39,447 nucleotides of DNA from IMG/VR virus record IMGVR_UViG_3300036864_000384, positions 1 through 39,447 of that record, one strand, 5' to 3'. Positions within the stretch are counted from its first letter, which is position 1. Each line of letters starts with the position of its first letter. The translations under genes were made by a program, and so were the position numbers. Under the pieces are notes generated by a model that saw only the letters and a list, made by a program, of their open reading frames with translations, made no database searches and was not told the origin of the DNA. Source of the DNA: a virus. This document shows positions 1-39,447 of this stretch, piece by piece.

Positions 1-300
1 ATGCCAGAACCATCGTCCCGAATCATCAACCCCTACGTCGTCGTCGAGCCGGGGGCCTCGATCTCGGCGGCCTACCAGCCCGACGTCGCCGTCGATCCCG
101 AGCGCATCGTGGTGCGCCTGGGCCGCGGCGGCGTCATCCTGAAAATGCACCCAGACACCGCCGTCCAGCTCGTCGGCGTGCTGATGTCCGAGCTGAAGGT
201 GCGCGACGAGCACCTCGAGTACCGCCGGCGACAGATGGAGTCCGCTCAGGTCGAGTCCGTCCAGCAAGATCCGGCCAGCATCCAGGAGGGAAGGTCATGA
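1..300 (+). CDS. Small hypothetical phage protein (99 aa)
   Basis: I do not recognise this family. The 99-residue product starts with ATG at the first base of the window, so the real start could lie upstream. The first half is rich in beta-forming residues (VVVEPGASIS, then VRLGRGGVILKMHPDTA). The second half is predicted helical and charged (LMSELKVRDEHLEYRRRQME), ending in a polar tail. The next gene starts at 297 inside this gene's stop (ATGA overlap), so the two are probably co-translated at the head of the recombination/replication gene run. There is no signal peptide, membrane segment or cysteine cluster. The ORF is real by context and codon use; the function is unknown. Confidence 0.7.
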   Translation: MPEPSSRIINPYVVVEPGASISAAYQPDVAVDPERIVVRLGRGGVILKMHPDTAVQLVGVLMSELKVRDEHLEYRRRQMESAQVESVQQDPASIQEGRS

Positions 301-1268
301 ACAGGGAGACCGACGATCGGGACAACCCCCGGCTGCCGCTCGACATCCAGTCGGAAGCCGAGCACCGGATCACCGCGCGTATCGACGAGGACATGAGCCT
401 TGCATCCATCGAGAAGCGCAGCCAGCAGGCAATCGCCATCTTCGAAGCCAGGACCCGGCTTCTGGCGGCTCTGGACAAGGCGACGATCCTGAGCACCTCA
501 TCGGCCGACTGGACGAAGTTCAAGGATCTGAAGGGCAACGAGCGGGCGATGCTCAACGCCGACGGCTGCCGGAAGGTGATGCCGCTGCACGGTGTCGAGA
601 TTTACAACCTGCGCGGGCCCGACGGCGATCCGATATCCGAGCCCATCATCGTCGAGCACCACGAGGACGACGAGGTGTCCTACTCGGCCATCATCATCGG
701 CGACGCGGTGTCGAAGTTCCACATCCGCCAGCCCGACGGATCCCTGTCTGATCCGATCGTGCTTCGGCGAGAGCTGGGGATCCGGGCCGAGCGCAACAGC
801 GACGAGGGATTCACGGGCCGCGGGGTCATCAGCTCCACCAACCGAGCCACGATGCTCAACGACCTGAAGAGCTCCACGCGCACGCTTCTGGACACCAAGG
901 CCGTGCGCATCCTCACGGCCACCGCCAGGCGCGATGTCACCGATCTGAAGGAGTTCGGCCTGGATCCGGTGCGCATGGTGGAAGGCGGCGGCTACGGCAC
1001 CGGTGACGAGCGGCGCTCCAGCCAGGCCGCGACTTCCGAAAGCAAGGCCGACGTGGAGTCCCTGCGCACGGCGATGGTGGGCTACTGCGGAGGCGACCAG
1101 GCGAAAGCTCTCAAGCTGATGCAGGAGCTGTCGGCATTCGATGGTGAGGGGGGCAGGAAGGTCACGGCGAAGTCCTGGGATCACCTGGCCACGCGGCCCA
1201 AGTGGCTGGCCGGCGTCAAGAAGGACTTCGACGCAAGGCTGCGCAAGGAACAGGGAGGTGGTCAGTGA
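297..1268 (+). CDS. Hypothetical protein upstream of the Cas4-like nuclease, possible recombination accessory
   Basis: This 323-residue soluble protein has no membrane segment. The N-terminal 90 residues are helical and charged. Residues about 90-170 form a beta-rich section with the acidic stretch EHHEDDEVSYS. A conserved-looking block follows (FTGRGVISSTNRATMLNDLK, then ILTATARRDVTDLKEFGLDP), and the tail is glycine- and serine-rich. I do not recognise the family. Its place in front of a coiled-coil protein and a Cas4-like nuclease resembles phage ssDNA-annealing or recombination modules, so a DNA-recombination accessory role is an inference from neighbourhood only. It overlaps the previous gene by ATGA, and the next gene's GTG sits in its stop codon (GTGA). 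Confidence 0.75.
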   Translation: MNRETDDRDNPRLPLDIQSEAEHRITARIDEDMSLASIEKRSQQAIAIFEARTRLLAALDKATILSTSSADWTKFKDLKGNERAMLNADGCRKVMPLHGVEIYNLRGPDGDPISEPIIVEHHEDDEVSYSAIIIGDAVSKFHIRQPDGSLSDPIVLRRELGIRAERNSDEGFTGRGVISSTNRATMLNDLKSSTRTLLDTKAVRILTATARRDVTDLKEFGLDPVRMVEGGGYGTGDERRSSQAATSESKADVESLRTAMVGYCGGDQAKALKLMQELSAFDGEGGRKVTAKSWDHLATRPKWLAGVKKDFDARLRKEQGGGQ

Positions 1269-2101
1269 GCGAGCAAACCGTCACCACGTCCCCCGCAGTG
1301 CAGATCGTTGGGCCTGACGCGGTCGCGCTCGTCGAATCCACCGAGCGCCAGCTCGTCGCCCTGTCCGGCCCCGTGATGATCGTCACGGCCCAGGACACGG
1401 TCACGGCTGCCGAGCGCATCACGCTCATCGGGACCATCCGCGATGCGCTGGAGACCAAGCGCACGGAGCTCAAGAGGCCCCACCTGGAAAAGAGCCGCGC
1501 GATCGACGAGCTCTTCCAGCCCCTCATCAGGAAGTGCGACGAGAGGAAGGCCACGATCGGGACCGACCTGAAGACCTGGCACCGCAACGAGCAGGAGCGG
1601 GCCCGCAAGGAGCGCGAGCGGATCGACAAGGAAAACGCGGACCGGGCCGCGGCCGCCCTCGCCGAGCAGAAGCGCATCGATGACGAAGCCCGCGCCGTGG
1701 CCGAGAAAGAAGCGCTCGACGCGGGCTTCACGAAAGACGAGGCCACCACCTACGGCAAGCTCCAGGAGGCCGAGGCCCCCCGCGTCGCCGTGATGCAGGA
1801 ACTCGCCCCGCCTCCACCGCCCAAGACGATCCAGAGCGCCATCGGCACCGTGAGCGTGAGGAAGGGCCAGTGGACCTACGAGGTCCAGTCGCTGAAGTTC
1901 CTGCCGCGCGTCTTCCTCCGGCTGGATCCTGGCAAGGTGGGTAACTGGAAGGAGCAGGCGGACAGCGAGTGGCTCCGAACGCCGCTCGAGCTCCTCATGC
2001 CGGACGTCGAGGCACTGAAGGCTGCCGTGAAGGCCGGCGTGCGCCAGATCCCCGGCGTGAAGATCTTCCAGGACGAGGTTGTCTCGCGGGGGCGCTCATG
2101 A
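1265..2101 (+). CDS. Coiled-coil protein of the recombination module (DUF1351-like architecture)
   Basis: The 278-residue product starts at GTG 1265 inside the previous stop. An N-terminal alpha/beta portion runs to about residue 75. A long charged helix rich in Glu, Lys, Arg and Ala (about residues 80-165: ERARKERERIDKENADRAAA) is a predicted coiled coil. A proline run (APPPPPKT) then leads to a compact C-terminal domain of about 80 residues containing VRKGQWTYEVQSLKFLPRVF. The order 'N-terminal head, coiled coil, C-terminal globular domain', lying next to a nuclease, resembles phage DUF1351-type proteins associated with recombination. That is a resemblance of layout, not a match I could test. 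The following nuclease gene overlaps by ATGA. Confidence 0.75.
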   Translation: MSEQTVTTSPAVQIVGPDAVALVESTERQLVALSGPVMIVTAQDTVTAAERITLIGTIRDALETKRTELKRPHLEKSRAIDELFQPLIRKCDERKATIGTDLKTWHRNEQERARKERERIDKENADRAAAALAEQKRIDDEARAVAEKEALDAGFTKDEATTYGKLQEAEAPRVAVMQELAPPPPPKTIQSAIGTVSVRKGQWTYEVQSLKFLPRVFLRLDPGKVGNWKEQADSEWLRTPLELLMPDVEALKAAVKAGVRQIPGVKIFQDEVVSRGRS

Positions 2102-3135
2102 GCGAGGCTGCTGCCGTCCAGACGCAGCTCGTCCCGGACCTCGGCCAGATCGTCACCTCGGCTCTTGACGACGAGCTGCGCCGGGCCCGGGAGGGGCGCG
2201 GCTCTCCGAAGTCCAAGCGCCGGCTCTACGCCTCGGAGTGGCACCCGTGCCGGCGCAAGCTCTACCTCGACATGAAGGACCCGGCCAGCGGCCGGCCCTA
2301 CGAGGTGGAAGCGCTGCGGGCGTTTCACCGAGGCGACCAGCGCGAAGCCGACATCAAGGCGGATCTCGAACAGGCCGGCAAGCGATCGCGGCCGCCCTTC
2401 GAGATGGTCGGCGCCGGCGAGGCCGTCGAGCTGACCGATCGCCAGGGGCGCATCGTCATCACCGGGCGGATCGACTTTTCGATCCGGTTCGAACGGCGGC
2501 TCTACCCGTTTGATTACAAGAGCTGGCCGAGCGTGGGCCAGCGCGTCTTCACCGCAGACGATCTGGAGCACAGCCCGTTTACCCGCGGCGCGGAGATGCA
2601 GCTGCTCATCTACATGTACGCCCAGGCCCTCGAGGATGGCGACATGGAGAAGAGCGGCTACCTCCTGATCGATCTTCCGAGCGAGCCGAGGCCGATCCGG
2701 ATCGACCTGGCCGATCGGCTCGAGAAGGTGGAACGGTTCCTCACCGATGCCGAGCTCTCGCTCGACGCGATCGATAACGACGACCCGCCCGCGATGATCC
2801 AGGACGTCCAGGAATGCCGGAGGTGCCGCTACTTCCGAAGGAGCTGCCCGGGCTTCGACGTCGCCGGCGCCGGCGCGGTCGTCTTCACCGACGAGCAGAT
2901 CATCAGCGACGTGGCGCGCGAGGCCCAGCTGAAAGCGTTCAACGCCGAGTACGAAGGCCTCCACAAGAAGAACGTGGAGCGCTTCCGCGGCGTCACCCAC
3001 GCGATCGTCGGCAACCACCTGGTCGTCGGGGAAGAAGGCTCCCGCCACTATAAGGAGAAGCCCGCCACCCCAGCCAAGGACGTGAAGACCTGGTCGATGC
3101 GGATCGTGCCGCTGGGGACAGAGAGCGCCGCGTGA
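2098..3135 (+). CDS. Cas4-like PD-(D/E)XK exonuclease with four-cysteine iron-sulfur motif
   Basis: The 345-residue product is a probable RecB/Cas4-family nuclease, expected to resect DNA ends for phage recombination or replication. Visible motifs: an N-terminal Cys in SEWHPCRRKLYLDM; the catalytic core VITGRIDFSIRFERRLYPFD followed by YKSW, giving the D...DYK arrangement of PD-(D/E)XK enzymes; and a C-terminal cysteine trio in ECRRCRYFRRSCPG. One distant N-terminal cysteine plus three clustered C-terminal cysteines is the Fe-S signature of Cas4/AddB-type nucleases. The length is above a minimal Cas4 (about 200 aa) because of a C-terminal tail of about 80 residues. The ATG at 2098 overlaps the previous TGA. 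There are no Cas1/Cas2 genes or CRISPR arrays nearby, so this is a phage exonuclease and not CRISPR adaptation. Confidence 0.88.
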   Translation: MSEAAAVQTQLVPDLGQIVTSALDDELRRAREGRGSPKSKRRLYASEWHPCRRKLYLDMKDPASGRPYEVEALRAFHRGDQREADIKADLEQAGKRSRPPFEMVGAGEAVELTDRQGRIVITGRIDFSIRFERRLYPFDYKSWPSVGQRVFTADDLEHSPFTRGAEMQLLIYMYAQALEDGDMEKSGYLLIDLPSEPRPIRIDLADRLEKVERFLTDAELSLDAIDNDDPPAMIQDVQECRRCRYFRRSCPGFDVAGAGAVVFTDEQIISDVAREAQLKAFNAEYEGLHKKNVERFRGVTHAIVGNHLVVGEEGSRHYKEKPATPAKDVKTWSMRIVPLGTESAA

Positions 3136-3302
3136 GCAGGCTGGGCGAGCGCGACAGGCAAGCCGCCTCCGACGCTATGGATGCGGAGCCGGACTGGGAG
3201 CACGAATGCGAGAACTGCGGGCAGAGTCCGATCGTTCCGGCGACAGGGCTTTGCGGGCCATGCACTTTCGGCGAGGCGGACACGATAGGCGGGAATTGGT
3301 GA
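3132..3302 (+). CDS. Small zinc-ribbon protein (56 aa)
   Basis: This 56-residue ORF starts at GTG 3132 overlapping the nuclease stop (GTGA). It carries two CxxC pairs, CENCGQSPIV and LCGPCTF, spaced like a treble-clef or zinc-ribbon knuckle, followed by an acidic tail. Such small zinc-binding proteins are common accessory genes in phages of GC-rich hosts. The specific target is unknown. About 50 non-coding bases follow, ending in a strong AGGAGGTGAG ribosome-binding site for the next gene. Confidence 0.7.
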   Translation: MSRLGERDRQAASDAMDAEPDWEHECENCGQSPIVPATGLCGPCTFGEADTIGGNW

Positions 3303-3355
3303 AGGTCCGAGAGTAAACCGGGGCCCGATGAGCCCCCATCCCAGGAGGTGAGCCA

Positions 3356-3703
3356 GTGAAGAACGTTGATTTCAGGCAGGGAGATGTGGCGATCGGTGAG
3401 CCCATGGATGCCGTCCCAGATGGTGCCAAGCTGGTCCCGCTCGAAGGCGGAAGGATCATCCTGGCCCATGGAGAGGTGACTGGCCATTCTCACGCAGTCG
3501 TCGCCGCAGAGCCTCCCGTTCAGGACATCAACGAGGAGTTCGCGCGGCTGTACGAGCTCGAGGGGCGAAGATACCTCCATGCCCTCAAGCCCGTGACGAT
3601 TGTGCACGAGGAGCACGAGAAGATCGATGTCCCGGCCAGCATCCGGGAGATCACGATCCAGCGGGAGTGGACGCCCGAAGCGATCCGCAACGTCGCGGAC
3701 TGA
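3356..3703 (+). CDS. Conserved phage protein with HGEVTGHSHAV / HEEH motifs
   Basis: The 115-residue protein starts at GTG 3356, eight bases after AGGAGG. It opens with FRQGDVAIG, has the central motif LAHGEVTGHSHAV, and ends with TIVHEEHEKIDVPASI and ITIQREWTPEA. I recognise this as a small conserved phage family that recurs next to DUF6745 proteins like the one that follows. The clustered histidines suggest metal binding, but no activity is known to me. The pairing with the downstream gene suggests a shared function. The 10-base gap to the next gene suggests one transcript. Confidence 0.75.
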   Translation: MKNVDFRQGDVAIGEPMDAVPDGAKLVPLEGGRIILAHGEVTGHSHAVVAAEPPVQDINEEFARLYELEGRRYLHALKPVTIVHEEHEKIDVPASIREITIQREWTPEAIRNVAD

Positions 3704-3712
3704 GCCTCGGCC

Positions 3713-5014
3713 GTGGCGCGCACGAAGGATTTCGATCGGTTCGTCTCGGCTTGCGATTACCCGGGCCTCCTCGATGAGGAGATCGTCTCCCAGTCGCTGG
3801 CCGAGTATCTGGCGGTACTCGGAGTCAAGAGGGAGATTAGGCGGCTACCCGCCGACTGGGATCTCGACACCGAAGAGCCGCTGCGCCGGTCGGTGTGGAG
3901 CATTCTGGACGATGTCGCGGCGAGGGCAGGCCGGAAGCCACCCGCCCTCGACGCCCGCGACGCCCTCGACGCCGGCGACGCCCGCGACGCCCGCGCCGCC
4001 CGCGACGCCCGCGACGCCCGCGACGCCCGCGACGCCCGCGACGCCCGCGCCGCCCGCGCCGCCCGCGCCGCCCGCGCCGCCCGCGACGCCCTCGACGCCC
4101 GCGACGCCCTCGACGCCCTCGACGCCGGCGACGCCCGCGCCGCCCGCGCCGCCCTCGACGCCCGCGACGCCCTCGACGCCCTCGACGCCGGCGACGCCCG
4201 CGACGCCCGCGCCGCCCGCGACGCCCGCGACGCCCGCGACGCCCGCGCCGCCCGCGCCGCCCTCGACGCCCGCGACGCCCTCGACGCCGGCGACGGCGCT
4301 CTGAGGCGTTTCACATCGTGGTGCATTCATCGCACTTGGCTGTGGTGGTCCTGGGATCTCTCATGGATCACCACGACGCTGATTGGGGCCCAGCAGCTCG
4401 GCCGTGACATCCCCTGGGCGCGCCCGCTCTTCGAGGCCTACATCGCCGGATGCTGGATGCTGTATTGGACCGACGACACGCTCTATTGGATCGCCAAGCC
4501 GACGGTCCATGTAGAGCAGGTCGACGGCTGGAGGCGTCTGCATTGCGAAGACGGCCCCACGCTGGAATCCGACATCGAGAATCTCTACTTCTGGCACGGC
4601 GTGCTGGTGCCGGCGTTCGTCGTGGTCCGGCCCAAGTGGATCACGGTCAAGCACATCCTGGGGGAGGAAAACGCCGAAGTCCGGCGCGTGATGATCGAGC
4701 GGTATGGGTGGGATCGCTTCCTCACGGAGGCGGGAACCCTTCTGCACAGCGATGGGTTCGGCGACCTGTACCGTTTCATCCCTGACAACGACGAGCCGAT
4801 CACCGGCGTCGTGGTCGTTAACAGCACCCACGAGCCCGACGGCAGCTTCAAGATGTATACGTTGCAGGTCCACCCCGAACTGCGGCCCCTCTATGCCAAC
4901 GACGAGGCCGGCCGACCCCGACTTGGAGAGCCGCAGGAACTGACGGCCAGAAACGCCGTGGCCTCCACCTTCGGCCTTCGCGGAGAGGAGTACCGGCCGA
5001 TGGTCCAGACATGA
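3713..5014 (+). CDS. DUF6745-type protein with a long DAR/DAL triplet-repeat linker
   Basis: The 433-residue protein starts at GTG 3713. Residues 1-75 form an ordinary N-terminal domain. Residues about 78-195 are an almost perfect three-residue repeat of the form [D/A]-A-[R/L/G], encoded by a GACGCCCGC-type minisatellite. The C-terminal 235 residues match what I know as the DUF6745 domain: a Trp-rich helix (WCIHRTWLWWSWDLSW), LHCEDGPTLESDIENLYFWH, NAEVRRVMIERYGWDRFL, and a terminal TFGLRGEEYRPM. The family is often found in phages and beside leucine-rich or pentapeptide repeat proteins; no biochemical role is known to me. The repeat block probably forms a charged helix or flexible arm, and its length is likely unstable. 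The downstream ATPase overlaps by ATGA. Confidence 0.78.
   Translation: MARTKDFDRFVSACDYPGLLDEEIVSQSLAEYLAVLGVKREIRRLPADWDLDTEEPLRRSVWSILDDVAARAGRKPPALDARDALDAGDARDARAARDARDARDARDARDARAARAARAARAARDALDARDALDALDAGDARAARAALDARDALDALDAGDARDARAARDARDARDARAARAALDARDALDAGDGALRRFTSWCIHRTWLWWSWDLSWITTTLIGAQQLGRDIPWARPLFEAYIAGCWMLYWTDDTLYWIAKPTVHVEQVDGWRRLHCEDGPTLESDIENLYFWHGVLVPAFVVVRPKWITVKHILGEENAEVRRVMIERYGWDRFLTEAGTLLHSDGFGDLYRFIPDNDEPITGVVVVNSTHEPDGSFKMYTLQVHPELRPLYANDEAGRPRLGEPQELTARNAVASTFGLRGEEYRPMVQT
3946..4302 (+). repeat. GC-rich minisatellite (9-bp GACGCCCGC-type units) inside the DUF6745 gene
   Basis: About 350 bases are built from 9-base units GAC-GCC-CGC with the variants GCC-GCC-CGC, GAC-GCC-CTC and GAC-GCC-GGC. 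Longer blocks are themselves duplicated: the peptide order DALDARDALDALDAG appears once and a close copy follows. Because the units contain no stop codon in any frame, open reading frames appear in other frames on both strands here (PAT-type, ASR-type and GVA-type repeats). I treat those as shadows. Slippage or unequal recombination should make this locus length-variable. Confidence 0.9.
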
Positions 5015-6654
5015 AGCGGTTCGTGCTGGGCACCGGCGAGGCGGGGGATCTTTCCTGCAGCCTCGAGGTCCTCGTCGACACGCGGCTGCTCATTCAGGCC
5101 AACAGCGGCGGTGGGAAGTCGTGGTGCCTGCGCCGAATCCTCGAGCAGACCCACGGCCAGGTCCAGCAGCTCGTCATCGATCCGGAAGGGGAGTTCGCGT
5201 CCCTGCGCGAGCGATTCGATTACGTGCTGGCGGCAAAGCATGGCGGCGACACCGCGGCGGATCCCCGCGGCGCGAAGCTGCTCGCCGAGCGCCTGCTCGA
5301 GCTGGGGGTCTCCGCCATCCTCGACATCTACGAGCTGAAGGCCCACGACCGGATCCGGTTCGTCAGGGCCTTCCTCGAGGCGTTGGTCGACGCCCCCAAG
5401 AGCTTGTGGCATCCCGCCCTCGTCGTGGTGGACGAGGCCCACGTCTACTGTCCACAGAAGGGCGAGGCCGAGTCCGCCGGCGCCGTCATCGACCTTGCCA
5501 CCCGGGGACGGAAGCGCGGGTTCTGCTCCATCCTGGCGACCCAGCGCCTCTCGAAGCTCCACAAGGACGCGGCCGCGGAGTGCAACAACAAGCTGATCGG
5601 ACGCACGGGCCTGGACGTGGACATCGCACGCGCAGGCGACGAACTGGGCCTGCGCACGAAGGACGATCAGCAGCGCCTGCGAGATCTCGAGCCAGGGGAG
5701 TTCTTCGGGTTCGGTCCTGCCCTGTCCAGGTCGGTGCAGAGAGTCACGGTCGGCAAGGTGCAGACGACGCACCCGAAAGCCGGCGCGCGTATCGCGTTTG
5801 CCGCGCCGCCCCCCACCGACAAGGTCAAGGCCCTGCTTCCGAAGCTGTCCGATCTGCCGGCTGAGGCCGAGGCCCGCCAGAGGACGGAGAAGGATCTGCG
5901 GCAGGAGATCGCCAACCTCAAGCGCGAGCTAACCATGCGCCCGAAGGCGATCGAGACGAAGATCGAACGGGTCTCCGTGCTGGAGCCCGACGACGTGAAG
6001 GCGCTCCAGATCATCATCAACGGCCTGGACGGCTACACGGTCCGGATAGGGGAGCTCACACGAAGCCTGGCCGCGGCGCTCTCCAAAGCCCGGGCGGTTC
6101 AGCCTGCCCCCGTCACCGTCTGCCCGCCACCGAGGAACACTCCTGCAGCCCGCCAGCCTCTCAATCGGCTCGCTCTCGCGGCCCCGTTCTACAACGGGAG
6201 CCTCGCCAAAGGCGAGCGAAAGATCCTCACCGCCGCGGCGCAGCACCAGGCCGGGGTCACCAAGGAACAGCTCACTGTGCTCACCGGCTACAAGCGCTCC
6301 TCAAGGGACACCTACCTCCAGAAGCTCACGGCTGCCGGGCTGGTTGAAAACCAGAACGGGACCATCCTCGCGACGCAGGCCGGCTTTGACGCGCTCGGAT
6401 CGGACTTCGAACCGCTTCCCACAGGAGACGCGCTGCGCGAGCACTGGATGGGGATCCTCCCGAGGGGTGAGAGAAGGATCCTCGAGCAGCTCGTCAAGGC
6501 GTACCCCGACACCCTCGAGCGCGGTGCGCTGTCGGATGCGACGGGGTTTAAGCGGTCCTCCCGCGACACGTACCTACAGAAGTTGAAGGCACGCAAGCTG
6601 ATCGAGTGCCCCGGATTCTCAGAGGTCCGGGCTTCAGAGGAGCTGTTCGGATAG
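5011..6654 (+). CDS. HerA/FtsK-type P-loop ATPase with two C-terminal winged-helix repeats
   Basis: The 547-residue product has Walker A at residues about 29-36 (QANSGGGKSW) and Walker B LVVVDEAHVYCP near 136-147. A sensor-like segment TRGRKRGFCSILATQRLSKL follows, typical of HerA/DUF87 ATPases. An Arg/Glu-rich coiled coil lies near residues 285-320. The last 150 residues contain the same motif twice, GYKRSSRDTYLQKL and GFKRSSRDTYLQKL, about 95 residues apart, each inside a predicted winged helix. That looks like an internal duplication of a DNA-binding domain. HerA-type ATPases translocate or unwind DNA, often with a nuclease; the Cas4-like nuclease three genes upstream is a candidate partner. 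It starts at ATG 5011 overlapping the previous stop. Confidence 0.85.
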   Translation: MKRFVLGTGEAGDLSCSLEVLVDTRLLIQANSGGGKSWCLRRILEQTHGQVQQLVIDPEGEFASLRERFDYVLAAKHGGDTAADPRGAKLLAERLLELGVSAILDIYELKAHDRIRFVRAFLEALVDAPKSLWHPALVVVDEAHVYCPQKGEAESAGAVIDLATRGRKRGFCSILATQRLSKLHKDAAAECNNKLIGRTGLDVDIARAGDELGLRTKDDQQRLRDLEPGEFFGFGPALSRSVQRVTVGKVQTTHPKAGARIAFAAPPPTDKVKALLPKLSDLPAEAEARQRTEKDLRQEIANLKRELTMRPKAIETKIERVSVLEPDDVKALQIIINGLDGYTVRIGELTRSLAAALSKARAVQPAPVTVCPPPRNTPAARQPLNRLALAAPFYNGSLAKGERKILTAAAQHQAGVTKEQLTVLTGYKRSSRDTYLQKLTAAGLVENQNGTILATQAGFDALGSDFEPLPTGDALREHWMGILPRGERRILEQLVKAYPDTLERGALSDATGFKRSSRDTYLQKLKARKLIECPGFSEVRASEELFG

Positions 6655-6683
6655 ACCGGCCCACCTTCCCGGAGGCCAGCACA

Positions 6684-7505
6684 GTGCCCGATAGGACGAT
6701 TCGAGAAAGAGCCCGGCGCAGCAAATCCCTGGACCGCGTGTCGGCCGAGGCCGAGCGGCTGATGTGGCGACTCCTCACCTACGCGGACGATTATGGACGG
6801 TTTCCAGCGGACCCGGATCTGATGTTGGCGGGGTGCTTCCCCAGGGCGGTGTCCAGACTCACGGCGGTGCAGCTCGTCTCCTGGTATGCCGAGCTGCAGG
6901 CCGAGGGGATCGTCGAAACCTGGTGGATCGACGGCCAGTTCTACGGTCGCCTGATGAGCTTCGAGAAGGATCAGGGAAAGCCTCGGGCGAAAAGCTCAAA
7001 GTATCCAGCGCCTTACGACGGCAAGAAAGTCCTCGACTTGGCCGTCATGTTCACATCTGCGGACACATGTTCTCAGATGAGAACATCTGCGGACACATGT
7101 CCCCGATCTACGATCTACGATCTTCGATCTTCGGATCTCGATCTACGAAACTCGTGTCCGGATCTTGATTCCTCCCCACGAGAAACAGCCACCAGCGGCG
7201 ACACGGCGACACGCCAGGGCGGGACTGTCAGATCTGAAAAGGCCGAAACCCGTAAGAGCGAAGCCCCTGCCCGGGCCGAGGTGGAGTCCACCCAGGGCGT
7301 CCTGCTGGGACTCATCGGCGCCGTTGCCCCGGCCGCTGTCCTCGTCCCCCCGAAGGTCCCAGAAGTGCCCTTCGATCCGCGTGCGGTGATCCGCCAGTGG
7401 ACCGAGAGCCTGGCCGGCGCCGCGAAGATGGAGCCCGTCGTCGGGCCCGGCGAGAAGAAACGGCGGCTCCGCCTAGCCGATCGAGCGCGCTCGCGCGGGC
7501 CGTGA
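6684..7505 (+). CDS. Phage replication-initiation/replisome-organiser-like protein
   Basis: The 273-residue product starts at GTG 6684 behind GGAGG (6671-6675). The N-terminal 110 residues contain RLMWRLLTYADDYGRFPADP, an Arg/aromatic-rich helix-turn-helix region seen at the N terminus of many phage replisome organisers, then the beta-hairpin ETWWIDGQFYGRLMSF. The middle (about residues 118-175) is low-complexity and coincides with DNA repeats that look like iterons. The C-terminal part is basic (KKRRLRLADRARSRGP). Initiator genes that carry their own origin in a disordered central segment are known from lambda O. I infer a similar arrangement. Confidence 0.65.
   Translation: MPDRTIRERARRSKSLDRVSAEAERLMWRLLTYADDYGRFPADPDLMLAGCFPRAVSRLTAVQLVSWYAELQAEGIVETWWIDGQFYGRLMSFEKDQGKPRAKSSKYPAPYDGKKVLDLAVMFTSADTCSQMRTSADTCPRSTIYDLRSSDLDLRNSCPDLDSSPRETATSGDTATRQGGTVRSEKAETRKSEAPARAEVESTQGVLLGLIGAVAPAAVLVPPKVPEVPFDPRAVIRQWTESLAGAAKMEPVVGPGEKKRRLRLADRARSRGP
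7053..7150 (+). repeat. Iteron-like repeats, candidate replication origin
   Basis: An 18-base direct repeat acatctgcggacacatgt occurs at 7053-7070 and 7083-7100, 30 bases apart. Between the copies lies a short inverted repeat CAGATG-AGAA-CATCTG (7074-7089). Immediately downstream, 7104-7146 holds at least five degenerate GATCTACG / GATCTTCG octamers. The block is AT-richer than its surroundings and lies inside the replication-initiator-like gene, as lambda ori lies in O. Direct repeats, a hairpin and iterons in this position suggest an origin, but no experiment is visible in sequence. Confidence 0.5.
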
Positions 7506-7563
7506 GGGGACGCCCCTCCCGTCCGTCCTCACCGCGTGGCAACACATCCACGGAGACGACTTG

Positions 7564-7869
7564 ATGCCCGATCAGAAGTGCACCGGAAAGCCACTCGACC
7601 TGAATCACATCCGGCAGCTCCATGCGATCCGCAAGCGGTATCTACGCCTGTCTGGATACGCGCGCGACATGGCCGCCACGCTGGAGAACTGGATCGAGGC
7701 GGCTTTGCGGACACCGCACATTTCCGAGTTGAGTGTGGGTGCGATCGAGCGACTTGAACGCGAGCTCGACACCATCGAAGCCAGCACGCAGAAGAGCTGC
7801 AACGAGAGTCTGGCCGTGCTGGAGATGGTTCTGAGTATGAGCAAGCAACCGCCGGGCCCGCCCTCATGA
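7564..7869 (+). CDS. Hypothetical helical protein (101 aa)
   Basis: This small ORF starts at ATG 7564, nine bases after GGAG in cacggagacg. A TTG lies one codon upstream but is less well spaced. The sequence is almost wholly predicted helix: IRQLHAIRKRYLRLSGYARD, ATLENWIEAALR, then AIERLERELDTIEASTQ. Two cysteines (CTGK near the start and SCNES) do not form a zinc motif. The resolvase-like gene starts within its stop codon (ATGA), so it is probably co-expressed with DNA-processing proteins. I do not recognise the family. Confidence 0.7.
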   Translation: MPDQKCTGKPLDLNHIRQLHAIRKRYLRLSGYARDMAATLENWIEAALRTPHISELSVGAIERLERELDTIEASTQKSCNESLAVLEMVLSMSKQPPGPPS

Positions 7870-8468
7870 CCCGGCTGCCGCTCATCCTCGCGATCGACCC
7901 TGCGATCTCGTGTGGCTGGGCGGTGGGAGACGCCGGCGCCGGAGCTGGCGGGCTGCAGAGATCCGGGGCGTGGAAGCTGGCCGACCCCAAGGACCATCCC
8001 GGCCAGAGGTTCGCCCGGCTGGCGGCGCTCATTCGCGAGGTTCACCTGACAACCCCGATCTCGCTGGTCGTCTACGAGTCGGGCTTCCATCGTGGCGCGG
8101 CCGCGACGCGCTCTCACTGGGGCCTGGTTGGGGTGATTCTCGGCGTCGCCGCGCGGTACCAGCTTGAGGTCCTGGCCGTGAACCCGTCGCAGCTGAAGGC
8201 CCACGTCGGTGACGGTGCGAACGACAAGGTCGTGATGATGCGCCGGTGCAAGCTGATCTACGGGCGCGACTGCAAGACGTCGGACGAGGCCGACGCGATC
8301 TGGTTGTACGACTACGCCCGCCATCTGTGGAAGGTGCCAAGAGTTGAACGGGCTCCACAATCCGCAACGCAAGACGCAAGGGGAGGAGCATCGCATGTCC
8401 AACAGAGTCACCAGCCGCAAGCTGATCTGCCAGCTATCCCCGGAGGAAAAAAACACCTTCGCGGATGA
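7866..8468 (+). CDS. RuvC-like Holliday-junction resolvase family protein
   Basis: The 200-residue product has an RNase-H-like fold signature. The first beta strand carries the catalytic Asp in LPLILAIDPAISCGWAV. A second acidic residue lies in SLVVYESGFHRGAA, and a C-terminal acidic motif in KTSDEADAIWLYDYARH. This spacing is that of phage RuvC-type resolvases, which resolve branched DNA before packaging. The last 25 codons overlap the next gene's start (8395), and that tail (after KVPRVERAP) is low-complexity, so the functional domain probably ends near residue 158. Overlap with upstream and downstream genes indicates one operon. Confidence 0.8.
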   Translation: MTRLPLILAIDPAISCGWAVGDAGAGAGGLQRSGAWKLADPKDHPGQRFARLAALIREVHLTTPISLVVYESGFHRGAAATRSHWGLVGVILGVAARYQLEVLAVNPSQLKAHVGDGANDKVVMMRRCKLIYGRDCKTSDEADAIWLYDYARHLWKVPRVERAPQSATQDARGGASHVQQSHQPQADLPAIPGGKKHLRG

Positions 8469-8982
8469 GCAGGCGCGCCTGCTTCATGAGTACGCCGAGC
8501 TCGAGCGCCAGGCGGCGGCCATCGCCAAGGGCTACCGCGAGGACCTGGAGAAGAAGTGGGAACGCATGAAGCGCGTCGCCGACATCGTCGACGCCGGCAA
8601 GGAGGAGCGCAACATCGACTGCCGCACGGTCCCGGACCACACGGCAAAGACCGTCATCTACCGCCCGCTGGCGGAAGGGCTGATCGTGCTGAACCCCGAA
8701 GCCCTCGAGCGTCCGATGACCGACGACGAGATGCAGGGTCTTCTGAGCTTCGAGGAGCCCGAGGAAGCCGCCGCTCCAATCGCGTGTGCTGTCTGCAGCG
8801 CATCGATCGAGCTTCCCACGGACTCAGGCGCCGACAACAAAGCGGATCTCTCCTGCCTGGATTGTCACTTCGGCCCGCTGTGCGAGGGCTGCTACACGAA
8901 GGCGTGCGAGCTGCACCACGCTCCGGTTCCCGTCGGCGGCGACCAGGCGGACGCAGGGGCGGGGGAGGTGGCGCATGCGTGA
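8395..8982 (+). CDS. Hypothetical protein with central coiled coil and C-terminal cysteine-rich domain
   Basis: The 195-residue protein starts at ATG 8395 preceded by GGGGAGGAG. An in-frame upstream ATG at 8344 lacks such a signal and lies deep inside the resolvase gene. Residues 10-65 form a charged helix (LLHEYAELERQAAAIAKGYR). Residues 75-120 contain TAKTVIYRPLAEGLIVLNPE and RPMTDDEMQGLL, a pattern I have seen in small phage proteins of unknown role. The C-terminal 70 residues hold CAVCSAS, CLDCHFGPLCEGC and CELHH, enough for two zinc sites. The ParB-like gene begins at 8975 inside its end. Confidence 0.72.
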   Translation: MSNRVTSRKLICQLSPEEKNTFADEQARLLHEYAELERQAAAIAKGYREDLEKKWERMKRVADIVDAGKEERNIDCRTVPDHTAKTVIYRPLAEGLIVLNPEALERPMTDDEMQGLLSFEEPEEAAAPIACAVCSASIELPTDSGADNKADLSCLDCHFGPLCEGCYTKACELHHAPVPVGGDQADAGAGEVAHA

Positions 8983-10555
8983 GGCCCGAACGCAGGCAGC
9001 GGCGCACGAGCTGCCCACGGCACTGCCGGGAGGTCTGGCACTCATGGACGTGCTTCTCCTCGACGCGATTATCCCTTCGAAGTCAAACCCTCGGACCAAC
9101 TTCGATCCCGTCAAGCTCAAGGAGCTGGAAGATTCGATCCGGCAAAAGGGCGTGCTCCAGCCGATCCTTGTGCGCACGATGAAGGACGGCAAAAACGTCG
9201 AGCTCGTCGCCGGCGAGAGGCGCGTGAGGGCGGCGCGAGCCGCGGGGCTGAAGGAGATCCCGGCCGTCATCCGGGATCTGACCGACGCCGAGGTCCTCGA
9301 GATCCAGGTCATCGAGAACCTGCAGCGCGACGACCTGCATCCCCTCGAGGAGGCCGAGGGCTACCGCCAGCTCGCCGGCGTCAAGGGCTACGACGTCGCC
9401 CGCATCGCCGAGAGGATCGGCCGGTCCGTCAAGTACGTCTACGACCGGATGAAGCTGGTCTCTCTGGTGAAGGAGGCGAAGGATCTCTTCCTGGCCGACC
9501 GCATCACCGCGGGCCACGCAATCCTGCTGGCGCGGCTGAAGCCGAAGGACCAGGCGCGGGCGATCGACCCGGAGGGCGCCGACCACCACTACGGCGGGCT
9601 GCGGGGGCTCTGGCAGGGCGAGCGCCAGCTCTTCGGCGACGGTGACGAGGAGGACCGCAAGGATCCCTATGCGAACCTGAAAGCCGTGAGCGTCCGGGAG
9701 CTGCAGCACTGGATCGACGCGCATGTGAAGCTCGAGGCACCCGACGTCGACCAGATGCTCCTTCCCGAGACGGCCGCCACGCTGCAGGCCGCGGTCGAAG
9801 AGGACGTCAAGGTCCTGCGCATCACCCGCAACGACGTCACGCCCGAGGAGCTGAGAGACGGGCCCAAGGTCATCCTGGGCCGCTCGTGGATGCGTGCCGA
9901 CGGCAAGGAGAAGTCCAAGCACTGCGACCATGCGCGCCTCGCGATGGTGGTGATGGGGGAGGGCCGCGGCGATGCCTTCCAGGTCTGCATCGATAAGAAG
10001 AAGTGCGCCACCCACTGGCCCGAGCACGTCAAGGCGGCCAAGGCGGCGGCGCGGCAGGTGAAGAAGGAGGCGGGCAAACCCGCGGCCGCGGGCAAGGTCA
10101 AGCTGCAACCGTGGGAGATCGAACAGCAGAAACGCCGGGAGGCCGAGAAGAGGGAGGACGAGGAGCGCGCGCCGATCGTGAAGGCGATGCCGCAGATCCT
10201 CGATGCGGTGGCGGAGCGCGTGAAGAAGATGCCCGCCGGCGCCAACGGGCTGCTCGCCAAGACGGTCCTGGATCAGGTGGCGCAGGCCAACACTCGGAAC
10301 GCGGCCAAGGAAGCCTCACGCGTGCCCGCCGGCAAGAGCGCCGAGGACCTCGTCCGGCATCTGGCCTTCTTCATCTTCTGCGACGGGGTCGGCTACTTCC
10401 GCCCGGCCGAGTTCATCAAGGAGTGCCGGGCCTTCGACGTGGACGTGAAGAAGATCGTCGCCGCGGGGGAGCCGAAACCGAAAAGTGCAGACGTGGTTAA
10501 AACGTCGAAGCCGGCGAAGGCGAGGAGAGCCGCGCGTCCCTCGGCGAGCTCATGA
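8975..10555 (+). CDS. ParB/RepB/Spo0J-family DNA-binding protein
   Basis: The 526-residue product has an N-terminal ParB domain. LLLDAIIPSKSNPRTNFDP and LKELEDSIRQKGVLQPILVR are followed by the GERRVRAA motif (VAGERRVRAARAAGL), then IQVIENLQRDDLHPLEEAEG and a helix-turn-helix region (VARIAERIGRSVKYVYDRMK). The GERR motif is the CTPase signature of ParB proteins. The C-terminal 300 residues are an extension rich in Lys, Ala and Glu with a possible zinc site (HCDHARLA ... CIDKKKCATHW). In phages such proteins act in partition, in replication or as ParB-type nucleases; which applies here cannot be told. The ATG at 8975 overlaps the previous stop. Confidence 0.88.
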   Translation: MREARTQAAAHELPTALPGGLALMDVLLLDAIIPSKSNPRTNFDPVKLKELEDSIRQKGVLQPILVRTMKDGKNVELVAGERRVRAARAAGLKEIPAVIRDLTDAEVLEIQVIENLQRDDLHPLEEAEGYRQLAGVKGYDVARIAERIGRSVKYVYDRMKLVSLVKEAKDLFLADRITAGHAILLARLKPKDQARAIDPEGADHHYGGLRGLWQGERQLFGDGDEEDRKDPYANLKAVSVRELQHWIDAHVKLEAPDVDQMLLPETAATLQAAVEEDVKVLRITRNDVTPEELRDGPKVILGRSWMRADGKEKSKHCDHARLAMVVMGEGRGDAFQVCIDKKKCATHWPEHVKAAKAAARQVKKEAGKPAAAGKVKLQPWEIEQQKRREAEKREDEERAPIVKAMPQILDAVAERVKKMPAGANGLLAKTVLDQVAQANTRNAAKEASRVPAGKSAEDLVRHLAFFIFCDGVGYFRPAEFIKECRAFDVDVKKIVAAGEPKPKSADVVKTSKPAKARRAARPSASS

Positions 10556-10797
10556 GCTGTCACGTGATCGACCTTCCCGGTGGCGGCCGCATGATCACGT
10601 GCGGTCCTGGCGTTCGCCGGCGACCCTGCAGCGTCGAACGGTGTCTCTCGCGCAGCGACGTTCTGTGCGACTGGCCGGTCGGCAAGGGCCGGAGCTGCTC
10701 CGCGCCGCTGTGTCGCGATCACAGCTACCGCGTCGGAGCGAGCATCGACTACTGCGCCCAGCACTGGAAGGCCCGGGAAGCGAGGGCGGGACGGTGA
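10552..10797 (+). CDS. Conserved phage cysteine/histidine-rich zinc-binding protein (81 aa)
   Basis: The sequence begins MSCHVIDLPGGGRMITCGPG, an opening I recognise from small conserved phage proteins. It contains CSVERC, VLCDWPVGKGRSCSAPLC, RDHSY and DYCAQHW, i.e. paired Cys/His ligands for two zinc ions. The role in the family is unknown to me. It begins in the ParB-like gene's stop codon (ATGA), and the next short gene begins in its own stop (GTGA). Confidence 0.75.
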   Translation: MSCHVIDLPGGGRMITCGPGVRRRPCSVERCLSRSDVLCDWPVGKGRSCSAPLCRDHSYRVGASIDYCAQHWKAREARAGR

Positions 10798-10904
10798 GCC
10801 GCTATCCGGGAAACTACCGCTGGTACGAGTACGTCATCAACGAGCCGGTGCTCGGACTGATCCTGCTGGCCGGGCTGCTCTACCTCGCGTGGAGGATTCG
10901 ATAA
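10794..10904 (+). CDS. Single-pass membrane micro-protein (36 aa)
   Basis: This tiny ORF starts at GTG 10794 overlapping the previous stop (GTGA) and ends in TAA, which the next ATG overlaps (TAATG at 10902-10906). A polar aromatic N terminus (SRYPGNYRWYEYVI) precedes one hydrophobic helix (PVLGLILLAGLLYLAW) and a positive end (RIR), giving a likely N-out membrane anchor by the positive-inside rule. Neat overlap on both sides is the main reason to believe it is a gene. The function is unknown. Confidence 0.65.
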   Translation: MSRYPGNYRWYEYVINEPVLGLILLAGLLYLAWRIR

Positions 10905-11680
10905 TGGAAGCGACCGAGATCAAGGCGGGACACCTGGAGCCGCTGCGGCTCGCGGTGAGAAGTTTCTACGACGCCCAGAAGCTGAGGATTGAAATGGGAA
11001 ACCGGATCGCCGCTCAGGTCCGGGCGGACACGATCAGCCCGGAGTGGGAGGGGCCGCTGCTGCGGCATTCGGTCGCTCTGTCAGACATTGAGTCTGAGAT
11101 CTTCGACGATATTTCTGGGCTGCTCGAAGAGGTGGACATCGCGCCGTGGCTGCTTTCGATCCGCGGCATCGGGCCGACGTTGGCCGGGGTGCTGGTCAGT
11201 GAGATTCAAGATCCGGGACGCTTCGACACGGTCTCGAAGCTGTGGGCCTACTCCGGTCTGCACGTCATCGACGGGCGCGGCGTGAGGCGGGAGCGCGGCA
11301 AGAAGTCGAACTGGAACGCCTTTCTCAAGGCGAAGCTGATCGAGGTCCTGGGAAAGAGCTTCCTGAAGTGCGGCAACGAGAAATACGGAAAGCTCTACGC
11401 AGACATGAAGACGCGCCTGTCGAACCGTCCGTGCTGGAAGTCGGCCGAGGAGCACAACACGAAGAAGGTTCAAGCCGAGGGTGAGGAGCCCGGACCGAAC
11501 ACGAAGGGCGAGACGCCCCTTCCGAACGGTTGCACGATGGGCCACGTCGAGATCCGGGCGCGGCGATACATGGTGAAGATGTTCCTGGCCGACCTGTGGG
11601 GAGAGTGGCGCAAGATCCGCGGCCTGTCGATCAGGCCGTCATACGCCGAAGAGTACCTTGGAAAGAAGCACAGCGCGTAG
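10904..11680 (+). CDS. Protein with IS110/IS116-type transposase C-terminal domain, lacking the catalytic N-terminal domain
   Basis: The 258-residue product contains a helix-hairpin-helix segment LLSIRGIGPTLAGVLVSEIQ, then FDTVSKLWAYSGLHVIDGRG and NWNAFLKAKLIEVLGKSFLK. This is the C-terminal (Tnp_20) region of IS110-family transposases. The N-terminal 85 residues are helical and do not show the DEDD RuvC-like catalytic motif of IS110 enzymes, so it is probably not an active transposase. Related stand-alone proteins occur in other phages, where I would infer DNA binding. Directly downstream lies the 18-bp-period repeat array; whether the protein binds it is untested. The ATG at 10904 overlaps the previous TAA. 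Confidence 0.75.
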   Translation: MEATEIKAGHLEPLRLAVRSFYDAQKLRIEMGNRIAAQVRADTISPEWEGPLLRHSVALSDIESEIFDDISGLLEEVDIAPWLLSIRGIGPTLAGVLVSEIQDPGRFDTVSKLWAYSGLHVIDGRGVRRERGKKSNWNAFLKAKLIEVLGKSFLKCGNEKYGKLYADMKTRLSNRPCWKSAEEHNTKKVQAEGEEPGPNTKGETPLPNGCTMGHVEIRARRYMVKMFLADLWGEWRKIRGLSIRPSYAEEYLGKKHSA

Positions 11681-11682
11681 CC

Positions 11683-11979
11683 GTAGGGACGTTGAGACCC
11701 GACTGGCCGATGCGAGCCGTGTGCACTGTGAGATCCGTTGAAGGCTTGCGAGCCCTGGCCGTTCTGAGATCCGTTTCAGCCGTGCGCGCCGCTGGAACTT
11801 TGAAGCCCGAACCTGGCATGCGCGCCGAGTTCATCATGAGACCCGGCCCACGACTGCGAGCCGCACAGACGATGATGCCCGAATCAGCCTTGCGAGCCGT
11901 CGGTGATGTGAGGCCCATTGGAGTGCTGCGCGCCGACCATAACATGAGACCCGAGATGTCGTTGCCCTTGCCTAACTGA
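11683..11979 (+). CDS. Possible hexapeptide-repeat protein spanning the 18-bp array
   Basis: One frame through the array is open and encodes about 15 six-residue repeats of the form [L/M/V]-R-[P/A/S]-x-x-x (for example MRAVCT, LRALAV, MRAEFI). The anchor triplet alternates RP/RS and RA. Between repeats the Arg codons change synonymously (CGA/CGC, AGA/AGG) while the three x residues differ each time, which fits protein-level constraint on the anchor. The minus strand is open too, so coding direction is not proven. A GTA at 11683 in this frame would allow the phage's GTA initiation, but I see no Shine-Dalgarno before it; TTG 11692 is an alternative. The product would be strongly basic. Treat as tentative. 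Confidence 0.35.
   Translation, partial: VGTLRPDWPMRAVCTVRSVEGLRALAVLRSVSAVRAAGTLKPEPGMRAEFIMRPGPRLRAAQTMMPESALRAVGDVRPIGVLRADHNMRPEMSLPLPN
11693..11952 (+). repeat. Array of 15 eight-base cores at exact 18-bp spacing with 10-base variable spacers
   Basis: Cores start at 11693, 11711, 11729 and every 18 bases up to 11945. They alternate between type A (TGAGACCC; variants TGAGATCC, TGAAGCCC, TGATGCCC, TGAGGCCC) and type B (TGCGAGCC or TGCGCGCC), giving a 36-bp super-period. The 10-base spacers are all different. The period is far shorter than a CRISPR repeat-spacer unit. It can be read as a hexapeptide-repeat gene or as an array of DNA/RNA sites. It follows a protein with an IS110-type DNA-binding domain and precedes the tRNA locus. 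Confidence 0.92.
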
Positions 11980-12042
11980 CTGACGAGCCGTAAGATCGGC
12001 AGCGCGCCCGGCGTCTGCGGCTATCCCCCGGGGCGCCCAAGA

Positions 12043-12246
12043 ATGCCCCGTAACCTGTGGCGCTGCCCCAAGTGCAGGCTCCTCCAGCCCACGCGCACCC
12101 AGCATCCCCGCCTCGGGACCTCCGGATCGGTGAAGTACCGCGCCCGGCTCGGGCTGAGGTGCCGGCACCGGTGGTGGACCCGCGAGATAGACGACCCCGG
12201 CCGGCCCGTGGCCCCCTCCCGTCCCCCGCGTCGACCCCCACGCTGA
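12043..12246 (+). CDS. Possible small basic zinc-knuckle protein (67 aa)
   Basis: The ORF encodes MPRNLWRCPKCRLLQPT followed by a basic stretch and LRCRHRWWTRE, then a proline/arginine-rich tail. One CxxC pair plus a later C-R-H triplet could bind zinc. The start at ATG 12043 lacks a clear ribosome-binding site. Composition at the end (PSRPPRRPPR) is low-complexity, so the C terminus may not be functional. It fits the run of short cysteine-containing genes in this phage, but the evidence is modest. Confidence 0.42.
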   Translation: MPRNLWRCPKCRLLQPTRTQHPRLGTSGSVKYRARLGLRCRHRWWTREIDDPGRPVAPSRPPRRPPR

Positions 12247-12375
12247 CCCCGAACTGAAGAAATCCCGCCATCGACGGCCGCACCCTCGGGATCCTGTGGA
12301 TTGCCGCGCGGGCGCGCCCCATCGTGCCCATGACTTCGTGCGCGGGGGAATGAGGCGGGGGTCAGGCGGATGAGG

Positions 12376-12450
12376 CGCGGGATGGAGCAGGGGTAGCTCG
12401 TCGGGGTTACAGCCCGAAGGTCCCAGGTTCGAGTCCTGGTCCCGCTACCA
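12376..12450 (+). tRNA. Initiator-type tRNA with anticodon UAC (reads GUA start codons)
   Basis: 75 nt, encoded CCA (12448-12450). Acceptor strands CGCGGGA (12376-12382) and TCCCGCT (12440-12446) pair at six positions but leave C1 x U72 unpaired, the hallmark of bacterial initiators (C1 x A72 in E. coli). The D stem GAGC/GCTC gives A11:U24. The anticodon stem TCGGG (12401-12405) with CCCGA (12413-12417) gives the three G:C pairs used in P-site selection by IF3. The loop G-T-TAC-A-G (12406-12412) has U33, anticodon UAC at 12408-12410, and A37. The variable loop is AGGTC; the T arm is CCAGG/TTCGAGT/CCTGG. Stem and joint sequences are close to E. coli tRNAfMet as I remember it, so this is an initiator with a changed anticodon and not a valine elongator. 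Expected to be formylated; probably charged by ValRS (A35, C36) instead of MetRS. It precedes the late module, where 14 ORFs begin with GTA. Confidence 0.94.
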
Positions 12451-12481
12451 TCCCACGCCCGGTGGAAACGCGACAGCCGGC

Positions 12482-12661
12482 ATGATACGAGTCATCAGGG
12501 CACCACGCAATCTCTCCAAGACCCGGGCGAAGGCTCGCAGGCGACTGCGCGAGGCAGAAGCTGACATCGCCGCCGGCCGTGTTCACGGTCCCTTCCGAAC
12601 GGCCAAGCAGACATCCCGGGCACTTAAATCCAAACCCACAGATCGCAAGGCGGGCCGATGA
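12482..12661 (+). CDS. Small antitoxin-like protein (59 aa)
   Basis: The ORF encodes a basic N terminus (MIRVIRAPRNLSKTRAKARR) and the segment LREAEADIAAGRVHGPFRTA. The pattern 'A-E-x-D-x-A-A-G-R-x-x-G-P-F-x-T-A' resembles short antitoxins of chromosomal and phage type II toxin-antitoxin pairs. No toxin gene accompanies it. No clear ribosome-binding site precedes ATG 12482. It lies 31 bases after the tRNA and could share its transcript. The resemblance comes from motif memory only. Confidence 0.5.
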   Translation: MIRVIRAPRNLSKTRAKARRRLREAEADIAAGRVHGPFRTAKQTSRALKSKPTDRKAGR

Positions 12662-12800
12662 CCGGCCCGATGGTAGCGGGGGCGCACGTGTGTAGAAGCA
12701 GCATCCGATGTTGACGCCAACCCCGGGGAACCGGGCCATGTGAACCGTGTAACCGCGGCCGCGGACTTGATTTCTTCGCATGATTCAACGAGGACCGGTG
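12662..12800. promoter_or_regulatory. Intergenic region before terminase with a 12-bp perfect palindrome
   Basis: No gene is evident in these 139 bases. They contain a perfect 12-base palindrome CCGCGGCCGCGG (12753-12764). GAACCG-type repeats flank it (GGAACCGGGCCATG, GTGAACCGTGTAACCG). An AT-richer stretch ttgatttcttcgcatgatt (12768-12786) just upstream of the small terminase is a plausible late promoter or operator, though no clear -35/-10 pair can be assigned. The position between the tRNA and the packaging/structural genes makes this the likeliest place for late transcription to begin. Confidence 0.35.
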
Positions 12801-13199
12801 ATGGCTCATGGCGGGCATAGGACGGGGGCGGGGCGCCCGCCGGCACCAGGGGGGTTCCGGGCCTTCTGCCGGTCGATCGCCCTCGACGAAACGGCACAGC
12901 GCAAGGCCCTCGCGCGCGCGCGCAAGGACCCGAAGTTCTGGCTCGAATGCGCGGCGCACGGTTTCGGCCGACCGAGCCAAGCGATCGACATCAACCACCG
13001 CGGCCAGCTCGGCGCAGAAGGCCAGGAGGTCGTCTTCGTCGCGACGTTCACAGACGGCGTCCAGCTCATCGGCCCGGGTAGTACCGCCGGCAGTATCGCC
13101 CCTGCTCTCCCCGGTGAGTCTGCCCCCGCTGGTGGCGCGCCTGGTGCTGCCGGAGCTGTACCCGAAACAGCGACGCCTCCTGGAGGATCCGGCTCGTGA
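12801..13199 (+). CDS. Terminase small-subunit-like protein
   Basis: The 132-residue product begins MAHGGHRTGAGRPPAPGG, the basic GxRxGAGRPP opening common in small terminase subunits, then a helical section (IALDETAQRKALARARKDPK) and an Ala/Pro/Gly-rich tail. ATG 12801 is preceded by GAGG at 12790. An in-frame ATG at 12780 is possible. The last 86 bases overlap the large-subunit frame, and the tail is low-complexity there, so the true product may be functional only through about residue 95. Small subunits recognise the packaging site and load the large subunit. Assignment rests on the N terminus and position. Confidence 0.65.
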   Translation: MAHGGHRTGAGRPPAPGGFRAFCRSIALDETAQRKALARARKDPKFWLECAAHGFGRPSQAIDINHRGQLGAEGQEVVFVATFTDGVQLIGPGSTAGSIAPALPGESAPAGGAPGAAGAVPETATPPGGSGS

Positions 13200-14508
13200 C
13201 GTCTGCACCGTGTCGGCAACCCAGATCGGAAAGACCTTCGCCGAGGCCGCCTGGCTGCTCGGCCGAGCATGGACTGACCCGGTTCGCCGATATCCCTGGT
13301 GGTGGACCGCGCCCACGAAGGAGCAGGTGATGTTCGGGTTTAACTACCTCCTCGCGTTTGCCGCAACCGCCGGCATCCTGGCAGGCTCTCCGATCACCAC
13401 ACCTCACCCGGTGGTCAAGCTCATCAACGGGACATCGATTGAGTTTCGCTCCCGGCACGAGCCTCAGAACCTCATGGGCGGCACCATCGCCGGCGGCGTG
13501 CACGACGAAGCCGGCCTGATGACCTGGCAGCAGCACGGCGCCGTCACCACCCGCCGCATCGCCACAGGGGGGCCCTTCCACTGGATCGGAAACCCCGGAG
13601 TCATCGCAGGCCCGTTCAGGAAGCTGTGCGCCCTGGGTGAAGAGGCCCGGGCCGCGGGCGGGGCGCGCGCGCTTCTGTATGGCACCCACCGATGGACCTG
13701 GCAGGACCACTACCGCGAGCTGGCCGTGCTCAACCCGGCACTCGCCGCCCTCTACCTCGCCGGCGTGGAGTCGGACCGCGAGACGATGTGGGAGGTGGAG
13801 TTCCGGCGCCTCCACGACGCCGAGTGGACCGAAGACGAAGCCGCGGTCTTTCGGGACATCGACGATCTCACCGAGGGCCTGCCCCTCGAGGCGGCCGCCG
13901 CGGGGGAGAAGTACTCAATCGGCGTGGACGTGGGCCAGATGGCCGATTACCTCGTCGCGATCGGGATCGGGAAGATCTCCGGCCGTGCCGACTTCATGCT
14001 GCGCTTCCGGGGCGTGCCCTACCCCCAGGCAGCCGATCGCCTCGTGGAGCTGCTCGCGCGATTCCCGGGCACGTTGTGGGTGGAGACAAACGGCGCCGGC
14101 ATCGGGCTCTTCCAGGATCTCGATCGTCGGCCCAAGGTGAAGGTCCAGGCGTTCGACACCACCAAGAAGACGAAGGAGGAGGCGGTCCAGGCTCTCGCCG
14201 GCGCGCTCAACAAGGAGACCCGCCGCCTGAGACTCGCGAAGATGGAGCCCCTCCAGCACGAGCTGAAGATGTACCGCTACTTCAAGACCCAGACCGGAGC
14301 GTCCACCACCTACCGCTACTCCGCACCCGAGGGCGAGCACGATGACTGCGTGATGGCGCTCGCTCTGGCCTGGCACGGGGCGACCGCGAAGCTGCCCAGC
14401 CAGGGTGTGTTCGACTACTACAAGGCGAAGGCCGACGAGATCAGGAAGGCGAAGGAAGGCAAGACCGCGCCGGCCGGGACGTCGGCGCTGTGGAGGGTTG
14501 CGGCGTGA
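13114..14508 (+). CDS. terL: Terminase large subunit
   Basis: The 464-residue packaging motor has an ATPase Walker A-type motif CTVSATQIGKTFAEA near residues 30-42, an adenine-binding-type YPKQRRLLEDP before it, Walker B with catalytic acid GGVHDEAGLMTW, and a C-terminal RNase-H-like nuclease starting YSIGVDVGQMADYLVAIG. Later motifs are LWVETNGAGIGLF and GEHDDCVMALALAW, supplying the metal-binding acids. The length is normal for a TerL. I chose GTG 13114 because the frame upstream is the shadow of the small subunit; GTG 13132 is also possible, and no good ribosome-binding site decides. It packages DNA into the prohead through the portal encoded downstream. Confidence 0.9.
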   Translation: MSLPPLVARLVLPELYPKQRRLLEDPARDVCTVSATQIGKTFAEAAWLLGRAWTDPVRRYPWWWTAPTKEQVMFGFNYLLAFAATAGILAGSPITTPHPVVKLINGTSIEFRSRHEPQNLMGGTIAGGVHDEAGLMTWQQHGAVTTRRIATGGPFHWIGNPGVIAGPFRKLCALGEEARAAGGARALLYGTHRWTWQDHYRELAVLNPALAALYLAGVESDRETMWEVEFRRLHDAEWTEDEAAVFRDIDDLTEGLPLEAAAAGEKYSIGVDVGQMADYLVAIGIGKISGRADFMLRFRGVPYPQAADRLVELLARFPGTLWVETNGAGIGLFQDLDRRPKVKVQAFDTTKKTKEEAVQALAGALNKETRRLRLAKMEPLQHELKMYRYFKTQTGASTTYRYSAPEGEHDDCVMALALAWHGATAKLPSQGVFDYYKAKADEIRKAKEGKTAPAGTSALWRVAA

Positions 14509-14720
14509 CCGCCCCGCACCGTCTGCGCAATCAGAAAAGGGACACGGCAGCGGAGCGCGCCAAGAAGGAGTGTTTCATCTGCCGGCATCCCAGCGATCAC
14601 GACCCCTGGTGTCCGGTGATCGCAAGAGACAGGACGGTCACGCCGACGCTGGACCGGAGAGGGTTCGTGGTCAGGAAGAAGGAGCGCAGGCCATTCATCA
14701 TCAGTAGGAGACTCACATGA
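14505..14720 (+). CDS. Small zinc-finger-like protein (71 aa)
   Basis: The ORF starts at GTG 14505 overlapping the terminase stop (GTGA). A basic N terminus (RLRNQKRDTAAERAKK) leads into ECFICRHPSDHDPWCPVI, a C-x2-C-x4-H-x-H/C cluster fit for one zinc ion, and the tail is basic again. The next gene overlaps its stop with ATGA. HNH proteins often sit beside terminase, but this one has no HNH catalytic motif, so I leave the function open. Confidence 0.65.
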   Translation: MTAPHRLRNQKRDTAAERAKKECFICRHPSDHDPWCPVIARDRTVTPTLDRRGFVVRKKERRPFIISRRLT

Positions 14721-15211
14721 AGCTGGTGACCCGCTGCCCGGAGTGCAACCGGGGCGTGCTGGAGATTCGATCGGGCGAGTCTCGGGTGATGCTGCTGGAC
14801 CTGCACACCGACGTCTACATCCTGGAGCGATACGACACGACCACCGGCGACGCCTCGGTTCGTCGAGCCGACGCAGCCTACACGGAACATTCCTGCGTGT
14901 GTCCAGCGGCCAGGCGGACCGGATCCCCCGGAACGGTCTACCACTACACCAAAGCGGATCGAGAGGCGTTGAGGAAGTCGAGCCGCTGGAGCAACCCCGT
15001 CCTGAACCGCACCTGGTACGACGCGAGACAATGGCTGAAGTTCGACCACCAGAGCTGGATGCTGGCCCGCGAAGCAGCCATCAGCGACGAAGACGTCTGG
15101 AGGCTAGCAGTGATCATGTCCGACGGCGACAACCAGCTTCCCACGGACGAGCCCTCGGACAGCTACATCCGCAAGGCGTGCCTGGCGATCGCCGAGAGGG
15201 AGGGCTCATGA
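14717..15211 (+). CDS. Hypothetical protein with N-terminal zinc ribbon (164 aa)
   Basis: It starts at ATG 14717, overlapping the previous stop, behind AGGAG at 14706-14710. The N-terminal half contains CPECNRGVLEIRSGESRVML and EHSCVCPAARR, a CxxC...CxC zinc ribbon. The C-terminal half is helical with the tryptophans of WSNPVLNRTWYDARQWLKFD, and ends SDSYIRKACLAIAEREGS. I do not recognise the family. The neighbouring small genes share the zinc-ribbon opening, which suggests several moron-like inserts between terminase and portal. Confidence 0.7.
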   Translation: MKLVTRCPECNRGVLEIRSGESRVMLLDLHTDVYILERYDTTTGDASVRRADAAYTEHSCVCPAARRTGSPGTVYHYTKADREALRKSSRWSNPVLNRTWYDARQWLKFDHQSWMLAREAAISDEDVWRLAVIMSDGDNQLPTDEPSDSYIRKACLAIAEREGS

Positions 15212-15453
15212 AGGGGAACCACGCGGCATCTCGCCGGCGGCTCGGGCGCCACGGAAAACTGAGGACCAAGAGTCGTCGCCCACCGTCCTTGGAAGAAATC
15301 CAGGCGCATCTGGACTTCCTCGCCCCCCTGTCAGCTGAGGAGGGAGGCTCGGAGAATTCGCCTCCAGCGGCCGAGGGCAGAAACCGGAAGGTGCACACCG
15401 GGATCATTCTCGATCAGTATGCCGATCTCTTCGACGGGGGTAAGCGCGGATGA
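15208..15453 (+). CDS. Hypothetical basic protein (81 aa)
   Basis: The ORF starts at ATG 15208 within the previous stop (ATGA). The first 30 residues are strongly basic (MKGNHAASRRRLGRHGKLRT), followed by a short helix (SLEEIQAHLDFLAPLSAEE), a disordered section, and a C-terminal VHTGIILDQYADLFDGG. Predicted soluble. No recognised family. The next ORF starts in its stop codon (ATGA). Confidence 0.55.
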   Translation: MKGNHAASRRRLGRHGKLRTKSRRPPSLEEIQAHLDFLAPLSAEEGGSENSPPAAEGRNRKVHTGIILDQYADLFDGGKRG

Positions 15454-15638
15454 TCGCGAATTGTCCTAACTGCAAGCGGGTGGTGATGATCGTCAAGTGC
15501 GCAGATCTCAGAGTGCGGTTGTTGATCGCCGTCTCGGAGGTTTCGTTCGTCGAGCATGTGTGCCCCGAGCCGGCCGTCCGGATGCCTCCCATCGAGACAC
15601 CTTTCTCGGATGCGATCGGGGGCGCCAGTACGAATTGA
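15450..15638 (+). CDS. Small zinc-ribbon protein (62 aa)
   Basis: It starts at ATG 15450 overlapping the previous stop. It opens MIANCPNCKRVVMIVKC and has EHVCPEPAV further on, i.e. CxxC plus a second cysteine pair at zinc-ribbon spacing, like the N terminus of the 164-residue protein two genes upstream. It may be a truncated paralogue of that domain. Function unknown. Confidence 0.6.
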   Translation: MIANCPNCKRVVMIVKCADLRVRLLIAVSEVSFVEHVCPEPAVRMPPIETPFSDAIGGASTN

Positions 15639-15648
15639 ACGCTTCGAG

Positions 15649-15888
15649 ATGTGCTGCTGCACCCGGCCCGGGTGGGTGGACGCGGGCTGCAAGGTCCACG
15701 GGCTGAGGTACCGCAGGAGAGGCGACCATGTCAGGCTCGGGATCCTGGGCTGCCCGAAGATGTCGGCCGTCGAGCTGGTGCACTACCTCCCGGCGCTGAT
15801 CGGGTGGAGCGATGTCAGGACACGCGGGAGCCGGGCTCGGGCAAAGGGGAAGGGGACGCCTCGTGCGAAACGTCACTCTTCCCGGTGA
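15649..15888 (+). CDS. Small cysteine-rich protein (79 aa; start uncertain, GTA possible)
   Basis: The product opens MCCCTRPGWVDAGCKVHGLR, continues LGCPKMSAVELVHYLPAL, and ends in a Lys/Arg-rich tail. Cysteine and histidine clustering suggests metal binding. ATG 15649 has no good ribosome-binding site. An in-frame GTA at 15628 lies five bases after GGGGG and would add seven residues, making it a possible fifteenth GTA start, but the base before it is A and not T. The start is therefore undecided. The last bases overlap the following gene. Confidence 0.5.
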   Translation: MCCCTRPGWVDAGCKVHGLRYRRRGDHVRLGILGCPKMSAVELVHYLPALIGWSDVRTRGSRARAKGKGTPRAKRHSSR

Positions 15889-16093
15889 CACGGTCTGGGT
15901 GCTCTGGCTACAGGTGGGCCACTGCAATCACCTCGTGGGCGTCTACGACAGCAAGGCGGGCGCACTTGCCAACGTGAGGTCCGAGGACCACTTTATCTGC
16001 ACGACCGCAATGAACGAGACCCTGGCGCTCGATCTGATCCCTTACGTTGAACCGCCGCGGTGCCGGGCCGGGCATGAGGAACTCAACATGTAA
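15863..16093 (+). CDS. Hypothetical protein (76 aa) upstream of portal
   Basis: I choose GTG 15863, placed after the purine-rich gggaaggggacg. The frame is open from 15812. The product is beta-rich at first (RNVTLPGDTVWVLWLQVGHC), then GVYDSKAGALANVRSEDHFI and a C-terminal CRAGHEELNM. No recognised family. Its last sense codon is ATG and its stop TAA (16091-16093) overlaps the portal's GTA start codon as GTAA, so translation of this gene could deliver ribosomes to the portal start. Confidence 0.6.
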   Translation: MRNVTLPGDTVWVLWLQVGHCNHLVGVYDSKAGALANVRSEDHFICTTAMNETLALDLIPYVEPPRCRAGHEELNM

Positions 16094-19000
16094 ACCGCCT
16101 TCCCAAAGGAGTCGTCCGGGCCACACCGGTTGACCCCGAAGCCCTCCTCGTCGATTCGTCCGGCCGACCGCTGCGCGCCTCCGCTCTGAGGCAAGGCGAG
16201 CGCGACTATTCGCCTGGTAAACCACTTCCGGCCACCCTGGCCCACGGCGCCGCCCCCCGCTCCACCATCCCCCCCACCTCGGCCAACCTCAGCGCGAGGC
16301 CCCGATCCTGGGCCGGCAAGGACCTCACCGCCTTTGACCAGCTGAGGGCTCTCGCCGACACCGACCTGGTGCGCATCGCCATCCAGGACGTCAAGGGGCA
16401 GATCGAGGGGATGGGCTGGGACGTCGCCCAGGTCGACGGAGAAGAGGTCACTCCCGAGCTGGCAAAGAAGATCGCCGCGGCCAAGGCCTGGATTCGAAGA
16501 CCCGATCCGCTCGCAGGCCGCAACTTCAGGGCGTGCCTGTCGTCCTGGCTCGAAGAGATCCTGGTCACAGACGCCCTGACCCTGTATCCGCTCACCGACC
16601 GCGCGCGGCGCCCGCTGGGGCTGATTCAGATAGACGGGGCCACCATCTACCCGGTGGTCGATTCTCTGGGCCGGCCCCCGCTTCCGCCCGAGATCGCCTA
16701 CCAGCAGATCGTCCACGGCCAGGTGGAGACCGAGTTCACGCTGCCCGAGCTGTGGTACCGGCCCCGGCACGCCCGGCCCGATTGTCCCTACGGCCGCAGC
16801 CCGACCGAGATGGTCCTGCTCACGGTCAACCTGGCCCTACGGTCTCAGCTCTACGACCTGACCTACTACACCGAAGGCTCCATCCCCGAAGGCATCTACG
16901 CGGTGCCCGGGTATGACAACGCCGAGCTCAACGACCTGCAGGAGAACTGGGATGCCGTCCTGGCAGGAGACGACCAGGCGCGCCGGCGGATGCGCTTTGC
17001 GCCCGAGGGTCAGTACCAGGCCACGAAGGACCGGTCGTGGAGCTACGAGTTCCAGGAGTGGCTCGCGAGGGTCATTGCCTGGGCGTTCGGCGTGTCGCCG
17101 ATGCCGATCGCCAAGGTGATGAACCGGGCCACGGCCGAGCAGATGGAAAGCTCGGCGCTGGAGTCCGGCGTCCGCCCCGTGGCCGAGTGGGTGGCGGAGA
17201 TCTTCACCGATTACCTGCAGGGGCCCCTGGGTCTCACCGATCTGAAGTTCGTGTTCGGCTCCGATGAGACGGAAGACGGCTCCCTGGTGTATCAGCGCAA
17301 CGTCGCCTACGCGGGCCACGCCGGGCTGACCCTCAATGAGTTCTTCGAGCAGACCGGAAGCAAGGCCCTGGAAGGGGAGGCCGGCGAGCTGCGGCTCATC
17401 GACACCCCAACCGGTCCCGTGTTCCTTCAGGACCTGCTCGCCCAGCGCGAGCAGTCTTTGAAGGCCGGTGACGCGAAGGTGGATTCATCCCTGATCCAGC
17501 GGGCGTTCCTCGAGGTGCCGGTCATGACCCGCGACGAGCTGCGCGCGTCAATCGGCCTGCCGCCTGTGGGGGGAGCCGAGGGGGCGGAGTTCATCACCAT
17601 CGCCCAGGTCGGTCCCTCTGTCCCGGCAGCGCCAGTCGCCGGCGACCCCGGAAACGCCTCTCCCGCGGATGCGGCAGGGGAGACCGCTGGCGCCACCGTA
17701 GCAGCCGACGATGAGGTCCCAGAGCCCGATCCTGCCGAGGCGGATCTCAAGCGCTGGCAGGCGTTTACCCTCAAGAGACTGAAGGACGGCCGCCCGGTAC
17801 GAAAGTTCGCATCCCAGGCTATCCCATCCACCCTGCACCGGGCGGTCAACTCGGCCCTCGAGCGCATACCGAAGGACGTCTCCCTCGAGGACGCCTCGCG
17901 CGAGGTGCGGGCGATCTTCGACTGCGCCACCCTGCAGCGGCGGATGGAGAAGAGCCCGCCGGCGTCGCTGGTGAAGCCCACCAGGAAGATCGCCAAGGTG
18001 ATCGCAGCCTGGCTCGCGGACCAGAAGGACCGGGTCATCGCGGCTGCGCTGGAAGAGCTGCCCGACCCGAGCAAGGCCGCCGGGGCACCGCTGAGAAAGA
18101 AGATCTCCGACCTCGAGCTCAACGCCGAGGACCTGGTCGATGACCTCTCGCGCGAGATCGCAAAGGCCCTGACCGCGGGCGCCGGCGAGACGGCCAGCAC
18201 CTCTGGATTCTCCCTGGACACCGTCCCCGAGGCGGCGGTGGCCTACGCCAACGAGCGGGCCGCCGAGCTGGTGGGCATGAAGTGGGTCGATGGCGAGCTC
18301 GTCACCAACCCCAACCCGCGCTTCGCCATCACCGAGAGGCTGAGAGAGGACATCCAGGCGAAGGTGACCAAGGCGATAACAGAGGGCTGGTCGCCCGATG
18401 AGCTGAAGGCCGACCTGGCCAAGATGTTCTCCCCCGCCCGGGCCGAGACCATCGCCCGCACCGAGACCGGACTTGCATATCAGGAAGGCGCGCTCAAAGT
18501 TTACGAAGCAGGGGGGCAGGACTTCGTCGACATCCTCGACGGGGCCGGGTGCCTTCCGACGGGGCATGATGACGACGCGCCAGAGGCGGACTCGAGCGCC
18601 AAGGGTGTCGTGCAGACGGAAAGTCAGGCCGACGGTCAGGTCTGGACCCTGGCCCAGCTGAGGGAGCACCGCCTGGGGCATCCCAACTGCCTGCCTGGCT
18701 CAGTTGAAGTGGTTGCACCGAACCGCACCGCGGCGTTCACGCGGTGGTTTGACGGGGAAGTGGTCGTCCTTCACACAGCCGCGGACGATCTCCTCACCTG
18801 TACCCCGAATCACCCGGTACTGAGCGGGAGGGGGTGGGTAGCGGCGAAGGACCTTCGAGAGGGTGACTATGTAATTCGCAGCCTCGATTCTGAGCGGGTA
18901 GCGCGCCTCGTCGATCCAGACTATGACGAGGCTCCAGCCCGAATCGAGAAGGTAGCGGGTTCGTTCCTGGAATCGCTCCCTGTGGCGACCCACGCCGTGC

Positions 19001-19533
19001 CAGCCTCCACCGAAGACTTCCACGGCGATGGAGCCGGAAGCGAGATCTACGTTGTAGGGTCCAACCGCCTTGCACGGGGTGAAGGGGGTCCTGCCCCGAT
19101 GCAGCATCTTTCCCAGCCGGATTTCGATCTCGGATCGATGGGCTCGGGTGCGTTCCTTTCCCAAGGCGCGCCGCGCAAGATCCTCAGCCGTTCGCTTTAT
19201 CCCTCGCAGGGCATCGTGCGCAGCGGCAGCACGCCGCGCGCGCTCCCGCGGCCCGATGCGAGCCTGATGGAGACGGAGGCTGTCCGCCTGTGTTCGCATC
19301 TTGAGCCCAGCAGTTCGAAAGGCACTGCGGACGGCGCCGCCCGAGACTCCGAGGTCGCGGCCGATGGCATCACTGGACTCTCCGGCCTGATAGCGCCGGT
19401 GAAGGTCACGAAGATCCGAAGGGAGAAGTTTTCCGGTCATGTCTACAACCTCGAGACCGAACAGGGGTGGTACGTGGCCGGAGGCATCGTAACACACAAC
19501 TGCGTGCGCGGGACGATCCCGCACGAGGAGTAA
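16090..19533 (+). CDS. Portal protein fused to a MuF-like head-morphogenesis domain, interrupted by an intein; GTA start
   Basis: 1147 residues before splicing, about 876 after. The portal domain occupies roughly residues 85-480 (SWLEEILVTDALTLYPLTDR; YGRSPTEMVLLTVNLALRSQ; IAWAFGVSPMPIAKVMNR). The C-terminal MuF-type domain has AETIARTETGLAYQEGALKV and, across the intein, the HPNC/VRG motif. A portal-MuF fusion is known in phages; the portal forms the DNA channel and the MuF part helps head assembly. Start: GTA 16090. An in-frame TGA at 16075-16077 leaves only GGA-ACT-CAA-CAT before it, and the next usual start is 93 codons later, inside the folded region. GAGG at 16077-16080 is the ribosome-binding site. 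The overlapping ATG-TAA at 16088 is out of frame. Confidence 0.92.
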   Translation, partial: VNRLPKGVVRATPVDPEALLVDSSGRPLRASALRQGERDYSPGKPLPATLAHGAAPRSTIPPTSANLSARPRSWAGKDLTAFDQLRALADTDLVRIAIQDVKGQIEGMGWDVAQVDGEEVTPELAKKIAAAKAWIRRPDPLAGRNFRACLSSWLEEILVTDALTLYPLTDRARRPLGLIQIDGATIYPVVDSLGRPPLPPEIAYQQIVHGQVETEFTLPELWYRPRHARPDCPYGRSPTEMVLLTVNLALRSQLYDLTYYTEGSIPEGIYAVPGYDNAELNDLQENWDAVLAGDDQARRRMRFAPEGQYQATKDRSWSYEFQEWLARVIAWAFGVSPMPIAKVMNRATAEQMESSALESGVRPVAEWVAEIFTDYLQGPLGLTDLKFVFGSDETEDGSLVYQRNVAYAGHAGLTLNEFFEQTGSKALEGEAGELRLIDTPTGPVFLQDLLAQREQSLKAGDAKVDSSLIQRAFLEVPVMTRDELRASIGLPPVGGAEGAEFITIAQVGPSVPAAPVAGDPGNASPADAAGETAGATVAADDEVPEPDPAEADLKRWQAFTLKRLKDGRPVRKFASQAIPSTLHRAVNSALERIPKDVSLEDASREVRAIFDCATLQRRMEKSPPASLVKPTRKIAKVIAAWLADQKDRVIAAALEELPDPSKAAGAPLRKKISDLELNAEDLVDDLSREIAKALTAGAGETASTSGFSLDTVPEAAVAYANERAAELVGMKWVDGELVTNPNPRFAITERLREDIQAKVTKAITEGWSPDELKADLAKMFSPARAETIARTETGLAYQEGALKVYEAGGQDFVDILDGAGCLPTGHDDDAPEADSSAKGVVQTESQADGQVWTLAQLREHRLGHPNCLPGSVEVVAPNRTAAFTRWFDGEVVVLHTAADDLLTCTPNHPVLSGRGWVAAKDLREGDYVIRSLDSERVARLVDPDYDEAPARIEKVAGSFLESLPVATHAVPASTEDFHGDGAGSEIYVVGSNRLARGEGGPAPMQHLSQPDFDLGSMGSGAFLSQGAPRKILSRSLYPSQGIVRSGSTPRALPRPDASLMETEAVRLCSHLEPSSSKGTADGAARDSEVAADGITGLSGLIAPVKVTKIRREKFSGHVYNLETEQGWYVAGGIVTHNCVRGTIPHEE
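18688..19500 (+). mobile_element. Intein (271 aa) inserted at the HPN/C site of the MuF domain
   Basis: The intein begins with Cys (CLPGSVEVVAPN) and has a block-B Thr-x-x-His in LLTCTPNHPVLSGRGWVAA. It ends with block F YNLETEQGWYVAGGIVTHN and its terminal Asn, followed by extein Cys+1 (TGC 19501). These are the N-terminal nucleophile, block-B His, and terminal His-Asn plus Cys+1 needed for splicing. The middle section contains the usual conserved AGSEIYVV and SNRL segments of Hint-domain inserts in phage head proteins, with no LAGLIDADG or HNH motif in this reading frame. The endonuclease is instead encoded on the other strand. Splicing would rejoin HPN to CVRGTIPHEE, the normal MuF C terminus. 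Confidence 0.92.
18700..19440 (-). CDS. Antisense homing-endonuclease-like gene (Vsr/EDxHD-type fold) inside the intein
   Basis: A 246-residue minus-strand ORF lies wholly within the intein. The start is ATG at 19440, eight bases after GAGG on that strand (the open frame extends to 19524 but lacks a better start). The N-terminal 55 residues contain a helix-turn-helix (SSDAIGRDLGVSGGAVRSAF). A Lys/Arg-rich linker follows, then a nuclease-like core: RLGKMLHRGRTPFTPC, YNVDLASGSIAVEVFGGGWH, RHRERFQERTRYLLDSGWSL, VIVWIDE. The order V-D ... V-E-V-F-G-G-x-W-H ... R-x-x-x-L-x-x-x-G-W is that of Vsr-like homing endonucleases as I remember them. Such conserved-looking protein motifs antisense to an equally well-formed intein would be unlikely by chance. 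It probably cuts intein-free portal genes to drive homing. Confidence 0.82.
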   Translation of the reverse strand: MTGKLLPSDLRDLHRRYQAGESSDAIGRDLGVSGGAVRSAFRTAGLKMRTQADSLRLHQARIGPRERARRAAAAHDALRGIKRTAEDLARRALGKERTRAHRSEIEIRLGKMLHRGRTPFTPCKAVGPYNVDLASGSIAVEVFGGGWHGVGRHRERFQERTRYLLDSGWSLVIVWIDEARYPLRIEAANYIVTLSKVLRRYPPPPAQYRVIRGTGEEIVRGCVKDDHFPVKPPRERRGAVRCNHFN

Positions 19534-19540
19534 GACCCAT

Positions 19541-19609
19541 GTAGCTGTTCACTCAAAGGTAAACACAGGCGCGCTGGCGCGGCCGGGAGGCATCCATGGC
19601 CGCCCGTGA
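19541..19609 (+). CDS. GTA-start leader peptide (22 aa) overlapping the next gene's start
   Basis: GTA 19541 follows GAGGAG (19525-19530) by ten bases and opens a 22-codon ORF (AVHSKVNTGALARPGGIHG...) that ends at TGA 19607-19609, 14 bases past the ATG (19596) of the next gene. The ribosome-binding site of that gene (GGGAGG) lies inside the leader and encodes its PGG residues. The likely role is translational coupling: a ribosome started at GTA opens or delivers initiation to the ATG gene, placing it under the same control. The peptide itself may have no function. A second leader of the same design occurs before the tail tube gene. Confidence 0.6.
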   Translation, partial: VAVHSKVNTGALARPGGIHGRP

Positions 19610-20042
19610 CATCGACCTTCTGACCAGCGCAGCCCAGACCGCCACCGCCCAGGGCGGCGAAAAGACGATCCCGACCCTCACGATGGCCGCCGTCACCGTC
19701 GACGTCACGGCCAAGAGCGGCACGGGCACCCCGACGCTTTCTGTCTGGCTCCAGGGCAAGGTCATGTTCAACGGCGTGGAAATCTGGGTGGACATTCCCT
19801 ACGACGTACTACTCGTCCACGAGATGTCCCCGACTACCGCCGACCAGGCCGCCATCACGCCCTCGGAAGACGTCGTCACCACAGCGAGGGGCCGGAATAT
19901 CGTCAACGTCTACACCGGCACACCGCCGGCGAGGTTCACCGCCATCTACAAGCACCTGTCCTACTTGGCCGTCCGGCTGGCATGGGCGATCTCCGGGACA
20001 ACGCCGTCTTTCACTTTCGCCGCCGCGTTGAGCGGCAAATAG
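19596..20042 (+). CDS. Probable head protein (148 aa), candidate decoration or stabilising protein
   Basis: It starts at ATG 19596 after GGGAGG. The sequence is predicted mostly beta: LTMAAVTVDVTAKSGTGTPT, LSVWLQGKVMFNGVEIWVDI, FTAIYKHLSYLAVRLAWAIS, ending FTFAAALSGK. It has no cysteines. It lies between portal and protease/capsid genes, where phages often encode a small beta-rich virion component. Identity as a decoration protein is inference from fold type and position. It is preceded by the GTA leader peptide that overlaps its start. Confidence 0.6.
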   Translation: MAARDIDLLTSAAQTATAQGGEKTIPTLTMAAVTVDVTAKSGTGTPTLSVWLQGKVMFNGVEIWVDIPYDVLLVHEMSPTTADQAAITPSEDVVTTARGRNIVNVYTGTPPARFTAIYKHLSYLAVRLAWAISGTTPSFTFAAALSGK

Positions 20043-20051
20043 GAGCTCCAT

Positions 20052-21353
20052 GTAAAAGACCTCAAGATATTCGTCCCCCTCACGAAGATTGACGCCAAGC
20101 AGCAGATGGTCTACGGCGTGCTCGCCGAAGAGGCCGTCGACAAATCCGGCGAGATCTTCGACTACGAAACCAGCAAGCCCCTGTTCCAGGCGTGGTCATC
20201 CGACTTCGAGAAGCGCACGACCGAGGCGGGCCAGGAAGTCAGCAAGGGGAATCTCCGGGCGATGCACGAAGGCATCGCGGCCGGCAAGTTCACGCAGATG
20301 GTGTTCGACGACGCGGCGAAGAAGATCATCGTCGCCGCCCACGTCGTGGACAAAGCCGAGTGGGAGAAATGCGAGAAGGGCGTCTACACCGGCTTCTCGA
20401 TCGGCGGCAAGTACGAGAAGCAGTGGATGGACGAGCAGCTCAAGAAGGTCCGCTACACGGCGCGCCCGGCCGAAGGTTCGATCGTGGACAACGCCTGCAT
20501 GTATGGGGCGACGTTCAGCGCGATCAAGGCCGACGGGGCGGAGGAGCTTCGCAAGTTCGTCGGCGCCCCGGCCCAGAAGGACGCGGCCGCTCTCGCATCC
20601 ACGGCTGACTCGGTCCTCGAGGGGCTCAAGAACCTCCTGGTGCAGGCTTCGATGATGGAGGGGGATCCGTCCGCCTGGACGATCCACGACATCGCGGAAG
20701 CCATGTCGCGCGTGCTGTCGGTGAAGGGGGAGGCCCGCTACAAGATCGTGGTGGAGATGGACGACGTCGCCATGGGCGCGCCCGCGGGGGACCTCAAGAA
20801 GGTCGACGAGGCCAAGCCGACCGATCCCACAGCTCCAGCAGCTGATCCAGTTCCCGATCCGGCCAAACCGGCGGGGGAGAAGCCCTCGGGAGAGGCACCG
20901 GCAGCCGACCCAGTCGCTGTCGATCCGGCGAAGGCGGCAAGCGCCGACACCCTGTCCAAGCTCATCAACGAATCGTTCCAGAAGTCCCTCGAGTCTCTGA
21001 CTCAGACCCTCACCAAGCATCTCGACGACCAGGTCAAGGCGGTGAAAGACGGCATCCCGGAGACGGTCAGCACAACCGTGGGCGATGCCGTGAAGACCGC
21101 GATGACGCCGATCGAGAAGTCGATGGAGGAGGTCAAGAAGGATCTCGAGCTCGTGAAGGCAACGCCGGCGGCCGTAGGTCGTCCGGTGCACACAGCAGGA
21201 AAGACCATCGGCAGCGGGCCGGGTGGAGGCGGCGGATCCGCCCCCATGGAGGTGGTGCAGAAGTTCCTCGACGAGGCGCAACGCTCCGGCAAGGTCGATT
21301 CCCAGGCAATGAAGCAGCTGCGGCTCCAAGCGGCCACGGCGGCCATGCCCTAA
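20052..21353 (+). CDS. XkdF-like prohead protease with C-terminal scaffold-like region; GTA start
   Basis: 433 residues. The N-terminal 170 residues resemble XkdF-type serine proteases of phage heads: FVPLTKIDAKQQMVYGVLAE, candidate catalytic His in NLRAMHEG, and candidate Ser in GVYTGFSIGGKYE. After residue 250 comes a Pro/Ala/Asp-rich linker, then a coiled coil (TLSKLINESFQKSLESLTQT onward) of the kind found in scaffolds. Protease-scaffold fusions mature the capsid. Start: GTA 20052, six bases after AGGAG. The in-frame stop TAG (20040-20042) is three codons upstream and no conventional start lies between. The first usual start (ATG 20106) would delete the first beta strand. The overlapping ATG-TAA at 20050 is out of frame. 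Confidence 0.88.
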   Translation, partial: VKDLKIFVPLTKIDAKQQMVYGVLAEEAVDKSGEIFDYETSKPLFQAWSSDFEKRTTEAGQEVSKGNLRAMHEGIAAGKFTQMVFDDAAKKIIVAAHVVDKAEWEKCEKGVYTGFSIGGKYEKQWMDEQLKKVRYTARPAEGSIVDNACMYGATFSAIKADGAEELRKFVGAPAQKDAAALASTADSVLEGLKNLLVQASMMEGDPSAWTIHDIAEAMSRVLSVKGEARYKIVVEMDDVAMGAPAGDLKKVDEAKPTDPTAPAADPVPDPAKPAGEKPSGEAPAADPVAVDPAKAASADTLSKLINESFQKSLESLTQTLTKHLDDQVKAVKDGIPETVSTTVGDAVKTAMTPIEKSMEEVKKDLELVKATPAAVGRPVHTAGKTIGSGPGGGGGSAPMEVVQKFLDEAQRSGKVDSQAMKQLRLQAATAAMP

Positions 21354-21380
21354 CAGAACACCAACGATCAGGAGATCTAT

Positions 21381-22832
21381 GTAAACGGACTGCTTCAATC
21401 CATCAGCGAGGAATCTCTCGCAAAGGCGGCCGAGCTCTTCAAGGGCGCCTTCGACGTCAAGAAGACGGCCATCGATCTTTCCACCGGCCTGACCGGTGTG
21501 AACCTCGAAGCGCCGGCCAAGCTGCTCTACCCGCTCCTGTCTCCCTACCGACAGACCGTCGGCAGGAAGGTCATGGGCGGAAAGAACTCCGAGCACAAGC
21601 GAATCCTCACCGTGAAACCCTCCGGATCCCTGTTCGCCGCGGAAGGCGTGCGGGCAACCGGCTGGGCGATCACGAAGGATGCGCCCACGGTTTCGTTCAA
21701 GTCCATGGGCCAGCTCGGTGACTACACCTGGGAATCCGAGATCGCCGGCCGCAACTACGAAGACATCAAGCAGCGCACCAGGACGCTGAACCTTCTGTCG
21801 GCGATGCAGCTGGAGGAAGGCGCGATCTTCGGCGGAAACGTCACGGCCCTGGGCACTCCCACCGGACTGACCACGACTCCAGCCACCACGGGCGCCGCGG
21901 CGGTCGGGGGCGTGGGAATCGCGGCGGCGACCTACCAGGTCCGCGTGGCGGCACTCAGCCACGAGGGCATGAGGCAGGCCTCCAGAGTTGCCCGCGTGGA
22001 CAAGGCGGCGGCGCAGAACTTCGACGCTTCCCTCGTTGTTCCCACGCAGGGCGGCACCCTCGGCATCACCGCGGCTCAGGCCAACGTGGCGGCGGTGGTT
22101 GGCGGTTCGACCGATGGGATCATCGGTCTGACGTGGAACCCGATCGCCGGTGCGTTCGGCTTCGCGGTCTACGTGGACAACCACCTGCAGTGCATTTTGC
22201 CATCCACGACCAAGTGCACACTCACCGGCATCAACACCACCGGGGAGGCGGTACCGGGGGCGGACAGCTCCGCCAACGCGAACGCCTTCAACGGGATGGT
22301 CGCTCAGATCGTGGCGGCCGCAACCGGGTCCATGAAGAAGCGGGTCAACACGAATCTGGGCACGCCCTCGGGCAACCAGATCACCGTGATCGCCGATGCC
22401 ATCCAGGACGGCTACGACCAGTTCAAGGTCCAGCCGGATCGGTTGCTGGTGGCGTGGGACGTCCACGACCAGCTCGATCGCAAGCTGGCCTCGGTGGCCA
22501 ACGACCGGATCAACCTGAACTACATGGTCGGGCCGGAAGGTCCGAAGTTCGAGCAGCTCAGGTTCTACCCCTCGCCGATCGACGGACGACAGATCCCAAT
22601 CGAGCAGCAGCCCAACCTCTACGGAGGCCAGGTCCTGGGCGTGCTCGACGGTGTGCCGATCCCCGACAGCGAGATCCCGGCAGCATGGCAGATGCACATG
22701 GGCAGCGACTGGGTGCTGCTCGACTATGCGGTCGTCAACCCGAAGCAGGAGTTCGAGAGCAGGTCCTTCGGCGCTCTGGCGGGGTATGCCCCGGCGCTTC
22801 AGTTCATCCTGTACGACGTCCAGCGGGCGTAA
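21381..22832 (+). CDS. Major capsid protein (HK97-fold type) with an inserted Ig/FN3-like domain; GTA start
   Basis: 483 residues. An N-terminal arm precedes LLYPLLSPYRQTVGRKVMGG, then a core with FKSMGQLGDYTWESEIAGRN and EDIKQRTRTLNLLSAMQLEE. C-terminal capsid blocks include NQITVIADAIQDGYDQFKVQ and DWVLLDYAVVNPKQEFESRS. Residues about 150-280 form a Gly/Ala/Thr/Val-rich insertion with AAATYQVRVAALSHEG and WNPIAGAFGFAVYVD, as in fibronectin- or Ig-like surface domains. Start: GTA 21381, six bases after AGGAG. The frame is closed by TAA at 21351-21353 with no usual start between, and the next one (GTG 21498) would remove 39 residues. The most abundant virion protein thus appears to depend on GTA initiation. 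Confidence 0.88.
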   Translation, partial: VNGLLQSISEESLAKAAELFKGAFDVKKTAIDLSTGLTGVNLEAPAKLLYPLLSPYRQTVGRKVMGGKNSEHKRILTVKPSGSLFAAEGVRATGWAITKDAPTVSFKSMGQLGDYTWESEIAGRNYEDIKQRTRTLNLLSAMQLEEGAIFGGNVTALGTPTGLTTTPATTGAAAVGGVGIAAATYQVRVAALSHEGMRQASRVARVDKAAAQNFDASLVVPTQGGTLGITAAQANVAAVVGGSTDGIIGLTWNPIAGAFGFAVYVDNHLQCILPSTTKCTLTGINTTGEAVPGADSSANANAFNGMVAQIVAAATGSMKKRVNTNLGTPSGNQITVIADAIQDGYDQFKVQPDRLLVAWDVHDQLDRKLASVANDRINLNYMVGPEGPKFEQLRFYPSPIDGRQIPIEQQPNLYGGQVLGVLDGVPIPDSEIPAAWQMHMGSDWVLLDYAVVNPKQEFESRSFGALAGYAPALQFILYDVQRA

Positions 22833-22909
22833 GCCTGGGTAGGTGACAGACAGTCAACAGCGGGGGAGGGGCAAGGTGCTCCTCCCCCAACACATCGAGA
22901 GGTGAGCTG

Positions 22910-23248
22910 ATGGGAAAGAAGAAGGACGGGCAGGCCGCGGCGCCAGCAGTATCCGAGGCGCCCTTCGAGGTGCCAGCGAGCGATCCGGATCCGGCGCTCT
23001 CCGCGGAGCCCGAGCTGGAGCTCGAGAAGGACATCGAGAGAGATGAGATGGAGAAGGAGGCCGGCGACGAACCCGATCCGAACGTCATCCGGCTGAAGGC
23101 TCCCGAGGGCCGCGAGATGGTCGGCACCGAGGGTCGAGAGATCTACGTGGACGAGGACGGCTACATCACCCTGCACCGAGCCGAGGACCGCGAGCTGATC
23201 GGCCAGCTGGTACGCCACGGTGGGTTCACCGAGGACCTGTCGCGGTGA
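22910..23248 (+). CDS. Hypothetical acidic protein of the head module (112 aa)
   Basis: It starts at ATG 22910 eight bases after GAGG (aggtgagctg). A basic opening (MGKKKDGQ) is followed by about 60 disordered, acidic residues (ELELEKDIERDEMEKEAGDE). A short folded end contains GREIYVDEDGYITLHRAEDR and LIGQLVRHGGF. The 77-base gap before it is the longest in the head genes and holds a CTCCCCC/GGGGGAG pairing (gggggaggggc ... gctcctccccc, about 22862-22888) that could be an attenuating hairpin after the capsid gene. Function unknown. Confidence 0.65.
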   Translation: MGKKKDGQAAAPAVSEAPFEVPASDPDPALSAEPELELEKDIERDEMEKEAGDEPDPNVIRLKAPEGREMVGTEGREIYVDEDGYITLHRAEDRELIGQLVRHGGFTEDLSR

Positions 23249-23508
23249 GTGCCCTGCTGATGGGCCTCATGAGGAAGGTCCGGGCATTCTTCCACTGGTT
23301 CCGGTTTCTCGCGCGCCTGCGGGACCTGGAGCGGATGGTGGCGGTGCTCAAGGCGTGCCCGTGCTGCGGTGCGGTTCTGGTGGTCGGTCATGACCAGGTC
23401 GCCATCATCGAGGTGGCGCCGGGTGTTCAGCGTGCGGTGTGTCGCTGGGGCAAGGCCCAGCTCGAACGCACGGCGAGTCTGAGAGAGCTGAGAAAGAGAA
23501 GGGCCTGA
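23245..23508 (+). CDS. Hypothetical small protein with CPCC motif (87 aa)
   Basis: The ORF starts at GTG 23245 inside the previous gene's stop (GTGA). An amphipathic, aromatic and basic N-terminal helix (LMRKVRAFFHWFRFLARLRD) could associate with membrane or protein. Next come KACPCCGAVLVVGHDQVAII, a CxCC-type metal knuckle, and a final CRWGKAQLERTASLRELRKR. No recognised family. TGA 23506-23508 is followed after one base by the GTA start of the connector gene. Confidence 0.6.
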   Translation: MSALLMGLMRKVRAFFHWFRFLARLRDLERMVAVLKACPCCGAVLVVGHDQVAIIEVAPGVQRAVCRWGKAQLERTASLRELRKRRA

Positions 23509-23509
23509 T

Positions 23510-24151
23510 GTAAACACGATCATCGACATCGGCCAGCTGAAGGCATCGGGCTTCCGCGGGTTTGACGGCCTGGCGGACGACGTTCTGCAGCGCAGCATCG
23601 AGGCGGCCACGGCCGAGATTGAAAAGAAGATCGGGCCGCGCAAGGTCGTGGAGGCCACCTACACCGAGTGGTACGACGGGCTGAGGGCCGCGGGCCGGAG
23701 CAAGGACGAGCTCTATCTCGAGAAGTACCCGGTGTCGGAAGTCACGCTGGTTCAGGAAGACGGCGTGACCCTGACCACGGGGACCGGTTACGACAGCGCG
23801 GGCACCATCCAGGTCCTAGTCGAGGCCGCGCGCGGGGTTCTGAGGCGCCGGCCCGGGGGGGCGGATATGTCACTCGCTGGGATGTCGGCCTGGCGCCGGT
23901 GGTCCGGCCGGTACCAGAACATCAAGGTCGTCTACAAGGCGGGATGGGCGTCCGGGTCGGTGCCGGCGGACCTCACCCAGGTCTGCATCGAGCTGGCCCT
24001 GATGCTCTACAAGCAGTCGAGCCGGTCGGGCTCCGGGAGCATGTCGATGTCCGGGGCGTCCGTGGAAGCGATCGAGGAGCTGTCCGAACGGGGGCAGCGG
24101 GTGATCCGAAGGTACGAGCCCAAGCTGCGGCCGCGGATGCGAGCTGCCTAA
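23510..24151 (+). CDS. Head-tail connector/adaptor-like protein; GTA start
   Basis: The 213-residue product opens NTIIDIGQLKASGFRGFDGL followed by LQRSIEAATAEIEKKIG, the helical opening of head-completion (gp6/gp15-like) adaptors. It continues with TEWYDG and NIKVVYKAGWASGSVPADLT, a family-typical 'Y-x-A-G-x(n)-P-x-D-L' segment, and helices to the end. It should sit beneath the portal. Start: GTA 23510, six bases after AAGGG. An in-frame TGA (23489-23491) is six codons upstream with no conventional start between, and the next start (GTG 23648) would lose 46 residues including the first helices. The overlapping ATG-TAA at 23508 is out of frame. Confidence 0.82.
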   Translation, partial: VNTIIDIGQLKASGFRGFDGLADDVLQRSIEAATAEIEKKIGPRKVVEATYTEWYDGLRAAGRSKDELYLEKYPVSEVTLVQEDGVTLTTGTGYDSAGTIQVLVEAARGVLRRRPGGADMSLAGMSAWRRWSGRYQNIKVVYKAGWASGSVPADLTQVCIELALMLYKQSSRSGSGSMSMSGASVEAIEELSERGQRVIRRYEPKLRPRMRAA

Positions 24152-24175
24152 CTCTGGCGGCGTGAGGAGTCTGAT

Positions 24176-24787
24176 GTAGGAAGGAACGGCGGGATCACCT
24201 TCGACGGCGACAACATGGATCGCTTCCTGGGAGATCTCTGGAGCAAGCTGCCCGGCACGATCTCCCGCGGCCTGCGCTCCGGCGTCAACCTGATGGTGCG
24301 GGAAGTCGTCACGACCAAGCTCACGGACGACAACCCGCCCTACCTCAACCGCCGCACCGGCAACTTCATCCGATCCGTTGGTGCCTCTCCATCCTTCAAG
24401 GTGGAGGGCAGCCTGGCGGGCGCCAGCGCCATCTTCAGCGGTCAGTTCGGCAGCAACCTCGATTACGCCAGAAAGCACGAGGAAGGCGGGACGTTCACCG
24501 AGCAGGTCCGGGCGCACACCCGCGTGAAGAACAGGAGTCGTGCCGCCGAGGTGCGCGCGAAGACTCGGCGCAAGAAGTTCCTGACCGCCTCGCAGCTCAA
24601 GGCGATCTCGCCCTACATCCACGTGCGCGCGCACACGCGCACCGTCACCTACCGCGCGCGCCACATGTTCGGCGACACGATGAAACAGAACCACTTCGGC
24701 GCCGCCCGCCGGATGCGCAGGGCGCTAGATCTGCTTCACAAGAACCGCCGGATCCCGACCCTGTCTGAAATCGCGGGAGGTGGATGA
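24176..24787 (+). CDS. HK97 gp10-like head-tail joining protein; GTA start
   Basis: The 203-residue product is basic. It has FLGDLWSKLPGTISRGLRSG near the N terminus, then PYLNRRTGNFIRSVGASPSF, LDYARKHEEGGTF and a C-terminal RRMRRALDLLHKNRRIPTLS. The 'R-T-G-x-L/F-x-x-S ... Y-A-x-x-x-E-x-G' pattern is that of gp10-like neck/tail-completion proteins. Start: GTA 24176, six bases after GAGGAG. The in-frame TAA (24149-24151) is eight codons upstream without any usual start. ATG 24215 is the first alternative and has no ribosome-binding site. Its stop overlaps the next gene. Confidence 0.82.
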   Translation, partial: VGRNGGITFDGDNMDRFLGDLWSKLPGTISRGLRSGVNLMVREVVTTKLTDDNPPYLNRRTGNFIRSVGASPSFKVEGSLAGASAIFSGQFGSNLDYARKHEEGGTFTEQVRAHTRVKNRSRAAEVRAKTRRKKFLTASQLKAISPYIHVRAHTRTVTYRARHMFGDTMKQNHFGAARRMRRALDLLHKNRRIPTLSEIAGGG

Positions 24788-25269
24788 TGCCGTACCGCAG
24801 CGGGAACAAGGCGTTCGAGGCCCTGGTCGCCCGGGTGAAGACGATCCAGGGCTCCGGCTCGGGCCACTTCACGAGCCTCGCCGGCCGGGTCTACACGCGC
24901 CACTGGCTGCCCGAAAACGCCAAGTCCGACCTGCCATACGTCTGCCTGCCGATCGTGTCAGCCGCGGGCCAGCCCGACACCGACGAGGGCAACATGATCC
25001 GCGACGTCTGGGAGGCCACGCTGATCTGTTACGTGCCGGAGACCTCCACCGAGGAGCCCACGTGCACGGCGATCGGAGACGCCCTGAACCTGAAAGACGA
25101 CATCTTCGACGTGCTGATGAAGGACTGGACCCTGGACGGCCAGGTGGAGTCTTGCAAGGTTACCTCGTGGGATATCACCGGGGGCGAGCCGCCCACCGCC
25201 GGCTACGCCCGGCTCATCGTGCGCGTGAAGATGCATCAGTACCTGGACGACGAGTACTTTGGACCCTGA
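24787..25269 (+). CDS. Tail terminator/tail completion-like protein
   Basis: The 160-residue product begins MPYRSGNKAFEALVARVKTI and includes DLPYVCLPIVSAAGQPDTDE, VWEATLICYVPETSTEE and VRVKMHQYLDDEYFGP. An alpha/beta order, with a long first helix and late beta strands, after a gp10-like gene fits tail terminator proteins. ATG 24787 is six bases from GGAGG; ATG 24784, one codon earlier and overlapping the previous stop, is also possible but too close to GGAGG. ATG is used here, so not every tail gene has adopted GTA. Confidence 0.68.
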   Translation: MPYRSGNKAFEALVARVKTIQGSGSGHFTSLAGRVYTRHWLPENAKSDLPYVCLPIVSAAGQPDTDEGNMIRDVWEATLICYVPETSTEEPTCTAIGDALNLKDDIFDVLMKDWTLDGQVESCKVTSWDITGGEPPTAGYARLIVRVKMHQYLDDEYFGP

Positions 25270-25282
25270 AGGAGGGAGTCTT

Positions 25283-25561
25283 GTAAACAGCAATCGTCTG
25301 CGGTTCGGCGGGCCCGAGCTTCCCGAGGGCACCCGCACCTACTACCAGGATCCTGAAGGCGGGATGCACTTCGCCCGCCCGGGCGACGAGGTCGACCCCG
25401 ACAAGGTCCACACCCCCCCAGCTTCCTACTTCATCGAGACGGGCCGTGCCTCCATGGTGACGGCTTCCGATCTCGACTCCAGCAGCAGCACAGAACCATT
25501 CAACCCAGAGCCGTCGGACAGCTCGTCTGAACCCGAGGCCGAACAGGAGGAACACGTGTAG
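25283..25561 (+). CDS. Hypothetical tail-region protein (92 aa); GTA start
   Basis: The sequence opens NSNRLRFGGPELPEGTRTYY, continues GMHFARPGDEVDPDKVHTPP, and ends in an acidic Ser/Glu-rich tail (SDSSSEPEAEQEEHV). The folded part resembles small proteins encoded just before tail tube genes. GTA 25283 lies seven bases after GGAGG in aaggagggagtctt. A TTG at 25259 is in frame but has no ribosome-binding site and lies inside the previous gene. The overlapping out-of-frame codons are TTG-TAA. Its stop TAG overlaps the next GTA leader as GTAG. Confidence 0.72.
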   Translation, partial: VNSNRLRFGGPELPEGTRTYYQDPEGGMHFARPGDEVDPDKVHTPPASYFIETGRASMVTASDLDSSSSTEPFNPEPSDSSSEPEAEQEEHV

Positions 25562-25623
25562 CCAGAACCATCGAGACACCGGCTGTCGTGGCCCCGGGAG
25601 GTGAGCCATGGCAACCGCGCTAA
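25558..25623 (+). CDS. GTA-start leader peptide (21 aa) overlapping the tail tube gene start
   Basis: GTA 25558 lies seven bases after AGGAGG (25545-25550) and overlaps the previous gene's stop (GTAG). The 21-codon ORF (ARTIETPAVVAPGGEPWQP...) ends at TAA 25621-25623, 13 bases beyond the ATG (25608) of the tail tube gene. The tube gene's own GGGAGG is within the leader and again encodes P-G-G. This is the same plan as the leader at 19541, before another ATG-start structural gene. It is best read as a coupling device and not as an independent protein. Confidence 0.6.
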   Translation, partial: VARTIETPAVVAPGGEPWQPR

Positions 25624-26162
25624 GGAAAATCGCAATCGGCCGAGCCGACGTCAGTCTTTCCGCCTACGTCACCGCGGGCGGAGCGGGCACCTTCACCGAC
25701 GTGGGCCACACCAAGGGCCCCTGCACCATCGAGGAGAGCGGATCGGACTACGAGGTCAAGAGCGAACAGGAGCTCGGCTCTCTGATGTCCGTCCCGATCG
25801 AAAAGAAGGTCATGCTGAAGTTCGCGATGATCGAAGCCGACGTCGCCAACCTTCAGAAGGCCCTTCGACAGCCCTCGGGCAACCTCACGGGCACACCACC
25901 CAACAGCATCCTGGCCGTGGGGGATCCGCAGGAAGAGTACCGACAGATCCAGCTCGTCACCAAGGGGATCAAGGGCACCGCGACAGGCGCGGCCGCCACT
26001 CGCACCGTCACCATCTGGCGGGGGGCGTTTGTCTCGATCGAGCCGATCGGATTCTCCAAGGAGAGCGAGCAGGTCTACGGGGTGACCGTGAACTGCCTGT
26101 ACGACGAGAGCGTGGCCACCGCCGACAAGTACTACAAGATCGTCGACTCCGGAGCGACCTAG
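25608..26162 (+). CDS. Major tail protein (tail tube)
   Basis: The 184-residue product begins MATALRKIAIGRADVSLSAY and continues GGAGTFTDVGHTKGPCTIEE, LMSVPIEKKVMLKFAMIEAD, TVTIWRGAFVSIEPIGFSKE and VYGVTVNCLYDESVATADKY. The beta-sandwich pattern, the GHTKGP turn near residue 35 and the position before a chaperone and tape measure match tail tube proteins. ATG 25608 follows GGGAGG. The overlapping GTA leader peptide suggests that its translation is tied to GTA initiation. Confidence 0.82.
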   Translation: MATALRKIAIGRADVSLSAYVTAGGAGTFTDVGHTKGPCTIEESGSDYEVKSEQELGSLMSVPIEKKVMLKFAMIEADVANLQKALRQPSGNLTGTPPNSILAVGDPQEEYRQIQLVTKGIKGTATGAAATRTVTIWRGAFVSIEPIGFSKESEQVYGVTVNCLYDESVATADKYYKIVDSGAT

Positions 26163-26192
26163 ATCGAGACCTGAAAGCAGCAAGGGGAGTCC

Positions 26193-26879
26193 ATGGCCCT
26201 TCGTGACTTCATCGTGCGGCGCCGGTTCGTGCAACACGCGGACCGGCGCTACACGGTGACCGCCCCGACCGTCGAGACAATCGCGGTCGCCCTCTATGAG
26301 TTCGGCGCCGAGATGACCGGCTGCCGGATGGCGTGGCAGAACGCCCCGGAGCTTTTCACCCCAGACGCGGTCGCCGCGTGCATGCCCTTCTTCCTTGACG
26401 ACGAGCGCCTCGCTCAGGTCCTCGCCACGTGCGTTCAGCTCGACGGGGGATCGCCTGGCCAGCTGGAAGCCTGCCTGAGGCAGGACCGGCCCCTGATGGT
26501 GATGCTCCTGCGGGCGGGCCTCGAGCTGGCCGACGTCGATCGGCTCGTGGGTTTCATGGGCCTGGACCTGTACCTCGAAAGCCTCAAGGCGAAGGACGCC
26601 GGCGAAGACGCCGCGGCCGCGATCGGCGAGCCGCCCAGGCAGGACGTGAGGCCGTCGGGCCCATCGGGATTCGAGATGCTTATCGTCGGCGTGGCGGAAC
26701 GGTTCCACGTGGAGCCGGCTTCGGTGATGAAGTGGCCCGCGGAGCTTTTTATCTCAGTTACCCATGAGATCCTGCCGGCCCTGCACCCCAAGCCAGAAGG
26801 TCCGGACGTCTTCGGGCAGACCGCAGACGAGTGGGCCGCAGACGGCGTGACGCTCACGAACACCCCCACGGAGAGCTGA
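26193..26879 (+). CDS. Tail assembly chaperone-like protein
   Basis: The 228-residue, mainly helical protein lies directly before the tape measure gene, where phages encode the assembly chaperone. It starts at ATG 26193 after GGGGAG. Features: basic beta N terminus (RRRFVQHADRRYTVTAPTVE), helices (LRAGLELADVDRLVGFMGL), then FEMLIVGVAERFHVEPASVM, the packed helical region near the C terminus. A run gagcttttta (26745-26754) could invite frameshifting, but the same frame stays open to the end and the -1 frame offers no extended partner, so I do not call a programmed shift. Confidence 0.68.
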   Translation: MALRDFIVRRRFVQHADRRYTVTAPTVETIAVALYEFGAEMTGCRMAWQNAPELFTPDAVAACMPFFLDDERLAQVLATCVQLDGGSPGQLEACLRQDRPLMVMLLRAGLELADVDRLVGFMGLDLYLESLKAKDAGEDAAAAIGEPPRQDVRPSGPSGFEMLIVGVAERFHVEPASVMKWPAELFISVTHEILPALHPKPEGPDVFGQTADEWAADGVTLTNTPTES

Positions 26880-26880
26880 T

Positions 26881-28791
26881 GTAGGCGGTTCGGATCTCAC
26901 GATTCGCTCGTTCATCGAGTACATCTTCAGGGGCAAGGGCGTCAAGGACGCTCAGGCCGGCCTGAAGGAAGTCGGCCACGCATCCGACGTCGCCGGCAAG
27001 AAGCTCTCCGCCATGGGCGGCGTCACCGAGAAACTCGGCGGGACGCTTACCCGCTACCTGGGCGCGGCCGCGCTCGGGGCTCTGGCCAAATCCTCCGTTG
27101 AAGAGTTCGCCAAGATCGAACGGGCCTTCAACGGCCTGCGCCTCCAACTGCAGGGCCTGGGGTATGACGCCGACCGAGAACTGCCGAAGGTCCAGGCATT
27201 CCTCGAGGGGATTCGCGCCGGCGGGGGCGGCCTCGTCTCTGAAACTCTCCCCGCGCTGCGCCAGCTGCTCGGTCTGACCGGAGACCTCGGCGCCGCCATG
27301 CGCGCCACCCGGCTCGTCTCCGACATGGCTGAAAGCGGGATGGGTGATTTCAGCCAGGCCCTCGATGCCGTTGCGAGCATCCTGTCGGGCCGCGTCTCGC
27401 GATCCATAAAGCAGTTCGGGATCAACGTCAGTGATGACGTGATCGAAAAGTCGGTGGATGCCTCCAAGTTCATGCAGATCCTGATCGACAAGTTCGATGG
27501 GTTCGGGGCGAAGATCGACGACACGCAGAACCAGCTCGACAAGCTGTCTGGTAGCTGGGAGCGCCTCAAGAACACGATTGGCGAGAGCGTCGCCAAGGTC
27601 GGACAGTTCGCGATGTACGTCCCGGCCGCTATCGCCGGCGTCGGCGCCGCCCTGGGTCATGCGTATACCAACTGGGCCGGCATCACGCGCGATGGCTGGA
27701 CTGGCATTGCAGACGAGTTCAAGAAGGGGATGGAGTCGATCCTGGGGACCACCCAGGAGACGTCCGAATCGACCTTCGACTTCCTCAAGGCGAGTGCCGA
27801 CCACGTGGCCGATCTCACGCTGCTCGAGGTCGCCGGACAGAAGGCGAAGGCGGATGCGGCGCAGGAGGCGGCCAAGGCCGAGAAGAAGGCCGCCGAGGAG
27901 AGAATCGCCGCGTTCATGCAGCTCGTCGCCAAGCGCACGGCCGCGGAAGTCGAGGCCCACGAGCGATCACTCGATCTGACGGAGGAGCAGCGCGAGGCGC
28001 TGAGAAAGGCCGACGAGGACTTCAGCGCCACGCAGCGTGAGAAGTACGAGCTGATTCAGAGAGAGATCGAAGCCGCGGCCGACGCCGAGCGCGCCAGGGT
28101 CGAAGCAGCGCTCCAGACCGACAAGCTCACACTTGAGAGTCGCCAGCTGCTCGAAGATGAATTGATCCGTCTGGACCAGCAGAAAGCCTTGCGTGCAGCC
28201 ACCCTCGCCGATGAGGTCGCCGCCATCAACACGCAGGCGGCCCATAAGGATCTCTTGCTGGCTCGGGCTTTGGCGAGACAAAAGATCGAAACCTACAAGA
28301 CGATCGCGCAGGCATCGGTCGACTTTTCGGTTGCCGTCTTCGGCCAGAACAAGATCGCAGCCATCGCGCAGGCGATTATTGACACAGTCTCCGCCGTGCA
28401 GTCTGCGCTGGCCGACCTGCCTTATCCATACAACATCGTCGTCGCCGCTATTGTCGCCGCCATCGGCGCCGCCAACGTGAACAAGATTCGGACCACGGAA
28501 ATGGAAAGCAGCGGGACGTTCGACACTCCAACCAACGATCAGATAGCCAGGGTCGGTACAAAGAAGTCCGCGGAGGACTTCGTCAGGCTCGCTCAGGAAG
28601 GAATTGGTCAGGGCCTCAGAGCGGCGTTTGCCCTTCCCGGCGGTCAGGGGGGCGGCGCCGCCGGGGAAGCAGGTGGCGTCACCTACCAGATCACCATCAA
28701 CGGGATGTACGGCGGCGATTCCGGCCTGAGAGATCTTCGCGACGTCCTCAATCGGGCGGAGCGCCTGCGTGCGCCCAGAAGGCTGAGGTGA
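26881..28791 (+). CDS. Tape measure protein; GTA start
   Basis: The 636-residue product opens SDLTIRSFIEYIFRGKGVKD and has a central helical domain (LPALRQLLGLTGDLGAAMRA), a hydrophobic stretch (YVPAAIAGVGAALGHAYTN), and long coiled coils (ERIAAFMQLVAKRTAAEVEA and on). The second hydrophobic region is NIVVAAIVAAIGAANVNKI, and the end is Gly-rich. This is a rather short tape measure, so a short tail is expected. Start: GTA 26881, one base after the chaperone's TGA and seven after GGAG. In-frame TGA 26848-26850 is ten codons upstream with no usual start between, and the next (27013) would delete 44 residues. The overlapping ATG-TAG at 26879 is out of frame. Confidence 0.87.
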   Translation, partial: VGGSDLTIRSFIEYIFRGKGVKDAQAGLKEVGHASDVAGKKLSAMGGVTEKLGGTLTRYLGAAALGALAKSSVEEFAKIERAFNGLRLQLQGLGYDADRELPKVQAFLEGIRAGGGGLVSETLPALRQLLGLTGDLGAAMRATRLVSDMAESGMGDFSQALDAVASILSGRVSRSIKQFGINVSDDVIEKSVDASKFMQILIDKFDGFGAKIDDTQNQLDKLSGSWERLKNTIGESVAKVGQFAMYVPAAIAGVGAALGHAYTNWAGITRDGWTGIADEFKKGMESILGTTQETSESTFDFLKASADHVADLTLLEVAGQKAKADAAQEAAKAEKKAAEERIAAFMQLVAKRTAAEVEAHERSLDLTEEQREALRKADEDFSATQREKYELIQREIEAAADAERARVEAALQTDKLTLESRQLLEDELIRLDQQKALRAATLADEVAAINTQAAHKDLLLARALARQKIETYKTIAQASVDFSVAVFGQNKIAAIAQAIIDTVSAVQSALADLPYPYNIVVAAIVAAIGAANVNKIRTTEMESSGTFDTPTNDQIARVGTKKSAEDFVRLAQEGIGQGLRAAFALPGGQGGGAAGEAGGVTYQITINGMYGGDSGLRDLRDVLNRAERLRAPRRLR

Positions 28792-28795
28792 CCAT

Positions 28796-31087
28796 GTAGA
28801 GTTCACCGCCTCCACGCGCCGGCGCTACATCGAGCGCCACCACTACCAGGACATCGTCGAGCCCGTCGGGCTGATGGAATACCGGGCGCTGCTTCTGGGC
28901 CCGGGCGGCATCGAGTTCGATGTCACCGATCGTCTTGGCGAAAAGGGCCTCGGGAAGATCAAGGGCGCCACGGAAGAAAACTTCCTCGAGCTGACCCACG
29001 GGGAAGTCTCCCTCGAGCTGGCAGACGAAGACGGGGCGGTCTCCCAGTTCTTCTCGGGGGTTTCCTCCTCGGACCTCTACGAGGTCATCCTCGAGCGCTT
29101 CACGGGGGCGCGCCGGAACCGCTGGGAGCGGATCTTTGGCGGCATCCTCGATCTGCCCTGGTCCATCCGCATCGACCACCGCGCGCGCTCAATCAATCTG
29201 CAGGCGTTCTCCTATTCCAAGCTCCTCGAACGGGCCTCGGCCGACACCATCAAGAGAAGCCTGGACGGCCTGACGGGTTCGGTGACCGCCACTTCCAAGG
29301 TCGTCACCATCTCCGACACCGCAAACATCTTCGCCGGCGACAGGATCCGCCTGCGCGACAACACCAACGACGAAGAGCAGACCGTCGCCAAGGTGCTCAC
29401 TGGTACGACCGTCCAGACCATCGACGCCTGGGACAACACCTTTGCCGCGCTGACCCCCCTGACGGTTGAGACCCCCTACTACCGCGACAAGGGCCTCCAG
29501 TTTCTCGCAGATGCCCTGTTTGCGGCCGCGGGAATCGCGAGCCGGGCGATCTCCATCCTCAATCCCCTGGCGCTGTTTCCGGTCGCCACCCCGATGAACA
29601 CCACGACCTACCCCAGAGACGTGGACACCGGGATCGTCGTGGATCCGCGCAGCTTCACCCAGCGTGGCGCCAACATCGACGTGCGGATGACCGACGACGG
29701 GCCCACCGACCGGCGCGCGGAGACCCCGGGCCCGGCCGAGGCGTGGACGTCTTTCACCACGGGCGCCCTTCGCACCATCAACGACTGGACGCCCTACCTC
29801 GACGCCGAGCCCGCGAACTTCCCGGACAACGGTTCCTTCCTGCTCGACGACGGGCTGCAGCACGCCTCGGACCACACCGCCAACCTCCTGTACGACCTGC
29901 GGGAGGGCGGGACCAAGTTCGACCTCTACAGCCTCGTGGTGGGCGGGGGAGGCATCGGGGGCTCGACGCTCCTGATCGAGGCTTTCAGCACGGTCACGGC
30001 CAATCAGTGCCATGCAGGGATCGACGTCGACCCGGTCACCGGCGACGTCTGGATGAGCTGCACCGGAAAGACCGGCGACGCCGGCGACAAGGACTCCGTG
30101 AAGGTCTGGGACGGGGCGGTGCTCACGTCGATCGAGACCGCGTTTTCCGGCCAGGTGCGCTACCTGCGCCGCCTGAAGCTGGTCGCCGTCCACGAGTACG
30201 ACCCGGGCGCATCCCATGGCAACAACCCGAAAGAGACCATGCGGCTCTACGACGCCGCCACCCGGACCCTGGTCAAGACGATCGCCGTCCCTCAGAACTT
30301 CTGGGCGTGGAGCCTGCGGGTCTGGGCGGTAGAAGAGGGGATCCGGATCGCGGGACTCTACACCCTGCTCGGAACCACGCGCCTGCGGATCTGGGATGCG
30401 AGCTGGGTCCAGGTCGCCGATTACCAGGTCGCAGACAAGGCTTCGGGAATCGCCGGCACCAAGGCGTTTCTTTCCGTGTTCACCGACTCGGGCGGCAAGG
30501 AGTTCCTGGTCGGGTGCGCCGGCGAGCAGTTCTTCGTGGTGGCCAAGGGCTACGCCGGGGTGATCCCGTATGCGGACTTTGCCGGGATGTCGTGTGCGGA
30601 GGGTCTCCGGGAGCTCGCCATCGCGAGCATTTCCTACATCGAGGTGGACCACTTCAAGGCCGGCACGATCCGCGGGAGGGCCAGCCGGGATGAGGAAGCC
30701 CGCTCCCAGGCAATCGCGATCGACGAGCCCCTCGAGCGGGTGAGTTGGCCGATCTCGGAGTTCTACAGGACCTCCGCCACCATCACCGGGAGCGATTCAG
30801 CCGGCGGCAAGATCGAAGAGACCGCGGGCGATTTGGGGGATTCGGCTCACAGGCTGGAGCTTGGCGGCGAGCTCATCCAGACGGGGGGCCTTGCGGAAGC
30901 CATCGCCCAGGAGTACGTGTCGGTGCTCTCCGTGCCGCGTCGGCAGGAAGAGCTTACCTTTGCCGAGACCGGCCGGCTCGTCGACGCCGGAGACTACCTG
31001 GATTTCGACGGCGCACTCTGGAAGGTCCTGGACGCAGACCTTGACACCCGGGCCCGGCGCATCACGGCGCGGGTCCTGGAGGACTGA
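28796..31087 (+). CDS. Tail tip/baseplate hub-like protein with propeller-like middle; GTA start
   Basis: 763 residues. The N-terminal region (RRYIERHHYQDIVEPVGLME; FLELTHGEVSLELADEDGAV; WERIFGGILDLPWSIRIDHR) and the C-terminal region (RRQEELTFAETGRLVDAGDY; VLDADLDTRARRITARVLED) resemble tail hub proteins. Between them, about residues 390-600, motifs recur at intervals (DSVKVWDGAVLTSI, MRLYDAATRTLVKTI, RLRIWDASWVQVADY) like blades of a beta propeller, which may bind a host surface. Start: GTA 28796, seven bases after GAGG. In-frame TGA 28784-28786 is three codons upstream (GGT-GAC-CAT), so no usual start exists before ATG 28874. The overlapping ATG-TAG at 28794 is out of frame. Confidence 0.8.
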   Translation, partial: VEFTASTRRRYIERHHYQDIVEPVGLMEYRALLLGPGGIEFDVTDRLGEKGLGKIKGATEENFLELTHGEVSLELADEDGAVSQFFSGVSSSDLYEVILERFTGARRNRWERIFGGILDLPWSIRIDHRARSINLQAFSYSKLLERASADTIKRSLDGLTGSVTATSKVVTISDTANIFAGDRIRLRDNTNDEEQTVAKVLTGTTVQTIDAWDNTFAALTPLTVETPYYRDKGLQFLADALFAAAGIASRAISILNPLALFPVATPMNTTTYPRDVDTGIVVDPRSFTQRGANIDVRMTDDGPTDRRAETPGPAEAWTSFTTGALRTINDWTPYLDAEPANFPDNGSFLLDDGLQHASDHTANLLYDLREGGTKFDLYSLVVGGGGIGGSTLLIEAFSTVTANQCHAGIDVDPVTGDVWMSCTGKTGDAGDKDSVKVWDGAVLTSIETAFSGQVRYLRRLKLVAVHEYDPGASHGNNPKETMRLYDAATRTLVKTIAVPQNFWAWSLRVWAVEEGIRIAGLYTLLGTTRLRIWDASWVQVADYQVADKASGIAGTKAFLSVFTDSGGKEFLVGCAGEQFFVVAKGYAGVIPYADFAGMSCAEGLRELAIASISYIEVDHFKAGTIRGRASRDEEARSQAIAIDEPLERVSWPISEFYRTSATITGSDSAGGKIEETAGDLGDSAHRLELGGELIQTGGLAEAIAQEYVSVLSVPRRQEELTFAETGRLVDAGDYLDFDGALWKVLDADLDTRARRITARVLED

Positions 31088-31093
31088 GGCTCT

Positions 31094-31558
31094 GTAGGCT
31101 ACCGCTGGCACCCGCTGGTCCGCATGACGCCGCAAGACGGCCCGGCCGAGGTCGTGGACCTCACCACGGTCTTTGTCTCTGGCGGCAGGACCTACAAGGT
31201 CCTCACCGACATCGACCTGGTCTACGAGCCCGAGACCGAGGCGCGCGACACCATCAACCGCCGGTCCCGGCCCCTGCTGCTGGGGTATCGCCCGGTGATC
31301 ACCATGGTCTTCCAGCTCAACATCATGAGCTTCTACGCCCAGATCGCACAGCTCGCCTCCCGGCTGATGGATCCGTACTGGGTCGTCGAGCTCGCGCTGG
31401 ACAACGGCGCCACCTACCGCCAGATTGTGCTCAGGCGCGCGCCGTCGCCTGAACCCTTCGGAAACAAGACCGTCGCCGGCGCCAGCTTCAAGATGACCGT
31501 GGCCTGCCGGGACCTCATCGCCGAGCTTTCGCCCATCGCCACGGGCACGGCCTGGTAG
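31094..31558 (+). CDS. Tail protein (154 aa); GTA start with the clearest isolation
   Basis: The product opens GYRWHPLVRMTPQDGPAEVV and contains VFVSGGRTYKVLTDIDLVYE, VITMVFQLNIMSFYAQIAQL and ASFKMTVACRDLIAELSP. It is probably a small tail tip component. The previous gene's TGA (31085-31087) is in the same frame, and only GGC and TCT separate it from GTA 31094. No ATG, GTG or TTG lies near in any frame; the overlapping NTG is CTG. GGAGG (31078-31082) is 11 bases upstream, with a closer GAGG at 31086-31089. ATG 31124 lacks a ribosome-binding site. GTA is therefore almost forced as the start. Confidence 0.82.
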   Translation, partial: VGYRWHPLVRMTPQDGPAEVVDLTTVFVSGGRTYKVLTDIDLVYEPETEARDTINRRSRPLLLGYRPVITMVFQLNIMSFYAQIAQLASRLMDPYWVVELALDNGATYRQIVLRRAPSPEPFGNKTVAGASFKMTVACRDLIAELSPIATGTAW

Positions 31559-31568
31559 GAGACTGCAT

Positions 31569-34500
31569 GTAGACCGAACCGCCCTGCGCACCGCCCGACG
31601 CTTCGAATGGTTCTTCCGCTTGCTCGCCACGGCCGGCCTGGTGCTGGCCTTCTCCATCCTCACGCTGCACGCGGCCGTCAAGACCACGACCATCCAGGGC
31701 AGGGTCGTCGCCGTGACCGGCTCGCCACTTTCCGGCTACATCACGGCTGCGCTTTCGACCTCCGGATCAGCGATGGACGGCACGACCTCGGTGCGTGTCG
31801 TCGGGTACTACCGCGGCACCATCGACCCCAACGGCATGGTCACCGGGCTTGCCCTCGTGCCCAACGACGCCATCACCCCAGGCGGGACCTACTACGTCGT
31901 GAGCATCGTCTGGAAAGACGCGGCCGGCAGGGGCGGCAACGCGAACGAGCTATGGTCGGTCGCGAGCGACCCGAACGTGATCGACATCGGGCTCATCGCC
32001 CGGCTCAAGGTGGCCCCGGGCCTGGACGTGCCGAAGATGAGAAACAGCACCGGCACCTGCCCGCCGCCTGGCTCGTTCTGCGACGACGCCTCAGACGTCG
32101 GGGTCCAGTGGCTCTGCACCGACCTGGCCGCGGCCTACTACTGTCAGAGCGCAGGCGTGGTGGCTCAGGTCTCGGGATCCGGATCGGGCTACAACCGCGC
32201 CCAGGAGGAAGGCTCGAACCTGACGCCCAGAACGACCGTCAACTTCGTCGGCGTTCCCCTCACCGTGACCGACAATCCATCCGCGCAACGGACCGATGTC
32301 ACGCTCAGTGTGACGCCGTCGAGTTCCCCGAGCTGCGTCGGCAGCAATAGGATCATCACCACGAACCAGGGCATGACAGGAGGAGGGACCCTCGCCAGCG
32401 ACCTCACCCTGGGGTTCCGCCTCCACACCAGCGAGACAGGGGGAACGCCGGCGATCGCCTCGGAGAGCGGGCTCCAGATGATGGGTTCACTGATAGGCGG
32501 CGGTGTCGGTATCACGCTCCTGGCCGGATGCAGCGATGGCCAGATCCTCAAGTGGGACATCGGTGAGGCGACGTGGAACTGCGCAGACGATGGCGGGGTC
32601 GGCGGTGGAGGAGGAAACAGCTTCACCACCATCAACGCGCCCAGTGGGACGGACCCGGTGGCAAGCGGCGCGACAGACACCTTGGGCCTATCAGCGGTCG
32701 CACCCGTCACCATCACCGGGGACGCCCTCTCCGACACCCTCACATTTCAGGTGACGCAGGCCAGCGCATCGGCTCCCGGCGTCGTGCAGCTCTCCTCCGA
32801 TCTCGCGGGGGCCGGATCCGGTCCAACGTCCCCGCAGGTCGCAGACGACAGTCACAACCACACCACGACGACGGTCTCCGCCCTGGACGCCTCCAACGAC
32901 TTCACCGCGGGCCTCATGCCACTACTCTACGGCGGAACCGGCTCCAACCTCTCAGGAACCGGCGGAACCGGGCAGTTCCTGAAACAGAGCTCCGCCGGCG
33001 CCGGCGTGACCGTTTCGGTGATCGGGGTCGGGGATCTTCCAGCCCATGCGCACACGGCCTCCGACATCACCAGCGGCTCTATGGATATCGCGCGCGGGGG
33101 GACGACGGAGACGGTCAGCACGGAGGACGCTGTCCTTGTCGGTTCCGGATCGGCCGACTGGCAGCCGAAGGTGATCCCCGACTGCGACATCGCGTCGGGC
33201 AACAACAACCCGGCGGTCAACTACGACCAGGTGACGAACACCTTCACCTGCAGGCAGATCAACCTCGACCCCGACCACACCGTCATCGACCCGGCGATCC
33301 ACACCGATGTCGAAGCGACCGGGAGCCTCGCCACGGGTGACCTGTTCTGGCGCAAGTCCAGCGGCAAGTGGAGCAACCTTGCGCGCGGGACCAACGGACA
33401 GTGCCTCACCTCAACGGCGACCGATCTTGCGTGGGGGAGCTGCGCGGGCGGTGGAGGCGGATACGCCACGATCCAGGAGGAGGGGAGCCCCGTCACCGTC
33501 CGAACGGTATTCAACTTGATCGGCGCTGCTCTCACGGCGGCAGACAACGCCGGCGCATCAAGAACGGATGTCACCCTTTCGCAGAGCCCGGCCTCCGCGT
33601 CTGTCGTGGGGACGGGTCGCCTCGTTTCTGTTTCAGGAACTGGCCTCTCCGGCGGCGGGGACCTCTCGGCCGACCTGACTATCACCCTCTCCGCGAACGT
33701 CATGCTGGACAACGAGGCGTCGACGGTGGCCTCGGCCGGGACGCAGGTCATCAACGACCCCGTGAACATTCTGCCTGACGCGACCAACGGCGTGACGGTG
33801 GACGCCGCCGGTCTGCTCACGAAGGCCGGCACCGGCAGTGTCCAGGCCGACGCAGTCGTATGCTCCGGCTCCTGCATCTCAGACGCCGAGGTAGACGACG
33901 GGATCACGATCAGCAATATGACGCAGATCGGGACCCGCCCATTCACCTCCCTGACGGCGAGCTGCACCGATGCGCAGGTCGTAGGGGGCAACGCCGGCGC
34001 GACGGCCCTCGAATGCCAGGCTGATGACGACGTCCCAGACGCCGGCGACTTCGGAGCGCTGGCCCTTTCCGGGGACGTTGCCAGCACGGGGCTCAGCACG
34101 ACGATCGGCGCGGACAAGATCCTCGAATCCATGCTGAAAGTGGTCGATTCTCCGGCCGACGAGGAGTGCCTGACCTACGAGGCTACGGGTGGCGACTTCC
34201 AATGGGAGACGTGTGGAGCTGGCGGCTCCGGCGACATCACCGACGTCTTCAACTGCGCGTCCGGGGATTGCGCGTCCGTTGCACTCGCCGACGGGGATCT
34301 GCTCGACGGGTCCGGTGTCAACAACAGCGCGACGACCGAGGGGATCAAGCTCCCCCAAGCGGCCGATGTCTCGACGGGAACCGCGGAGGGGCAGATCGGG
34401 TGGGACACAGACGACGACACGCCATTCATCGGAGATGGATCGGGAGTCAAGCCGATCACTGGTCGCGACTGGAGTTACTTCCGACAGGTCGGCACGTCGC

Positions 34501-35027
34501 CTGTAGAGAGGCTGTGGTCACCCAACGTTTCCGGGGCCGCGTCGCTCAGCCAGTCGACGTTCACCACCGGCGTCTACCGCGCCACCCCATTCCTGACGGG
34601 AAGAGGGGGAACCATCGATCGAGTGGGGGTCAGAGTTACGACCGGGGCGGCCTCGACGAACTTTCGGATCTGCCTCTACGATTCGACGTCGGACACGAAC
34701 CTCTACCCCAACAATCTGATCCTGGACGTGGGCTCGCTTTCGTCCGTCTCCACCGGATGGATCAATGCGACAGTCAGCCAGGCGCTCAAGCCCGGCAAGC
34801 TCTACTGGTTCGCGTTTGAAAACGACTCCGCCTCCCCGCAGTTTCGATCCATTTCAGGCGTCGGGTCGGTGCCGATCCTTGGGTACGACAATCCGCCGAC
34901 GACCGACGCGGGGACAGGATGGACGGTGGCGCACACGTTCGGGGCGTGCCCCTCGACATTCCCAGCCAGCGGCACTGTGATTTCTGGCGCCGTGTCGCCG
35001 GTCGTCAACGTGAGGTACTCGAATTGA
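31569..35027 (+). CDS. Tail fibre protein with N-terminal hydrophobic segment; GTA start
   Basis: 1152 residues. A basic N terminus (DRTALRTARRFEWFF) is followed by a membrane-like helix (LLATAGLVLAFSILTLHAAV), unusual for a fibre. A beta domain follows, then long Gly/Ser/Thr/Asp-rich repeats: a unit with QEEGSNLTPRTTVNFVG...TGGGTLASDLTL recurs later as QEEGSPVTVRTVFNLIG...SGGGDLSADLTI. The C-terminal 160 residues are a probable receptor-binding domain (VSQALKPGKLYWFAFENDSA; GWTVAHTFGACPSTFPASG). Start: GTA 31569, seven bases after AGGAG. The overlapping ATG-TAG at 31567 is out of frame. The first usual in-frame start, TTG 31620, would cut into the hydrophobic helix. Confidence 0.84.
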   Translation, partial: VDRTALRTARRFEWFFRLLATAGLVLAFSILTLHAAVKTTTIQGRVVAVTGSPLSGYITAALSTSGSAMDGTTSVRVVGYYRGTIDPNGMVTGLALVPNDAITPGGTYYVVSIVWKDAAGRGGNANELWSVASDPNVIDIGLIARLKVAPGLDVPKMRNSTGTCPPPGSFCDDASDVGVQWLCTDLAAAYYCQSAGVVAQVSGSGSGYNRAQEEGSNLTPRTTVNFVGVPLTVTDNPSAQRTDVTLSVTPSSSPSCVGSNRIITTNQGMTGGGTLASDLTLGFRLHTSETGGTPAIASESGLQMMGSLIGGGVGITLLAGCSDGQILKWDIGEATWNCADDGGVGGGGGNSFTTINAPSGTDPVASGATDTLGLSAVAPVTITGDALSDTLTFQVTQASASAPGVVQLSSDLAGAGSGPTSPQVADDSHNHTTTTVSALDASNDFTAGLMPLLYGGTGSNLSGTGGTGQFLKQSSAGAGVTVSVIGVGDLPAHAHTASDITSGSMDIARGGTTETVSTEDAVLVGSGSADWQPKVIPDCDIASGNNNPAVNYDQVTNTFTCRQINLDPDHTVIDPAIHTDVEATGSLATGDLFWRKSSGKWSNLARGTNGQCLTSTATDLAWGSCAGGGGGYATIQEEGSPVTVRTVFNLIGAALTAADNAGASRTDVTLSQSPASASVVGTGRLVSVSGTGLSGGGDLSADLTITLSANVMLDNEASTVASAGTQVINDPVNILPDATNGVTVDAAGLLTKAGTGSVQADAVVCSGSCISDAEVDDGITISNMTQIGTRPFTSLTASCTDAQVVGGNAGATALECQADDDVPDAGDFGALALSGDVASTGLSTTIGADKILESMLKVVDSPADEECLTYEATGGDFQWETCGAGGSGDITDVFNCASGDCASVALADGDLLDGSGVNNSATTEGIKLPQAADVSTGTAEGQIGWDTDDDTPFIGDGSGVKPITGRDWSYFRQVGTSPVERLWSPNVSGAASLSQSTFTTGVYRATPFLTGRGGTIDRVGVRVTTGAASTNFRICLYDSTSDTNLYPNNLILDVGSLSSVSTGWINATVSQALKPGKLYWFAFENDSASPQFRSISGVGSVPILGYDNPPTTDAGTGWTVAHTFGACPSTFPASGTVISGAVSPVVNVRYSN

Positions 35028-36658
35028 TCCGCCGCCCCGCGGTTCCAGCGCTCGCCCTCGTTGTCCTGCTTCTGGGCCTGACCCTGCTCCTGCCTCAGAC
35101 GGCCAACGTCTACCACGTCCGAGTGGACGGCTCGGACGGGAGCTGCGACGGCCTCGCTGACAGGCCCGCTTCGAGCGGCAATCCCTGCGCCCTGCTCTCT
35201 GTCCAGGCGGGCATCAACAAGATCGCCCTGCCGAGTTGCAACCAGGGATCCGACCTGGTCATCCACGCCGGCGCCTACAACGGCCGCGTGAGCATCCCCT
35301 CGTGTCGGCAGACGTCAGGCTCCGAGCGCACGGTGATTGAGGGTGACCCCAACGTCCCGCGCACGTCGATCATCATCGACGGCGGCGCCGCGGACGAGGA
35401 GACCATCGACTCGATCGGAGGCAACAACTCCAGCACGCGGAGTACGCGGCTGACCTTCCGACACATGAACATCCGCCCGGGCCAGCAGGCCGGGATTCTC
35501 CTGAGAGGCGAGCACGACGACGTGGTGATCGAGGACATCTTGTGGGACACGATGCCGGACCTCTGCTGCGGTCGCGACGCCTCGCCGTTCCCCGCGGCGC
35601 TCGTGGCGGCTCCCCTCACGGAGGCGATCACCGTCAGGGACACCGTCGCGATCGGAAACAACAACATCACGCTCTCCGGGGTCCCGGGGACGGACGCGCA
35701 GTTCGTGTGGGCCGGCGGGCTCGCAGCCCTCAGCAAGGCGAGCTACGTTCAGCGCAACGTGGTGACCGACATGCTCGGCTCGTTCACCGGCGGCAACTGG
35801 ACCCAGGGGATCGTCGAGGGCAACCACGTCAAGAACAGCGCGTGCCACGGTGATGACGGCGGGATGCAGGGGTACAACTCCGTGGACTGGACGATTCGCC
35901 GCAACGTCTTCGAGGCGTTCTACTGTGACGGTGACGGCAACGGCTTCGGGGACGCCTGGATCACCGTCCGAACGACGTGTCCCTCCGACATCGTCGGGTG
36001 CCCGCCCAACCAGCCCGTCCACCACACGGCCAACGCGCTGGTCTACAACAACATCTTCATCGGCCGCGCCGGTGCCCCGCGCAACCACCGCAGGAACGCC
36101 TTTCAGCTCCGCACCGACGGATCCCCGGCCTGGTACAACGTGGACAGCAAGTCCAGCACCTTCTGGAACAACATCGTCATCACCAACAACGGGAAAAACG
36201 TCGAGTTCGGCCGCATCCACCCCGTGCAGTTCAACAAGTGCCCGACGCTCGGGATCGTCGTGGATTACAACCTGTGGTTCAACAATGCTCTCTCAACGGC
36301 CGGCGTGGCGGACACCGGCGCAAACTTCTTCGCCAGCTCCGCGACGTGCCCCGGGCCGTACAACACGCACTCGCTGTTCAACCTGGACCCCCAGCTCGAC
36401 GCGAGCTTCGCGCCCGTGGCCGGATCGAGGTCCTGCAGCGGGGCGAGCACGTTCATCAACCCCGTCGACGGCGACGTGTCGGACCCGTGGATGGGCGCGC
36501 TCCAGGGCGCGTGCGCGGGCGGGGCTCCGCCGCGGCCGCCGGGCAGCATCGGCCGCCATCCGATGATCTCGCTCCTCCTGGGGCTCCGGCGCCCCGAGGA
36601 GCTGGCCCTCTTTCCGATCCCGGCCGGTGAGGCGGTCGTGTGGGAGGAGAAACAGTAA
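35024..36658 (+). CDS. Right-handed beta-helix (pectate-lyase-like) tailspike or depolymerase candidate
   Basis: The 544-residue product starts at TTG 35024 overlapping the fibre stop (TTGA), eight bases after GAGG. A signal-like hydrophobic segment (LALVVLLLGLTLLLPQTA) precedes VDGSDGSCDGLADRPASSGN and repeated beta-helix coils such as TRLTFRHMNIRPGQQAGILL, VVIEDILWDT, NVVTDMLGSF and WTIRRNVFEAFYCDGDGNGF. There are many Asn/Asp-rich turns and paired cysteines. Such folds bind or cut polysaccharides on host surfaces. The N-terminal hydrophobic helix, shared with the preceding fibre, raises the alternative of an exported protein. TTG and not GTA is used here; coupling through the overlap may explain that. 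Confidence 0.72.
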   Translation: MIRRPAVPALALVVLLLGLTLLLPQTANVYHVRVDGSDGSCDGLADRPASSGNPCALLSVQAGINKIALPSCNQGSDLVIHAGAYNGRVSIPSCRQTSGSERTVIEGDPNVPRTSIIIDGGAADEETIDSIGGNNSSTRSTRLTFRHMNIRPGQQAGILLRGEHDDVVIEDILWDTMPDLCCGRDASPFPAALVAAPLTEAITVRDTVAIGNNNITLSGVPGTDAQFVWAGGLAALSKASYVQRNVVTDMLGSFTGGNWTQGIVEGNHVKNSACHGDDGGMQGYNSVDWTIRRNVFEAFYCDGDGNGFGDAWITVRTTCPSDIVGCPPNQPVHHTANALVYNNIFIGRAGAPRNHRRNAFQLRTDGSPAWYNVDSKSSTFWNNIVITNNGKNVEFGRIHPVQFNKCPTLGIVVDYNLWFNNALSTAGVADTGANFFASSATCPGPYNTHSLFNLDPQLDASFAPVAGSRSCSGASTFINPVDGDVSDPWMGALQGACAGGAPPRPPGSIGRHPMISLLLGLRRPEELALFPIPAGEAVVWEEKQ

Positions 36659-37032
36659 TGGCCTTCAAGAACGTCCGCGCCCTGGACGACTGGCATGAGG
36701 CCGGCGCGATGATGCGAGAGGTCGTGCTCTTCATGTGGGAGGAGGCGTGGCCGACAGACCGAGACCTGATCGTCACCAGGATCGCCGAGCGCACGCCGGA
36801 GCAGAAGACCGAGGTCCACACGGACGGCCCGCCGCACCGGGCGATCGACTTTCGGATCTGGCACGCGCCGCTCCAGACGGTTCAGAGGGTGGCGGACAAG
36901 GTGAACGCGAAGTTCATCTACGACCCGCAGCGGCCGGCGATGATGGTGGCCATCGTCCATGACGCCGGCTCTGGTAACCACCTTCATATCCAGACACATA
37001 CGAACACGGTCCTGCGGGAGGCGGTCGCGTAA
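36658..37032 (+). CDS. M15/hedgehog-type peptidase-like endolysin candidate (124 aa)
   Basis: It starts at ATG 36658 overlapping the previous TAA, behind GGAGGAG. The second half carries VHTDGPPHRAIDFRIW and IVHDAGSGNHLHIQTH. 'H-x-x-G-x-x-x-R-A-x-D-x-R' followed about 50 residues later by 'H-L-H-I-Q' is the zinc-ligand and catalytic pattern of small M15-like phage peptidases (His, Asp, final His). It is likely a cell-wall peptidase for lysis, although the 124-residue size leaves no wall-binding domain. Its stop TAA overlaps the GTA start of the next gene (GTAA). Confidence 0.68.
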   Translation: MAFKNVRALDDWHEAGAMMREVVLFMWEEAWPTDRDLIVTRIAERTPEQKTEVHTDGPPHRAIDFRIWHAPLQTVQRVADKVNAKFIYDPQRPAMMVAIVHDAGSGNHLHIQTHTNTVLREAVA

Positions 37033-37307
37033 TCGAGTCCGTCCTGCGAGCCCTGGCCGGGCAGGTCCCGCTGCTCCTCGTGGTGGGTGTGGGACTGGGC
37101 TGGGGTCTGCGCGAGCTGCGGGGAATGCATCGCGAGATCAAGGCTCTCTCCAGCATCGCGGGGGAGGCCAGAGACGCCGCGCGCGAGCTAAAGATCCGCA
37201 TCGAGGAGAAGGTTGCCACGGCCGAGCGCGAGCACGATGATTTCAGAGACAGGATTCACGCTCTGGAGACGCGCGGCCGCGTCCGGCGGAGCCGTCAGGG
37301 AAGCTGA
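37029..37307 (+). CDS. Membrane-anchored coiled-coil protein of the lysis cassette (92 aa); GTA start
   Basis: GTA 37029 overlaps the previous gene's TAA (GTAA), seven bases after GGAGG. The product opens IESVLRALAGQVPLLLVVGV and GLGWGLRELRG, one membrane helix, then a charged helix (LSSIAGEARDAARELKIRIE; KVATAEREHDDFRDRIHALE) and a basic end. One membrane anchor plus a coiled coil before a holin candidate suggests a lysis accessory or spanin-like role. It is the only GTA start in the set preceded by C and not T. The next in-frame usual start (GTG 37080) would remove half the membrane helix. Confidence 0.7.
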   Translation, partial: VIESVLRALAGQVPLLLVVGVGLGWGLRELRGMHREIKALSSIAGEARDAARELKIRIEEKVATAEREHDDFRDRIHALETRGRVRRSRQGS

Positions 37308-37319
37308 GAGGAGAAACGT

Positions 37320-37724
37320 GTAGACAATCTGCAACAGGTAGTGTCGGCCATCATAGGCGATGTCCTTCAGGCGCCCGTCTTCATCGTACTTTCCAGGTTC
37401 GCCGGCGTGGCCGCGCTGACCTGGTTGCTCACCGAGACCCTGCCCGAGGTCTTCAAGAAGCTCAACCGATTCACCAAGCCGGCGCTGGGGGCAATCCTGG
37501 GGCCGCTGCTGTCGGTCATCTTCTACGCCCTGGGCTTCGTGAGGATCGACTTCGTCCTGGCCGGCGTGCTGGGCGATGCCCCTCAGTATGTTCAGGCGCC
37601 CGTGCGCGTCGTAGGCGTCGCCCTGATGGGCTTCATCGCCACCCTGTGCGCCCGGGGGTTCCACGACTGGAAGGTAGGCTCGAGGACCTCGCCGCCCGCT
37701 GCGCCAGGGGGAGGGTCCTCGTGA
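37320..37724 (+). CDS. Holin-like membrane protein (134 aa); GTA start
   Basis: The product opens DNLQQVVSAIIGDVLQAPVF. It has three hydrophobic segments, roughly residues 17-34 (PVFIVLSRFAGVAALTWL), 50-70 (LGAILGPLLSVIFYALGF) and 92-110 (VRVVGVALMGFIATLCARG), with a short polar tail. Size, topology and neighbours (endolysin candidate upstream, membrane coiled-coil proteins on both sides) fit a holin. Start: GTA 37320, six bases after AGGAG. In-frame TGA 37305-37307 is four codons upstream with no usual start between; GTG 37341 has no ribosome-binding site. The overlapping frame reads GTG-TAG. If this is the holin, lysis timing also depends on the GTA-reading tRNA. Confidence 0.75.
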   Translation, partial: VDNLQQVVSAIIGDVLQAPVFIVLSRFAGVAALTWLLTETLPEVFKKLNRFTKPALGAILGPLLSVIFYALGFVRIDFVLAGVLGDAPQYVQAPVRVVGVALMGFIATLCARGFHDWKVGSRTSPPAAPGGGSS

Positions 37725-38062
37725 CCTGGCTGCTGGCCTGGCTGCGCAGGGCCTGGACCTACCTGGTCACGCACCCGAAGGTGGCGGCCGGCCTCGCGGT
37801 GCTGGCGTCAATCGGATCTCTCGTTTTCAAGCTGCGATGGACACAGCGCCAGAGGGACAAGGCCGTGGTCCGGGCGGAAACCGCTGAAGTCGACGGCCAG
37901 GTCGCAGTCGCGCGCGCGCGCGCGGAAGGAGCGAAGCAGGACATCGCCGCGGCGGAAGCCGTCGAGCACCAGGCGGCAGGGGAGCATGCGGGGGCGAAGG
38001 TGGAGTCGGACAACGAGGTCGAACGCCGGCGCAAGATCGCCGCGAGGTGGGAGGAAAAGTGA
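37721..38062 (+). CDS. Spanin-like membrane-anchored coiled-coil protein (113 aa)
   Basis: It starts at GTG 37721 overlapping the holin candidate's stop (GTGA), after GGGGGAGGG. A hydrophobic region (VAAGLAVLASIGSLVFKL) follows a Trp-rich N terminus, then a long Ala/Glu/Arg helix (RDKAVVRAETAEVDGQVAVA and on) ending in RRRKIAARWEEK. One N-terminal anchor with a periplasmic coiled coil is the design of inner-membrane spanins (Rz-like). The exported protein two genes downstream would be a possible outer partner, though it lacks a clear lipobox. Confidence 0.65.
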   Translation: MTWLLAWLRRAWTYLVTHPKVAAGLAVLASIGSLVFKLRWTQRQRDKAVVRAETAEVDGQVAVARARAEGAKQDIAAAEAVEHQAAGEHAGAKVESDNEVERRRKIAARWEEK

Positions 38063-38352
38063 AACGCTGGCTCCAGATCCAGGGAAACCGCCTGCGCTAC
38101 TGGGCGATCCGAAAGCTCACCGGCGGGCAGTTCTACGGCGCCGGCGGGACGATCCACTCCGGCGGAGAAGTGAACATCGAGCGGGACCCCGCCACGGGTG
38201 GCGTCGTCTCGGTGTGGTTCCGGTGCTCGGTCCTTCGGTTCACGGATGACGTGGTGGACCCGGCGCGCGCGGAGGACATGCGCCGGATGTACCGCGGCAG
38301 CGGTAGGCGGCCCCCTGCTATTCGCGGGATCGTGTTCGAGGAGGAGCCATGA
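38059..38352 (+). CDS. Hypothetical conserved-looking protein (97 aa)
   Basis: It starts at GTG 38059 overlapping the previous TGA, after GGGAGG. It opens VKRWLQIQGNRLRYWAIRKL and continues GGTIHSGGEVNIERDPATGG, VVSVWFRCSVLRFTDDVVDP and DMRRMYRGSG. Mixed alpha/beta, soluble, one cysteine. The motif IHSGGEVNIERDPATGGVVS, read as 'signal-dependent beta hairpin', is not one I can assign. The next gene begins in its stop (ATGA). Confidence 0.6.
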   Translation: MKRWLQIQGNRLRYWAIRKLTGGQFYGAGGTIHSGGEVNIERDPATGGVVSVWFRCSVLRFTDDVVDPARAEDMRRMYRGSGRRPPAIRGIVFEEEP

Positions 38353-38906
38353 ATTTCTCCCCCTTTAAATACTGGGTTTCAATGGGGTTGAAACTCGGAT
38401 CCCTCGGGCTGCTCGTCCTCGTCGCCGGCGAAGCTGCAGCCGCCACCACCACCGACCCGTTCGCTGGAACCCTCACGGTCCCCGCCCTCGTATCATCCTG
38501 CATTCCCGACGCTCCTCACGGCGGGCTCCTGGCCGCTCTGAAGAAGCGGGCCGAGGAGCTGCCCTCTGGTGAGGAAGCCCGCCTCGAGCTTGAGGCGGCC
38601 GCCACCCTCATCGACTCCTACACGGCTGAGCGTCAGGCGCTGTGCCGGGAGCTGGACGCCGGCGCCGTGGCGATCGCCGCGGTGAGGCAGCAGAGAGACG
38701 GATGGAGGCAGGTGTACGAATCAGAGGTCGGAACGTCCAGCCTCTACCGGGAGCGGTGGCAACAGGCGCTCAAGAGCCCCGTGGCGGGCGGCATCCAACG
38801 GCGTCTTATAGCATGCGGGCCAGGCGGGGGAGTCACCTATGAGGAAGACGCCACCCTGCGCGCGCGCCTGGTGCTTGCCTGCATCGTACCGATCTTCCCG
38901 CGGTGA
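38349..38906 (+). CDS. Exported protein with signal peptide (185 aa), last late gene
   Basis: ATG 38349 follows GAGGAG and overlaps the previous stop. The N terminus is a signal peptide: short basic region (NFSPFKYWVSMGLK), hydrophobic core (LGSLGLLVLVAG) and a likely AAA cleavage site (EAAAATTT). The mature part is helical (LLAALKKRAEELPSGEEARL; YTAERQALCRELDAGAVAIA) with a few cysteines (SSCIPD, LIACGPG, VLACIV). Position at the end of the lysis genes suggests an outer spanin-like or periplasmic role, but no lipobox is obvious. The start region is AT-rich (ttctccccctttaaatac), unlike its neighbours. Confidence 0.62.
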   Translation: MNFSPFKYWVSMGLKLGSLGLLVLVAGEAAAATTTDPFAGTLTVPALVSSCIPDAPHGGLLAALKKRAEELPSGEEARLELEAAATLIDSYTAERQALCRELDAGAVAIAAVRQQRDGWRQVYESEVGTSSLYRERWQQALKSPVAGGIQRRLIACGPGGGVTYEEDATLRARLVLACIVPIFPR

Positions 38907-38923
38907 GGTGGCCTAATCGGGGG

Positions 38924-38974
38924 AAAGGGCCTACCTTTCGTGCATCCCTGGAGAAAGGTAAGCCCTTTGTTTTC
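38924..38974 (+). terminator. Strong rho-independent terminator at the end of the late operon
   Basis: The left arm AAAGGGC-c-TACCTTTC (38924-38939) pairs with GAAAGGTA-a-GCCCTTT (38953-38968), about 15 pairs with one internal mismatch, across a loop of about 13 bases, followed by gTTTTC. It lies 18 bases after the last plus-strand stop and just before the convergent antitoxin gene. The near-symmetric hairpin with an A run on the left could also work on the minus strand. Confidence 0.85.
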
Positions 38975-38997
38975 AGGTGGTGGCCCGCGGACGCGGA

Positions 38998-39243
38998 CTA
39001 GATCCCGAGCTGCGCCTTGAACTTCTTCCAGCTGATGCCGGGCGATTCGGTGAGCGCCTTGCGGGCAGCGGCCAGGTCGATCCGGGCTTCGAGGTAGTCC
39101 AGAAGCTCGGCGTCTTCTATCGGGACCAGAGCGACGGCATTCTTCCCCCAGCGATTGATGCTGATGCGTTCCTTCTGGAACGCGACCCGATTGACCAGGT
39201 CGGAGAGGATCTTGCGGGCCTCGGTGCTTGAGAGCTGCGTCAT
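38998..39243 (-). CDS. Phd/YefM-family antitoxin-like protein (81 aa)
   Basis: The minus-strand product opens MTQLSSTEARKILSDLVNRV and continues ERISINRWGKNAVALVPIED, LLDYLEARIDLAAARKALTE and a C-terminal WKKFKAQLGI. The 'S-x-x-E-A-R-x-x-x-S-D-L-V-N-R-V ... I-x-R-x-G-K-x-A-V-A-L-V-P' pattern is that of Phd/YefM antitoxins, DNA-binding repressors that also neutralise RelE/Doc-type toxins. No toxin gene adjoins it: the terminator follows directly. It may be an orphan that blocks a host toxin during infection, or a repressor. An inverted repeat upstream may be its operator. Confidence 0.85.
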   Translation of the reverse strand: MTQLSSTEARKILSDLVNRVAFQKERISINRWGKNAVALVPIEDAELLDYLEARIDLAAARKALTESPGISWKKFKAQLGI

Positions 39244-39247
39244 GTCT

Positions 39248-39312
39248 TGATTCTGCTACAGGGCCTTCCAGTCATGCAAGAGTTAGAAGGAGTGTACGTC
39301 TTAGCAGAATCT
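39248..39312 (-). promoter_or_regulatory. Inverted repeat upstream of the antitoxin, candidate operator
   Basis: GATTCTGCTA (39249-39258) is repeated inverted as TAGCAGAATC (39302-39311), about 43 bases apart, in the otherwise non-coding region upstream of the minus-strand antitoxin. YefM/Phd proteins repress their own promoters through paired palindromic or inverted sites, so an operator is a reasonable inference. No convincing -35/-10 pair could be assigned between the copies. Confidence 0.5.
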
Positions 39313-39354
39313 AGACCTGTGCCCCTGGCAGTCAAGCCCGCGACGATCTTTTTT

Positions 39355-39447
39355 TCAGGCCGGCCCGCTCCCGCCCTTCCCCTTCACCAGAAACACCGGC
39401 TCCCACGCCCGCTCGGCGTCGATGGAGCGGAGCAGGGCGATGTTCAT
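39355..39447 (-). CDS. Partial minus-strand ORF at the window edge (30 codons visible)
   Basis: Reading from the last base, ATG at 39447 opens MNIALLRSIDAERAWEPVFL, then VKGKGGSGPA and TGA at 39357-39355. The ATG may be internal to a gene that continues beyond the window, so only a C-terminal part may be visible. A run of seven A residues follows the stop on this strand. I cannot assign a function. Confidence 0.35.
   Translation of the reverse strand: MNIALLRSIDAERAWEPVFLVKGKGGSGPA

Follow-up and report, generated by a model that had tools for sequence, protein, structure and literature searches.

A viral genome record encodes a tRNA that combines the body of a bacterial initiator with the anticodon UAC, and the same genome carries a series of late genes whose coding sequences begin at GTA. 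The explanation that we regard as very likely is that this dedicated, probably valine-charged tRNA starts the GUA-initiated late genes of the phage. The whole stretch of DNA that was analyzed, referred to here as the window, is IMG/VR virus record IMGVR_UViG_3300036864_000384, positions 1 to 39,447 (39,447 nucleotides, 66% G+C). In gene order, the tRNA lies between an early module, with genes for exonuclease-like and Cas4-like proteins, a HerA/terminase-like ATPase, a replication initiator, ParB and an IS110-type transposase, and a late module, with genes for terminase, portal-MuF, protease, probable capsid, connector, a tape-measure candidate and others. The IS110-family transposase gene (10904-11680) is directly upstream of the tRNA region. 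Matches to the window ParB were scattered and weak only, giving no host assignment.

12376..12450, + strand: initiator-type tRNA, anticodon UAC (12408-12410), encoded CCA (ARAGORN, Rfam, element comparison)

ARAGORN places the TAC anticodon at tRNA position 33, and the Rfam tRNA model RF00005 matches the same interval with 54 bits (E 4.8e-9). The sequence reads CGCGGGA-TG-GAGC-AGGGGTA-GCTC-G-TCGGG-GTTACAG-CCCGA-AGGTC-CCAGG-TTCGAGT-CCTGG-TCCCGCT-ACCA. It has the non-Watson-Crick 1x72 apposition that is a hallmark of bacterial initiators, in the form CxU, along with the formylation elements G2:C71, C3:G70, G4:C69 and A11:U24 and the three consecutive G:C pairs 29-31/39-41 (G29-31:C39-41). The anticodon A35 and C36 and the base A73 agree with an elongator tRNA-Val, but the paired 1:72 end and the elongator anticodon stem are missing, their places being taken by the CxU mismatch and the three G:C pairs; the CAU anticodon of methionine identity is likewise absent. 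The tRNA is of the initiator type, yet by its anticodon it is no tRNAfMet. With E. coli tRNAfMet it shares 77% identity and the elements at 2:71, 3:70, 4:69, 11:24, 29-31:39-41 and 73. It departs from that tRNA in its 1x72 mismatch, which opposes C to U in place of C to A, in its anticodon loop, GUUACAG rather than CUCAUAA, and in having G at both 32 and 38, which also sets it apart from a typical tRNA-Val. U34 might allow the tRNA to read GUG as well.

Across 5,426 E. coli genomes, the window tRNA had a median of 4 matches per genome (E <= 0.01), and 7 of the 7 natural E. coli records among the matches listed are annotated as tRNA-Met; because of this copy number and naming, the tRNA looks like an initiator and not an elongator tRNA-Val. 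The best-ranked E. coli match lies inside the initiator tRNA array of the engineered strain BLK16. In this BL21 derivative, one of the initiator tRNA copies (2218347-2218423; L386 301-377) carries the anticodon CAC and bears the annotation tRNA-Val. Matches in phage records were CAU initiator tRNAs in every sequence inspected, and the initiator-like tRNAs of named phages closest to the window tRNA, in all cases inspected, likewise had CAU. The first-pass annotation had read the window tRNA as an initiator rather than an elongator tRNA-Val from C1xU72, A11:U24, the three G:C pairs, the encoded CCA and UAC; all these features are present, joined by G2:C71, C3:G70, G4:C69 and A73, and at the sequence level the assignment holds on both the identity elements and the E. 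coli matches. Its further claim, that GTA-start genes occur in the same genome, is borne out by 12 such genes in the window.

Coding stretches were delimited with a codon-usage gene finder to which no start rules were applied. In the 12 late genes listed below, coding signal sets in at a GTA or close to one; for the portal gene it sets in 141 nt downstream of the GTA:

16090..19533, + strand: portal-MuF fusion with an apparent intein near the C-terminus; 6 other contigs also have GTA at residue 1; phrog_2662
20052..21353, + strand: head maturation protease, GTA start; AGGAG 6 nt upstream; phrog_9427
21381..22832, + strand: probable major capsid protein, GTA start; AGGAG; phrog_13692 (unnamed)
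23510..24151, + strand: head-tail adaptor, GTA start; no canonical start nearby; phrog_442
24176..24787, + strand: GTA-start gene with no assigned function; AGGAG..ctgatGTA; no canonical start near the coding start
25283..25561, + strand: small GTA-start gene; AAGGAGG..cttGTA; TTG upstream at 25259
26881..28791, + strand: tape-measure candidate, GTA start; no canonical start nearby; weak tape-measure PHROG matches
28796..31087, + strand: GTA-start gene, 763 aa; GAGGTGA..catGTA; no canonical start nearby
31094..31558, + strand: GTA-start gene, 154 aa; coding signal from GTA; next ATG 30 nt downstream
31569..35027, + strand: GTA-start gene, 1152 aa; AGGAG..catGTA; no canonical start nearby
37029..37307, + strand: small GTA-start gene, less certain; GGAGG..cgcGTA; no U at -1; no canonical start nearby
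37320..37724, + strand: small GTA-start gene; AGGAG..cgtGTA; GTG 21 nt downstream

Most of these GTA codons are preceded by a Shine-Dalgarno motif, with 4-nt matches only at 16090, 23510 and 26881, and for most of the genes ATG, GTG and TTG are absent nearby; the portal gene has none of the three nearby and an in-frame stop shortly upstream. Two places, 35015 (GTA or TTG) and 36655/36658 (GTA-ATG), were left out of the set as ambiguous. Residue 1 of the protease aligns with the ATG of several distant homologs, the ATG of distant homologs of the head-tail adaptor aligns near its residue 1, and the adaptor homolog on contig L398 appears to start with GTG at about window residue 1. The capsid gene is named as such, with probability, because of gene order. 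GTA starts are unevenly divided between early and late genes (p 0.026), but the split is not a clean one because several late genes start with ATG or GTG. The apparent intein occupies residues ~868-1137, in the MuF part of the portal-MuF fusion (Pfam PF14890, 28.4 bits, under the curated cut-off), and its site is a gap in the relative G001.

An unsupervised test compared all 64 codons at the starts of genes lacking a nearby ATG, GTG or TTG. GTA was the most enriched codon, present in 8 of 11 such window genes (0.58 expected) and, in a stricter gene set, in 8 of 9 (0.51 expected); the close relatives gave 7 of 7 (0.34 expected). The controls showed no such enrichment: distant portal relatives without the UAC tRNA yielded GTA in 0 of 8 cases against 1.0 expected (216 genes), and 67 other, unrelated viral contigs yielded 2 of 26 against 4.4, that is, below expectation (530 genes). 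GTA makes up only 22 of 548 internal valine codons.

Orthologs carry GTA at the same positions. The alignment of the portal proteins of the window phage and G001 starts exactly at the GTA (VNRLP versus VDRLP), and with this alignment five further portal contigs were found, L397-L401, of which L397, L399 and L400 are near-identical. GTA stands at residue 1 of the portal in 6 of the 6 further viral contigs found (47-54% identity, at least four of them distinct), with an in-frame stop 24-48 nt upstream across six contigs (24-39 nt in L397-L401), and the L397-L401 portals have no alternative start at hand. The protease orthologs of L397 and L398 start with GTA, the capsid ortholog has GTA at residue 1 in L397 and residue 2 in L398, and the start of the gene that follows the portal is ATG in the window, G001 (L161) and L398 but GTA in L397 and L400. 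Same-position GTA in orthologs, exchange between ATG and GTA, and the negative controls thus support the GTA starts; taken with the enrichment, the pattern is hard to explain unless GTA serves as a start codon in this lineage.

G001, a relative of the window phage, possesses both a UAC initiator-type tRNA and the GTA portal start. The two tRNAs are 77% identical, so the UAC tRNA has persisted through substantial divergence. The fragment L399 has GTA starts but no UAC tRNA upstream of its terminase gene, and none was seen in L397, L398, L400 and L401, which mostly lack the stretch upstream of terminase. A distant portal relative (28% identity), L008, has an initiator-like CAU tRNA with a U1xU72 mismatch at 454-528, about 3 kb upstream of the portal match, a placement resembling that of the window tRNA.

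Scans of viral contigs for similar tRNAs gave no match with a strict pattern, and L032, matched by a relaxed pattern, was rejected as not being a tRNA. With very lax patterns and a structural filter, only the window, L161 (G001) and L225 (G002) tRNAs were kept among the matches listed. In the search of phage contigs for non-CAU initiators that the first-pass annotation had proposed, covering any anticodon not ending in U, all full-feature matches were UAC. Besides the window, UAC initiator-type tRNAs are carried by G001, G002 and G003 (L384); a scan of 1,486 cellular genomes from four phyla yielded none with the pattern used. G002 and G003 are low-GC viral contigs related to each other, with no detectable protein homology to the window phage. 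For the first-pass annotation, related phages with the tRNA but no GTA-start genes would have counted against its reading: G001 has both, whereas G002 and G003, both fragments, have the tRNA and yielded no convincing GTA starts, and so fit that description in part. Two G002 genes first considered as GTA-start candidates were rejected because they start with ATG. In G002 (L378, L379) and G003 (L388, L389), the UAC tRNA is beside the terminase module, and the terminase start of G003 at 17344 (-) is ambiguous, GTA or TTG.

The loop GUUACAG is common to all four UAC initiator-type tRNAs and differs from the E. coli loop CUCAUAA, as might be expected of a decoy or backup initiator resisting toxins that cut the initiator anticodon loop, with the GTA starts sustaining late genes after tRNAfMet cleavage. 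A VapC toxin that acts on initiator tRNA is reported (PMC4105405), as are phage tRNAs that evade defenses by changes in the anticodon loop (PMC10264068). As a replacement for initiation at GUA by a dedicated tRNA we consider this unlikely; it appears compatible with that explanation rather than exclusive of it.

The context of the GTA starts is distinctive: U is at -1 in 11 of the 12 window GTA starts and in 0 of 19 canonical starts (p 1.4e-7), as well as in most GTA starts of relatives. This U could form a pair with A37 of the tRNA; extended pairing in initiation is cited in PMC9841429. In addition, 8 of the 12 have A at -2 (p 0.007 versus canonical starts), most of them giving AUG-UAR, which lends some weight to host fMet starting at the overlapping AUG (cAUGUAr), followed by slippage or termination-reinitiation that brings the ribosome to GUA, a step during or after which the tRNA would act; start-stop termination-reinitiation at AUGUGA/GUGUGA in E. 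coli is a published precedent (PMC9841429). However, the GTA starts of relatives have CUG, GUG or UUG in this place, one of the window GTA starts lacks an NUG at that place altogether, and an initiator body disfavors elongation. Because the AUG is exchanged in relatives while the U mostly persists, it is the U, not the overlapping AUG, that is the kept feature, and we judge this route highly improbable. Least credible of all is an ordinary phage elongator tRNA-Val(UAC) supplementing valine decoding, with GTA starts as annotation artifacts: ARAGORN does label the tRNA as tRNA-Val, by anticodon, but every tested initiator element is present, the nearest E. coli tRNAs are those annotated tRNA-Met at about 4 per genome, internal GTA is so rare (0.23% of codons) that supplementation is poorly motivated, and the GTA starts are conserved among orthologs.

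Under initiation at GUA by the phage tRNA, valine charging by the host valyl-tRNA synthetase is probable, being expected for UAC with A73 from the identity rules of E. coli tRNA-Val (A35, C36 and A73; PMC9976931). PMC8576571 describes the two principal identity elements of initiators and how they have been combined with an altered anticodon. With the initiator elements that it has, the tRNA should be open to formylation, bind IF2 and enter the P site (PMC8576571, PMC11497404, PMC4611024). Formylation by the host methionyl-tRNA formyltransferase would draw on the 1x72 mismatch, G2:C71, C3:G70, G4:C69 and A11:U24, and acceptance by IF2 and the 30S P site on the three G:C pairs. Initiation would then occur at Shine-Dalgarno-positioned GUA codons, with which the host CAU initiator would pair poorly, and A37 might aid this by forming a fourth pair with the U that precedes the codon. 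The phage would in this way set aside a second start code for some of its late morphogenesis genes, making their translation dependent on its own tRNA.

To our knowledge, all natural initiator tRNAs known from bacteria decode AUG and bring in methionine. The first-pass annotation was aware of no natural initiator with a UAC anticodon, and the literature searched (subscription papers and most preprints lying outside it) likewise gave engineered cases, no natural one, and no report of GTA starts in phages. The window tRNA shares with bacterial tRNAfMet (CAU), including phage copies, the acceptor mismatch, acceptor-stem pairs, A11:U24 and three G:C pairs, and departs from it in UAC, G32, G38 and an expected valine in place of methionine. 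Some phages recode stop codons by suppressor tRNAs. The window phage resembles these in pairing a phage tRNA with recoded late genes, but here a start codon is involved, not a stop, and GTA is still valine internally. Engineered anticodon-mutant initiators (amber; artificial codons in cell-free systems) similarly join an initiator body and a changed anticodon with a matching non-AUG start (PMC8576571, PMC13232202); unlike these laboratory constructs, the window tRNA is natural, and the matching start codons are conserved across a virus clade. According to PMC5472188, Streptomyces sigR has a natural GTC start, with reported IF3-mediated repression. This is another non-NTG start, but in a single host gene, whereas the window phage has a dedicated tRNA and many genes.

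Judging from these genomes, it is likely that a phage clade evolved a second, orthogonal start, with GUA read by a valine-charged phage initiator, (formyl-)valine N-termini and production of key capsid proteins tied to the phage tRNA, and that the cassette reached unrelated phages. Candidate purposes are late-gene timing, independence from the host initiator, and escape from toxins that cut tRNAfMet. Gene callers that admit only ATG, GTG and TTG would, in phages of this kind, miss or truncate the genes for portal, protease and capsid. If the interpretation is true, nature would have its own equivalent of engineered orthogonal initiation, one that synthetic biology could readily take up as a tool; the genetic code would here be altered at the start codon and not at the stop codon, and the system would suggest a switch or an escape route for late phage genes.

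Follow-up and report, generated by a model that had tools for sequence, protein, structure and literature searches.

The stretch of DNA analysed here, called the window throughout, is the whole of the 39,447-nt virus record IMGVR_UViG_3300036864_000384 from IMG/VR (positions 1 to 39,447). In a gene map based on codon usage, ATG or GTG opens the early genes and a number of small late ones, as well as the gene for the terminase large subunit (ATG at 12808), mostly behind a strong SD sequence. Matches to a terminase large subunit were found in two ORFs of the window, 5011-6654 (PHROG 2666) and 12808-14508 (PHROG 2), and only the latter is meant by that name in this analysis. ATG is retained in the late genes at 19596, 22910, 24787, 25608, 26193 and 36658. 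The genes for the portal, protease, capsid, adaptor, tape measure, hub, fibre and holin candidate have a GTA at normal spacing from the SD and no SD-preceded NTG near the start of the coding region. GUA is a codon at which bacteria do not normally start translation.

The original prediction had proposed 14 GTA triplets between 16090 and 37320 as starts of late genes, and all 14 were found at those positions, on the plus strand. The first opens a portal-MuF fusion (16090-19533) in which the next NTG lies 93 codons in; the homologous portal gene has GTA at residue 1 in one related IMG/VR record (L256) and AGT in another (G003). At about residues 990-1140 the fusion carries an intein/Hint-like insertion (..GHPNC LPGS.. 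VTHN C VRG) with a weak match to Pfam Intein_splicing, and this insertion is absent from the portals of Sonali, Mufasa8 and Strzyga. GTA also stands at the start of the head maturation protease (20052-21353), the major capsid protein candidate (21381-22832), the head-tail adaptor (23510-24151), whose PHROG 442 match begins at residue 3, an unnamed late gene (24176-24787), a small late gene (25283-25561, TTGTAA context), the tape measure protein (26881-28791) and the tail hub candidate (28796-31087), where the coding score reaches the GTA. The same holds for a late gene at 31094-31558 (CTGTAG context), a large tail/fibre gene (31569-35027), a spanin-like gene (37029-37307) and the holin candidate (37320-37724, GTGTAG context).

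As starts of late genes, the proposed triplets held up for the 12 ORFs of at least 92 codons, but not for those at 19541 and 25558. These two open ORFs of 22 and 21 amino acids (19541-19609 and 25558-25623) that run into the SD and ATG of the genes at 19596-20042 and 25608-26162, respectively. Each ends just inside a gene that has a separate SD and ATG, for which reason we read them as probable leader ORFs and not as gene starts. The arrangement suggests that the mini-ORFs could couple translation of the two ATG genes to GTA initiation. The L256 homologue of the 19596 gene starts at GTA itself. Among the longer ORFs the GTA at 37029 is the weakest case and doubtful, as it has no U at -1 and overlaps the previous stop.

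The spacing between the SD and the GTAs is that of the canonical starts of the same genome. In the nine cases that had been singled out, an in-frame stop was found 2-10 codons upstream with no ATG, GTG, TTG or CTG in between, and moving to the next ATG, GTG or TTG would indeed remove up to 93 residues, the maximum being at 16090. We then counted all 64 codons in frame, 5-9 nt after a strong SD and near the 5' ends of ORFs. GTA was the most enriched codon of the window, ahead of ATG (8 observed, 0.40 expected, p = 1.2e-8), and for the late region alone the enrichment reached p = 4e-10. One of the eight counted, at 36655, has an ATG directly after it and is probably not a start. In several control phages the same count put ATG or GTG first. 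Inside the genes of the window GTA is scarce, with 23 in about 11,500 codons.

If the GTAs were coincidental, the true starts would be NTG codons downstream, and each of the GTA ORFs with 92 or more codons does contain such a codon further in. However, these NTGs mostly lack an SD and their use would delete conserved N termini; the GTA enrichment (p = 1e-8) and the preservation of GTA in L256 also argue against them. We regard this explanation as the least probable of those weighed.

For the protease, the SD-preceded ATG or GTG starts of many relatives fall at residue -1 to +2 of the window protein. The residues directly after the GTA (LKIFVPLTKID..) are conserved, and the next usual start, at residue 18, would remove them. 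The capsid starts share one alignment column, occupied by GTA in the window and in L256, AGT in G003 and ATG in the Arthrobacter phages Sonali and Mufasa8. The homologues with ATG or GTG starts come from phages that are not known to carry a UAC-type initiator tRNA. As their starts align to the GTA, the latter occupies the position inherited as the start, and only the codon is different.

Independent support comes from two diverged relatives in IMG/VR, L256 and G003. L256 is an 8.4-kb IMG/VR fragment, the expected tRNA region lying outside it and its tRNA not being seen; the portal and capsid are 50% and 45% identical to those of the window. GTA was found at the 5' end of all five recognisable late genes of the fragment, namely the portal, two paralogues of the 19596 gene, the protease and the capsid. 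These five orthologous GTA starts are kept at 38-50% protein identity, and the starts have thus persisted through substantial divergence of the proteins. GTA was also the top SD-spaced codon (4 observed, 0.13 expected, p = 1.2e-5), a U stands at -1 in four of the five starts, and the four TGTAR pentamers on the plus strand of the fragment all sit at these GTA starts. With the N termini of protease and capsid in agreement and GTA kept in L256, the proposed interpretation as GUA starts is supported, and at the level of sequence we take the GTA starts of the window to be confirmed as real.

The original prediction had raised the objection that GUA is poorly read by tRNAfMet(CAU), and it contained no mention of a tRNA that supplies an answer. 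At 12376-12450 on the plus strand, the window encodes an initiator-class tRNA with an encoded CCA end and the anticodon UAC, the complement of GUA, as identified with ARAGORN, Rfam, sequence features and an HMM. ARAGORN labels it tRNA-Val(tac) and the Rfam tRNA model gives 54 bits. As in initiators, there is no strong pair at 1:72 (C1:U72) and the D-stem has A11:U24 of the R11:Y24 type (GAGC/GCTC); both features are found in the window and G003 tRNAs. The three G:C pairs at 29-31:39-41 are present in the window tRNA (UCGGG/CCCGA), and G003 has two of them plus U31:G39. AGGUC occurs in the variable region of the window tRNA. Its anticodon loop reads G32 U33 U34 A35 C36 A37 G38 and differs from the common CUCAUAA loop at positions 32, 34, 36 and 38. 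Just upstream of the tRNA region lies an IS110-type transposase gene (10904-11680; PHROG 4285, Pfam Transposase_20).

An initiator HMM with masked anticodon scored the window tRNA at 54 bits and the G003 tRNA at 45, compared to 56-74 for held-out CAU initiators and at most 29 for clear elongators; the scores above 29 in the elongator set all belonged to tRNA-Met(CAU) or to initiator-like tRNAs fetched by pattern. Since the anticodon is UAC in the window tRNA and ACU in that of G003 instead of CAU, we term both anticodon-switched initiators and not tRNAfMet proper. The UAC tRNA is likely to be the cause of the GTA starts.

G003, the 36.8-kb IMG/VR record of L296, is syntenic with the window, with portal and capsid proteins that are 46% and 39% identical. 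Its tRNA (12115-12187) has the C1:U72, A11:U24 and AGGUC features, but its anticodon is ACU and no CCA is encoded. The most enriched SD-spaced codon in this record is AGT (5 observed, 0.37 expected, p = 4.4e-5). AGT starts were found for the portal (9497), the gene right after the tRNA (12212), the capsid (13864), the adaptor (15696) and at 17965, in each case directly after ..GA, and four of the five have an in-frame TGA directly before the AGT. A sixth site, at 362, lacks the preceding A and is uncertain. Inside the counted G003 genes AGT is almost absent (about 1 in 3,262 codons). The gene for this tRNA is located inside the late cluster, between the end of the portal at 11974 and the next gene start at 12212, and for this reason may not precede late transcription.

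In each of the two phages the anticodon of the tRNA matches the changed codon, UAC with GTA starts and ACU with AGT starts; judged from these genomes, start codon and anticodon change together between phages. The base at -1 follows position 37 of the tRNA, being U with A37 in the window (13 of 14) and A with U37 in G003 (5 of 5), and these two probably change together as well. This co-variation is the strongest argument of the analysis that the tRNAs serve these starts. It also bears on the idea that the window encodes a normal elongator tRNA-Val, with host tRNAfMet making weak use of GUA, as the ARAGORN label and the rare GUA codons inside genes would allow. Such an elongator is at odds with the 1:72 mismatch, A11:U24, the GGG/CCC stem and an initiator HMM score of 54 bits, where clear elongators reached no more than 29, and in G003 an initiator-class tRNA with another anticodon goes with a correspondingly different start codon. 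We consider this idea extremely unlikely.

The sequence around the GTAs is distinctive. A U was found at -1 in 13 of the 14 GTA starts and in none of 16 canonical starts (Fisher p = 1e-7), and all 14 have a purine at +4. As a result of these two preferences, 13 of the 14 sites read NTG-TAR, that is, an out-of-frame start codon followed immediately by a stop. A is over-represented at -2 (p = 2e-4), making the overlapping codon ATG in nine. Almost all SD-preceded TGTAR on the plus strand of the window are gene starts. Over the whole window, the coding strand has few TGTAR pentamers, 19 compared to 47 on the opposite strand.

These overlaps could also mean that ribosomes start at the NUG two bases upstream and then slip by -1 or stop and reinitiate at NUG-UAR, the tRNA being incidental. 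The frequency of NTG-TAR, with ATG in nine sites, would fit this, and PMC9841429 describes both starts of AUGUG-type overlaps as usable in E. coli. However, the overlapping start-stop is missing at 37029 in the window, at the L256 protease (GGTAAAG) and at the AGT starts of G003, the canonical SD spacing fits GTA and not NTG, and the matched ACU/AGU pair is left unexplained. Slippage or stop-reinitiation as the main mechanism was rejected on account of the G003 starts without overlap, and we judge the explanation as a whole very unlikely.

We think it very probable that a phage-borne, anticodon-switched initiator tRNA opens the late genes at GUA as a private start codon. In this reading UAC has replaced CAU as the initiator anticodon, and GTA has replaced ATG or GTG at the starts of the portal, protease, capsid, connector, tail and lysis genes. 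Since the tRNA lacks a strong pair at 1:72 and retains A11:U24 and the GGG/CCC stem, as initiators do, it would be expected to be formylated and to enter the P site via IF2. The UAC anticodon together with A73 would probably lead to charging with valine, and the proteins would then begin with (formyl-)valine. A tRNAfMet(UAC) made in E. coli was charged with Val by ValRS (PMC7595197), which agrees with A35, C36 and A73 as the identity elements for valine (PMC9976931). When initiation with acetyl-Pro was studied in vitro, the GUA/UAC initiator was among the best pairs tested, above AUG/CAU (PMC10158994). The U at -1 could pair with A37 and the purine at +4 with U33, extending the codon-anticodon pairing, as could A(-1) with U37 in G003; pairing of a +4 A with U33 is proposed in PMC9841429. 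At the overlapping NUG-UAR, initiation by host tRNAfMet two bases ahead would run straight into the stop and could yield no product, and the adjacent in-frame stop could likewise deny it a product.

A private GUA start would couple the synthesis of late proteins to the initiator tRNA of the phage itself. The lock would be only partial, because several late genes keep ATG. The private start could serve as a device for locking late genes or for creating dependence, or else for escape from toxins that target tRNAfMet. Escape as the main purpose, with GUA initiation being real and virion synthesis continuing when AUG initiation is blocked because the host or a phage inactivates tRNAfMet (VapC, AtaT-like toxins, host shut-off), is a tentative alternative that we take seriously without favouring it. 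Cleavage of initiator tRNA by VapC is cited in PMC12482277, Val-tRNAfMet(UAC) is refractory to acetylation by AtaT (PMC7595197), and nuclease-evading phage tRNAs with changes in the anticodon loop are proposed in PMC10264068; the window tRNA differs from the common loop at the four positions given above. However, the early and several late genes still need AUG or GUG starts, and no defence or shut-off gene targeting tRNAfMet was tied to the window phage.

Scans of IMG/VR with a tRNA pattern for other non-CAU initiators gave chance matches only. The same pattern with CAT gave at least 120 matches and is therefore sensitive; more variants may nevertheless exist, since it required the GGG/CCC stem and missed G003. 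RF00005 run over 100 records of portal and protease relatives found no further non-CAU initiator, and an IMG/VR capsid search with the window protein alone gave no match. A GTDB scan returned eight tRNAs of initiator-like type whose anticodons were AAU, UAU, GAU, UGA or UAC. Those with AAU, GAU, UAU or UGA come from bacterial MAGs or genomes (L059, L060, L061, L062, L063, L065 and L066). The UAC tRNA is from a Saccharibacteria MAG (L251:8041-8116; same tRNA in L064; G001:C15), and no GGGNTCATANCCC tRNA was found in the genome searched. The six GTDB loci tested (L060 was too short and left out) had no matching start codons, and 74 kb of sequence from the Saccharibacteria MAG gave no sign of GTA starts. 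In the literature covered, which was mostly open-access, no natural non-CAU initiator tRNA was found, nor a report of one paired with changed starts.

In bacteria and their viruses, tRNAfMet(CAU) and AUG-like codons have, to our knowledge, been treated as the fixed means of starting translation. The phages described here probably represent a lineage with interchangeable private initiation codes, in which switched initiator tRNAs (UAC, ACU and perhaps others) would go with virion starts moved to the matching codon and with extended -1:37 pairing, late synthesis being dependent on the phage's own non-methionine initiation. If so, the start signal would be reassignable in nature, through a switched initiator and changed starts of essential genes that vary between relatives. 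Virion proteins would be predicted to begin with valine, and standard gene callers would misplace such starts. For biotechnology the system would further offer an orthogonal pair for initiation that is ready to use, and it would point to a new means of viral control or of escape from tRNA-targeting defence.

Some known systems resemble parts of this one. Ordinary phage initiator tRNAs (CAU), as in Nocardia phage NTR1, Pseudomonas phage PaMx74 and many IMG/VR contigs, are also phage-borne, but no start-codon change is known for their carriers. The GTC start of Streptomyces sigR (PMC5472188) is likewise non-canonical; it concerns a single gene, is read by the normal initiator and repressed through IF3, and has no cognate initiator tRNA. 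Engineered initiators with switched anticodons (PMC10158994, PMC13232202; tRNAfMet-UAC in PMC7595197) include the same GUA/UAC pair, which initiates in vitro, and tRNAfMet-UAC accepts valine; these are laboratory constructs, whereas the window system is natural and has re-coded start codons. In phages that reassign stop codons with suppressor tRNAs (code 15 crAss-like phages; PMC9523058, PMC10607447), as would be the case in the window, a phage tRNA with altered decoding is needed to read a part of the genome that the host reads poorly. In the window, however, the initiator tRNA and the starts are changed and not the stops: a sense codon (GTA, and AGT in G003) is used as the start, the genes are open under table 11, and GUA could keep its meaning in elongation. 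Among natural systems the closest analogue is stop-codon reassignment, and in terms of mechanism it is the engineered orthogonal initiators.

Follow-up and report, generated by a model that had tools for sequence, protein, structure and literature searches.

What a start codon means in bacteria is thought to be set by a single initiator tRNA that carries the anticodon CAU, and the ATT start of infC is a rare, near-cognate natural start. Lak and crAss-like phages reassign a stop codon through a suppressor tRNA of their own. The phage described here likewise encodes a tRNA predicted to alter the reading of part of its genes; in contrast to the Lak and crAss-like phages, however, an initiation codon would be added and no stop codon changes its meaning. 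Streptomyces sigR, with a GTC start (PMC5472188), and infC also use a non-NTG start in a natural gene, however these are single genes served by ordinary fMet-tRNA with no dedicated tRNA, unlike the phage genes. Among the closest known systems are laboratory constructs, in which an initiator body carries a non-CAU anticodon matching a non-NTG start (E. coli G34C36 for GUC and U35A36 for UAG, and GUA/UAC in vitro; PMC2268962, PMC13232202, PMC8576571). An engineered initiator tRNA with a GAC anticodon is charged with valine, formylated and initiates at GUC (PMC2268962), and initiation in vitro has been obtained with engineered GUA/UAC pairs (PMC13232202). The phage pair differs from these in being natural; a dozen genes of the phage, together with a conserved start context, also match it.

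The window, which is the whole stretch of DNA analysed, is a 39.4-kb phage record (39,447 nucleotides) with one tRNA gene, called as tRNA-Val(UAC) (Table 1). The body of this tRNA is that of an initiator: C1 and U72 form no Watson-Crick pair, three consecutive G:C pairs are present at the base of the anticodon stem (UCGGG/CCCGA), and the D stem contains A11:U24 (GAGC/GCUC); the first two of these features are named as initiator identity elements (PMC8576571, PMC2268962). All three features are held in common with bacterial and phage tRNA-fMet(CAU), to which the phage tRNA is 77–81% identical, compared to 58% for E. coli valT; identity as an elongator tRNA-Val(UAC) was rejected on these figures and on the unpaired 1:72 end. 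Among phage records the best full-length relatives are tRNA-Met wherever annotated or scanned. The phage tRNA departs from tRNA-fMet(CAU) in its G/G at 32/38, its short D loop, U72 in place of A72 and its UAC anticodon, and with UAC rather than the CAU of methionine identity it is not a tRNA-fMet despite the initiator body. The anticodon loop is G32-U33-U34-A35-C36-A37-G38; UAC reads GUA, and twelve genes of the same genome appear to start with GTA. It is considered very probable, from the sequence, that a portion of the late genes uses GUA as a dedicated start codon by virtue of the phage initiator tRNA, probably read as formyl-valine.

A promoter scan near the tRNA gene found none. The region from the early genes to TerL also contains an IS110-family transposase gene (10889-11680), which the tRNA follows at a distance of approximately 700 bases. 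In the interval from the tRNA to TerL, a 42-codon ORF at 12692-12820 has a TGTAG start context and no clear Shine-Dalgarno (SD) sequence; it is possibly a further small GTA-started gene.

The gene at 31094 illustrates the layout common to the twelve late genes, a set which includes most of the identified structural genes. Positions 31085-31099 contain TGA-GGC-TCT-GTA, with the TGA (31085-31087) and the GTA (31094-31096) in one frame; the original prediction of this arrangement, with no in-frame NTG nearby, is borne out by the sequence. From the GTA the ORF continues for 153 more codons to the TAG at 31556-31558. The SD motif GGAGG lies at 31078-31082 with a pairing energy of −9.3 kcal/mol, while the first in-frame NTG, ATG 31124, is 30 nt downstream and has −2.7 kcal/mol, against a mean of −3.4 kcal/mol at random positions. 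All nine codons from the GTA to this ATG end in G or C, and the segment scores as coding relative to out-of-frame segments (P 0.006). Initiation at this GTA is thus supported by SD placement and coding potential, as it is at eleven other genes, with further support from two aligned homologues of other genes and from the UAC initiator tRNA, which the first reading of the sequence had not noticed. The protein has no family and no homologue in profile and homology searches, including the IMG/VR scan, and its single-sequence structure prediction was uninformative (pLDDT 34); its description as a tail gene fits its position, however no family or homologue backs it. Downstream, TTG 35024 is the probable start of 35024-36658 and has GAGG as its SD; at its N terminus the product (IRRPAVPALALVVLLL) resembles a signal peptide or membrane helix.

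Table 1. Late genes with a predicted GTA start in the window, and UAC initiator-like tRNA genes in the window and in other records
Feature	Record	Coordinates	Strand	Details
Initiator-like tRNA, UAC anticodon	Window	12376..12450	+	C1xU72, encoded CCA
Portal/head fusion gene	Window	16090..19533	+	GTA start (ATGTAA)
Head maturation protease gene	Window	20052..21353	+	GTA start (ATGTAA); aligned with annotated ATG of Polewnik homologue
Capsid-like protein (phrog_13692)	Window	21381..22832	+	GTA start (ATGTAA)
Head-tail adaptor	Window	23510..24151	+	GTA start (ATGTAA)
Late gene, function unassigned	Window	24176..24787	+	GTA start (ATGTAG)
Late gene, function unassigned	Window	25283..25561	+	GTA start (TTGTAA); SD GGAGGG
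Tape measure protein	Window	26881..28791	+	GTA start (ATGTAG)
763-aa gene, tail region by position	Window	28796..31087	+	GTA start (ATGTAG)
154-aa gene under study	Window	31094..31558	+	GTA start in CTGTAGG; SD GGAGG; no family match
1152-aa gene, tail region by position	Window	31569..35027	+	GTA start (ATGTAG)
Possible Rz-like spanin	Window	37029..37307	+	GTA start (CGTAA), without T at −1
134-aa gene	Window	37320..37724	+	GTA start (GTGTAG); lowest coding score of the twelve
UAC initiator-like tRNA	L072, IMG/VR	3797-3871	-	C1:G72 pair
UAC initiator-like tRNA	L073, IMG/VR	2588-2660	-	Loop GUUACAG as in window
UAC initiator-like tRNA	L074, IMG/VR	2706-2778	+	
UAC initiator-like tRNA	L075, IMG/VR	11929-12002	+	Loop GUUACAG as in window
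UAC initiator-like tRNA	L004, Saccharibacteria MAG	43-117	+	
UAC initiator-like tRNA	L007, Bacteroidales MAG	4841-4915	+	Shifted D arm

GTA is rare inside the coding regions of the genome (0.26% of codons), however it accumulates ahead of the first NTG of the late ORFs: 13 occurrences were observed within 25 codons where 1.37 were expected (P 3e-9), and 10 within 12 codons where 0.84 were expected (P 2e-8); these P-values are descriptive, as the ORF set and both windows were picked after the pattern was known. No other codon is strongly over-represented in this position (the next has P 0.013), and early and middle ORFs show no GTA enrichment before the first NTG (one occurrence). The GTA at 31094 and the excess of GTA in late ORFs are more than chance. 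SD energy alone separates codons poorly in this GC-rich genome, therefore coding potential, context and homology were used as well; the stretch from GTA to first NTG is coding in all twelve genes, with P below 1e-3 for most and 0.049 for the weakest, 37320. A start of these genes at the NTG further downstream, with the GTAs present by chance, has next to no likelihood: an in-frame NTG does follow every GTA, as at 31124, however these NTGs are without SD pairing (on average it is weaker than at random sites), the segments preceding them are coding, the GTA excess is as given above, and homologues of the genes at 20052 and 16090 reach upstream of the NTG.

Translated from GTA 20052, the protease (VKDLKIFVPLTKID) and its homologue from Brevundimonas phage Polewnik, taken from the annotated start (MSKARLFLPIRKVD), give a gap-free alignment with 48% identity over the matched part; beginning the window protease at its first NTG would remove 18 residues. 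The portal protein from 16090 aligns from residue 30 with Sonali and from residue 40 with Strzyga, while its first NTG is residue 94, so homology begins 54–64 residues ahead of that NTG. PHROG profile matches for 21381 and 23510 also begin ahead of the first NTG. The genes at 20052 and 16090 are stronger proofs than 31094 because both have homologues; it had been claimed that 31094 is the cleanest single case and argues for GTA initiation by itself, which is too strong for a gene with no detectable homologue and a TGA that could be read through in frame. Read-through of TGA 31085 would join the 763-aa and 154-aa genes, which share one frame and are separated by two codons between TGA and GTA, into one protein. 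This is extremely unlikely, as GTA genes follow TGA, TAG and TAA stops and several are in a different frame from the preceding gene; the codons between stop and GTA are mostly non-coding by score, an SD sequence is present at the junction, and in the homologues the protease and the portal are encoded separately, each from a start of its own.

The context of the GTA starts is distinct from that of the NTG starts. T occupies position −1 in 11 of the 12 GTA starts and in none of 19 NTG starts (Fisher P 1.4e-7), and A or G follows the GTA in every case (R at +4). Counted in the sequence, the consensus U-GUA-R is complementary to A37, C36, A35, U34 and U33 of the phage tRNA; extended codon–anticodon pairing at initiation has been proposed earlier (Esposito et al. 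2003, as cited in PMC9841429). A at −2 is also enriched (8/12 GTA starts against 3/19 NTG starts, P 0.007), and an out-of-frame ATG followed directly by TAA or TAG overlaps the GTA at 16090, 20052, 21381, 23510, 24176, 26881, 28796 and 31569. This ATG-TAR overlap is possibly a start-stop decoy for host fMet-tRNA. The same eight sites, together with the A at −2, are what would be expected if fMet-tRNA started at the overlapping NTG, stopped immediately, and the ribosome then re-started or slipped into the GTA frame; this is nevertheless very improbable, since the overlapping NTG is CTG, TTG and GTG at 31094, 25283 and 37320 and is absent at 37029, re-initiation would find no in-frame start codon besides GTA, and the UAC initiator tRNA would be left unexplained. 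At 31094 the overlapping codon is CTG 31092-31094 with TAG directly after it, and a start there would stop at once; the earlier argument that a frameshift from an overlapping ATG is ruled out at this gene holds.

It is also conceivable, if very improbable, that the GTA starts are read weakly by host fMet-tRNA as near-cognate codons, for example under relaxed IF3, and that the phage tRNA serves a different function, for example making good the loss of a tRNA to host defence. Near-cognate starts are known, as in the GTC of sigR (PMC5472188), and phage tRNAs can evade tRNA-targeting defences (PMC10264068). Plain fMet-tRNA is however expected to use GUA poorly: for E. coli recJ, a GUA start mutation is reported to be subject to IF3-mediated suppression (Haggerty and Lovett 1997, as cited in PMC2268962). 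With IF3 opposing such starts, expression of a dozen late genes would be poor. Coincidence would furthermore have to account for the exact match of the anticodon and for the complementarity at U(−1) and R(+4).

UAC initiator-like tRNAs in other phages that are without general GTA starts also favor a separate role, and a UAC tRNA need not imply GTA starts because such phages exist. Six other UAC initiator-like tRNAs were found (Table 1), and by eye the 1:72 pair is absent in five of these, the exception being that of L072; a pattern for initiator tRNAs with an anticodon beginning with A, G or T returned no others in viral contigs. GTA-start enrichment is absent from the three IMG/VR records with such tRNAs that were read whole and from one 4-kb record, and the UAC tRNAs of L072-L075 may serve another use. 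In the genomes of L004 and L007, SD-TGTAR is no more frequent than in a backwards control, and there are no convincing GTA starts near the tRNA; each genome also contains, at another place, a tRNA-Met(CAT) similar to tRNA-fMet. IMG/VR scans with TerL, a TerL alignment, the tape measure, the capsid-like protein and the product of 31094 returned no close relative of the window; such scans may leave out records very near it. The best relative is a single TerL at 43%, in a record that has no UAC tRNA, uses ATG starts and contains no other clearly related late gene; no UAC tRNA of the initiator type was present at the loci from the TerL alignment. To date, the window is the sole genome with both a UAC initiator-like tRNA and GTA starts.

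In the favored reading, with the phage tRNA as the dedicated initiator for GUA, host ValRS would charge the tRNA with valine through A35, C36 and A73, its unpaired 1:72 end would allow formylation, and the three anticodon-stem G:C pairs would direct it to the P site of the 30S subunit, for pairing with GUA starts downstream of an SD sequence, with U33-U34-A35-C36-A37 able to pair with the start consensus. At 31094, the GTA in CTGTAG would open translation, with formyl-Val as the probable first residue; eleven more late genes would begin likewise, and NTG starts serve the early genes and roughly half of the late ones. For a subset of its late genes, the phage would thereby likely gain a second initiation channel, under its own control and independent of host fMet-tRNA. 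A more far-reaching version is put forward tentatively, as a possibility leaning slightly to the doubtful side: a natural orthogonal channel in which, owing to tRNA(UAC), about a dozen late genes start exclusively at GUA in UGUAR and so await the phage tRNA for their translation, with the ATG-TAR decoy blocking leaky initiation by host fMet-tRNA and the channel working even when fMet-tRNA is depleted or destroyed.

The literature searched, mostly without subscription papers, contained no natural UAC initiator tRNA and no phage with GTA starts, only the engineered systems; conditional on that coverage, a natural pair of initiator tRNA(UAC) and GTA start would be categorically new. If true, it would be a natural counterpart of laboratory orthogonal initiation, in which a virus shifts about half of its late genes to a codon matching its own tRNA, and gene callers would mis-start or miss such genes. 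It would also mean that phages can reassign start codons as well as stop codons, and it makes testable the use of initiation codons by phages for the timing of late expression or for escape from attack on tRNA-fMet.
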